Assembly: GCA_947652115.1 (NCBI GenBank) | Contig: OX393562.1 | Location: forward strand, 23,573,576-23,637,575 | Length of the DNA stretch: 64,000 nucleotides | Reading direction: 5' to 3' | Source: Blastomussa wellsi | Taxonomy: Eukaryota; Cnidaria; Anthozoa; Scleractinia; Plerogyridae | In this document: piece by piece, positions 1 to 64,000 of the stretch | How positions within the stretch are numbered: the stretch's first letter is position 1 | Layout of the letters: the number at the start of each line of letters is the position of its first letter | The notes under the pieces: generated by a model | Told to the model about the DNA's origin: nothing | Database searches by the model: none | What the model saw: the letters and a program-made list of their open reading frames with translations, nothing else | Made by a program: the position numbers and the translations under genes

Positions 1-547
1 AATTCTTCGGCTTCGCAAATAAATAGCAAGCGTTGCCGTTCAGTAACCCAATCGATTTTCTGGCTTACCTCAAACAATAAATTACGGTATTCGATGGCAG
101 ACATTGAGGCTGGTTAAATATAAGAAGTTGAGCATGTGGAAGTCACATCAAAGTTTGACCCAAATTTTTTGCCGCGAAGAGACTGGAGTGCTTGTGTAGG
201 TCGGAATAAGAAGAACGACCCGGAGGAAACGTTGGGCTTACAATAACGTATTTAGGAAATAATTTCCGGGTTCTTTTAGTACTTGAATTGGTTCATGAAC
301 TCAAACTTTCGGTTTTTTGCCGAGAAAGTAGCGACCATGGCTATTTTCGAACGTACATGTAACAGCGTTTTCGTGCCGCTACTGTTACACCGCAAAATGT
401 AATAACTAGTTAACGCAAAATGTAACATCAACGTGAGATGTAACAACCCAACTTTTGACGCAAACTGTAACAACTTTTTAACGCACAATGTACATGTAAG
501 TAACGACGGTTTTAATAAACAAGAAAATGAAATTATAAAAATAGAGA
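1..547. other. Gene-free stretch with degenerate short repeats
   Basis: I see no gene here. Between about 380 and 500 a loose motif of the form ACGCAAAATGTAACA recurs four or five times with changes, which looks like decayed low-order repetition. The open frames across it have no recognisable domain and no coding character. Confidence 0.5.
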
Positions 548-1375
548 CTTTTGTTAAAGTGCCTATGAAATGAAAAAATGAGCTGCTGAAAAATAAGCTT
601 ATTTGAAAGGCCTTAAAAAATGATGAAAAATGGCGGTTTCCGTTTTGTGACATCTCCTCTCATTCCAGAGATATTCAAGATTTTTGTATTATGCAAATTA
701 GGTACTGATGACATCATAAGGTGTGATAGTATGGGTGTAAGAACACAAAATATGGCATATCTCTGCAAGTAATGATGCAATGCAATTGGAACTTTGCAAG
801 CACGTTGCACCCTAAGAAATACACCTCTTGATACATATTTTGATGTTGCTATGGCAACAATCTTGGTTCCAGTCTCTTTCCTCTTTAAATCAAATATTAT
901 TCGTTTGTGACTGTATAGGGCAAATGACTGATCTAATTTAAAGCGTGCACAATGCCCATATTGCATTAGCTCTCCTAATTAACCTTTAGGAAGTGGACAA
1001 TGTTTGCTCAAGATCAAATACAGAAATAACCATTCCTGTATATTAGAGATCTCGGACTGGATCTGTTGCCATAGCAACACCCAAATATGCACCATCTGAT
1101 GCATTTCTTAGACTATAACATGCTCACCAAGTTTCAATTTCATTGCATCATTACTTGCCGAGATATGCTATATTTTATGTTCTTACACCCATACAATCAC
1201 ACCTTATGACGTCATCAGTACCTAATTTGCATAATTCGAAAACCTTGAATATCTCTGGAACGAGAAGAGATATCACAAAAAGGAAAACGCCATTCTTCTT
1301 CACTTTTAAAGGCCTTTCAAATAAGCTTGTTTTTCAATAGCTCGTTTTTTCATTTCATAGGCACTTTAAACAAAG
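548..1375. repeat. Foldback (inverted-repeat) element, about 830 bp
   Basis: The two halves are imperfect reverse complements. The outer end GTTAAAGTGCCTATGAAATG near 553 is answered by CATTTCATAGGCACTTTAAA near 1351-1370. The inner GTTGCTATGGCAAC near 846 is answered by GTTGCCATAGCAAC near 1067. Arms are roughly 310-320 bp with many mismatches and enclose a spacer of about 190 bp. No transposase is seen, so this fits a non-autonomous foldback or MITE-type element. Short open frames on both strands in the arms are mirror images of each other and are not genes. Confidence 0.75.
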
Positions 1376-1455
1376 CAAATTATGCGACCTACTTGGTCCT
1401 TGCATCGAGGCTTAGGGAGGCGCCATGTGGTCTATTGTTGAGAAAACCTGTCAGT

Positions 1456-1855
1456 TATAGAGTGGTAAAGTGTGACATCACAAATATTTAAATTTTTGAA
1501 ATTATGGGATTCATTAAGATCTTCGGAAAGTACATGATGAAGAATGCCCAATTGCCAAAAATCAGCATCTTATTTCAATTTGGGGGCGAGATATTGGCCC
1601 TTTCATGCTTCAGTGACTCCATACAAATCCTTGTAATTTTGTCTCTGTTCTAAACGGTTTAGAACCAAGACAAAATTACAAGGATTTGTATGGAGTCACT
1701 GAAGCATGAAAGGGCCAATATCTTCCCCCAAATTGAAATAAGATGCTCATTTTTGGCAAGTAAGCATTCTTTATTGTGTACTTTCATAATATCTCGGCAA
1801 ATCCCATAATTTCATAAATTGGGTTTTTGTGACGTCATCACTTTACCACTCTATA
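1456..1855. repeat. Foldback element, near-palindrome of 400 bp
   Basis: The ends TATAGAGTGGTAAAG (1456) and CTTTACCACTCTATA (1841) are exact reverse complements, and the arms can be followed almost to the centre near 1655, which has TTCTAAACGGTTTAGAA. The arms are better preserved than those of the neighbouring foldback at 548-1375, which suggests a younger insertion. No coding capacity. Confidence 0.85.
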
Positions 1856-2768
1856 GTTCTCAAACTCATTAATAATTCATCGAGTTAAAACAAAGAAAAT
1901 CATAACCTTGAAGGAGGTTTGGATACCCGATCTTAATTAGCATAGGTTTTGACGATTTTATTTCTCCGTTTACTCCTTAGTTTTTGTTTCGATTGAGAAG
2001 ATATATCAAACACTTGAGACAGTGTTTCATCGGCTATCCAAACACCTCGAAGTTCGTTAAATTTTCTCCGCTACGCGTCGTATTTTCAACTCTTCTCGAG
2101 GGAAGTGAATAGGGATCCGCGAATCCGCCATTCCGTGCTATTTTTTGCCCAAATCCGTCAATCAGCCGCTACTTTCGTTCAATCCGCATCCACACAAGGA
2201 ATGATTCCTTGAAAACTTTATGTGTAATAGTTTCACTGAAAGGATGGTAGATGTTGTTTCTGATGGCAATTTTTCAAGAGCTTTCCTTTCATTGCGTCTT
2301 TTCATGTCTTTTTCCGGTAGTTCTAGTGCAATGATGTAAAGTATATGGAACAATTCATAGTTCTAATGTAAAGAGGTGGTTAGGCTGTTCACAGTTCGCT
2401 ATTTTTTCGAATTTTTCCTCGATCGGCGAATGCCGTGAATGAATCGCGAGAGAACTGGACTCCGGCGCAAAACGTGAGGCACGAAGGGGTAGGGGGTTGG
2501 GAGCGCTCCCCGCCCCCACCCTCTAGCGCTTCGCTGTCTGTGTTTTTTGCTCGCGCGCTTTCTTTTGCGTTGAAAAAATAGAGCGGCTGTGAACAGTCTA
2601 AGCGGTGGTTTGGGTCTCGTCCAAACAGAAAATGGACAAACGATATTAAACACTGAGACCAAGACTGAAGGTACGCCAAGGCCACGATCCGAACACCATA
2701 GCATGCAGAGTCCGGAATCCGAGCTAAAATTGTCAGCTAATCCGTGATCCACTGCATTTTCAAAATGC

Positions 2769-2956
2769 GTAGCCTGTAAAGCAGGCGGTTTTTGTGGGGG
2801 GAATGCTTCGAAAACAGCGATAACGAAAGACCAAATTTGCAACCTCCACCCTACCCCCAACCCCTCTCTTTTTTCCTCTCCCCAGTGTTCGCGCGTCTTT
2901 CGTAATCGCCGTTTTCGAAGCATTCCCCCACAAAAACCGCCTGCTTTGCAGGCTAC
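2769..2956. repeat. Small foldback/MITE, 188 bp
   Basis: The left arm begins GTAGCCTGTAAAGCAGGCGG and the right arm ends with its imperfect reverse complement, finishing in GCAGGCTAC. Arms are about 60 bp and enclose a pyrimidine-rich centre. The GTAGCCTG...CAGGCTAC ends recur in the hairpin at 24053-24136 and, in a changed form, in the foldback at 25663-25860, so this is probably a family dispersed in this genome. Confidence 0.8.
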
Positions 2957-3097
2957 AAAATCCGCGAATCCGCTTCATTTTTTGCCGAAGTCCACAATCC
3001 TTATGCTTTTTAAGGCTAAATCCGTTTATCCGCGAACCTATTCACCCCCTCCCTTCTCGGTGTTTGGATATCCCGATGAAACAGTCTATGTTATTAC

Positions 3098-3123
3098 AGG
3101 AGCCATAATCGATTATGGCTCCT
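3098..3123. repeat. Perfect 26-bp palindrome
   Basis: The sequence is self-complementary around ATCGAT, with arms AGGAGCCATAATC and GATTATGGCTCCT. It has no spacer, so it may be the remains of a longer foldback or a protein-binding site. No function can be assigned. Confidence 0.6.
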
Positions 3124-4153
3124 GGTTATCAATAATGTCTTTTCCAGACAGTAAAAAATAGGAAACGGGGAGGGGGAGGGAGGAGGGGTGAAGGCATGTC
3201 ACGCTATTGTTCTCAACCCGAAATCCCCATCTCTAAATAACCTTGAACACCGTCACACCTGTTAAGAATGCTCTTCAAAATTTAATAACAAAGATTTCGA
3301 CGTGGCAAATAGTAATGGAGTAGGGATAACCTAAAACAAATTTCATTTTCATACAGCTTGCTTTGTTTCTCAACCAGTAGTCCAGTTTCGCGTTAGCCAA
3401 GACAGCAAAATAAAACGGCTAAAGACGCATGAAATTTAGTATCAACAACTTTAAGCATTATTTAATGTTACGATTCAGCACTTTACTCAGTGGTGGTATC
3501 ACACTGTACACTCACTCGCTCATCCTCATCGTGCCCATGAGGACACTTTAGGCCGGATCGCACTGTACAAGATGCATTTCAAGTGGGTACTTTATATCCT
3601 ATAAAGTAGCAAGGGGACGTGTATTTCAGGGCCGTAGGCAGATTGATTCTTTTTTCGGGAGGGTGCGCTCCAACTAGGAGACGGACCAAACAAGCGCCCG
3701 GAGGCGCGAGACTTTTGGGGGTCCGGCGGGGCATGTCACCCGCCGGGAAATTTTGAAAATTAGGTTGTCTTAGACTGCATTTGGTGCGTTTTGAAGGCAG
3801 TATGATATGAAAACAGGCAGCCAAAAGCGAACTTAAAAACATGGATATTACTCAAACATTTGAACTTCAAAATGGTTTTGGCGCAGACACAACCCCCTCT
3901 CCGTACGGGCCTGCATTTTTTAATCACTGAAAGGTACGACGAGCACCCTTGATCTTTTATTTTCGCGTTTGCCGACCTCCTTTCCTCGTAGCATAGAAAT
4001 AACCATAGAAAATCGCGTGTAATGAAAAAAAAATGTTCTTTAAAATTATAATTTGTGTACATACCAGCGTGTAATAGGTATGTCCAACACACGCCAGAGG
4101 CAAGCGCATTTACGAAAAAAAAATGCACTGTATCGAACGAACTTAGGGTACAA

Positions 4154-4233
4154 TTCCCAATAAAACACAAAATCCAAAAACGGATTTTGCCGAAATTCAA
4201 AATCCGTTTTTGGGTTTAGTGTTTTATTGGGAA
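4154..4233. repeat. Long hairpin, 35-bp arms with a 10-nt loop
   Basis: The left arm starts TTCCCAATAAAACAC and the right arm ends GTGTTTTATTGGGAA. By eye the 35-bp arms differ at only two positions and the loop is 10 nt. It lies about 200 bp past the OSTC polyadenylation signal. It may be a tiny foldback element or a transcribed hairpin, and nothing in the sequence decides between them. Confidence 0.75.
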
Positions 4234-4430
4234 ATCCGACACTCATTTGCAGCAGCAGCTGCAAAATTTGTATTATTTGGTAAACAATTCCCCTCAGATG
4301 GGTATATTTGACACACCTGAAGGTTGAACATTTTCCCCAATATAAACCAACAACAACAACAATATTGAAACGGTAAAACATTTGATTTAACAGCCCAGAA
4401 GAATGCAACAAGTGTTGTTTAGTAAAGAGA

Positions 4431-4436
4431 TTTATT
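4431..4436 (-). promoter_or_regulatory. ostc: OSTC polyadenylation signal (AATAAA)
   Basis: An exact AATAAA on the minus strand lies 66 nt past the OSTC stop codon, which gives a short 3' UTR. The position is right for a small housekeeping gene; use of the signal is inferred. Confidence 0.6.
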
Positions 4437-4501
4437 TGACAAGAGAATAGCGACTACACTAATTTAATTCTGATTGTGGTGAGTGACCTTGGCATTGGCT
4501 T

Positions 4502-7500
4502 TTAATAAACTTGCATGTAGCCCCTGAAAGTAAAAAAAAAAAACAAGATTATCACCAAATGGCAACTAAATAAAATAAACTACTGTAAACACACGCAGAT
4601 AAACTACACTTGCACATAAGCCACACCTTCGAATAATTTTGGAAAAAAAATTGAAAACAATCTAAAGTTGAAACTTCAGAAGTCTTCTTCATTGAATGTA
4701 AACTCACTGTCATTTAATTAACAAAGCAAAAAATACCAGTACTTCAAAGTCTTACCCACAATGTTAGCTTTACAACACAAAAAGCAACATTCCCACCAAC
4801 TTTAACATATGATTCATCTTTTTCTGTTGTTTACTGACCAGGCATTTCTTCATTCGACAGTTTTTCCATAAAATTTTGCAACACAACAAAAACGTGTTCT
4901 CTGCATTTTGATTGCACAAAACTGTACTGAGGTCGGACGTCGTATTTAGTACTACTCAATAACGTGTGGTCAACGCAAAACATCGGTGTTTGCATCACAG
5001 GCGAATCACCCGATGTTTGCGTGTGTTGTGTGGTGATTACAAAAGAAATACAAATGGACATAAATAAGATTTACTCTAAATACTCTGTTTATCCTGTTCA
5101 ATAAGTCTCATTAAGAACCTTGTGTACTATTGTGTGCCCGTTCTGAGCCGTTTAAAGGGCCCTAGTCAGCCTCCGCCATTTTCGATACCATCAAAATTAG
5201 GGAAATTGCAAGGTGAAGCAAAATCTTGTTGCATTGCTGTAAGTTATGTTACTGGACATGTCTGAATTACCTTTAGTAAGTTTCTATAATCCAGAAACTC
5301 TCACATGTAAACAATAACACATGTGTGGCTGACTAGGGCCCTTTAAGACGTCATTTCACGAAATAATTTATTGACAAGAGAAAGAGAGACAAGGCAGGCA
5401 GCACGACAGACTATGTAACGATTCAAATTGACATGCATTCTTCAGATTCAAGAGAAGAATGATTATTGCAGTTAAATTCCAATTTTAAAGGGGCATTGTC
5501 ACGAGGATTTTTGCCGTTTTGGGGGTCAATTCTGCCAAAATCACTGCTTTGTGCCTGTTACAGTGCACAAAATGCTTCAACAGACTCACCAAGATGAATT
5601 AAGCAGACCATAATATTTTTGGTGATTTTTTTCAATGCATAGCTTAAAACTTTTAAAAAAAGGCAATCCATTTCCATCCTTGTCATCTGTGACAGCATAC
5701 AAGAATCAATAGTTTCAATATAGTACTAATCTTCGAAAACAAAATTAGACCATTATTATTAGGTTTCCCTTGCTGCATCGATAGTTTTAAGCTTTTTAAA
5801 AATACCCTTTTACAGTGTACTGGAAAGAAGAAGCCTGAAAAAATCAGGGCTTCAACGGGATTAGAACCTGTGACCTCCACGATACTGGTGTGATGCTTTA
5901 CTAACTGAGCTATGAAACCACACATTGCAAACAAGGTCAATTTAATGAGTTCATATCTATATATCATTTCTTTTGTAACCGCCATTGATCGATGTCATAC
6001 AACACACGCAAACATCGGGTGGTCTACCTGTGTTTGCATTGGAAAGCGAAAAAAAAAATCCCCAGACATTCTGCTCCACCACACTTGGGATTTCATCAGA
6101 CGATTGGCAAATCTTGGTCGGCAATTGTCCAATTTGTCTGACTGTTATTTACAGTCCTGGATAAGTTGCACCCTTGAGTTTGAACATTATTTTTTGGCAA
6201 ATAGGTGCAGCTTAAGAATCCAAATAATCTAACTATAGTACTCAGTGAACACACCAATTTTAACTCCTAAACGTCATAAAGATCAAACTGAATCCTGTCA
6301 ATTTTGTAGAAGAGCCTAACCAGGAACTTATTTCTCAGTTTGGGAAAGTTACATAGTCTGCCATGCACAGGCTTATCAATTATACTTACGGCAGCTTCAT
6401 CCTCATGAACACTCTGCATGTAAAGAAAGATACTAACACGCACACAAAACCCAGGAACAACAACAGGAATCTGTTCAGTTTAGACATGCCAACAGCATTG
6501 GATTTATCCAAGATAATAAAGCCCAGTCCACCCATCGAGAATAGAAAACTTGACGCCAGACCCTCCATGATGTACTGACCATTCACACGGTATGGCATGA
6601 AAGCAACCTGTGGGGACACAAGAAACAAAATCACACATCTTTATTGTTTTAACATGCAACTAAGGTTCCACAGTGAAACCCTAATTAATTGTACAATTAT
6701 AAAAACATTGCTTGGAGGCCCTATGCATCTAATGGCATGATGAGGACTGATGATGATGATGATGAAAACATTGCTTCATTAATTTTAAATTCACCACTAA
6801 ATAAAAATTCAGGTTTTAGAGCAGAATGAAAAACGTTTTTATGACTGGAAAAAAGTAGCAGGCTATTTGATGTTCTTTACAAAATATTCACTGTAAACAA
6901 AAGTCCATTTTATGAGACATTGACAGTAATTGGGCAAAACCAGGTTCAGACCTGTAATTTTAACTTGCCCTCATATAGACTGCATCCAATGGTTTATATT
7001 CAATAGAAATTCCCCATTGTAGAGAATTGTCACAAGATTAATGGCCCAAATAACAACTACAGATAAAGGAGGCAACAGTGCATGTTGTTGTGCCTAAGGA
7101 AGATGTACATGTCAGGAGAATTTCCACTGACAGGCAAGAAGGATAGAGTAAGGACTAAAACTATCCACAATAACTAAACTTACTGGTTTACTGTGACCAA
7201 ACTCATCAGTTGTGCTTCCAACACTTGGTGGCTCCACAATCACATCATATATAATACCTGCAAGGTAAATTCATGTTTAATTAACATGCCAATTTTCCCA
7301 TCAACCAAAATGCAAACTTCATTTATAAATAAACCTAGTAAGTAACACACTCTATCTCTACATTGTCCGAAGTAGTACATAGTCCTAAACATCATGTGGC
7401 AAGGAAGATGAACCCAAAAACGCGACAAGAACACTTAAATATTGTATCACAGAAATCATAAAGAATTTTAAGAGTTTATTGGTCATTTCGGAGATGCATA

Positions 7501-9356
7501 GTAAACTGGGTGAGTTTCAGATTTTAGCCAATTGACAAACTGACATGACAAATTAACCAATTGACAAACTGACACCACATGAAAGATCATGTTGAGATCA
7601 GCCATTTGACAAAGTTTTGTGCTTTTAGATCAAACAGAGACTAAGTTATGAAAAGACATACAAATGTCGCTAACTATGAGACGGCGTCCCCCAAAACTAT
7701 ATACACCCTTAAAATTTATGACTTCTTATGATGTTCTTAAAACTGGCCAAACAAAGCGATTTCATCTTCTTCCAAATAGTAGGCCAATAACAGTTTCAGT
7801 TGTCACAACACTGATAAAAACATTTTAAGAGTTTATATGATTTTGGGGGATGCTGTCCCACAATATTAGAGAAGTTTGCATGTCTTTTCAACCATGTTTC
7901 AAGGTCTATAACTTGGTCTCTGTTCGACCTAAAAGCACCAAACTTGGCCAAATGACCACTCTTATCATGATCTTTCGAGTGGTGGTGTCATCTTAACGAT
8001 TGGCTAAAATTTGAAGCAGTCGTCCCAGTTCCCTGTGCAACTTTGGAATGGCCAATAAAATGGCTGACACAAAAGGGAATTGCTGTCTAAGGGTAAGATT
8101 TTACCCATTTAACTTACTTTGCAACACTTCTTTTTGGAAACCAGCAATAAACTATTAATCATAATAATATTACTAATGATTTTTAACCAATGATTGGTGA
8201 AGTGAAGAAACAAACTTCCAGCCAGTGTAACAATACCTCTGGACATATTGAAAGGTGAGCCAAAGAAAAGTTACAGTAATGCACCAGTCATTTGAAACCC
8301 TCCACATCCCCCTCCCACCCCCGATTGGGGGATACCTGGGGCAACCTGGAGTTTTCACCTCGTTTTCACTCAATTTATGTTCCTTGGTAGTCTTGGAAAT
8401 TATGCACCTTTTTTCATGGCTTTGCTATACAATGTGGGGATTGAGCGGGGGTTTGGCGGGGATTTCACTTGTGGTTTGCGATCTATTTTAGAAGACTGGG
8501 TTCAAAACATGGAGGCTGAACAACTGATGAAGAAGGTATGTTTGCCTAAACAGTGAAAATGAAGAGGAAGGGATAAAATAAGTAACCTTGACTTCAATGG
8601 TATGAAAAAATCATGTGAAAGCTCTAGTTGTTAAAAAAAATTATAATCTGTTAAATGAATTGTGCTTGATGTTTAGAGGGTGGGGGAGTTCACTCTGAAA
8701 ATTTTCTCCACAAGGCAGGGCTTTCACTGCATTTCACTGACAGTAAAAGTGAATGCCCCGGGTATCCCCCAATGGGGGGTGGTAGGGGTTTCGCATGACT
8801 GGTGCATAATCATTATTTAACTTATATCATTATTACCCATGCATAAATCCTTTAGAATTTAGAATGAAAACAAAACGTATTTTATTTCATATAATGTATA
8901 TTAATAAATTAATTAAAAATAACCTAATGTTGATAACACCAAACAGTATTATGGATAGAAGGGCCTGTGCTAAGCGTATAAATTGATTTTTTTCGCAGTG
9001 CCACGTATAAATCTTCTAAATGAGAACACAAACGCAGGTAAATAAACCACAATGGTTTGCTTCGTAAGGAAAATAGGCTTGCCAAAACAACCTGGCGATT
9101 TCCATCCAAGCCTTGAAGGATAAAAAGAATGGAATCTCATGCACTGTGCATGGAATTTTATTTTGACCTTGCCTTTAGACATGAAACATTGTTGAGAAAT
9201 CGAATATCATGGCTTACCTCCAGTAACCAAAAAATATGACAAGAGAACAAAGGCGAACACGACCATAGCTGATGGAGGTTTCACCCATCCTGGCTTCTTT
9301 AATTTTAGGTTAGGTACTTCTAAAATGTGAAAGGGTATTCCATACAAAGCCTCCAT
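4502..9356 (-). CDS. ostc: Oligosaccharyltransferase complex subunit OSTC (DC2), 4 exons
   Basis: The gene encodes a small ER membrane subunit of the STT3A-type oligosaccharyltransferase, which links the enzyme to the translocon for co-translational N-glycosylation. Coding exons are 9356-9218, 7257-7184, 6607-6390 and 4523-4502. Every intron starts GT and ends AG and all phases join, giving 150 aa (the human protein has 149). Recognisable segments are [12 protein letters not shown] (residues 13-24), [14 protein letters not shown] (48-61), [16 protein letters not shown] (77-92) and FMRMKLPGY (138-146), all very close to animal OSTC. Three hydrophobic membrane segments lie at about 31-50, 83-104 and 117-138. 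The start is the first ATG and gives the usual family N-terminus. Intron 1 (7258-9217) carries two foldback elements and intron 3 (4524-6389) a TTAA-flanked element and a SINE. The coding frame is intact. Confidence 0.95.
5152..5346. mobile_element. TTAA-flanked short TIR element (piggyBac-type MITE), copy 1
   Basis: The terminal inverted repeats AGGGCCCTAGTCAGCC and GGCTGACTAGGGCCCT are immediately flanked by TTAA on both sides (5152-5155 and 5343-5346). TTAA target duplication is typical of piggyBac-class elements. There is no coding capacity. A second diverged copy lies at 16198-16408. It is inside OSTC intron 3. Confidence 0.7.
5800..5922 (-). mobile_element. tRNA-derived SINE
   Basis: On the minus strand, 5920 to 5848 reads as a tRNA-like head with an A box (TAGCTCAGTTAGTAAAGC) and a B box (GGTTCTAATCC). 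The cloverleaf is poor and unrelated sequence follows, so this is a Pol III SINE rather than a working tRNA gene. It sits in OSTC intron 3 in the same orientation as the host gene. The tail boundary is uncertain. Confidence 0.7.
7478..8056. repeat. Degenerate foldback element in OSTC intron 1
   Basis: ATTGGTCATTTCGGAGATGC at the left end is answered by a diverged reverse complement ending GGAATGGCCAAT at 8056. Further in, CATGAAAGATCATG on the left corresponds to CATGATCTTTCGAGTG on the right. Arms are about 280 bp with many changes, so the insertion looks old. No coding capacity. Confidence 0.65.
8279..8807. repeat. Foldback/MITE in OSTC intron 1
   Basis: The ends ATGCACCAGTCA and TGACTGGTGCAT are exact reverse complements. 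Inside each arm a GC-rich block (CCCCCGATTGGGGGATACC on the left, GGTATCCCCCAATGGGGGG on the right) is also inverted. The centre (about 8360-8735) is not obviously paired. No transposase frame is seen. Confidence 0.75.
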
Positions 9357-9399
9357 TTGGAATTTGCAAGAAGAAAAGGAACATTATGAGATATTATGG

Positions 9400-9530
9400 C
9401 GAATTTGATTGGTCCAGCGCTTCAAAACACAAGCCAATCATAATTGCGGTTTTATTGAGGTAGCAAGAAGCAGCAGACTGTTCGCGGCAACCTGAGGACG
9501 AATTCAATCCAGTGATATGATTGGTCAATC
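9400..9530 (-). promoter_or_regulatory. Probable OSTC promoter with three CCAAT-type boxes
   Basis: Between about 50 and 170 bp upstream of the OSTC start there are three CCAAT motifs: ATTGG at 9408-9412, CCAAT at 9434-9438 and ATTGG at 9520-9524. Clustered CCAAT boxes suggest NF-Y type regulation. No TATA box stands out. The next gene, CDK1, runs the other way, and an upstream non-coding CDK1 exon near 9560-9617 (donor CAG|GTTTGT) is possible but unproven. Confidence 0.4.
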
Positions 9531-9619
9531 GATCCACGCCGCTATTTTCAAATACAAATCTCACGACAGCACGCATTGTGGTCTTCAGCTTGGGACGCTT
9601 CCTTCAGGTTTGTGCACCA

Positions 9620-10354
9620 TTTTTAACTGTATTTTATTTTTCATGAATACTTTTACTTCTTGTATTTTACGTTGTCGAAGTTTTATGCGTAAAATCAATT
9701 GCTCAACGCCGATTTTAATAGAAAGCTTGCTTCCCCAACGATAAATGAGCTTGATTTCTTTCCGTTACCCCACGTTGTTAATTTCACTCTGCGAATTCCA
9801 ACCGAACAACGTACAACGCCGATTTCTCGTTTTGTAGGCATTCGTGGAAAATAACATCACATTTCAAGGAGGTAATTGTAGATTATTTCGGCTTTGACCA
9901 TACGCTTGGAATATTTTTAAGCTATAGTATTGGTGCAGATTATTTGAACGTGAGCTTGCATTTAGGCAGATTTAGGTCCATTTAGATTACTATTTACAGA
10001 TTTTAAATGATATATTTTCCCAGCTAACTTTGATTTTTCATATACTTTTGAACAAGAGAAGGAAACATGATAATGCAAGAGATATGCAGGAAATTATTAG
10101 GAACTCATTTGTCTCGGACGCGGACGCCCGCACGCTCGTGGCTTCAGTTCGAACACGCAGTTCTCGAACGGACTGAAAAAGCTCATTTTTAATAAGCGAT
10201 GGATAGATTCATAAGATAAATAAATCAGCTGCAATCAATGTTTATTATTAAAGCATCGAGAGGGAAAATTAAATTTAAGGAAAGCGACTGTTTATAATAT
10301 TGAGCTTGAAATTTTATGGCGGCTATATATGTAGTTTCTCATACAGAATGTGTC
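9620..10354. other. Spacer between OSTC and CDK1, no gene seen
   Basis: This is AT-rich sequence with no frame that has a domain or plausible splice structure. It is probably intron or upstream sequence of CDK1. Confidence 0.4.
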
Positions 10355-10571
10355 GTTCCAGAAAACGCCAGTACACTCCCCAAGGGGGGTGTTTTGGTCT
10401 CAATCGCTCCTATGCTCTGAAAACTCCAGTTTTGACTTGTACTTTCCTTTAAAAATTTTGGTCTTAACAGCAAGGTCCCAAAAGTGTGACTGGTTTTTAG
10501 AATGTAGTTTATTCAAATCTAATCCCAAGGCAACTGGAAGCAGTTCTTGGGTCCTGATTAAATGAGTCTAT

Positions 10572-11404
10572 AACCCCATTTACACGCGCTAAAAAATCGG
10601 CACGGCACGGCCAATTTTTGGCACGGTGCTAGTCATTGTTGGGCACGGCACCCCTAATTATCGACGTGTAAATGTACCGGTCCCAAATGTAATGTGGCAC
10701 TGGTGCCCAAAATTTTGGGGGTGCCGGGACTACCTCCCGGAGGTAGTCTCGGCACGGGTAATCGAGGCACCGTGCCAAAAATTACGTTCGTGTAAACGCT
10801 CGACGGTGCCGTTCCAGCCCGATTCCAGGCCTTTTTGTTGTTACTCCAGTCGTGACGCATGCGTAGTTGTCACAAAAATGGCGGCCGAATCTGCCGCATT
10901 ATTTCATCCTCAATCTCGTTCAAAATGAATTGAAATGTATCTCTAGTAACTCGAAAATTCTCATACCACTGTTGCTCATCAAACTGTCTGTCTGCCATGT
11001 CAAACCAGGCCGCATTACTCGGTCTCATCCACAGGCTTCTTTCACGGAAGCTCTGACAAACCACATGCGCCATTGCTGAAAATAACCATTTCTCTTTGCG
11101 TCTTTTTCTGCTAATTTGGCTTAGCTGTCGATCCGTACCCTCCTTAAATCGTAGGCGACTCTTTAACTCACGTTTTACCCTTAAGGCTCGATACAAAATG
11201 ACAGCTAAATGTTTACCCGCCATTTTCCGGGAAAAAGCAGACGAAAATTAGGGGTGCCTATATAAAAGTTGGAACCGTGCCCATCAGAAGAGAAGCCTTC
11301 TCTTTTTGGTCGTGTAAAAGGGTAGTGCCGTGCCCAAAAGGTTTTGGCACGGTACCAAAAATTTGCCGTGCCGTGCCGATTTTTTAGTGCGTGTAAATGG
11401 GGTT
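10572..11404 (-). mobile_element. PIF/Harbinger-type DNA transposon remnant, 833 bp
   Basis: The terminal inverted repeats begin AACCCCATTTACACGCGCT on the left and end with its imperfect reverse complement (GTGCGTGTAAATGGGGTT) on the right. Both continue into a GGCACGGCACGG-rich sub-terminal segment. Three-base direct repeats TAT flank the element (10569-10571 and 11405-11407), in line with the 3-bp target duplications of this superfamily, though the usual duplication is TWA. Inside is a fragment of a transposase reading on the minus strand. The palindrome TACCTCCCGGAGGTA lies near 10732-10746. It is too short to be autonomous. Confidence 0.75.
10870..11223 (-). pseudogene. Harbinger-like transposase N-terminal fragment
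   Basis: A 117-residue frame has the layout of the start of HARBI1-like transposases: a basic segment (SQISRKRRKEKW), then SLWMRPSNAAWF, and a conserved-looking FDEQQWYENFRVTRDTFQF followed by a helical segment. The DDE nuclease domain, normally about 200 further residues, is missing, so the fragment cannot be active. The family assignment is by pattern recognition only. Confidence 0.55.
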
Positions 11405-11798
11405 TATGAAAAATGAGAATTAATTAGAAGTGGTCACACTTATGGCCTTCTTGCTGTAAGACCCATCCCGGTATGTCTGTTTTCTGGAACTACACAATAC
11501 CAGAAAACAACTATTTTCTGTACCTGTTTTCTCTGAAGATAATTAACAGAAGAATTGTAAACAAAGTGAGCATTTACTGGCCACTAATGGAGCTAAACTT
11601 GAATTGAGTTCATGGTTATGACTGCCAATTGTTGTGGATTGGTTCACAGCCAATGGAAATTAGTACATACTACATGTTGTTTCCAAAAAAATGGAACTGA
11701 TTTGCATGAAAGAACAGTCCCCTTATTATCATTTACTTTTTATGACCTTTTCTAGGTAAGTCTACAGAGTTTGAATAGGATATTACAAAGATTTCAGA

Positions 11799-16869
<5,071 letters not shown>

Positions 16870-18159
16870 TCAATTTTATTGCTCCTTTTTTTGCTGTTTT
16901 CTGCTGAATTTAACTACATACTTGTTGCATGAAATTTACAATTATTGTGCAAATAATTTATTGTAAATAATCAATGCATATTTCATTTTAGTATTCTTGT
17001 GCTTTAGCAAGTCGCTTGACATAATTACACCTCCATAGAGCGGTTTTCAATTGATTGTCGAAATTAATAATTAGGAAATTGCTTTGGTTTTGCATGATTC
17101 GTTTACAAATCTTGCACCACTTTTTCAACCTATCAGGAGTAAAGCCAAAACCAATCTTGACTCGCATTCACATGTTTTCCCATGCTTTGCGTTGCTATAT
17201 GGAATTACTTCAAGTTTGATTGGATCACTGGATTGTCTGCGCTTTTTGTGACTGGTCAAAGTAGTGTCTCTAGTTGTGGTTTTACGACACTCCATTGAAA
17301 ATCGCTCTAACTTACTGGGATTACTACAACACTAACTTGCTGTTAATTTTTCTTTTCTTCCATTTTGTACATATCACATTAATTTTGGTAAGCAAAATTA
17401 TATCAATATTTTTAATTACAAAGTGTATACAAATTTAATTAGTTTAAATTGTATGATAAATGCAAGGGAAACTCGTACATTGCACAAATTAAGTTTCTCT
17501 TTACCCTTTTGTATGAAGTGTTTTAGCTAACCATATGACTTGCCAATTACCAGTTCTGTACCTACCTCGAAAAATAAAACTTGATAGCAAATATATAAAT
17601 TAGTGTGCTTGTTATCTATCAGTTTATGAAAGGACTTTCTTTTGGTTTATTGCTCTTTACAAACCAATCACAGTCAATCAACATCAATATACTTTAAATG
17701 CGGTATTTTGTCCATGGATGCAGTAAAAGTGAAGCTGTATTTTGAACATGTGATCAAGAAAAGCTGTTACCCTGGTATAATTTCTGAGTCCCCAGCTGAA
17801 ATTCATGCAGCTCCGTATAATGAGATGTAGATAATGATCATTTTTTGGGCCTCTGACTGGTGCTGCACAAGGGCAACAAACTGTTACATGTAAATCTGAA
17901 TAATAATTTCTGACAAATGTAGATACCGGTAATCAGATCATCTTCAGTAGTGATTCTTTTATTATTTGATGACTATAAAACTTCTCTCAATAAATGAAAG
18001 TAAAAAGTGTACTTGTATTGTTTCTGTTATGACTGTGAGACAGCAGTTAGTATCAGTTACATTTTAGATGATGGCAGAATTGGATTTCATTAAACAAGAA
18101 GTTCCGGTATAAAAGGGGCCGGGCCTGTCCACTCTCGTGCTCAGTTGTCAATCAACCAA
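16870..18159 (+). other. CDK1 3' UTR and downstream spacer
   Basis: No further gene is seen. AATAAA at 17573-17578, about 700 nt after the stop, is the best candidate polyadenylation signal for CDK1. Another AATAAA lies near 17990. The sequence is AT-rich with no domain-bearing frame. Confidence 0.4.
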
Positions 18160-18332
18160 AGGGGTTGAGGTTCAGAGGTATAAGTGCTTATGCCCAGAGG
18201 GGTTGCGGTTCGGGGGTGTAAGTGCTTACGCCCAGAGGGGTTGAGGTTCAGGGGTATAAGTGCTTATGCCCAGAGGGGTTGAGGTTCGGGGGTTTTCATG
18301 CTTATGCCCAGAGGGGTTGAGGTTCGGGGGTC
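18160..18332 (+). repeat. Minisatellite, about 38-bp unit, 4-5 copies
   Basis: The unit begins AGGGGTTGAGGTTCGGGGGT and runs through GCTTATGCCCAG. Copies differ by a few bases and the fourth by a small change in its middle. It lies in the spacer between CDK1 and the dioxygenase gene. The open frame through it is a by-product of the repeats. Confidence 0.85.
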
Positions 18333-18621
18333 CTTTATCATTGTCTCTGTTTCAGAGCCATATCGCCTGTTGGAATGTACCCCTAACCGGGGCTCGCCAC
18401 TATGAACAAGTGCAACAGTTTTCTGTTCATGTTCTGACGTTATGGATGGACGCTGGTTTTATTATAATCCTTAGCAATTTTAGGTTTTTTCTAACTATAA
18501 TTAGTGAGTCAACAGGCGAGAACTTATGGGAGAGCACTCCTTGTGGCAACGTTGTAAAAGGGAGCACTATGCATTAAAGTGAAATTAACCATTTTAAGGT
18601 CGCCTTTCTGGATAGGACCTG

Positions 18622-18994
18622 TACTGTAATTATTCCAATAAACGCCGTGGCATTTATTAAATTTTTGGCCGTTAAGATGCGGCATTTATTTGAGGGCAGC
18701 ATTTATTAGACAGAGGCGTTTATTGTAAACCCTTTAACAACAACTGTGAATTACCGATATTGTGTCATTTAAACGTCAATTTAACCAATACAATCAACCC
18801 CCAAAAAACTAAGAATAAAAGTTATGTCTTTTCAATTTATACGATTATATATGAAAATTGAACTTTCCACTGTCTTTTATATAATGGCTAGACTTTCAGA
18901 TTGCGGCGTTTATTCAAGGGTGGCGTTTAATGATATTTTTGCTAGTCCCTGCGGTGTTTATTTGAGGGAGGCGTTTATTCGAATAATTACAGTA
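18622..18994. mobile_element. TIR element with repeated GGCGTTTATT motifs
   Basis: The ends TACTGTAATTATTC and GAATAATTACAGTA are exact reverse complements. Inside, GGCRTTTATT and its complement recur about eight times in both orientations. At 373 bp and without a frame for a transposase, it is a non-autonomous element. Confidence 0.75.
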
Positions 18995-19089
18995 ATGGTA
19001 GATACCAGAGATAATTACGGTGTTCCTCCCTTTTTTCAGCTTAACCAACAGCTTGCCAAAACTGCATAGTGCTCGCTTATAGAACATTT

Positions 19090-19345
19090 CCTTGTGGAGT
19101 GCTTGCCCATGAAGTTCTACTCTACCCTGGATGGGATGCTAGTTCATGGCAGGATTACCCCCAGCAGTAAATTCAGGGGTACCCATTTATACACCTGGGC
19201 AAAGAGAGGCACTGAGAATGAAGTGACTTGCCCAAGAACACAATGAAGAGCCCGGCCAGGGCTCGAACCTGGACCTTTCATTCCGGAGTCTATAACAGAC
19301 GAGCGAACAGACTGCTTGATCGTTAGGTCACGTGACCAGATTGAG
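19090..19345 (-). mobile_element. tRNA-derived SINE with conserved central domain, copy 1
   Basis: On the minus strand there is a B box GGTTCGAGCCC (near 19272-19262), then TTGTGTTCTTGGGCAAGTCA and TATAAATGGGTACC. These central segments are typical of a SINE type spread widely among marine invertebrates. The A box is weak. A second, more decayed copy lies at 23150-23300. Confidence 0.65.
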
Positions 19346-19507
19346 AAATTGGAAATCAAAAACTTATTTCACAAATCAAACAGATTCATTTTGAAAATCA
19401 GAAACTGTTTTCAAAAATCAAATGTTTAAATTTTGGAAATCAAAAACTGATTTCAGAAATCAAACAGACAAATTTTGGGAATCAAAAAGTATTTTCACAA
19501 ATCAAAC
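19346..19507 (+). repeat. Tandem repeat, about 45-bp unit
   Basis: Units of the form GAAATCAAAAACTGATTTC, then AGAAATCAAACAGACAAATT, are repeated three to four times. The same unit reappears at 19736-19830, after a 228-bp insertion, so a once continuous array was split. Confidence 0.7.
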
Positions 19508-19735
19508 CACAGGCAGCCCAAGCTCACGTTGTGATCAGGATCACATTGCATAATAGCTGTCATGGCAAAAATATAAGAGTTTGTATGGGAATATTTTACA
19601 ACACCTTTTAGCAAACTGAAATACTGCCAAATCTTAAATAAAATTGCCTCACCTTACTTTCACTGTGTTTTTATTCTTGTCTGAATGCTTATTTTGCCGA
19701 TTCTTGGCCATTTAGGCGAGTTATCGCTTTCTGGG
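19508..19735. mobile_element. Half copy of the long inverted-repeat element of 24384-25519
   Basis: It starts CACAGGCAGCCCAAGCTCAC and runs to ATCGCTTTCTGGG, closely matching the outer 230 bp of the left arm of the large element at 24384. It sits inside the 45-bp repeat array. Only one arm end is present. Confidence 0.75.
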
Positions 19736-20006
19736 ATAAATTTTAGAAATCAAAAACTCATTTCAGAAATCAAACGGACAACTTTTTAAAATTTCATTTG
19801 AGAAATCCAAAATATTACAAAATCAATATTTGCAGTAATAAGGAAACAAGGAAAGAATCAACACATACAATGGAATAAGGTTGGCGTAAAATTGGGCTTG
19901 TCACGCAATCTTTAGCCGGGCCAGAAGAATCGCATCGTTTACGAAATGTTTGCACGCAGACTCTCCAAGTCTCAAGGTATCATATCATATCCGGGTTAAT
20001 TGAACA

Positions 20007-20605
20007 ATGGAAACCATACCAGTTGTCGACTTTGGCCCGTTGAAGGACTCACAACCAGCTTCTGATCGCTTCCCTGATACATTGAAACGACTGGCAAATG
20101 AAATATACCAGGCATTCAGCACAGTTGGATTCGTTTACATCAAGAATCACGGTATTTCGCAAGGAAAGGTAATGGCCAACACGCGTTACTAATGATTTTG
20201 CACATGTCATCGTCTTTTGAGTTTTCCCACAGGGTCTGTATAAAGTTCACATCCTTAGGCTGGTGGCTATGAAACAAAGGGAAAGTCTCCTGTTTCATTA
20301 ATTTATTAACTTATCAGACAATCCCCAATCCAGTACTCCCTTCCTGTATCAATAAATTCACTTGTCCACTGGTTGGTCGAGGCGGTAAGGTGAGAAAACA
20401 GGGAGAGCAAGGGTTGATGGTTTGGGAGCGAGCCTCAGAGCACATCAACCTTCCTGTTCACATCAGTCCCACAACACCATGGGAATGGCTCAAAATCAAG
20501 CCCAAGCTCAAACCACCGACCGGTTAGCTCAGTTGGTAGAGCGCCGGACTGCTGTGCGGGAGGTTGCGGGTTCAAACCTCGGCTGGACCAACACTCAGGG
20601 TCTTC

Positions 20606-20637
<32 letters not shown>

Positions 20638-23600
20638 CATCATCTGCAAATGGTTAGACTTTCTAGTCTTCTTGGATAAGGACGATAGACTGCAGGTCCT
20701 CTCTCACAATCCTTGTTCCTAATAACTCTGTGGGACATTAAAGAAACCACACACTTTTCGCAAAGAGTAGGTTATGTAGTTCCCAGTGTTGTGGTCCGGC
20801 CTTTCTGGTCTGTCTGGGTGGGTGGGTCGGGCACCTTGCATAGCACCTCAAGTCCTGTTTGTGCTCTTTCCCTCTAGGCAGCTTTGCGCAGTAGAATGGC
20901 GAAAAACAAAAGCTTGCTCCGTACAACCAAGGAATGATGCCTGGGGACCTCAGAGGGTGTGGCTGATTACTAAAGATCCATTTGTTACTGATTTTTTTGG
21001 TCAGTTATAAACTTCAGAGACACTATTGAATTGTTTTGGAGATACTTGTTCATTCAAATCACATGTTTGTTCATTCAAGCCACATGTTTTGCAGGTTGAC
21101 AGCATTTTCAATTTGTGTGATGAATTTTTTCGACTGGATGATGCTATCAAACAAAAATATGCCCGCCCAGCTGATGGGAGTAGTGGACATGGATGGGTGG
21201 CCTTTGGCAGAGAAAGGTAAGCTGACTAGCAATGTTTTGTTCCAGAAAATATTGTACCCTCGAATCTGTATGGAATTCAGGTCCAAAAATTTTTAGAGAA
21301 AAATACTGGAATTTCCAGAGGAAAATTTCAGAAATTATAAGAAGCTCCAAATTAACCATCGGTTAGTATTACCAGTGGATGTACCTTCAAATGCTCTAAT
21401 TTTTATCCAAAGATGATTATTACTTTTGAGGCTTTATTGGTGATGAATTTTTAAAGGCAAGAAAATTTAAAATTAACTATAGATTGAATCAAATTAATAT
21501 CAATTGAATTATTTTTCTGGCAGTGTCAGCAGCTTTCATTTATTTTTTGTGTGTGACTGTATATACATGTATCTGCTTTTTAAAATTTCATATAATAAAT
21601 GGTAGATGCACTGTAGGTAAAGGGTATCGTTTTCATTTGATTTATTTTTGAAATGAAATTTCACGTGGCTAAACTGATTACACATGAATTTCACATGCAT
21701 TTTACGCATGACCTTTTCCTCTAGTAGCAACATAAGTTGGCCAGGATTTTACTTTTTGTTTGGCAGAGTAAGTTCAGATCGACCAGCTGATCACAAGGAA
21801 GCCTTCAACATTACAGAGCCACAAAATGACCAGCGTGTAAGACCTTTTTCAACTTTTTTTTAAAACCAAGACATTTAATAAAGTTAAATTTCTGATCATG
21901 GTTTTTATATAAAGAAAGCTTAATGCACCTTTCAAGGACATGCAAATTCTGAAAATTGTTCAAACTATTACTTTATCTTCTGCCGTCAATCATAATTATT
22001 ACAGTGAGAAAATGAGCCTTGGAAACAAGAATGGAGCGAAGAAATGGTCGGACTGATTTAATTCCAATCACATTAAGTTAACTTAGATGATTGGCAGTAA
22101 CAAAAGTGCATGTCGTCGGTTGGCACATTTAGCTTATAAGTATAGTACTCTTACTACCTGCTCCTAAATTTGTGGCCGTGTTCATCTTCTGTACTTGTAT
22201 ATGTGTTGGTGCTTCACTCCATGCCCAGCTGAATTGTTCTGCAGACTAACTCAGAGTTTGTTTGTGTCATAAATACTGAAATGTATTATCTTTGACAGTT
22301 ATGATATTTGCTTCTAAGACTAATTTATATCACATATTTTACAGGCATGGCCTAATGATGAGATACCCAATTTTCAAAGTGAGATTGCCTCATTTTTTGA
22401 CCTTTGTAGTGACCTGTCTTTGAAAATCCTCCACATTATGGCTCTTGGACTGCAACTGGAGGTACTCATGACAGATGTTAGACAATTGTGCATATAATAT
22501 ATCTTTAAAACAACTGCAAGATTCACCATTTGCATTGTAGCCCTTAAATTGCTTAATATGTGATCTCTGCCTTTTCACTCATTCCCCCTATGAGCCATAC
22601 ATCCCTACATTTTATTAGTTTTATCCTGTTTTCTGACTTACCAGAACAGATCACGCTGGGCATCTTATTATAATAATCAACACACCATGAATTCTTTGAG
22701 TCAATGGATTCAGGCCATAGTAAGTCATATAAGTTATGAGAGTGCAGGCCACCAATGAATGGTTTAAACTGGTTTGGTAGCCTGTGGGCTGTGGGGCTGA
22801 AATTTCAGGTCTTGAATTTAACGCCACCTCTAAAGAGAGTTAGTTATCAACAAGCACTAAATTGTCGATAAAATAAGTCTTAGCCAGTGTGGAATAAGTG
22901 AACCATCAGTGGTGAAAAATAAATGTTGTTTGCAAGCATTTCCTTTTTGAAAGAAAATTAGTTTAGATGTTGACAACAGTTTTTCCTAGACTGAGAAGTT
23001 GTCAACAACTAAGCCATGGTCATGCATCAATCAGTAGAATGGGAGAGGTGGGCTCATGTTCCGCACTAAGAAGAAGTCAACTTGTGGCATGTCTAGCCAG
23101 AGCTCTGTAGCATGAAGTAGTTAGGAGTGTTTGCACTCTTCCCTGGGTTGCAATTGAAGGCTTGTCCATCATATGCACAGGGTTAACTCCCCCAGTATTA
23201 GATTTGCTGGTACCCATTTATACATCTGGGTGGAGAAAGGTACTATGAGAGTAAATTGTCTTACCCAAGAACACAACGCAGCAACTGAACCACAGCTGTC
23301 AATAACTGTGGCTACTGTCTAGTACAAGGAAAAGAGTTTTCAAGCACTAGCAATAGTTGCGGACTCATTGTGGTTGTCAACAACCAATAGTTGTTGGTAG
23401 TTGACTCTCTAGTCTGTCATTTAGCTAATTCATAATACTCATTCACATTACTCTGCTTTTAAATTAGTGCATAATTTTTTAAAAATAAGTTATTATAATT
23501 GCTATTTACAGAACCCAGATGTTTTTACAAGCACACACAAGATTATGGCGAGCACAAAGAACTGTACAACTTTACGGTTATTGCACTATCCTAGCATTTC

Positions 23601-26600
23601 ACAAGGCACAGTTATTAAACCAGGACAGATCCGCTGTGGAGAACACACTGATTATGGATCAATCACTTTACTCTTTCAGGATGATATGCCTGGATTAGAG
23701 GTACAATTAATTATCACTTGATGAATGTATGAAGGACATAATTATAGCTCAGTTGGTAGAGAGTGTCACACTGGTATTTCCATTGTAGCCTTGAATTATT
23801 TTTCATGTCACCATTATTAATTTTTAAAACTTGAGGTGTAATATTACTCAATTCAGATTGGTTAGTAGGAGGTGTTTCAGATTCAGTTTTCTCCTTGTTG
23901 TCGCATAATTACTCTGAAGATCTCTTATCGACGTCTTCCGAGGAAGTCTTTTAGTTATCATCCCAAAAAATGCCCGAATGTTAACCAAAAGATTAGAAGT
24001 GCGTGAAACAGGGAGCCGATGAAATTACAGATTTTTCCCCAACCTCCAAACTGTAGCCTGCGTGCAGCCGTATCCTATTTCCTAAAGCGGAAAAGTTTTC
24101 GCTTTAGGCAATAGGAGACGGCTGCACACAGGCTACCAAACTGGAGGGCCAGGGTTTTCCGTCAGGGTGGCCCTACCTTAGCTACTAAATCCCGTTATTA
24201 ATAAAGGCGCCGGATACTCGCCTTTTGCCAACACTCAGCTGCAGTATGGGAGCATCCATACGCAGACGTTCGTTTGCTCGTCACGCAATACGATTCCACC
24301 CAGCGTGATGAGCAAAAGAGGCTAGCAGCATGGTTGCATTACCAGAAGTATGACTAGAACATACGAGAGCCGACTTGTTGGCACACAGGCAGCCCAAGCT
24401 CACATTGTGATCAGGATCATATTGCATAATAGCTGTCATGGTAAAAATATAAGAGTTTGTATGGGAATATTTTACAACACCTTTTAGCAAACCGAAATAC
24501 TGCCAAATCTTAAATAAAATTGCCTTACCTTACTTTCATTGTGTTTTTATTCTTGTCTGAACGCTTATTTTGCCGATTCTTCGCCATTTAGGCGAGTTAT
24601 CGCTTTCTGGGTTCCCCACTACAAAGAAAAGAACAAGGCTGCACACTCCAGTTCGGAACGCCCGACGAGCCAAGCGAAAAATCCCAGCTTAAAATGGTCA
24701 AATGGTCTCAAATCCATCGCGATTTCCAAGAAGAGATGTTCTAGTTTCATTTTAACTCAACAACAACTCAGTCCAGGCTCTGTCATCGATATCAAGCGGC
24801 TGTTTGCTTTCAAATATCCAAGGTAAAAAGATCTCCATTGTGCCTGTACACGCTCGTCACGACACACGACCGTTAAAAAACTCCTTGGTAACCCCGCCTC
24901 GATAATCGTCCTGAGGGGACCAGGGGAGTAACACAAAACTTGTTGAGAGCAATTGACGGTGTGGTTTACGGTGTGGTACTCCGGTGAGGTATAGTTTGTT
25001 AATGAGGCGGGGTTACCAAGAAATTTTTAACGGTCATGTGTCGTGACGAGCGTGTACAGGCACAATGGCGATCTTTTTACCATGGATTTTTTAAAGCAAA
25101 CGGCCGCTTCGCATCGATGACAGAGCCTGGACTGAGTTGTTGTTGAGTAAAGAAGAAACTTGAACATCTCTTTTTGGAATTCGCGATGGATTTGAGGCCG
25201 TTTGACCATTTTACGCTGGGATTTTTCGCTTGGCTTGTAGGGCATTCCGACGTGGAGTGTGCAGCCTTGTTCTTTTCTTTGTAGTGGGGAACCTAGAAAT
25301 CGATAACTCGCCTAAATGGCCAAGAATCGGCAAAATAAGCGTTCAGACAAGAATAAAAACACAGTGAAAGTAAGGTAAGGGAATTTTATTTAAGATTTGG
25401 CAGTATTTCGGTTTGCTAAAAAGTGTTGTAAAATATTCCCATACAAACTCTTATATTTTTGCCATGACAGCTATTATGCAATATGATCCTGATGACAATG
25501 TGAGCTTGGGCTGCCTGTGGTTGGCAGAGCCGGTGGCACAATCGGCATTTCTCAGCATTTATGAAGTGCACTTGGCAGCCCATGTGCACTCTACTGGGAC
25601 CTGTAAGACATCCATGCTATTAATTGCTAATTCTAACTGGTTTAGACAACGCCATCATCGCTAGCCTGTGTAGCAAGCATTCCCAAGCGAGCGAAGAGCT
25701 GAAAGAGCTGTTATTGGAGCGAAAATTGGGGCAATAGCAAAAAGTGGACGAGGCGGGGGTAGGAATGTCCTCCCTTCCTCCACTTTCTCGCCCGAATTTT
25801 CGCGCCGCCAGAATACGATAACAGCTCTTCGCCCGCTTGAGAATGCTTGCTGCGCAGGCCACATCATTACAAAAATGCGTAAGTTGACTCTCTCCACTCC
25901 CCTTTGACAGGTGTTACCTACTGGTTGCACAGAATACACACCTGCCCCTCCCATCCCTGGTGTAATAGTTGTCAATGTAGCGGACCTCATGCAGAGATGG
26001 ACCGCTGACCGGTTAAAGTCAACGGTGAGAAAATGCTCTTGAGTTTGGTTAAAGAGAACCCGCTCTCTCTATAGCGCCTATTGTACGAAAGTCTCCTTTA
26101 TTTCCAGAGGGATTTCGGGGAATTTTAAGTTCAGTTTTGAAGTGATATTTTTTCAAAAGAAATGTTTTCCTACCATTGTCGCCTGTACCAAAACACTTTC
26201 TGAGACTTTGTATAAGTGAAAATATTCACGAGGCGAGAAAGAAAATACTTAATGCCGAGTCCACCCAGTGTGTCATCGCAGGGAAACTTGTACTAGCCTG
26301 CCTGACAGGTGCAGACGCCGGTAAAACGGTAACAAAGCGCGTGACACGTGGCTTCCGTAACTTACTGTTTTCGCAAGGAATTTTATCACCATTACATTTT
26401 GCAATTTTAGCGAATTCTGAAATCCAACCAACACACTGAGGTTTCCTCGTACCCGTGCTACCATCCTAGGGCGGTTGCTATCAACTTCAACCTGAAAATT
26501 TCCTGTATGAGCCGTCCCTTTCGTTTTAGTCCATCGAGGAAAAATGAGTATGGCCGTGGAAAATTGCGAGCTCATCTCGTTGCTATCGATTTTCTCGTGC

Positions 26601-26888
26601 TTCGACGGAAAGAAAAGGACTGCATGCTTGTAGCGTAGAATTCCCAGATCTTTCCCAACACAGTTAACATTAATTATGAACGCTTCATTTCCTTTGTGTC
26701 TTCAGCGCCACCGGGTTTCAATCCCAGTTGATGAGTGTTACCGGCGTGTCCCCAGACGTTCCCTGGCTTTTTTTGTCCATCCAGATGACGACACGGTAAT
26801 CAAGTGCCTTGATGGATTAGAGAAATACCCTCCGATAACGGCATATAATTATCTGTGGCAGAGGCTTTATGCAACGTACGAATACTAG
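20007..26888 (+). CDS. 2-oxoglutarate/Fe(II) dioxygenase, isopenicillin-N-synthase-like, 7 exons
   Basis: This is a soluble non-haem iron oxygenase; the substrate cannot be read from sequence. Coding exons are 20007-20168, 21095-21216, 21767-21836, 22345-22461, 23512-23700, 25911-26024 and 26706-26888. All junctions are GT/AG, phases agree, and the product is 318 aa. The N-terminus shows the DIOX_N pattern (IPVVDFGPL, then FSTVGFVYIKNHGIS). The iron facial triad is HTD (His202, Asp204) plus His260 in RHRVSIP, and Arg275/Ser277 in RRS form the 2-oxoglutarate-binding RxS motif. PAPPIPGVIVVNVADLMQRW is the conserved strand pair between them. It resembles the UPF0676 or ACC-oxidase-like proteins found in many animals and fungi. 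Frame and catalytic residues are intact. Intron 5 (23701-25910) contains a 1.1-kb inverted repeat. AATAAA at 26954-26959 is a likely polyadenylation signal. Confidence 0.93.
20514..20752 (+). mobile_element. tRNA-derived SINE in dioxygenase intron 1
   Basis: The tRNA-like head has an A box (TAGCTCAGTTGGTAGAGCG) and a B box (GGTTCAAACCTC). It is followed by a non-tRNA body with AACTGAGGAGAAAGTGCTGC and TTAGACTTTCTAGTCTTC, ending near GGGACATTAAAGAAACC. The acceptor stem is imperfect, so this is a SINE in host-gene orientation and not a tRNA gene. Confidence 0.8.
23150..23300 (-). mobile_element. SINE fragment, same family as 19090-19345
   Basis: The minus strand carries TTGTGTTCTTGGGTAAGACA and ATGTATAAATGGGTACC, matching the central part of the SINE at 19090-19345. 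The tRNA head is not recognisable. It is in dioxygenase intron 4. Confidence 0.55.
23738..23785 (+). mobile_element. Truncated tRNA-SINE head
   Basis: ATAGCTCAGTTGGTAGAGAG is an A-box region like that of the SINE at 20514. The B box is missing. It lies just after the exon 5 donor of the dioxygenase gene. Confidence 0.45.
24053..24136. repeat. Small hairpin element, about 37-bp arms
   Basis: The arm GTAGCCTGCGTGCAGCCGT is answered by ACGGCTGCACACAGGCTAC, with an inner CGCTTTAGG/CCTAAAGCG pair and a loop of about 10 nt. Its GTAGCCTG ends are like those of the foldback at 2769-2956. Confidence 0.75.
24384..25519. mobile_element. Long inverted-repeat element, 1136 bp, arms about 500 bp
   Basis: The ends CACAGGCAGCCCAAGCTCAC and GTGAGCTTGGGCTGCCTGTG are exact reverse complements. 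The arms stay similar for about 500 bp, up to GGTAACCCCGCCTCGATAAT on the left and AATGAGGCGGGGTTACC on the right. The unpaired centre is about 100 bp. No transposase frame is seen; small frames in the arms mirror each other. It lies in dioxygenase intron 5, and a transcript of that intron would fold into a very long hairpin. A half copy lies at 19508-19735. Confidence 0.85.
25663..25860. repeat. Foldback element just upstream of dioxygenase exon 6
   Basis: AGCCTGTGTAGCAAGCATTC on the left is answered by GAATGCTTGCTGCGCAGGCC on the right, with GAAGAGCTG/CAGCTCTTC further in. Arms are about 85 bp. It ends 50 bp before the exon 6 start, close to the branch-point region. Confidence 0.75.
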
Positions 26889-28267
26889 GTAACTTTAGGG
26901 TTTCATCACTCCGAAATTCTGAAAAAAATAGTGGCATTTAGTTCTCGACGCCAAATAAACGTATTGGCCACGAGGATAATCCCTTACAAAGTCAGGAGTT
27001 CAATCAAACTGGAGGATATAAAAGTAGCTAACAGTATAATTTACAATTATTCACAAATATATCATCGATATGTTCATGTTATAGTAATTTGGTGGAATGT
27101 CTTGAGCACCTGCGAAGGAGACTGAACATCCGAGATTTTGTGACTGTGAATACAGTAAAGATGATTGTAGATTAAATTACATATTTTGGACTCTAATGAA
27201 CGACACTTGCACTGTGTTTTTCGTTACAGCTTTTCACAATAATGAGAAATCCAATAGAAAGTTGTTCCATTGCCTGTATCATAGCTATGTCTGGAATAAA
27301 ACTTCTATTTACACAAGCTGGCAGTGCGAATCTAGTTCAGTGATATTATCGTATATGTCCAGGCCCGGTTGAGCAACTGAAGCACTTTTACGAGTGGAGA
27401 GGAAACCACATCAGCCCGACCCGGGTGGAGAGAGGAAAACCCGAGAACCATGAGAAACGCCCTCGGAGCGAGGCGAGAACCATCAAACTCAACCCACATG
27501 ACGCCGGGACCGGGAATCAAACTCGGGCCACATTATCCTGCGAGCGCTCTCACCACAGCACCAAACCCGCTCCCAACTTTACCAGTGAAATGAGAAATTG
27601 GACTCAGGGTTTCTGCAGTGTATTAAAGCTTGCGTAAAAGCTATCTTTGTAAGTTATACTCTTACAATTAAATTAAGAGGCTAACTGAAAACTTTCAAGC
27701 GAACTTTAAATTGGCGGCTTTTAAGGCTACGTTTACAAGGGACCTGATCGGAACCGGAAACGTTCAGAACCGAACCTGACCGGATCGGCTTCAGTTTACA
27801 TGGAACCGCTCCGGGTGTTCTGGAACCAGTCCGGTCCGATCTGGATGCAAAACTGGACCTGCAAATCAACAGGTCCTGTTTTGGATCCGTTCCAGCCCGG
27901 TCCAGAATAGCCTCAAGTTGGATAACAGACTAGAAACGGCCAGTTTTATTTTTCCGTAAATCTCTTTTAACCCTGGAGTCGTATTATCAGCAATCGAAGA
28001 ACCAGGGCCGACTAGTTACAAGCCCTGGGCCTTTACAACGTCATAAGAGGAATTTGGGTTGGCCGGGCTTTCACTCCTGTCCCCTACACCCCTGTAAGAC
28101 ACCGATTGGTAAACAGATGACAAGAAACGACCTTAACAGAGACTTTGGCAAGACTCACTCTCGGTCTTTCCCCTGAATAGTGGCTTTTTTATGAGGAAAT
28201 GCAGTAATTGGTGTATGTAATTCTTTCCCGTCGTGGATGCAAGTACCTGTTGTACCAGGAAAATCGT
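26889..28267. other. Spacer between the dioxygenase gene and the rDNA boundary
   Basis: No gene is supported. It contains AATAAA signals at 26954 and 27295, a SINE (27330-27575), and at about 27725-27895 a CCGG- and CCGAACC-rich segment that looks like part of another repeat. No rDNA-like sequence is recognisable before 28268. Confidence 0.5.
27330..27575 (-). mobile_element. tRNA-derived SINE
   Basis: The minus strand starts GGGAGCGGGTTTGGTGCTGT, then an A-box-like TGGTGAGAGCGCTCGC and a B-box-like GAGTTTGATTCCC. A body follows with GTTTTCCTCTCTCCACCCGG and a tail near CTGGACATATACGATAAT. The head is not a functional tRNA. Confidence 0.6.
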
Positions 28268-28295
28268 GGCGGGAGTAACTATGACTCTCTTAAGG
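28268..28295 (+). rRNA. 28 bp of 28S rRNA immediately 5' of the R2 insertion
   Basis: The block GGCGGGAGTAACTATGACTC followed by TCTTAAGG is the near-universal 28S segment ending at the R2 cleavage site. Upstream of 28268 the match stops at once: the expected GCGCGGGTAAAC is replaced by unrelated AGGAAAATCGT. Only this stub of 28S precedes the element. Confidence 0.9.
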
Positions 28296-28455
28296 GGAGC
28301 TGTAGTTTCGTCCTTACCCCGAGGGAAGTGCCTTCACGAGTTGAGCTAGTCGTACGTGGGGGGTCTCTGCCATCTTTTGCCCCGTCCACGGTAATCATCG
28401 ATCTAGCTCCGGCGGGGGCTGTCAGTAGGGGCTGGTCCCTGAAGCTAAAACTTCC
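28294..28455 (+). ncRNA. Candidate HDV-like self-cleaving ribozyme at the R2 5' end
   Basis: R2 transcripts are known to be released from 28S by an HDV-like ribozyme. Pairings in the right order can be drawn here: P1 GGGGAGCT (28294) with AGCTCC (28405); P2 AGTTT (28304) with AAACT (28448); P4 as AGGGG..TCCCT near 28426-28440; and a J4/2-like GAAGCTAA between P4 and P2. The segment between P2 and the P1 partner strand is enlarged and could fold into an extended P3/L3 arm. This was drawn by hand and not tested with a covariance model. Confidence 0.4.
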
Positions 28456-28507
28456 CAGGCCTGCGAGGTGGTTAGCCTCGCAGGGCCCCCGCTGCCCCCG
28501 CAGATGA

Positions 28508-29065
28508 TATACGGCCGGGGGCGCAGCGGCGGAGGCGGGGTTGCTTTTCGCATGTCCCGAATGTGACAGAGCATTCGGGTCAGCGAGGGGCCTGTCCCAG
28601 CACCGGCGCAGGGCGCACCCCACTGAGTATCACTCTGAGAATGTGCCCACTGTCAGGAAAAAGGCACGCTGGGATCATGAGGAGCTCTTAATCCTGGCGC
28701 GCGCGGAAATTACACTCCGGGGGGCGGGGGTGAGGAACATCAACCAACGGTTGGTGCAAATCACTCCTGGCCGGACTCTCGATTCCATCAAGGGAGTCCG
28801 TAAGAGTACGCGATACCAGGAGCTGCTGGCCTCTTTACAGCCGGGGGCTGATAGCAGTGAGCTCAACGAACGCGATCTGACCGGCCCCAACCCCGGGGCC
28901 CAAGATGACATACCCAACGATTACCCTCCCGATCCTTGCCCACAATGGGCGGCGGAGGTCCGGACGACCATAGAAGAACTTGGCGTCCCAGATGGCATCG
29001 ACATTGATGCCATCAACCCTGGTAATCTCACAAACCATACCAGGGAGGTACTCGATGCGGAATAG
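28508..29065 (+). pseudogene. R2 protein, N-terminal part (zinc finger and Myb-like segment)
   Basis: The frame opens after the stop at 28505-28507. It encodes a C2H2 finger (CPECDRAFGSARGLSQHRRR, then AHP) and a Myb-like helix beginning ARWDHEELLILARAE, the DNA-binding parts of R2 that position it on 28S. No ATG precedes the finger in this frame; the nearest start-like codon is TTG at 28541. R2 start codons are often unclear, so this alone does not show damage. The frame stops at 29063-29065, after which the homology continues in another frame. Confidence 0.85.
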
Positions 29066-30356
29066 GTTACCTCCACTGGCAGGACCTAACAGGAGGCCAC
29101 CCAGGACAACTGGGGCCCCCAGGGTACGGACTGGACAACCAGAGCGCACAGCGAGGGCAAGGCGTAGGACTTCCTACGCCCGAACACAGCGACTTTTCAG
29201 AATATCAAGGAAGCGCTGTGCTCGCAACGTCCTTTCCGGTACCTGGGAGGAGGAACCTTCCCCAGTACCTATGGCCACACAGGAGCCGTACTGGCGTGGC
29301 GTATTCCAACAAGCATCGGTACACGATCATAGGAGACCTCTGCCCAAAGGGCCGGTTGAGTGGGCCCTGGTCAAGCCTATTACCATCGAGGAAGTGACCG
29401 GGGCGATCAAAGGGATGTCGGACGGGGCCCCAGGGCCGGACCGCCGGTCCCTTGATGACTTGAAACGCCTCAGGCGGAATGAGGTGGCGGCCCACTTCAA
29501 TGTGTGGCTGCTGGCAGGATATCCGCCAACACCTCTCCGCCAAGGGGAGACTGTCCTGATCGCCAAAGAGCAGGGCGCCACGTCACCCGAGAAGCACCGC
29601 CCGATTACAATGTCGGATATCATCTTGCGGTGCTTCCATAAGATCTTAGCTTCCCGGTTTGAGGTAACTCTGCCGTGGAACACACGCCAAAAGGCGTTCA
29701 TGAAGGGGGATGGCGTGGCTGATTCGATCTGGCTGCTGCAGACGATCATACGCCAACATCAGAGGACACTCCGACCACTTAATGTTGCGTTTCTTGACAT
29801 CAAGAAGGCTTTTGACTCTGTCAGTCATGAGAGTCTCTTGCTTGCTGCGGGGAGGATGGGTGTTCCCTCCCCAATGCTGGGCTATCTGGGTGAGCTCTAC
29901 GGGGACGCCTGGACACGCCTACGCATTGGCTCTGACCGCAGCGAACCTATCAAGGTGTCGCGGGGGGTGAGACAGGGCGATCCTCTCTCTGTCCACCTAT
30001 TCAATGCCATCATCGACTGGGCTCTGGAATGCCTCGATCCGGAGCTTGGTGTACTGGTTGGGGAGACGAGAGTGAATGCCGGAGCTTTCGCGGACGATAT
30101 TGCGCTGATTGCGGGAACATCACGCGGCCTCCAGTTCCTGCTTTATGACCTTGCTGCTGAGTTTAGGCTCAGTGGCTTGGAAGTCAGTGCGGGGCTGGAT
30201 GGCAAGTCAGCCAGTCTGCGAATAGACGTTGACGGCAAGAGGAAGATGTGGATTGTCAACCCACACCCCCACTTGCAGGTTTTCGGGCAACCGATTCCTG
30301 CAATAGGTGTTGCTGATACTCAGCGATACCTAGGGGTTCCTCTCTCTCTCCGATGA
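29066..30356 (+). pseudogene. R2 protein, reverse transcriptase part
   Basis: This is a different frame from the N-terminal part, also open back to 28980, so a frameshift lies somewhere in 28980-29065. It holds the R2-typical TSYARTQRLFRISRKRC, the RT entry DGAPGPDRRSLDDL, catalytic motif A FLDIKKAFDSVSHESL, GVRQGDPLS, and the catalytic FADDIALIAG. Both catalytic Asp blocks are intact. The frame ends TQRYLGVPLSLR with TGA at 30354-30356, right after a CT-repeat tract (about 30338-30350), the probable site of a second indel. Confidence 0.9.
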
Positions 30357-31534
30357 GAACCAGGGCGGACATCGCTGGCAAGCTGACTGAGGGGTTAGGG
30401 AACATATCCCGAGCCCCTCTGAAGCCCCAACAGCGCTTGTTCATCCTTACCACTAATCTCATACCAGCCTTATACCACCAGTTGGTTCTTACCGCGACCA
30501 GCAAGAAGTACTTGAAGTGGCTCGACAGGTCCATCAGAGCGGCTGTAAGATCCTGGTTGAAGTTGCCGAAAGATACGCCCAAGGCTTACTTCCATGCTAA
30601 GATCTTCGATGGAGGCCTTGGTATCGTTACCCTCGAGCATCAGGTCCCGTTGATGAAGATCAAACGCATCGACCGACTCTGGGCCAGCAATGACCCAGTG
30701 ATCAGGGAGATGCTGTCAACGGACGGTGCTGAGTCCTTGCTGGCTAGGCAAAGGGAGCCCAGTCGTTATGGGGGGTTGCAGATTACGAACGGGGAGAGCC
30801 TTCGGGTTGCCCTCGCGAGCGATCTGCACTCCTCCGTAGACGGCAGGGGCTTGCGCGAGAGCGACCTTGTCCCACACCAACATCAGTGGGTTGCCGAAGG
30901 CACGACTCTGCTGAGCGGCGCCAACTACATCGGCGCGGTGAAGGTCAGGGGCATCCTTCTCCCCTCAGCTGTACGTGCTGCCAGGGGTCGCACAGGCACT
31001 AGCGTCCTATGTGGCGCTTGCCAGCGACCCGGATCTCTTGGGCACATCTTACAAGTTTGCCCAAGGACTCATGGCTCGAGAGTGTCTAGACACGATAGGA
31101 TTGTCACCCTGGTGCAGACTGCTGCGGGTAAAGCCGGGTGGTCTTGCATCAGAGAGCCCGCCATTCCAACTACGGCGGGCCTGCGTAGACCTGACCTCAT
31201 TTTCCATCTTCCATCGAGGTCCACCTTCGTCCTAGACGTAACGATAGTAGCGGACAATGCGGTACTTCACGAGGTGCACGAGCGTAAAGTCCGGTATTAT
31301 GATGTCCCGGACATCAGAAACTGGTTTGCGCGTAACATCTCCGACAGTGAGGTGCATTTCTCCAGTGTGACTCTCAGCTGGAGGGGGCTGATGGCCCATG
31401 CATCAGCCGAGACCTTGTGCTCGCGACTGGGTCTGGGGCGGCGACTCCTAAGTCTCCTCTCAGCTGTCACCTGTGAGAGAAGCCTGTGGATTAGGCAACA
31501 TTTTCACAGAAGCAACTTCGTAGTACGTGAATGA
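30353..31534 (+). pseudogene. R2 protein, C-terminal part (CCHC and restriction-like endonuclease)
   Basis: This piece begins where the RT part ends; the ATG at 30353 overlaps the previous TGA by ATGA. It holds the thumb region, the zinc knuckle CGACQRPGSLGHILQVC (C220, C223, H231, C236 of this piece) and the endonuclease core RRPDLIF (PD at 280-281) with VLDVTIV (Asp295) and the downstream basic motif RKVRYYD. These are the key residues of the R2 endonuclease that nicks 28S. This part is uninterrupted and ends at the natural stop. Confidence 0.9.
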
Positions 31535-31787
31535 CGGGCACTCACGTGTCCTGATTTCCGCTGCGCTCCCTTGGCCGGAAAACGAGGGTCAAGCTTCTCT
31601 TCAAAAAGCTAATACTTTCATATGGCCCGGACTGGCCAGTGTGTGTACTCTATGTTGAAGAATAGCCTGGGCTAATTGTTGTTCTTGTAATAGCCCTACT
31701 GATGTAATAGCCCAGGGTGTGAACAGCTGTCTTGTAAAGTAAATAATTGTGTGGTCGGCCTTTGCCGGACTAAAATAAAAGTGGAAC

Positions 31788-31802
31788 TAGCCAAATGCCT
31801 CA

Positions 31803-31845
<43 letters not shown>

Positions 31846-31903
31846 ACTGTCCCTATCTACTATCTAGCGAAACCGCAGCAAAGGGAACGGACTTTGTAAA
31901 ATC

Positions 31904-31941
<38 letters not shown>

Positions 31942-32375
31942 TGACCTTGTGAAAAGACATGAGAGGTGTAGAATAAGTGGGAGCAGTTCGCTGCGCCGGT
32001 GAAATACCACTACTCTTATCGTTTTTTTACTTATTGGATGGAGCGGAGGCGAACCGCAAGGTTCACTTTCTGGACTTAAGCCGCCCCTCGCGGGAGGCGA
32101 TCCGAGTCCGAGACACCGTCAGGTTGGGAGTTTGGCTGGGGCGGCACATCTGTCAAACGATAACGCAGGTGTCCTAAGATGAGCTCAATGAGAACAGAAA
32201 TCTCATGTAAAACAAAAGGGTAAAAGCTCACTTGATTTTGATTTTCAGTACTAATACAAACCGTGAAAGCGTGGCCTATCGATCCTTTAGTCTTCAGGAG
32301 TCTTAAGCTAGAGGTGTCAGAAAAGTTACAACAGGGATAACTGGCTTGTGGCAGCCAAGCGTTCATAGCTACGTT

Positions 32376-32413
<38 letters not shown>

Positions 32414-32455
32414 CGAAGCAGAATTCGCCAAGTGATGGATTGTTCACCCACCAAT

Positions 32456-32510
<55 letters not shown>

Positions 32511-32900
32511 ATGAAGTGTTGTTGCAATAGTAATTCTGCTCAGTACGAGAGGAACCGCAGATTCAGACAATTGGCATTTGCACTTGGCTGAAAAGCCAAT
32601 GGTGCGAAGCTACCATCTGTTGGATTATGACTGAACGCCTCTAAGTCAGAATCCGTGCTAGAAAGAACGATGATTACCTCCGGAGAACTTTAGGCGAACC
32701 GGAATAGAAGGCCCCGGCCTTCGTGCGTCCCAAGGTGCCAAGGAGGACAGCAAACTCCAAGGCACTACCGATAGCAAACTCTAACGTTTCCGGAGATAAA
32801 TCCTCTGCAGACGACTTAAATAAAGAACAGGGTATTGTAAGTTGTAGAGTAGCCTTGTTGCTACGATCTTCTGAGATTAAGCCCTTGTTCTAAGAGTTGT
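31788..32900 (+). rRNA. 28S rRNA 3' part, R2-interrupted and diverged (probable pseudogene)
   Basis: It starts at the R2 3' junction TAGCCAAATGCCTC and runs to the 28S 3' end near TAAGAGTTGT. Landmarks are GATAACGCAGGTGTCCTAAG, GGGATAACTGGCTTGTGGC (peptidyl-transferase loop region) and the sarcin-ricin loop AGTACGAGAGGAACCGC near 32541. Several near-invariant positions are changed: CCTCATCATC for CCTCGTCATC (31802), GTTACAACAGGG for GTTACCACAGGG (32330), AAGATGAGCTCAATGAG for AAGGGGAGCTCATGGAG, and CAGTACTAATAC for CAGTACGAATAC. Many changes look like G-to-A or C-to-T. Together with the R2 insertion and the missing 5' part this copy is almost surely non-functional. Its last 215 nt (32686-32900) are the piece reused in the array downstream. 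Confidence 0.9.
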
Positions 32901-32935
32901 CAATCATCACTTTTTTCTTCTCACCCAGCCCAATC

Positions 32936-33483
32936 AAAGGCTCCCCACACTTAGCACTTCTTCTCTGAGCTCCACTCCAAAGGCTCCCCACACTTGCGTC
33001 TCAGCCGAACGCTAAAGGCTCCCTCTTACGTCTCAGCCTAACGCTAAAGGCTCCCCACACTTATTTCTCAGCCGAACGCTAAAGGCTCCCCACACTTATG
33101 TCTCAGCGGAACGCTAAAGGCTCCCCACAATTATGTCTCAGCGGAACGCTAAAGGCTCCCCACACTTATTTCTCAGCCGAACGCTAAAGGCTCCCCACAC
33201 TTACGTCTCAGCCGAACGCTAAAGGCTCCCCACACTTACGTCTCAGCCGAACGCTAAAGGCTCCCCACACTTACGTCTCAGCGAAACGTTAAAGGCTCCC
33301 CACACTTACGTGTCAGCCTAACGCTAAAGGCTCCCCACACTTATTTCTCAGCGGAACGCTAAAGGCTCCCCACACTTACGTGTCAGCCGAACGCTAAAGG
33401 CTCCCCAAACTTATGTCTCAGCCGAACGCTAAAGGCTCCCCACACTTTTGTCTCAGCGGAACGCTAAAGGCTCCCCACACTTA
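32936..33483 (+). repeat. 35-bp spacer repeat array, 16 units (candidate Pol I terminator region)
   Basis: The unit AAAGGCTCCCCACACTTACG, then TCTCAGCCGAACGCT, is repeated with small changes; the first one or two copies are divergent. It begins 35 nt after the 28S 3' end, separated by a T-rich run (CACTTTTTTCTTCTCACCC). In other animals clustered binding boxes for a Pol I termination factor sit at this position behind a T-rich release element. The terminator role is an inference from position and layout. Confidence 0.85.
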
Positions 33484-36117
33484 CGCCTCAAACTCTATAA
33501 GCGAGCCAAGTTTCGTGCGATTCGGATTAAACGTGGTGGTAGTTCTCCCCGTAAGAGGGGCGTCGTCGACTTCACTTACGGTTAGAAACTCAAAGAGATT
33601 TCAATGAAATCGATCGCTTTTTTCACAGGACGATTCTACGCCTCAAACTCTATAAGCGAGCCAAGTTTCGTGCGATTCGGATGAAACGGGGTGGTAGTTC
33701 TCCCCGTAAGATTCGTTTTGTCAAATTCACTTGGCTGGCAATCAGAGATTTCAATGAAATTGATCGCTTTTTTCACAGGACGATTCTACGCCTCAAACTC
33801 TATAAGTGAGCCAAGTTTCGTGCGATTCGGATGAAACGTGGTGGTAGTTCTCCCCGTAAGAGGGGCGTGGTCTGTACTTCACTTGGCTGCCAATCAAAGA
33901 GATTTCAATGAAATCGATCGCTTTTTTAACAGGACGATTCTACGCCTCAAACTCTATAAGTTAGCCAAGTTTCGTGCGATTCGGATGAAACGTGGTGGTA
34001 GTTCTCCCCGTAAGAGCGGTTTTTTAGGTTTCACTTGGCTGCCAATCAGAGATTTCAATCAAATTTATCGCTTTTTTTACAGGACGATTCTACGCCTCAA
34101 ACTCTATCACTGAACCAAGTTTCGTAAGATTCCGTTCACAGGTCTTGTTTTTATCGCGTTTCGCAGCATTTCGCGTCCGAAAAGATGGGCGTGGTCGAAT
34201 TCAATTGGCTGCCAATTGAAGGCGTTTGCATGAAATCAATCGCCGTTTTGACCAGCCTCTTCTACGCTTCAAACTCTATCACCGGGCCAAGTTTCGTAAG
34301 ATTCCGTTCAGAGGTCTTGTTTTTATGGCGTTTCGCAGCATTTCGTGTCCGAAAAGATGGGCGTGGTCGACTTCAATTGGCTGCTAATTAAAGGCGTTTG
34401 CATGAAATCGATCGCCGTTTTGACCAGCCTCTTTTACGCTTAAAACTCTATTACCGAGCCAAGTTTCGTGAAATTCCGTTTAGAGGTCTTGATTTCATGT
34501 CGTTTCGCAGCATTTCGTGTCCAAAAGCATGGGCATCGTCGAGTTCACTTAAGCGCCAATCAAAGAGATTTCAATGAAATTGATCGCTTTGTTCATAGGA
34601 AGATTCTACGCCTCAAACTTTATCACCGAGCCAAGTGTCGTAAGATTCCGTTAAGAGGTCTTGTTTTTATGGCGTTTCGCAGCATTTCGTGTCCGAAAAG
34701 ATGGGCGTTGTCGACTTCAAATGGCTGCCAATTGAAGGGGTTTGCATGAAATCGATCGCCGTTTTGACCTGCCTCTTCTACGCTTCAAACGCTATCTCCG
34801 AGCCAAATTTCGTAAGATGCCATTCAGAGGTCTTTTTTTTATGGCGTTTCGCAGCATTTCGTGTCCGAAAAGATGGGCGTGGTCGAATTCAATTGGCTGC
34901 CAATTGAAGGGGTTTGCATGAAATCGATCGCCGTTTTGAGCAGCGTCTTCTACGCTTCAAACGCTATCACCGAGCCAAGTTTCGTAAGATTCTATTCAGA
35001 GGTCTTGTTTTTATGGCGTTTCGCAGCATTTCGTGTCCGAAAAGATGGGCGTAATCGACTTCAATTCGCTGCCAATTGAAGGAGTTTGCATGAAATCCAT
35101 CGTCGTTTTGACCAGCCTCTTCTACGCGTCAAATTCTATCACCGAACTAAGTTTCGTAAAATTCCGTTAACAGGTGTTGTTTTTATGGCGTTTCGCAGCA
35201 TTTCGTGTCCGAAACGATGGGCGTGGTCGAATTAAAAAATGCTTTCGAAAAGATGGGCGTGGTCGAATTCAATTGGCTGCCAATTGAAGGGGTTTGCATG
35301 AAATCGATCGCCGTTTTAACCAGCCTCTTCTACGCCTCAAATTCTATCACCGAGCCACGTTTCGTGAAATTCCGTTCAGAGGTCTTTTTTTTATGGCGTT
35401 TCGCAGCATTTCGTGAACGAAAAGATGGGCGTGGTCGACTTCAATTGGCTGTCAATTGAAGGGGTTTGCATGAAGTCGATCGCCGTTTTGACCAGCCTCT
35501 TCTACGTTTCAAACTCTATTACCGAGCCAAGTTTCGTGAAATTCCGTTTAGAGGTCTTGATTTCATGTCGTTTCGCAGCATTTCGTGTCCAAAAGCATTT
35601 CGCTTTTTTCATAGGACGATTCTACGCCTCAAACTCTATAAGCGAGCCAAGTTTCGTGCGATTCGGATGAAACGGGGTGGTAGTTCTCCCCGTAAGATTC
35701 GTTTTGTCAAATTCACTTGGCTGGCAATCAGAGATTTCAATGAAATTGATCGCTTTTTTCACAGGACGATTCTACGCCTCAAAGTCTATAAGTGAGCCAA
35801 GTTTCGTGCGATTCGGATGAAACGTGGTGGTAGTTCTCCCCGTAAGAGGGGCGTGGTCTGTACTTCACTTGGCTGCCAATCAAAGAGATTTCAATGAAAT
35901 CGATCGCTTTTTTAACAGGACGATTCTACGCCTCAAACTCTATAAGTTAGCCAAGTTTCGTGCGATTCGGATGAAACGTGGTGGTAGTTCTCCCCGTAAG
36001 AGGGGCGTGGTCAACTTCACTTGGCTGCCAATCAAAGAGATTTCAATAAATTTAAAAAATTCTTTCACCGCTGGATTCTACGCATCAAACTGTATAAGCG
36101 TGCCAAGTTTGGTTTGA
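33484..36117 (+). repeat. Spacer repeat array of 150-155-bp (type A) and 172-bp (type B) units, short version
   Basis: Type A units contain CCTCAAACTCTATAAGCGAG, GTGGTAGTTCTCCCCGTAAG and CAAAGAGATTTCAATGAAAT; starts at 33484, 33639, 33789, 33943 and 34093 show the 150-155-bp period. Type B units contain GGCGTTTCGCAGCATTTCGT, AAAAGATGGGCGTGGTCGA and GGGGTTTGCATGAAATCGAT with a period of 172-173 bp. A and B are related. The order is A, then B, then A again near 35600. By position next to a Pol I promoter these could be enhancer-type spacer repeats. Open frames through them are caused by repetition, and the 172-bp period moves the frame in every unit. Confidence 0.9.
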
Positions 36118-36747
36118 TTTGGTTGAATTTGAGAATTTCGAGTTTCGAAATTTTTCTAAGTCCAGAGTTGATGAGATGGTGAACCATGAATTCGCGTACT
36201 TATAAGAGGGTAGGTTGCGAAGAGACTCGCTGAAGGCATGTGAACTTCACGGTTTCTCATTGTAATACCAGCCCTCTTAGGTGGTCGCGGGTACGAAATA
36301 GTGCATTTGGAGGGAAAGAGTCAAGTCCGGGCAGACTTGCTCCGTCAGTGGGAGGCAATAAATGACACGAAGTTTGTTTGACATGGTTGTCTTTTTGGAC
36401 GACCGTAACGCAGATGGTTGTTGTACGTGCTGGCCTGTGGCCATGAATAGTAGCCTATGATCCGAAGGAAACGTTCTTCCCCTAAGTAAATTGTGGACAT
36501 TCCCTGTTTTCTAAGCAAAGGAATGGCCGAATGTTACAAGGGTTGAACTGAGGCGTGGCAAAGAAAGAGTCGATTGCCGTAGCGCACTGCCAGTGCGTTG
36601 TCGGTTTTCCCTGTAGCATGAGAGAACGAAAGAGCGCACCGCCAGTGCGTTGTGGTTTTCCCTGTAGCCTGAGAGAACGAAAGAGAACGCTGGCGTCCTT
36701 CCGGCGAAGGCGCTTGCAGTAGAGCTCGTCTCTACTTGACGGAAAGT
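36118..36747 (+). promoter_or_regulatory. Pol I-type promoter region and 5' ETS, copy 1
   Basis: This is the single-copy-like part of the spacer just before 18S. GTACTTATAAGAGGG (36196-36210) looks like the TATA-and-purine initiator of many rDNA promoters, giving a proposed start near 36204 and a 5' ETS of about 540 nt. The ETS contains two direct repeats of 51-52 bp (36582-36633 and 36634-36685), each opening with the hairpin CGCACTGCCAGTGCG or its variant, followed by GGTTTTCCCTGTAGC and GAGAGAACGAAAGAG. The 18S begins TACCTGGTTGATCC. The start site is inferred and would need transcript 5' ends. Confidence 0.5.
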
Positions 36748-38090
36748 TACCTGGTTGATCCTGCCAGTAGTCATATGCTTGTCTCAAAGATTAAGCCATG
36801 CATGTCTAAGTATATAAGCACTTGTACTGTGAAACTGCGAATGGCTCATTAAATCAGTTATCGTTTATTTGATTGTACCATTACTACTTGGATAACCGTA
36901 GTAATTCTAGAGCTAATACATGCTGGAAGTCCCGACTTCTGGAAGGGATGCATTTATTAGATCAAAAACCAATGCGGGTTCCGCCCGGTTTGTTGGTGAT
37001 TCATAGTAACTGATCAAATCGCATGGCCTTGCGCTGGCGATGTTTCATTCAAATCTCTGCCCTATCAACTGTCGATGGTAAGGTAGTGGCTTGCAACGGG
37101 TGACGGAGAATTAGGGTTTGATTCCGGAAGAGGGAGCCTGAGAAACGGCTACTACATCCAAGGAAGGTAGCAGGCGTGCAAATTACCCAATCCTGACTCA
37201 GGGAGGTAGTGACAAGAAATAACAATACAGGGCTTTTCCAAGTCTTGTAATTGGAATGAGTACAACTTAAATCCTTTAACGAGGATCCATTGGAGGGCAA
37301 GTCTGGTGCCACCAGCCGCGGTAATTCCAGCTCCAATAGCGTATATTAAAGTTGTTGCAGTTAAAAAGCTCGTAGTTGGATTTCGGGATGGCTCGGTCGG
37401 TTTGCCGCAAGGTATGACTGGCCGAGCTGTTCTTCCTTGCAAAGACTGTGTGTGCTCTTAACTGAGTGTGCTCAGGATCTGCGACATTTACTTTGAAAAA
37501 ATTAGAGTGTTCAAAGCAAGCCCGTGCTTGAATACATAAGCATGGAATAATGGAATAGGACTTTGGTTCTATTTTGTTGGTTTCTGGAACCGAAGTAATG
37601 ATTGAGAGAGACAGTTGGGGGTATTCGTATTTCGTTGTCAGAGGTGAAATTCTTGGATTTACGAAAGACGAACTACTGCGAAAGCATTTGCCAAGAATGT
37701 GTTCATTAATCAAGAACGAAAGTTAGAGGATCGAAGACGATCAGATACCGTCCTAGTTCTAACCATAAACGATGCCAACTAGGGATCAGAGGGTGTTATT
37801 GGATGACCCCTTTGGCACCTTATGGGAAACCAAAGTTTTTGGGTTCCGGGGAAAGTATGGTTGCAAAGCTGAAACAACTTTAGGCGAACCGGAATAGAAG
37901 GCCCCGGCCTTCGTGCGTCCCAAGGTGCCAAGGAGGACAGCAAACTCCAAGGCACTACCGATAGCAAACTCTAACGTTTCCGGAGATAAATCCTCTGCAG
38001 ACGACTTAAATAAAGAACAGGGTATTGTAAGTTGTAGAGTAGCCTTGTTGCTACGATCTTCTGAGATTAAGCCCTTGTTCTAAGAGTTGT
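36748..38090 (+). pseudogene. 18S (nt 1-1128) fused to the last 215 nt of 28S, copy 1
   Basis: The 18S part (36748-37875) starts at the true 5' end and stops after GTTGCAAAGCTGAAAC. The 28S part (37876-38090) starts AACTTTAGGCGAACCGG and runs to the 28S end. The 18S has fixed lesions: ten bases are missing in GTAGTGGCTTGCAACGGGTG (expected ACCATGGTTG inside), the 530 loop reads GTGCCACCAGCCGCGG for GTGCCAGCAGCCGCGG (37312), and changes such as CTTCCGGGGAAAG-type substitutions occur before the break (TTCCGGGGAAAGTATGG for TTCCGGGGGGAGTATGG). Such an 18S cannot work in a ribosome. Copy 1 alone keeps ATTTACGAAAGACG where copies 2-4 have ATTTACAAAAGACG. Confidence 0.93.
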
Positions 38091-38125
38091 CAATCATCAC
38101 TTTTTTCTTCTCACCCAGCCCAATC

Positions 38126-38499
38126 AAAGGCTCCCCACACTTAGCACTTCTTCTCTGAGCTCCACTCCAAAGGCTCCCCACACTTGCGTCTCAGCCGAAC
38201 GCTAAAGGCTCCCCACTTACGTCTCAGCCTAACGCTAAAGGCTCCCCACACTTATTTCTCAGCCGAACGCTAAAGGCTCCCCACACTTATGTCTCAGCGG
38301 AACGCTAAAGGCTCCCCACAATTATGTCTCAGCGGAACGCTAAAGGCTCCCCACACTTATTTCTCAGCCGAACGCTAAAGGCTCCCAACACTTACGTCTC
38401 AGCCGAACGCTAAAGGCTCCCCAAACTTATGTCTCAGCCGAACGCTAAAGGCTCCCCACACTTTTGTCTCAGCGGAACGCTAAAGGCTCCCCACACTTA
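38126..38499 (+). repeat. 35-bp spacer repeat array, copy 2 (11 units)
   Basis: It has five units fewer than the array at 32936-33483. The missing ones come from the middle, as expected for unequal exchange. The third unit is shortened to GGCTCCCCACTTACG here and in all later arrays. Confidence 0.85.
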
Positions 38500-41400
38500 C
38501 GCCTCAAACTCTATAAGCGAGCCAAGTTTCGTGCGATTCGGATTAAACGTGGTGGTAGTTCTCCCCGTAAGAGGGGCGTCGTCGACTTCACTTACGGTTA
38601 GAAACTCAAAGAGATTTCAATGAAATCGATCGCTTTTTTCACAGGACGATTCTACGCCTCAAACTCTATAAGCGAGCCAAGTTTCGTGCGATTCGCATGA
38701 AACGGGGTGGTAGTTCTCCCCGTAAGATTCGTTTTGTCAAATTCACTTGGCTGGCAATCAGAGATTTCAATGAAATTGATCGCTTTTTTCACAGGACGAT
38801 TCTACGCCTCAAACTCTATAAGTGAGCCAAGTTTCGTGCGATTCGGATGAAACGTGGTGGTAGTTCTCCCCGTAAGAGGGGCGTGGTCTGTACTTCACTT
38901 GGCTGCCAATCAAAGAGATTTCAATGAAATCGATCGCTTTTTTAACAGGACGATTCTACGCCTCAAACTCTATAAGTTAGCCAAGTTTCGTGCGATTCGG
39001 ATGAAACGTGGTGGTAGTTCTCCCCGTAAGAGCGGTTTTTTAGGTTTCACTTGGCTGCCAATCAGAGATTTCAATCAAATTTATCGCTTTTTTTACAGGA
39101 CGATTCTACGCCTCAAACTCTATCACTGAACCAAGTTTCGTAAGATTCCGTTTACAGGTCTTGTTTTTATCGCGTTTCGCAGCATTTCGCGTCCGAAAAG
39201 ATGGGCGTGGTCGAATTCAATTGGCTGCCAATTGAAGGCGTTTGCATGAAATCAATCGCCGTTTTGACCAGCCTCTTCTACGCTTCAAACTCTATCACCG
39301 GGCCAAGTTTCGTAAGATTCCGTTCAGAGGTCTTGTTTTTATGGCGTTTCGCAGCATTTCGTGTCCGAAAAGATGGGCGTGGTCGACTTCAATTGGCTGC
39401 CAATTAAAGGCGTTTGCATGAAATCGATCGCCGTTTTGACCAGCCTCTTTTACGCTTAAAACTCTATTACCGAGCCAAGTTTCGTGAAATTCCGTTTAGA
39501 GGTCTTGATTTCATGTCGTTTCGCAGCATTTCGTGTCCAAAAGCATGGGCATCGTCGAGTTCACTTAAGCGCCAATCAAAGAGATTTCAATGAAATTGAT
39601 CGCTTTGTTCATAGGAAGATTCTACGCCTCAAACTTTATCACCGAGGCAAGTGTCGTAAGATTCCGTTAAGAGGTCTTGTTTTTATGGCGTTTCGCAGCA
39701 TTTCGTGTCCGAAAAGATGGGCGTTGTCGACTTCAAATGGCTGCCAATTGAAGGGGTTTGCATGAAATCGATCGCCGTTTTGACCTGCCTCTTCTACGCT
39801 TCAAACGCTATCTCCGAGCCAAATTTCGTAAGATGCCATTCAGAGGTCTTGTTTTTATGGCGTTTCGCAGCATTTCGTGTCGGAAAAGATGGGCGTGGTC
39901 GAATTCAATTGGCTGCCAATTGAAGGGGTTTGCATGAAATCGATCGCCGTTTTGAGCAGCGTCTTCTACGCTTCAAACGCTATCACCGAGCCAAGTTTCG
40001 TAAGATTCTATTCAGAGGTCTTGTTTTTATGGCGTTTCGCAGCATTTCGTGTCCGAAAAGATGGGCGTAATCGACTTTAATTCGCTCCCAATTGAAGGAG
40101 TTTGCATGAAATCCATCGTCGTTTTGACCAGCCTCTTCTACACGTCAAATTCTATCACCGAACTAAGTTTCGTAAAATTCCGTTAACAGGTGTTGTTTTT
40201 ATGGCGTTTCGCAGCATTTCGTGTCCGAAACGATGGGCGTGGTCGAATTAAAAAATGCTTTCGAAAAGATGGGCGTGGTCGAATTCAATTGGCTGCCAAT
40301 TGAAGGGGTTTGCATGAAATCGATCGCCGTTTTAACCAGCCTCTTCTACGCCTCAAATTCTATCACCGAGCCACGTTTCGTGAAATTCCGTTCAGAGGTC
40401 TTTTTTTTATGGCGTTTCGCAGCATTTCGTGAACGAAAAGATGGGCGTGGTCGAATTCAATTGGCTGCCAATTGAAGGGGTTTGCATGAAATCGATCGCC
40501 GTTTTGAGCAGCGTCTTCTACGCTTCAAACGCTATCACCGAGCCAAGTTTCGTAAGATTCTATTCAGAGGTCTTGTTTTTATGGCGTTTCGCAGCATTTC
40601 GTGTCCGAAAAGATGGGCGTAATCGACTTCAATTCGCTGCCAATTGAAGGAGTTTGCATGAAATCCATCGTCGTTTTGACCAGCCTCTTCTACGCGTCAA
40701 ATTCTATCACCGAACTAAGTTTCGTAAAATTCCGTTAACAGGTGTTTTTTTTATGGCGTTTCGCAGCATTTCGTGTCCGAAACGATGGGCGTGGTCGAAT
40801 TAAATTGGCTGCCAATCAAAGAGATTTCAATGAAATTTATCGCTTTTTTCACAGGACGATTCTACGTATCAAACGCTATAAGCGAGCCAATTTTTGTGAG
40901 ATTCGGAAAAACGGAGTGGTAGTTCTCCCCGTAAGAGCGGTTTTTTAGGTTTCACTTGGCTGCCAATCAGAGATTTCAATCAAATTGATCGCTTTTTTCA
41001 CAGGACGATTCTACGCCTCAAACTCTATAAGTGAGCCAAGTTTCGTGCGATTCGGATGAAACGTGGTGGTAGTTCTCCCCGTAAGAGGGGCGTGGTCTGT
41101 ACTTCACTTGGCTGCCAATCAAAGAGATTTCAATGAAATCGATCGCTTTTTTAACAGGACGATTCTACGCCTCAAACTCTATAAGTTAGCCAAGTTTCGT
41201 GCGATTCGGATGAAACGTGGTGGTAGTTCTCCCCGTAAGAGCGGTTTTTTAGGTTTCACTTGGCTGCCAATCAGAGATTTCAATAAAATTTATCGCTTTT
41301 CTTACAGGACGATTCTACGCCTCAAACTCTATCACTGAGCCAAGTTTCGTAAGATTCCGTTCACAGGTCTTGTTTTTATCGCGTTTCGCAGCATTTCGCG

Positions 41401-43781
41401 TCCGAAAAGATGGGCGTGGTCGAATTCAATTGGCTGCCAATTGAAGGCGTTTGCATGAAATCAATCGCCGTTTTGACCAGCCTCTTCTACGCTTCAAACT
41501 CTATCACCGGGCCAAGTTTCGTAAGATTCCGTTCACAGGTCTTGTTTTTATGGCGTTTCGCAGCATTTCGTGTCCGAAAAGATGGGCGTGGTCGACTTCA
41601 ATTGGCTGCCAATTAAAGGCGTTTGCATGAAATCGATCGCCGTTTTGACCAGCCTCTTTTACGCTTAAAACTCTATTACCGAGCCAAGTTTCGTGAAATT
41701 CCGTTTAGAGGTCTTGATTTCATGTCGTTTCGCAGCATTTCGTGTCCAAAAGCATGGGCATCGTCGAGTTCACTTAAGCGCCAATCAAAGAGATTTCAAT
41801 GAAATTGATCGCTTTGTTCATAGGAAGATTCTACGCCTCAAACTTTATCACCGAGCCAAGTTTCGTAAGATTCCGTTAAGAGGTCTTGTTTTTATGGCGT
41901 TTCGCAGCATTTCGTGTCCGAAAAGATGGGCGTTGTCGACTTCAAATGGCTGCCAATTGAAGGGGTTTGCATGAAATCGATCGCCGTTTTGACCTGCCTC
42001 TTCTACGCTTCAAACGCTATCTCCGAGCCAAATTTCGTAAGATTCCATTCAGAGGTCTTGTTTTTATGGCGTTTCGCAGCATTTCGTGTCCGAAAAGATG
42101 GGCGTGGTCGAATTCAATTGGCTGCCAATTGAAGGGGTTTGCATGAAATCGATCGCCGTTTTGAGCAGCGTCTTCTACGCTTCAAACGCTATCACCGAGC
42201 CAAGTTTCGTAAGATTCTATTCAGAGGTCTTGTTTTTATGGCGTTTCGCAGCATTTCGTGTCCGAAAAGATGGGCGTAATCGACTTCAATTCGCTGCCAA
42301 TTGAAGGAGTTTGCATGAAATCCATCGTCGTTTTGACCAGCCTCTTCTACGCGTCAAATTCTATCACCGAACTAAGTTTCGTAAAATTCCGTTAACAGGT
42401 CTTTTTTTTATGGCGTTTCGCAGCATTTCGTGTCCGAAACGATGGGCGTGGTCGAATTAAATTGGCTGCCAATCAAAGAGATTTCAATGAAATTTATCGC
42501 TTTTTTTACAGGACGATTCTACGTATCAAACGCTATAAGCGAGCCAATTTTTGTGAGATTCGGAAAAACGGAGTGGTAGTTCTCCCCGTAAGAGCGGTTT
42601 TTTAGGTTTCACTTGGCTGCCAATCAGAGATTTCAATCAAATTGATCGCTTTTTTAACTGGACGATTCTACGCCTCAAACTCTATCAGTGAGCCAAGTTT
42701 TGTAAGATTCCGTTCACAGGTCTTTTTTTTATCGCGTTTCGCAGCATTTCGCGTCCGAAAAGATGGGCGTGGTCGAATTCAATTGGCTGCCAATTGAAGG
42801 GGTTTGCATGAAATCGATCGCCGTTTTAACCAGCCTCTTCTACGCCTCAAATTCTATCACCGAGCCACGTTTCGTGAAATTCCGTTCAGAGGTCTTTTTT
42901 TATGGCGTTTCGCAGCATTTCGTGAACGAAAAGATGGGCGTGGTCGACTTCAATTGGCTGTCAATTGAAGGGGTTTGCATGAAGTCGATCGCCGTTTTGA
43001 GCAGCCTCTTCTACGTTTCAAACTCTATTACCGAGCCAAGTTTCGTGAAATTCCGTTTAGAGGTCTTGATTTCATGTCGTTTCGCAGCATTTCGTGTCCA
43101 AAAGCATTTCGCTTTTTTCATAGGACGATTCTACGCCTCAAACTCTATAAGGGAGCCAAGTTTCGTGCGATTCGGATGAAACGTAGTGGTAGTTCTCCCC
43201 GTAAGAGGGGCGTCGTCGACTTCACTTACGGTTAGAAACTCAAAGAGATTTCAATGAAATCGATCGCTTTTTTCACAGGACGATTCTACGCCTCAAACTC
43301 TATAAGCGAGCCAAGTTTCGTGCGATTCGGATGAAACGGGGTGGTAGTTCTCTCCGTAAGATTCGTTTTGTCAAATTCACTTGGCTGGCAATCAGAGATT
43401 TCAATGAAATTGATCGCTTTTTTCACAGGACGATTTTACGCCTCAAACTCTATAAGTGAGCCAAGTTTCGTGCGATTCGGATGAAACGTGGTGGTAGTTC
43501 TCCCCGTAAGAGGGGCGTGGTCTGTACTTCACTTGGCTGCCAATCAAAGAGATTTCAATGAAATCGATCGCTTTTTTAACAGGACGATTCTACGCCTCAA
43601 ACTCTATAAGTTAGCCAAGTTTCGTGCGATTCGGATGAAACGTGGTGGTAGTTCTCCCCGTAAGAGGGGCGTGGTCAACTTCACTTGGCTGCCAATCAAA
43701 GAGATTTCAATGAATTTCAAAAATTCTTTCACCGCTGGATTCTACGCATCAAACTGTATAAGCGTGCCAAGTTTGGTTTGA
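38500..43781 (+). repeat. 150/172-bp spacer array, copy 2 (duplicated higher-order version)
   Basis: This is about twice the length of the first array. A block of A and B units of about 2.2 kb (38854 to 41063, judged from recurring landmarks) is repeated, followed by the shared A-rich end. This block duplication accounts for most of the difference between the 7.7-kb and 5.6-kb units. Confidence 0.88.
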
Positions 43782-44411
43782 TTTGGTTGAATTTGAAAAT
43801 TTCGAGTTTCGAAATTTTTCTAAGTCCAGAGTTGATGAGATGGTGAACCATGAATTCGCGTACTTATAAGAGGGTAGGTTGCGAAGAGACTCGCTGAAGG
43901 CATGTGAACTTCACGGTTTCTCATTGTAATACCAGCCCTCTTAGGTGGTCGCGGGTACGAAATAGTGCATTTGGAGGGAAAGAGTCAAGTCCGGGCAGAC
44001 TTGCTCCGTCAGTGGGAGGCAATAAATGACACGAAGTTTGTTTGACATGGTTGTCTTTTTGGACGACCGTAACGCAGATGGTTGTTGTACGTGCTGGCCT
44101 GTGGCCATGAATAGTAGCCTATGATCCGAAGGAAACGTTCTTCCCCTAAGTAAATTGTGGACATTCCCTGTTTTCTAAGCAAAGGAATGGCCGAATGTTA
44201 CAAGGGTTGAACTGAGGCGTGGCAAAGAAAGAGTCGATTGCCGTAGCGCACTGCCAGTGCGTTGTCGGTTTTCCCTGTAGCATGAGAGAACGAAAGAGCG
44301 CACCGCCAGTGCGTTGTGGTTTTCCCTGTAGCCTGAGAGAACGAAAGAGAACGCTGGCGTCCTTCCGGCGAAGGCGCTTGCAGTAGAGCTCGTCTCTACT
44401 TGACGGAAAGT
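43782..44411 (+). promoter_or_regulatory. Promoter-like region and 5' ETS, copy 2
   Basis: The length is the same 630 bp as copy 1. The initiator-like motif lies at 43860-43874 and the ETS direct repeats at 44246-44349. Confidence 0.5.
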
Positions 44412-45754
44412 TACCTGGTTGATCCTGCCAGTAGTCATATGCTTGTCTCAAAGATTAAGCCATGCATGTCTAAGTATATAAGCACTTGTACTGTGAAACT
44501 GCGAATGGCTCATTAAATCAGTTATCGTTTATTTGATTGTACCATTACTACTTGGATAACCGTAGTAATTCTAGAGCTAATACATGCTGGAAGTCCCGAC
44601 TTCTGGAAGGGATGCATTTATTAGATCAAAAACCAATGCGGGTTCCGCCCGGTTTGTTGGTGATTCATAGTAACTGATCAAATCGCATGGCCTTGCGCTG
44701 GCGATGTTTCATTCAAATCTCTGCCCTAACAACTGTCGATGGTAAGGTAGTGGCTTGCAACGGGTGACGGAGAATTAGGGTTTGATTCCGGAAGAGGGAG
44801 CCTGAGAAACGGCTACTACATCCAAGGAAGGTAGCAGGCGTGCAAATTACCCAATCCTGACTCAGGGAGGTAGTGACAAGAAATAACAATACAGGGCTTT
44901 TCCAAGTCTTGTAATTGGAATGAGTACAACTTAAATCCTTTAACGAGGATCCATTGGAGGGCAAGTCTGGTGCCACCAGCCGCGGTAATTCCAGCTCCAA
45001 TAGCGTATATTAAAGTTGTTGCAGTTAAAAAGCTCGTAGTTGGATTTCGGGATGGCTCGGTCGGTTTGCCGCAAGGTATGACTGGCCGAGCTGTTCTTCC
45101 TTGCAAAGACTGTGTGTGCTCTTAACTGAGTGTGCTCAGGATCTGCGACATTTACTTTGAAAAAATTAGAGTGTTCAAAGCAAGCCCGTGCTTGAATACA
45201 TAAGCATGGAATAATGGAATAGGACTTTGGTTCTATTTTGTTGGTTTCTGGAACCGAAGTAATGATTGAGAGAGACAGTTGGGGGTATTCGTATTTCGTT
45301 GTCAGAGGTGAAATTCTTGGATTTACAAAAGACGAACTACTGCGAAAGCATTTGCCAAGAATGTGTTCATTAATCAAGAACGAAAGTTAGAGGATCGAAG
45401 ACGATCAGATACCGTCCTAGTTCTAACCATAAACGATGCCAACTAGGGATCAGAGGGTGTTATTGGATGACCCCTTTGGCACCTTATGGGAAACCAAAGT
45501 TTTTGGGTTCCGGGGAAAGTATGGTTGCAAAGCTGAAACAACTTTAGGCGAACCGGAATGGAAGGCCCCGGCCTTCGTGCGTCCCAAGGTGCCAAGGAGG
45601 ACAGCAAACTCCAAGGCACTACCGATAGCAAACTCTAACGTTTCCGGAGATAAATCCTCTGCAGACGACTTAAATAAAGAACAGGGTATTGTAAGTTGTA
45701 GAGTAGCCTTGTTGCTACGATCTTCTGAGATTAAGCCCTTGTTCTAAGAGTTGT
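44412..45754 (+). pseudogene. 18S-28S chimera, copy 2
   Basis: The 18S part is 44412-45539 and the 28S part 45540-45754, with the same junction and lesions as copy 1. Private differences include CCCTAACAACTG for CCCTATCAACTG (about 44728) and GGAATGGAAGG for GGAATAGAAGG in the 28S part. Confidence 0.93.
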
Positions 45755-45789
45755 CAATCATCACTTTTTTCTTCTCACCCAGCCCAATC

Positions 45790-46338
45790 AAAGGCTCCCC
45801 ACACTTAGCACTTCTTCTCTGAGCTCCACTCCAAAGGCTCCCCACACTTGCGTCTCAGCCGAACGCTAAAGGCTCCCCACTTACGTCTCAGCCTAACGCT
45901 AAAGGCTCCCCACACTTATTTCTCAGCCGAACGCTAAAGGCTCCCCACACTTATGTCTCAGCCGAACGCTAAAGGCTCCCCACAATTATGTCTCAGCGGA
46001 ACGCTAAAGGCTCCCCACACTTATTTCTCAGCCGAACGCTAAAGGCTCCCCACACTTACGTCTCAGCCGAACGCTAAAGGCTCCCCACACTTACGTCTCA
46101 GCCGAACGCTAAAGGCTCCCCACACTTACGTCTCAGCGAAACGTTAAAGGCTCCCCACACTTACGTGTCAGCCTAACGCTAAAGGCTCCCCACACTTATT
46201 TCTCAGCCGAACGCTAAAGGCTCCCCACACTTACGTGTCAGCCGAACGCTAAAGGCTCCCCAAACTTATGTCTCAGCCGAACGCTAAAGGCTCCCCACAC
46301 TTTTGTCTCAGCGGAACGCTAAAGGCTCCCCACACTTA
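45790..46338 (+). repeat. 35-bp spacer repeat array, copy 3 (16 units)
   Basis: This has the same unit order as the first 16-unit array, except for the shortened third unit and a few point changes. Confidence 0.85.
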
Positions 46339-49300
46339 CGCCTCAAACTCTATAAGCGAGCCAAGTTTCGTGCGATTCGGATTAAACGTGGTGGTAGTTC
46401 TCCCCGTAAGAGGGGCGTCGTCGACTTCACTTACGGTTAGAAACTCAAAGAGATTTCAATGAAATCGATCGCTTTTTTCACAGGACGATTCTACGCCTCA
46501 AACTCTATAAGCGAGCCAAGTTTCGTGCGATTCGGATGAAACGGGGTGGTAGTTCTCCCCGTAAGATTCGTTTTGTCAAATTCACTTGGCTGGCAATCAG
46601 AGATTTCAATGAAATTGATCGCTTTTTTCACAGGACGATTCTACGCCTCAAACTCTATAAGTTAACCAAGTTTCGTGCGATTCGGATGAAACGTGGTGGT
46701 AGTTCTCCCCGTAAGAGCGGTTTTTTAGGTTTCACTTGGCTGCCAATCAGAGATTTCAATCAAATTTATCGCTTTTCTTACAGGACGATTCTACGCCTCA
46801 AACTCTATCACTGAGCCAAGTTTCGTATGATTCTACGCTTCAAACTCTATCACCGGGCCAAGTTTCGTAAGATTCCGTTCACAGGTCTTGTTTTTATGGC
46901 GTTTCGCAGCATTTCGTGTCCGAAAAGATGGGCGTGGTCGACTTCAATTGGCTGCCAATTAAAGGCGTTTGCATGAAATCGATCGCCGTTTTGACCAGCC
47001 TCTTTTACGCTTAAAACTCTATTACCGAGCCAAGGTTCGTGAAATTCCGTTTAGAGGTCTTGATTTCATGTCGTTTCGCAGGATTTCGTGTCCAAAAGCA
47101 TGGGCATCGTCGAGTTCACTTAAGCGCCAATCAAAGAGATTTCAATGAAATTGATCGCTTTGTTCATAGGAAGATTCTACGCCTCAAACTTTATCACCGA
47201 GCCAAGTTTCGTAAGATTCCGTTAAGAGGTCTTGTTTTTATGGCGTTTCGCAGCATTTCGTGTCCGAAAAGATGGGCGTTGTCGACTTCAAATGGCTGCC
47301 AATTGAAGGGGTTTGCATGAAATCGATCGCCGTTTTGACCTGCCTCTTCTACGCTTCAAACGCTATCTCCGAGCTAAATTTCGTAAGATTCCATTCAGAG
47401 GTCTTGTTTTTATGGCGTTTCGCAGCATTTCGTGTCCGAAAAGATGGGCGTGGTCGAATTCAATTGGCTGCCAATTGAAGGGGTTTGCATGAAATCGATC
47501 GCCGTTTTGAGCAGCGTCTTCTACGCTTCAAACGCTATCACCGAGCCAAGTTTCGTAAGATTCTATTCAGAGGTCTTGTTTTTATGGCGTTTCGCAGCAT
47601 TTCGTGTCCGAAAAGATGGGCGTAATCGACTTCAATTCGCTGCCAATTGAAGGAGTTTGCATGAAATCCATCGTCGTTTTGACCAGCCTCTTCTACGCGT
47701 CAAATTCTATCACCGAACTAAGTTTCGTAAAATTCCGTTAACAGGTGTTGTTTTTATGGCGTTTCGCAGCATTTCGTGTCCGAAACGATGGGCGTGGTCG
47801 AATTAAATTGGCTGCCAATCAAAGAGATTTCAATGAAATTTATCGCTTTTTTCACAGGACGATTCTACGTATCAAACACTATAAGCGAGCCAATTTTTGT
47901 GAGATTCGGAAAAACGGAGTGGTAGTTCTCCCCGTAAGAGCGGTTTTTTAGGTTTCACTTGGCTGCCAATCAGAGATTTCAATCAAATTGATCGCTTTTT
48001 TAACTGGACGATTCTACGCCTCAAACTCTATCAGTGAGCCAAGTTTTGTAAGATTCCGTTCACAGGTCTTTTTTTTATCGCGTTTCGCAGCATTTCGCGT
48101 CCGAAAAGATGGGCGTGGTCGAATTCAATTGGCTGCCAATTGAAGGGGTTTGCATGAAATCGATCGCCGTTTTAACCAGCCTCTTCTACGCCTCAAATTC
48201 TATCACCGAGCCACGTTTCGTGAAATTCCGTTCAGAGGTCTTTTTTTTATGGCGTTTCGCAGCATTTCGTGAACGAAAAGATGGGCGTGGTCGACTTCAA
48301 TTGGCTGTCAATTGAAGGGGTTTGCATGAAGTCGATCGCCGTTTTGACCAGCCTCTTCTACGTTTAAAACTCTATTACCGAGCCAAGTTTCGTGAAATTC
48401 CGTTTAGAGGTCTTGATTTCATGTCGTTTCGCAGCATTTCGTGTCCAAAAGCATTTCGCTTTTTTCATAGGACGATTCTACGCCTCAAACTCTATAAGGG
48501 AGCCAAGTTTCGTGCGATTCGGATGAAACGTGGTGGTAGTTCTCCCCGTAAGAGGGGCGTCGTCGACTTCACTTACGGTTAGAAACTCAAAGAGATTTCA
48601 ATGAAATCGATCGCTTTTTTCACAGGACGATTCTACGCCTCAAACTCTATAAGCGAGCCAAGTTTCGTGCGATTCGGATGAAACGGGGTGGTAGTTCTCC
48701 CCGTAAGATTCGTTTTGTCAAATTCACTTGGCTGGCAATCAGAGATTTCAATGAAATTGATCGCTTTTTTCACAGGACGATTCTACGCCTCAAACTCTAT
48801 AAGTGAGCCAAGTTTCGTGCGATTCGGATGAAACGTGGTGGTAGTTCTCCCCGTAAGAGGGGCGTGGTCTGTACTTCACTTGGCTGCCAATCAAAGAGAT
48901 TTCAATGAAATCGATCGCTTTTTTAACAGGACGATTCTACGCCTCAAACTCTATAAGTTAGCCAAGTTTCGTGCGATTCGGATGAAACGTGGTGGTAGTT
49001 CTCCCCGTAAGAGCGGTTTTTTAGGTTTCACTTGGCTGCCAATCAGAGATTTCAATCAAATTTATCGCTTTTCTTACAGGACGATTCTACGCCTCAAACT
49101 CTATCACTGAGCCAAGTTTCGTAAGATTCCGTTCACAGGTCTTGTTTTTATCGCGTTTCGCAGCATTTCGCGTCCGAAAAGATGGGCGTGGTCGAATTCA
49201 ATTGGCTGCCAATTGAAGGCGTTTGCATGAAATCAATCGCCGTTTTGACCAGCCTCTTCTACGCTTCAAACTCTATCATCACCGGGCCAAGTTTCGTAAG

Positions 49301-51556
49301 ATTCCGTTCACAGGTCTTGTTTTTATGGCGTTTCGCAGCATTTCGTGTCCGAAAAGATGGGCGTGGTCGACTTCAATTGGCTGCCAATTAAAGGCGTTTG
49401 CATGAAATCGATCGCCGTTTTGACCAGCCTCTTCTACGCTTAAAACTCTATTACCGAGCCAAGTTTCGTGAAATTCCGTTTAGAGGTCTTGATTTCATGT
49501 CGTTTCGCAGCATTTCGTGTCCAAAAGCATGGGCATCGTCGAGTTCACTTAAGCGCCAATCAAAGAGATTTCAATGAAATTGATCGCTTTGTTCATAGGA
49601 AGATTCTACGCCTCAAACTTTATCACCGAGCCAAGTTTCGTAAGATTCCGTTAAGAGGTCTTGTTTTTATGGCGTTTCGCAGCATTTCGTGTCCGAAAAG
49701 ATGGGCGTTGTCGACTTCAAATGGCTGCCAATTGAAGGGGTTTGCATGAAATCGATCGCCGTTTTGACCTGCCTCTTCTACGCTTCAAACGCTATCTCCG
49801 AGCCAAATTTCGTAAGATTCCATTCAGAGGTCTTGTTTTTATGGCGTTTCGCAGCATTTCGTGTCCGAAAAGATGGGCGTGGTCGAATTCAATTGGCTGC
49901 CAATTGAAGGGGTTTGCATGAAATCGATCGCCGTTTTGAGCAGCGTCTTCTACGCTTCAAACGCTATCACCGAGCCAAGTTTCGTAAGATTCTATTCAGA
50001 GGTCTTGTTTTTATGGCGTTTCGCAGCATTTCGTGTCCGAAAAGATGGGCGTAATCGACTTCAATTCGCTGCCAATTGAAGGAGTTTGCATGAAATCCAT
50101 CGTCGTTTTGACCAGCCTCTTCTACGCGTCAAATTCTATCACCGAACTAAGTTTCGTAAAATTCCGTTAACAGGTGTTTTTTTTATGGCGTTTCGCAGCA
50201 TTTCGTGTCCGAAACGATGGGCGTGGTCGAATTAAATTGGCTGCCAATCAAAGAGATTTCAATGAAATTTATCGCTTTTTTAACAGGATGATTCTACGTA
50301 TCAAACACTATAAGCGAGCCAATTTTTGTGAGATTCGGAAAAACGGAGTGGTAGTTCTCCCCGTAAGAGCGGTTTTTTAGGTTTCACTTGGCTGCCAATC
50401 AGAGATTTCAATCAAATTGATCGCTTTTTTAACTGGACGATTCTACGCCTCAAACTCTATCAGTGAGCCAAGTTTTGTAAGATTCCGTTCACAGGTCTTT
50501 TTTTTATCGCGTTTCGCAGCATTTCGCGTCCGAAAAGATGGGCGTGGTCGAATTCAATTGGCTGCCAATTGAAGGGGTTTGCATGAAATCGATCGCCGTT
50601 TTAACCAGCCTCTTCTACGCCTCAAATTCTATCACCGAGCCACGTTTCGTGAAATTCCGTTCAGAGGTCTTTTTTTATGGCGTTTCGCAGCATTTCGTGA
50701 ACGAAAAGATGGGCGTGGTCGACTTCAATTGGCTGTCAATTGAAGGGGTTTGCATGAAGTCGATCGCCGTTTTGACCAGCCTCTTCTACGTTTCAAACTC
50801 TATTACCGAGCCAAGTTTCGTGAAATTCCGTTTAGAGGTCTTGATTTCATGTCGTTTCGCAGCATTTCGTGTCCAAAAGCATTTCGCTTTTTTCATAGGA
50901 CGATTCTACGCCTCAAACTCTATAAGCGAGCCAAGTTTCGTGCGATTCGGATGAAACGTGGTGGTAGTTCTCCCCGTAAGAGGGGCGTCGTCGACTTCAC
51001 TTACGGTTAGAAACTCAAAGAGATTTCAATGAAATCGATCGCTTTTTTCACAGGACGATTCTACGCCTCAAACTCTATAAGCGAGCCAAGTTTCGTGCGA
51101 TTCGGATGAAACGGGGTGGTAGTTCTCCCCGTAAGATTCGTTTTGTCAAATTCACTTGGCTGGCAATCAGAGATTTCAATGAAATTGATCGCTTTTTTCA
51201 CAGGACGATTCTACGCCTCAAAGTCTATAAGTGAGCCAAGTTTCGTGCGATTCGGATGAAACGTGGTGGTAGTTCTCCCCGTAAGAGGGGCGTGGTCTGT
51301 ACTTCACTTGGCTGCCAATCAAAGAGATTTCAATGAAATCGATCGCTTTTTTAACAGGACGATTCTACGCCTCAAACTCTATAAGTTAGCCAAGTTTCGT
51401 GCGATTCGGATGAAACGTGGTGGTAGTTCTCCCCGTAAGAGGGGCGTGGTCAACTTCACTTGGCTGCCAATCAAAGAGATTTCAATAAATTTCAAAAATT
51501 CTTTCACCGCTGGATTCTACGCATCAAACTGTATAAGCGTGCCAAGTTTGGTTTGA
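46339..51556 (+). repeat. 150/172-bp spacer array, copy 3 (duplicated, with a local deletion)
   Basis: This is also a duplicated version, but near 46825 a type A unit jumps directly into a type B unit (TTCGTATGATTCTACGCTTC), so some material was lost there. A three-base ATC insertion (CTATCATCACCGGGCC, about 49272) is shared with later arrays and absent from the first two. Confidence 0.88.
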
Positions 51557-52186
51557 TTTGGTTGAATTTGAAAATTTCGAGTTTCGAAATTTTTCTAAGT
51601 CCAGAGTTGATGAGATGGTGAACCATGAATTCGCGTACTTATAAGAGGGTAGGTTGCGAAGAGACTCGCTGAAGGCATGTGAACTTCACGGTTTCTCATT
51701 GTAATACCAGCCCTCTTAGGTGGTCGCGGGTACGAAATAGTGCATTTGGAGGGAAAGAGTCAAGTCCGGGCAGACTTGCTCCGTCAGTGGGAGGCAATAA
51801 ATGACACGAAGTTTGTTTGACATGGTTGTCTTTTTGGACGACCGTAACGCAGATGGTTGTTGTACGTGCTGGCCTGTGGCCATGAATAGTAGCCTATGAT
51901 CCGAAGGAAACGTTCTTCCCCTAAGTAAATTGTGGACATTCCCTGTTTTCTAAGCAAAGGAATGGCCGAATGTTACAAGGGTTGAACTGAGGCGTGGCAA
52001 AGAAAGAGTCGATTGCCGTAGCGCACTGCCAGTGCGTTGTCGGTTTTCCCTGTAGCATGAGAGAACGAAAGAGCGCACCGCCAGTGCGTTGTGGTTTTCC
52101 CTGTAGCCTGAGAGAACGAAAGAGAACGCTGGCGTCCTTCCGGCGAAGGCGCTTGCAGTAGAGCTCGTCTCTACTTGACGGAAAGT
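51557..52186 (+). promoter_or_regulatory. Promoter-like region and 5' ETS, copy 3
   Basis: The initiator-like motif lies at 51635-51649 and the ETS direct repeats at 52021-52124. Confidence 0.5.
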
Positions 52187-53529
52187 TACCTGGTTGATCC
52201 TGCCAGTAGTCATATGCTTGTCTCAAAGATTAAGCCATGCATGTCTAAGTATATAAGCACTTGTACTGTGAAACTGCGAATGGCTCATTAAATCAGTTAT
52301 CGTTTATTTGATTGTACCATTACTACTTGGATAACCGTAGTAATTCTAGAGCTAATACATGCTGGAAGTCCCGACTTCTGGAAGGGATGCATTTATTAGA
52401 TCAAAAACCAATGCGGGTTCCGCCCGGTTTGTTGGTGATTCATAGTAACTGATCAAATCGCATGGCCTTGCGCTGGCGATGTTTCATTCAAATCTCTGCC
52501 CTATCAACTGTCGATGGTAAGGTAGTGGCTTGCAACGGGTGACGGAGAATTAGGGTTTGATTCCGGAAGAGGGAGCCTGAGAAACGGCTACTACATCCAA
52601 GGAAGGTAGCAGGCGTGCAAATTACCCAATCCTGACTCAGGGAGGTAGTGACAAGAAATAACAATACAGGGCTTTTCCAAGTCTTGTAATTGGAATGAGT
52701 ACAACTTAAATCCTTTAACGAGGATCCATTGGAGGGCAAGTCTGGTGCCACCAGCCGCGGTAATTCCAGCTCCAATAGCGTATATTAAAGTTGTTGCAGT
52801 TAAAAAGCTCGTAGTTGGATTTCGGGATGGCTCGGTCGGTTTGCCGCAAGGTATGACTGGCCGAGCTGTTCTTCCTTGCAAAGACTGTGTGTGCTCTTAA
52901 CTGAGTGTGCTCAGGATCTGCGACATTTACTTTGAAAAAATTAGAGTGTTCAAAGCAAGCCCGTGCTTGAATACATAAGCATGGAATAATGGAATAGGAC
53001 TTTGGTTCTATTTTGTTGGTTTCTGGAACCGAAGTAATGATTGAGAGAGACAGTTGGGGGTATTCGTATTTCGTTGTCAGAGGTGAAATTCTTGGATTTA
53101 CAAAAGACGAACTACTGCGAAAGCATTTGCCAAGAATGTGTTCATTAATCAAGAACGAAAGTTAGAGGATCGAAGACGATCAGATACCGTCCTAGTTCTA
53201 ACCATAAACGATGCCAACTAGGGATCAGAGGGTGTTATTGGATGACCCCTTTGGCACCTTATGGGAAACCAAAGTTTTTGGGTTCCGGGGAAAGTATGGT
53301 TGCAAAGCTGAAACAACTTTAGGCGAACCGGAATAGAAGGCCCCGGCCTTCGTGCGTCCCAAGGTGCCAAGGAGGACAGCAAACTCCAAGGCACTACCGA
53401 TAGCAAACTCTAACGTTTCCGGAGATAAATCCTCTGCAGACGACTTAAATAAAGAACAGGGTATTGTAAGTTGTAGAGTAGCCTTGTTGCTACGATCTTC
53501 TGAGATTAAGCCCTTGTTCTAAGAGTTGT
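52187..53529 (+). pseudogene. 18S-28S chimera, copy 3
   Basis: The 18S part is 52187-53314 and the 28S part 53315-53529. Junction and lesions are the same as in copy 1. Confidence 0.93.
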
Positions 53530-53564
53530 CAATCATCACTTTTTTCTTCTCACCCAGCCCAATC

Positions 53565-54078
53565 AAAGGCTCCCCACACTTAGCACTTCTTCTCTGAGCT
53601 CCACTCCAAAGGCTCCCCACACTTGCGTCTCAGCCGAACGCTAAAGGCTCCCCACTTACGTCTCAGCCTAACGCTAAAGGCTCCCCACACTTATTTCTCA
53701 GCCGAACGCTAAAGGCTCCCCACACTTATGTCTCAGCGGAGCGCTAAAGGCTCCCCACAATTATGTCTCAGCGGAACGCTAAAGGCTCCCCACACTTATT
53801 TCTCAGCCGAACGCTAAAGGCTCCCCACACTTACGTCTCAGCCGAACGCTAAAGGCTCCCCACACTTACGTCTCAGCGAAACGTTAAAGGCTCCCCACAC
53901 TTACGTGTCAGCCTAACGCTAAAGGCTCCCCACACTTATTTCTCAGCCGAACGCTAAAGGCTCCCCACACTTACGTGTCAGCCGAACGCTAAAGGCTCCC
54001 CAAACTTATGTCTCAGCCGAACGCTAAAGGCTCCCCACACTTTTGTCTCAGCGGAACGCTAAAGGCTCCCCACACTTA
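53565..54078 (+). repeat. 35-bp spacer repeat array, copy 4 (15 units)
   Basis: This carries AGCGGAGCGCT in one unit, a change shared with the next array and not found in earlier ones. Confidence 0.85.
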
Positions 54079-57000
54079 CGCCTCAAACTCTATAAGCGAG
54101 CCAAGTTTCGTGCGATTCGGATTAAACGTGGTGGTAGTTCTCCCCGTAAGAGGGGCGTCGTCGACTTCACTTACGGTTAGAAACTCAAAGAGATTTCAAT
54201 GAAATCGATCGCTTTTTTCACAGGACGATTCTACGCCTCAAACTCTATAAGCGAGCCAAGTTTCGTGCGATTCGGATGAAACGGGGTGGTAGTTCTTCCC
54301 GTAAGATTCGTTTTGTCAAATTCACTTGGCTGGCAATCAGAGATTTCAATGAAATTGATCGCTTTTTTCACAGGACGATTCTACGCCTCAAACTCTATAA
54401 GTGAGCCAAGTTTCGTGCGATTCGGATGAAACGTGGTGGTAGTTCTCCCCGTAAGAGGGGCGTGGTCTGTACTTCACTTGGCTGCCAATCAAAGAGATTT
54501 CAATGAAATCGATCGCTTTTTTAACAGGACGATTCTACGCCTCAAACTCTATAAGTTAGCCAAGTTTCGTGCGATTCGGATGAAACGTGGTGGTAGTTCT
54601 CCCCGTAAGAGCGGTTTTTTAGGTTTCACTTGGCTGCCAATCAGAGATTTCAATCAAATTTATCGCTTTTCTTACAGGACGATTCTACGCCTCAAACTCT
54701 ATCACTGAGCCAAGTTTCGTAAGATTCCGTTCACAGGTCTTGTTTTTATCGCGTTTCGCAGCATTTCGCGTCCGAAAAGATGGGCGTGGTCGAATTCAAT
54801 TGGCTGCCAATTGAAGGCGTTTGCATGAAATCAATCGCCGTTTTGACCAGCCTCTTCTACGCTTCAAACTCTATCATCACCGGGCCAAGTTTCGTAAGAT
54901 TCCGTTCACAGGTCTTGTTTTTATGGCGTTTCGCAGCATTTCGTGTCCGAAAAGATGGGCGTGGTCGACTTCAATTGGCTGCCAATTAAAGGCGTTTGCA
55001 TGAAATCGATCGCCGTTTTGACCAGCCTCTTTTACGCTTAAAACTCTATTACCGAGCCAAGTTTCGTGAAATTCCGTTTAGAGGTCTTGATTTCATGTCG
55101 TTTCGCAGCATTTCGTGTCCAAAAGCATGGGCATCGTCGAGTTCACTTAAGCGCCAATCAAAGAGATTTCAATGAAATTGATCGCTTTGTTCATAGGAAG
55201 ATTCTACGCCTCAAACTTTATCACCGAGCCAAGTTTCGTAAGATTCCGTTAAGAGGTCTTGTTTTTATGGCGTTTCGCAGCATTTCGTGTCCGAAAAGAT
55301 GGGCGTTGTCGACTTCAAATGGCTGCCAATTGAAGGGGTTTGCATGAAATCGATCGCCGTTTTGACCTGCCTCTTCTACGCTTCAAACGCTATCTCCGAG
55401 CCAAATTTCGTAAGATTCCATTCAGAGGTCTTGTTTTTATGGCGTTTCGCAGCATTTCGTGTCCGAAAAGATGGGCGTGGTCGAATTCAATTGGCTGCCA
55501 ATTGAAGGGGTTTGCATGAAATCGATCGCCGTTTTGAGCAGCGTCTTCTACGCTTCAAACGCTATCACCGAGCCAAGTTTCGTAAGATTCTATTCAGAGG
55601 TCTTGTTTTTATGGCGTTTCGCAGCATTTCGTGTCCGAAAAGATGGGCGTAATCGACTTCAATTCGCTGCCAATTGAAGGAGTTTGCATGAAATCCATCG
55701 TCGTTTTGACCAGCCTCTTCTACGCGTCAAATTCTATCACCGAACTAAGTTTCGTAAAATTCCGTTAACAGGTGTTGTTTTTATGGCGTTTCGCAGCATT
55801 TCGTGTCCGAAACGATGGGCGTGGTCGAATTAAATTGGCTGCCAATCAAAGAGATTTCAATGAAATTTTTCGCTTTTTTCACAGGACGATTCTACGTATC
55901 AAACACTATAAGCGAGCCAATTTTTGTGAGATTCGGAAAAACGGAGTGGTAGTTCTCCCCGTAAGAGCGGTTTTTTAGGTTTCACTTGGCTGCCAATCAG
56001 AGATTTCAATCAAATTGATCGCTTTTTTAACTGGACGATTCTACGCCTCAAACTCTATCAGTGAGCCAAGTTTTGTAAGATTCCGTTCACAGGTCTTTTT
56101 TTTATCGCGTTTCGCAGCATTTCGCGTCCGAAAAGATGGGCGTGGTCGAATTCAATTGGCTGTCAATTGAAGGGGTTTGCATGAAATCGATCGCCGTTTT
56201 AACCAGCCTCTTCTACGCCTCAAATTCTATCACCGAGCCACGTTTTGTGAAATTCCGTTCAGAGGTCTTTTTTTTTAATGGCGTTTCGCAGCATTTCGTG
56301 AACGAAAAGATGGGCGTGGTCGACTTCAATTGGCTGTCAATTGAAGGGGTTTGCATGAAGTCGATCGCCGTTTTGACCAGCCTCTTCTACGTTTCAAACT
56401 CTATTACCGAGCCAAGTTTCGTGAAATTCCGTTTAGAGGTCTTGATTTCATGTCGTTTCGCAGCATTTCGTGTCCAAAAGCATTTCGCTTTTTTCATAGG
56501 ACGATTCTACGCCTCAAACTCTATAAGGGAGCCAAGTTTCGTGCGATTCGGATGAAACGTGGTGGTAGTTCTCCCCGTAAGAGGGGCGTCGTCGACTTCA
56601 CTTACGGTTAGAAACTCAAAGAGATTTCAATGAAATCGATCGCTTTTTTAACAGGACGATTCTACGCGTCAAACTCTATAAGCGAGCCAAGTTTCGTGCG
56701 ATTCGGATGAAACGGGGTGGTAGTTCTCCCCGTAAGATTCGTTTTGTCAAATTCACTTGGCTGGCAATCAGAGATTTCAATGAAATTGATCGCTTTTTTC
56801 ACAGGACGATTCTACGCCTCAAAGTCTATAAGTGAGCCAAGTTTCGTGCGATTCGGATGAAACGTGGTGGTAGTTCTCCCCGTAAGAGGGGCGTGGTCTG
56901 TACTTCACTTGGCTGCCAATCAAAGAGATTTCAATGAAATCGATCGCTTTTTTAACAGGACGATTCTACGCCTCAAACTCTATAAGTTAGCCAAGTTTCG

Positions 57001-57157
57001 TGCGATTCGGATGAAACGTGGTGGTAGTTCTCCCCGTAAGAGGGGCGTGGTCAACTTCACTTGGCTGCCAATCAAAGAGATTTCAATAAATTTCAAAAAT
57101 TCTTTCACCGCTGGATTCTACGCATCAAACTGTATAAGCGTGCCAAGTTTGGTTTGA
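54079..57157 (+). repeat. 150/172-bp spacer array, copy 4 (single higher-order block)
   Basis: This is the basic, non-duplicated arrangement A-B-A. It carries the ATC insertion (about 54873) and TTTTTTTTAATGGCG near 56270, both shared with the following unit. Confidence 0.88.
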
Positions 57158-57787
57158 TTTGGTTGAATTTGAAAATTTCGAGTTTCGAAATTTTTCTAAG
57201 TCCAGAGTTGATGAGATGGTGAACCATGAATTCGCGTACTTATAAGAGGGTAGGTTGCGAAGAGACTCGCTGAAGGCATGTGAACTTCACGGTTTCTCAT
57301 TGTAATACCAGCCCTCTTAGGTGGTCGCGGGTACGAAATAGTGCATTTGGAGGGAAAGAGTCAAGTCCGGGCAGACTTGCTCCGTCAGTGGGAGGCAATA
57401 AATGACACGAAGTTTGTTTGACATGGTTGTCTTTTTGGACGACCGTAACGCAGATGGTTGTTGTACGTGCTGGCCTGTGGCCATGAATAGTAGCCTATGA
57501 TCCGAAGGAAACGTTCTTCCCCTAAGTAAATTGTGGACATTCCCTGTTTTCTAAGCAAAGGAATGGCCGAATGTTACAAGGGTTGAACTGAGGCGTGGCA
57601 AAGAAAGAGTCGATTGCCGTAGCGCACTGCCAGTGCGTTGTCGGTTTTCCCTGTAGCATGAGAGAACGAAAGAGCGCACCGCCAGTGCGTTGTGGTTTTC
57701 CCTGTAGCCTGAGAGAACGAAAGAGAACGCTGGCGTCCTTCCGGCGAAGGCGCTTGCAGTAGAGCTCGTCTCTACTTGACGGAAAGT
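57158..57787 (+). promoter_or_regulatory. Promoter-like region and 5' ETS, copy 4
   Basis: The initiator-like motif lies at 57236-57250 and the ETS direct repeats at 57622-57725. Confidence 0.5.
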
Positions 57788-59130
57788 TACCTGGTTGATC
57801 CTGCCAGTAGTCATATGCTTGTCTCAAAGATTAAGCCATGCATGTCTAAGTATATAAGCACTTGTACTGTGAAACTGCGAATGGCTCATTAAATCAGTTA
57901 TCGTTTATTTGATTGTACCATTACTACTTGGATAACCGTAGTAATTCTAGAGCTAATACATGCTGGAAGTCCCGACTTCTGGAAGGGATGCATTTATTAG
58001 ATCAAAAACCAATGCGGGTTCCGCCCGGTTTGTTGGTGATTCATAGTAACTGATCAAATCGCATGGCCTTGCGCTGGCGATGTTTCATTCAAATCTCTGC
58101 CCTATCAACTGTCGATGGTAAGGTAGTGGCTTGCAACGGGTGACGGAGAATTAGGGTTTGATTCCGGAAGAGGGAGCCTGAGAAACGGCTACTACATCCA
58201 AGGAAGGTAGCAGGCGTGCAAATTACCCAATCCTGACTCAGGGAGGTAGTGACAAGAAATAACAATACAGGGCTTTTCCAAGTCTTGTAATTGGAATGAG
58301 TACAACTTAAATCCTTTAACGAGGATCCATTGGAGGGCAAGTCTGGTGCCACCAGCCGCGGTAATTCCAGCTCCAATAGCGTATATTAAAGTTGTTGCAG
58401 TTAAAAAGCTCGTAGTTGGATTTCGGGATGGCTCGGTCGGTTTGCCGCAAGGTATGACTGGCCGAGCTGTTCTTCCTTGCAAAGACTGTGTGTGCTCTTA
58501 ACTGAGTGTGCTCAGGATCTGCGACATTTACTTTGAAAAAATTAGAGTGTTCAAAGCAAGCCCGTGCTTGAATACATAAGCATGGAATAATGGAATAGGA
58601 CTTTGGTTCTATTTTGTTGGTTTCTGGAACCGAAGTAATGATTGAGAGAGACAGTTGGGGGTATTCGTATTTCGTTGTCAGAGGTGAAATTCTTGGATTT
58701 ACAAAAGACGAACTACTGCGAAAGCATTTGCCAAGAATGTGTTCATTAATCAAGAACGAAAGTTAGAGGATCGAAGACGATCAGATACCGTCCTAGTTCT
58801 AACCATAAACGATGCCAACTAGGGATCAGAGGGTGTTATTGGATGACCCCTTTGGCACCTTATGGGAAACCAAAGTTTTTGGGTTCCGGGGAAGTATGGT
58901 TGCAAAGCTGAAACAACTTTAGGCGAACCGGAATAGAAGGCCCCGGCCTTCGTGCGTCCCAAGGTGCCAAGGAGGACAGCAAACTCCAAGGCACTACCGA
59001 TAGCAAACTCCTAACGTTTCCGGAGATAAATCCTCTGCAGACGACTTAAATAAAGAACAGGGTATTGTAAGTTGTAGAGTAGCCTTGTTGCTACGATCTT
59101 CTGAGATTAAGCCCTTGTTCTAAGAGTTGT
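57788..59130 (+). pseudogene. 18S-28S chimera, copy 4
   Basis: The 18S part is 57788-58914, one base shorter (GGGGAAGTATGG), and the 28S part is 58915-59130, one base longer (AAACTCCTAACG). Otherwise it is as in copy 3. Confidence 0.93.
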
Positions 59131-59165
59131 CAATCATCACTTTTTTCTTCTCACCCAGCCCAATC

Positions 59166-59679
59166 AAAGGCTCCCCACACTTAGCACTTCTTCTCTGAGC
59201 TCCACTCCAAAGGCTCCCCACACTTGCGTCTCAGCCGAACGCTAAAGGCTCCCCACTTACGTCTCAGCCTAACGCTAAAGGCTCCCCACACTTATTTCTC
59301 AGCCGAACGCTAAAGGCTCCCCACACTTATGTCTCAGCGGAGCGCTAAAGGCTCCCCACAATTATGTCTCAGCGGAACGCTAAAGGCTCCCCACACTTAT
59401 TTCTCAGCCGAACGCTAAAGGCTCCCCACACTTACGTCTCAGCCGAACGCTAAAGGCTCCCCACACTTACGTCTCAGCGAAACGTTAAAGGCTCCCCACA
59501 CTTACGTGTCAGCCTAACGCTAAAGGCTCCCCACACTTATTTCTCAGCCGAACGCTAAAGGCTCCCCACACTTACGTGTCAGCCGAACGCTAAAGGCTCC
59601 CCAAACTTATGTCTCAGCCGAACGCTAAAGGCTCCCCACACTTTTGTCTCAGCGGAACGCTAAAGGCTCCCCACACTTA
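59166..59679 (+). repeat. 35-bp spacer repeat array, copy 5 (15 units)
   Basis: Appears identical to the array at 53565-54078 by eye. Confidence 0.85.
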
Positions 59680-62600
59680 CGCCTCAAACTCTATAAGCGA
59701 GCCAAGTTTCGTGCGATTCGGATTAAACGTGGTGGTAGTTCTCCCCGTAAGAGGGGCGTCGTCGACTTCACTTACGGTTAGAAACTCAAAGAGATTTCAA
59801 TGAAATCGATCGCTTTTTTCACAGGACGATTCTACGCCTCAAACTCTATAAGCGAGCCAAGTTTCGTGCGATTCGGATGAAACGGGGTGGTAGTTCTTCC
59901 CGTAAGATTCGTTTTGTCAAATTCACTTGGCTGGCAATCAGAGATTTCAATGAAATTGATCGCTTTTTTCACAGGACGATTCTACGCCTCAAACTCTATA
60001 AGTGAGCCAAGTTTCGTGCGATTCGGATGAAACGTGGTGGTAGTTCTCCCCGTAAGAGGGGCGTGGTCTGTACTTCACTTGGCTGCCAATCAAAGAGATT
60101 TCAATGAAATCGATCGCTTTTTTAACAGGACGATTCTACGCCTCAAACTCTATAAGTTAGCCAAGTTTCGTGCGATTCGGATGAAACGTGGTGGTAGTTC
60201 TCCCCGTAAGAGCGGTTTTTTAGGTTTCACTTGGCTGCCAATCAGAGATTTCAATCAAATTTATCGCTTTTCTTACAGGACGATTCTACGCCTCAAACTC
60301 TATCACTGAGCCAAGTTTCGTAAGATTCCGTTCACAGGTCTTGTTTTTATCGCGTTTCGCAGCATTTCGCGTCCGAAAAGATGGGCGTGGTCGAATTCAA
60401 TTGGCTGCCAATTGAAGGCGTTTGCATGAAATCAATCGCCGTTTTGACCAGCCTCTTCTACGCTTCAAACTCTATCATCACCGGGCCAAGTTTCGTAAGA
60501 TTCCGTTCACAGGTCTTGTTTTTATGGCGTTTCGCAGCATTTCGTGTCCGAAAAGATGGGCGTGGTCGACTTCAATTGGCTGCCAATTAAAGGCGTTTGC
60601 ATGAAATCGATCGCCGTTTTGACCAGCCTCTTTTACGCTTAAAACTCTATTACCGAGCCAAGTTTCGTGAAATTCCGTTTAGAGGTCTTGATTTCATGTC
60701 GTTTCGCAGCATTTCGTGTCCAAAAGCATGGGCATCGTCGAGTTCACTTAAGCGCCAATCAAAGAGATTTCAATGAAATTGATCGCTTTGTTCATAGGAA
60801 GATTCTACGCCTCAAACTTTATCACCGAGCCAAGTTTCGTAAGATTCCGTTAAGAGGTCTTGTTTTTATGGCGTTTCGCAGCATTTCGTGTCCGAAAAGA
60901 TGGGCGTTGTCGACTTCAAATGGCTGCCAATTGAAGGGGTTTGCATGAAATCGATCGCCGTTTTGACCTGCCTCTTCTACGCTTCAAACGCTATCTCCGA
61001 GCCAAATTTCGTAAGATTCCATTCAGAGGTCTTGTTTTTATGGCGTTTCGCAGCATTTCGTGTCCGAAAAGATGGGCGTGGTCGAATTCAATTGGCTGCC
61101 AATTGAAGGGGTTTGCATGAAATCGATCGCCGTTTTGAGCAGCGTCTTCTACGCTTCAAACGCTATCACCGAGCCAAGTTTCGTAAGATTCTATTCAGAG
61201 GTCTTGTTTTTATGGCGCTTCTCAGCATTTCGTGTCCGAAAAGATAGGCGTAATCGACTTCAATTCGCTGCCAATTGAAGGAGTTTGCATGAAATCCATC
61301 GTCGTTTTGACCAGCCTCTTCTACGCGTCAAATTCTATCACCGAACTAAGTTTCGTAAAATTCCGTTAACAGGTGTTGTTTTTATGGCGTTTCGCAGCAT
61401 TTCGTGTCCGAAACGATGGGCGTGGTCGAATTAAATTGGCTGCCAATCAAAGAGATTTCAATGAAATTTTTCGCTTTTTTCACAGGACGATTCTACGTAT
61501 CAAACACTATAAGCGAGCCAATTTTTGTGAGATTCGGAAAAACGGAGTGGTAGTTCTCCCCGTAAGAGCGGTTTTTTAGGTTTCACTTGGCTGCCAATCA
61601 GAGATTTCAATCAAATTGATCGCTTTTTTAACTGGACGATTCTACGCCTCAAACTCTATCAGTGAGCCAAGTTTTGTAAGATTCCGTTCACAGGTCTTTT
61701 TTTTATCGCGTTTCGCAGCATTTTGCGTCCGAAAAGATGGGCGTGGTCGAATTCAATTGGCTGTCAATTGAAGGGGTTTGCATGAAATCGATCGCCGTTT
61801 TAACCAGCCTCTTCTACGCCTCAAATTCTATCACCGAGCCACGTTTTGTGAAATTCCGTTCAGAGGTCTTTTTTTTTAATGGCGTTTCGCAGCATTTCGT
61901 GAACGAAAAGATGGGCGTGGTCGACTTCAATTGGCTGTCAATTGAAGGGGTTTGCATGAAGTCGATCGCCGTTTTGACCAGCCTCTTCTACGTTTCAAAC
62001 TCTATTACCGAGCCAAGTTTCGTGAAATTCCGTTTAGAGGTCTTGATTTCATGTCGTTTCGCAGCATTTCGTGTCCAAAAGCATTTCGCTTTTTTCATAG
62101 GACGATTCTACGCCTCAAACTCTATAAGGGAGCCAAGTTTCGTGCGATTCGGATGAAACGTGGTGGTAGTTCTCCCCGTAAGAGGGGCGTCGTCGACTTC
62201 ACTTACGGTTAGAAACTCAAAGAGATTTCAATGAAATCGATCGCTTTTTTAACAGGACGATTCTACGCGTCAAACTCTATAAGCGAGCCAAGTTTCGTGC
62301 GATTCGGATGAAACGGGGTGGTAGTTCTCCCCGTAAGATTCGTTTTGTCAAATTCACTTGGCTGGCAATCAGAGATTTCAATGAAATTGATCGCTTTTTT
62401 CACAGGACGATTCTACGCCTCAAAGTCTATAAGTGAGCCAAGTTTCGTGCGATTCGGATGAAACGTGGTGGTAGTTCTCCCCGTAAGAGGGGCGTGGTCT
62501 GTACTTCACTTGGCTGCCAATCAAAGAGATTTCAATGAAATCGATCGCTTTTTTAACAGGACGATTCTACGCCTCAAACTCTATAAGTTAGCCAAGTTTC

Positions 62601-62758
62601 GTGCGATTCGGATGAAACGTGGTGGTAGTTCTCCCCGTAAGAGGGGCGTGGTCAACTTCACTTGGCTGCCAATCAAAGAGATTTCAATAAATTTCAAAAA
62701 TTCTTTCACCGCTGGATTCTACGCATCAAACTGTATAAGCGTGCCAAGTTTGGTTTGA
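59680..62758 (+). repeat. 150/172-bp spacer array, copy 5
   Basis: Same length as the preceding array (3079 bp). By eye the differences are few: GGCGCTTCTCAGC for GGCGTTTCGCAGC (about 61217), AGATAGGCG for AGATGGGCG (about 61244) and CATTTTGCG for CATTTCGCG (about 61722). Confidence 0.88.
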
Positions 62759-63388
62759 TTTGGTTGAATTTGAAAATTTCGAGTTTCGAAATTTTTCTAA
62801 GTCCAGAGTTGATGAGATGGTGAACCATGAATTCGCGTACTTATAAGAGGGTAGGTTGCGAAGAGACTCGCTGAAGGCATGTGAACTTCACGGTTTCTCA
62901 TTGTAATACCAGCCCTCTTAGGTGGTCGCGGGTACGAAATAGTGCATTTGGAGGGAAAGAGTCAAGTCCGGGCAGACTTGCTCCGTCAGTGGGAGGCAAT
63001 AAATGACACGAAGTTTGTTTGACATGGTTGTCTTTTTGGACGACCGTAACGCAGATGGTTGTTGTACGTGCTGGCCTGTGGCCATGAATAGTAGCCTATG
63101 ATCCGAAGGAAACGTTCTTCCCCTAAGTAAATTGTGGACATTCCCTGTTTTCTAAGCAAAGGAATGGCCGAATGTTACAAGGGTTGAACTGAGGCGTGGC
63201 AAAGAAAGAGTCGATTGCCGTAGCGCACTGCCAGTGCGTTGTCGGTTTTCCCTGTAGCATGAGAGAACGAAAGAGCGCACCGCCAGTGCGTTGTGGTTTT
63301 CCCTGTAGCCTGAGAGAACGAAAGAGAACGCTGGCGTCCTTCCGGCGAAGGCGCTTGCAGTAGAGCTCGTCTCTACTTGACGGAAAGT
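62759..63388 (+). promoter_or_regulatory. Promoter-like region and 5' ETS, copy 5
   Basis: The initiator-like motif lies at 62837-62851 and the ETS direct repeats at 63223-63326. Confidence 0.5.
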
Positions 63389-64000
63389 TACCTGGTTGAT
63401 CCTGCCAGTAGTCATATGCTTGTCTCAAAGATTAAGCCATGCATGTCTAAGTATATAAGCACTTGTACTGTGAAACTGCGAATGGCTCATTAAATCAGTT
63501 ATCGTTTATTTGATTGTACCATTACTACTTGGATAACCGTAGTAATTCTAGAGCTAATACATGCTGGAAGTCCCGACTTCTGGAAGGGATGCATTTATTA
63601 GATCAAAAACCAATGCGGGTTCCGCCCGGTTTGTTGGTGATTCATAGTAACTGATCAAATCGCATGGCCTTGCGCTGGCGATGTTTCATTCAAATCTCTG
63701 CCCTATCAACTGTCGATGGTAAGGTAGTGGCTTGCAACGGGTGACGGAGAATTAGGGTTTGATTCCGGAAGAGGGAGCCTGAGAAACGGCTACTACATCC
63801 AAGGAAGGTAGCAGGCGTGCAAATTACCCAATCCTGACTCAGGGAGGTAGTGACAAGAAATAACAATACAGGGCTTTTCCAAGTCTTGTAATTGGAATGA
63901 GTACAACTTAAATCCTTTAACGAGGATCCATTGGAGGGCAAGTCTGGTGCCACCAGCCGCGGTAATTCCAGCTCCAATAGCGTATATTAAAGTTGTTGCA
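63389..64000 (+). pseudogene. 18S fragment, copy 5, cut by the window end
   Basis: This is the first 612 nt of the 18S part. It carries the same 10-base deletion and 530-loop change (GTGCCACCAGCC near 63947), so it belongs to the same amplified family. Whether it too ends in a 28S fusion cannot be seen. Confidence 0.9.

What the first reader, a model, noticed from the sequence alone, without database searches (positions are those of the whole stretch)
36748..64000. Natural Pol I minigene array: 18S 5' domain fused to the 28S 3' end, amplified in tandem
Four complete units and a fifth partial one lack the end of 18S, ITS1, 5.8S, ITS2 and about 3.4 kb of 28S. They keep promoter-like sequence, the 5' ETS, a true 18S 5' end, a true 28S 3' end and the terminator-like repeats. 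Such a unit has what Pol I initiation and 3' end formation need and would give a chimeric RNA of about 1.9 kb. I know of rDNA pseudogenes and orphons, but not of a satellite with this exact architecture. It could act as a decoy for Pol I factors, as a source of siRNA/piRNA against rDNA, as nucleolus-associated heterochromatin, or simply as selfish spacer-driven amplification.
Basis: partly seen in the sequence, partly recalled or inferred. Interest (0 to 1): 0.88.

Follow-up and report, generated by a model that had tools for sequence, protein, structure and literature searches.

The report
Decayed ribosomal-gene fragment array, mid-chromosome
A broken copy of an animal's ribosomal RNA gene, with its middle missing, sits repeated head-to-tail in the middle of a chromosome; it is real, but its mutations look like those of a dead relic rather than of a working mini-gene.

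Summary
Four complete units and a fifth partial one in the window fuse the first 1128 nt of 18S bluntly to the last 213 nt of 28S. In the host genome (368 Mb) the locus runs past the window: eight such units, then a ninth, less deleted unit. Non-rDNA lies on both sides, in the middle of a 36-Mb contig.

The 'Pol I minigene' reading is weak. All eight units share 18S lesions that two other copies of the same genome lack: a 9-nt deletion of one helix strand, a 1-nt insertion and a change in the 530 loop. Substitutions fall on conserved and variable 18S sites alike. Some units carry further deletions. Inner units are nearly identical and the last fused unit most different, as unequal exchange predicts.

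The left border is telling. rDNA starts exactly 28 nt before an R2 element, where R2 ribozymes of other animals cut. An aberrant R2 insertion may have joined rDNA to foreign DNA there.

Verdict: an orphan, degenerate rDNA array, a new variant of rDNA-derived tandem repeats. Transcription is untested and the species is not identified.

The parts
28268..28295 (+). 28 nt of 28S directly 5' of the R2 element; left edge of rDNA, preceded by non-rDNA
   Evidence: Read; native 28S continues upstream of the same 28 nt at C10 but not here
28296..31789 (+). R2 element at the standard 28S insertion site; its open frames (28508-29065, 28974-30356, 30317-31534) lie in different frames, so it looks broken
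   Evidence: RVT_1 E 2.4e-21 in 28974-30356; frames; one CCHH zinc-finger pattern in the first frame
31790..32898 (+). 28S 3' part, 1109 nt, downstream of R2
   Evidence: Rfam RF02543
32899..36747 (+). Spacer: 35-bp, about 150-bp and about 172-bp repeats, then a non-repetitive block before 18S (promoter/5' ETS by position only)
36748..38088 (+). Fused unit 1: 18S 1-1128 (to 37875) + last 213 nt of 28S
38089..44411 (+). Spacer and pre-18S block
44412..45752 (+). Fused unit 2
45753..52186 (+). Spacer and pre-18S block
52187..53527 (+). Fused unit 3
53528..57787 (+). Spacer and pre-18S block
57788..59128 (+). Fused unit 4 (1-nt deletion in 18S, 1-nt insertion in 28S part)
59129..63388 (+). Spacer and pre-18S block
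63389..64000 (+). Start of fused unit 5; continues past the window to 64729, then units 6-8 and the less deleted unit 9, rDNA ending near 92067

Best explanation
This is an orphan, degenerate rDNA locus. A piece of rDNA with an R2 element at its left edge lies at a non-rDNA site in the middle of a chromosome (shown). The R2 begins at position -28 of 28S, so its cDNA end was probably joined to foreign DNA (inferred). One unit lost everything between 18S position 1128 and the last 213 nt of 28S by a blunt join (sequence shown, end-joining inferred). Unequal exchange through the spacer repeats then multiplied the deleted unit to eight copies and made them alike (inferred from the identity gradient). 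The rRNA parts decay without visible constraint. Any transcript would be a by-product without function (inferred; not tested).
For: Non-rDNA on both sides. Eight fused units plus a less deleted ninth. Three 18S lesions present in 8 of 8 fused units and absent from unit 9 and C19. Substitutions relative to C19 at 5 of 281 conserved and 5 of 342 variable sites, Fisher p 0.76. 18S change 1.73% against an ETS divergence of 3.62%, the half-rate expected if only the relic's 18S drifts. Unit-specific 11-nt and 16-nt deletions in units 7 and 8. Units 3 and 5 identical over 5601 bp, units 3-7 at least 99.78% alike, unit 8 96.57-97.09% to the others. Fused units share derived 28S changes with the left-edge 28S. 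3 of 4 R2 5' ends read start at -28 without native 28S before them.
Against: The block before 18S is kept (96% of aligned sites equal to C19), so transcription is possible. Substitution numbers are small and C19 is only partly readable and not proven functional. The first 342 nt of 18S are identical between unit 9 and unit 3, so exchange blurs the history. No Rfam ribozyme match at the R2 5' end, and a border at -28 could be chance.
Confidence: 0.78

Rival explanations
1. A natural Pol I minigene array: each unit initiates at a retained promoter, makes an 18S-28S chimeric RNA of about 1.9 kb and ends near the spacer repeats, acting as a decoy for Pol I factors or as a source of small RNAs.
Against: Shared lesions and no sign of constraint on the rRNA parts; further deletions in single units. 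A test for copies of the promoter block in the spacer repeats was negative: 480 of 500 shuffles reached the score.
Confidence: 0.06
2. Assembly artefact: intact rDNA units wrongly collapsed or joined.
For: No intact rDNA unit was found in the readable assembly with three probes, so the main array may be missing; unit 4 has single-base indels.
Against: The same blunt junction recurs in 8 units with different spacer lengths, and the 18S part carries lesions absent from unit 9 and C19. The copy number alone could be wrong.
Confidence: 0.08
3. Remnant of a former nucleolus organiser that died in place, the R2 at the edge being incidental.
For: Unit 9 and the left-edge 28S look like remains of fuller units; R2-bearing rDNA pieces occur on several contigs, and at C10 R2 sits in a 28S piece with native sequence upstream.
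Against: rDNA ends exactly at -28 of the R2 site, and the same end abuts non-rDNA at C8.
Confidence: 0.3

Closest known systems
rDNA spacer repeats kept without most rRNA sequence on Drosophila simulans-clade Y chromosomes (PMC8794474, passages; Lohe and Roberts 1990 seen only as cited)
   Same: Tandem rDNA spacer outlives the rRNA genes, outside an active array
   Different: Here a fused 18S-28S piece stays in each unit; the passages describe no such fused unit
rDNA fragments amplified into satellite-like arrays and R2-linked degeneration of rDNA units in Lepidoptera (PMC10257491, passages)
   Same: R2 in rDNA units, spacer satellites, degeneration of units
   Different: Passages seen describe no fused 18S-28S unit; that paper favours satellites over mobile elements for rDNA spread
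R2 5' junctions and ribozyme cleavage at -28 (PMC3774820, passages; PMC3414825, passages, for template jumps)
   Same: The 28 nt of 28S before R2 match the -28 cleavage site of several animals
   Different: There the junctions are within rDNA; here the -28 end abuts non-rDNA and cleavage was not tested

Membership tests
rRNA pseudogene / rDNA orphon | Lies apart from the main array with non-rDNA on both sides | tested here: met
   where the main array lies was not found
rRNA pseudogene / rDNA orphon | Incomplete and mutated at conserved positions | tested here: met
rRNA pseudogene / rDNA orphon | Not transcribed into functional rRNA | not testable with these tools
   no RNA data; a unit without the 18S 3' part and most of 28S cannot give full rRNA
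rDNA-derived tandem repeat (satellite-like) | Head-to-tail copies kept alike by exchange | tested here: met
rDNA-derived tandem repeat (satellite-like) | Large copy number or several loci | tested here: not met
   8 fused units at one place; no other exact junction in the searched assembly (exact matches only)
Functional Pol I minigene | rRNA parts under constraint | tested here: not met
   small numbers
Functional Pol I minigene | Promoter active, chimeric RNA made | not testable with these tools
   no RNA or chromatin data
R2 retrotransposon (left-edge element) | Reverse transcriptase, inserted at the R2 site of 28S | tested here: met
R2 retrotransposon (left-edge element) | Single CCHH zinc finger, as PMC5035012 gives for clade R2D | tested here: inconclusive
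   one pattern match in one frame; no tree was made
R2 retrotransposon (left-edge element) | HDV-like ribozyme at the 5' end | tested here: inconclusive
   no Rfam match at E up to 10; the -28 start fits published sites

The most novel reading that the evidence does not exclude
A live natural Pol I minigene array: R2-made breaks seeded an ectopic rDNA locus whose deleted units still fire their promoter and make a chimeric 18S-28S RNA that acts on Pol I or feeds a small-RNA pathway against rDNA.
Probability: 0.06. Interest if true: 0.85.

Novelty: new variant of a known kind. Interest (0 to 1): 0.42.

Why it matters
It is a clean case of rDNA decay outside the main array: one deletion spread by exchange while lesions accumulate. 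The left border and other R2 ends in the same genome suggest that R2 retrotransposition can join rDNA to foreign sites, a testable route for the open question of how rDNA loci move. It also shows that an assembly can hold chimeric 18S-28S sequence that could mislead rRNA annotation.

Tried and rejected
Considered and rejected: (1) a working minigene, because of shared lesions and no sign of constraint; (2) copies of the promoter block in the spacer repeats, because 480 of 500 shuffles reached the score (block shuffle, one repeat stretch tested); (3) spread of R2+28S pieces by reverse transcription alone, because the C10 copy has native 28S upstream and no poly(A) tail was seen by eye at the 3' ends printed.

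Led nowhere: the junction pattern in viral and GTDB contigs, 0 matches each (the window's own or very near genomes may be left out there); native 18S and 28S patterns in viral contigs, 0 matches each. A protein search with the R2 reverse transcriptase frame gave 289 hits, 120 listed, few of them named, so the species was not identified; that the 18S looks cnidarian- or sponge-like is from memory only. Paper searches with no match; with one paper each; listings only. Relatives' genomes were not compared (none held for this genome).

Rows dropped before counts: short matches (60 or 70 nt and less) in the prints; loci of the array itself (L044, L051-L058); sites past the first 626 nt of 18S, because the alignment shown was cut.

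Full report
WHAT IS THERE. The window carries tandem units in which 18S positions 1-1128 are joined to the last 213 nt of 28S. The host genome is held: 367,841,132 bases in 124 contigs, the window being C2:23573576-23637575. Reading on shows eight fused units, with 18S starts at window coordinates 36748, 44412, 52187, 57788, 63389, 68990, 77018 and 82607. A ninth unit at 89013 has about 895 nt of 18S, then 5.8S (89989), the 28S start (90324), a second deletion, and 28S again from 91175 to 91966. About 100 bp of spacer follows and rDNA ends near 92067. On the left rDNA ends at 28268. The locus is 63.8 kb long (C2:23601843-23665642) on a 36.2-Mb contig. The junction is exact in 7 places, all here; unit 2 has one substitution within the pattern.

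THE JUNCTION. Sequence across both native break points is present in the same genome: 18S in a C5 fragment (L028) and 28S at C10. The join is blunt with no shared base, which fits end-joining (inference).

DECAY. In 8 of 8 fused units the 18S part lacks 9 nt that form one strand of a helix, has one extra A, and has a changed base in the 530 loop (the name of the loop is recalled). Unit 9 and a copy at C19:19174315 lack these three lesions, though unit 9 has changes of its own. In the first 626 nt of unit 1, substitutions relative to C19 hit 5 of 281 conserved and 5 of 342 variable model sites (Fisher p = 0.76); at one of the five conserved sites C19, not unit 1, departs from the consensus. Over the readable 878 nt of C19, unit 3 has 15 substitutions in 867 aligned sites and 4 indels; the block before 18S has 25 in 690 and 5 indels. 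If both lineages drift in that block and only the relic drifts in 18S, 18S should change at half the rate, 1.8%; it is 1.7%. Units 7 and 8 have 11-nt and 16-nt deletions of their own in 18S. The numbers are small, and C19 is only partly readable and not proven functional.

HOMOGENISATION. Units 3 and 5 are identical over 5601 bp. Units 3-7 are 99.78-100% alike, units 1 and 2 99.3-99.7% to units 3-7, and unit 8 96.57-97.09% to the rest, gaps left out. Spacers between fused units range from 4257 to 6687 bp by repeat number. This is the pattern of unequal exchange with less exchange at an edge. Of three derived 28S changes in units 1 and 3, all are shared with the left-edge 28S; unit 8 has two of them (units 1, 3 and 8 compared). 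So the deletion arose among copies close to this locus.

LEFT BORDER. The first rDNA is exactly 28 nt of 28S before an R2 element at the standard R2 site. In passages of PMC3774820, R2 ribozymes of several animals cut 28 nt upstream of the insertion site. I read three more R2 5' ends; with the window that is 4 of the 20 match rows. At C8:9642 the -28 end abuts non-rDNA after a run of T. At C1:18012 it abuts 28S from downstream of another R2 copy. At C10 native 28S continues upstream. So 3 of 4 start at -28 without native 28S before them. I infer that -28 is the end of R2 RNA here and that the array's left border is an R2 cDNA end joined to foreign DNA. No Rfam ribozyme match was found, so the ribozyme itself is not shown. 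How a one-ended R2 event would carry several units to a new site is not explained; insertion of a broken extrachromosomal rDNA piece is one guess.

OTHER rDNA IN THE ASSEMBLY. The 28S 3' probe gave 35 matches; 10 start at the R2 site, and 9 of these 10 have R2 directly upstream, the window's own included; the tenth shows no R2 match in the short readable stretch before it. Three probes (18S, 28S 3' part, 5.8S plus 28S 5' part) gave no intact unit. The search skips very common words and some stretches read N, so the main array may be missing, unreadable or overlooked.

WHAT IT DOES. Most likely nothing: a relic copied by exchange between spacer repeats. The block before 18S is kept, so stray Pol I transcription is possible but untested.

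KNOWN OR NEW. Drosophila Y chromosomes that kept rDNA spacer repeats while losing most rRNA sequence are the nearest precedent (PMC8794474, passages; PMC7919458, passages, cites the same 1990 paper). [quoted passage not shown] In what I saw of my nine paper searches (titles and abstract starts, plus passages of six papers) no 18S 5'-28S 3' fused tandem unit was described; the library is limited to open papers. I file it as a new variant of rDNA-derived tandem repeats.

Noticed in passing
C8:9594555-9655486 of the window's genome (outside the window): Ten R2 5' ends on the minus strand spaced 6715-6719 bp apart: R2 seems to be part of a separate 6.7-kb tandem repeat. In the one unit read, R2 starts at -28 next to non-rDNA with a T run.
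   Followed up: partly
L040-L043, L045, L047, L050, L064 (contigs C5, C10, C1, C8, C9, C2): R2 elements followed by 28S stretches of differing length, some running into the 35-bp spacer repeats, scattered over several contigs.
   Followed up: partly
L047 and L050 (C9:14570726-14574901): Two R2 3' parts in tandem, each followed by a different length of 28S (256 and 410 nt).
   Followed up: no
L037 and L038 (C12:9475001-9495000): Older rDNA pseudogene pieces (18S about 82-87% identical, a full-length 5.8S match, 28S start) on both strands.
   Followed up: no
   Followed up: no
window 5847-5919 (-), 12458-12874 (+), 23425-23721 (+): Left flank holds a tRNA-Thr and open frames that look like a cyclin-dependent kinase exon and an oxygenase exon (read by eye, not searched).
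   Followed up: no
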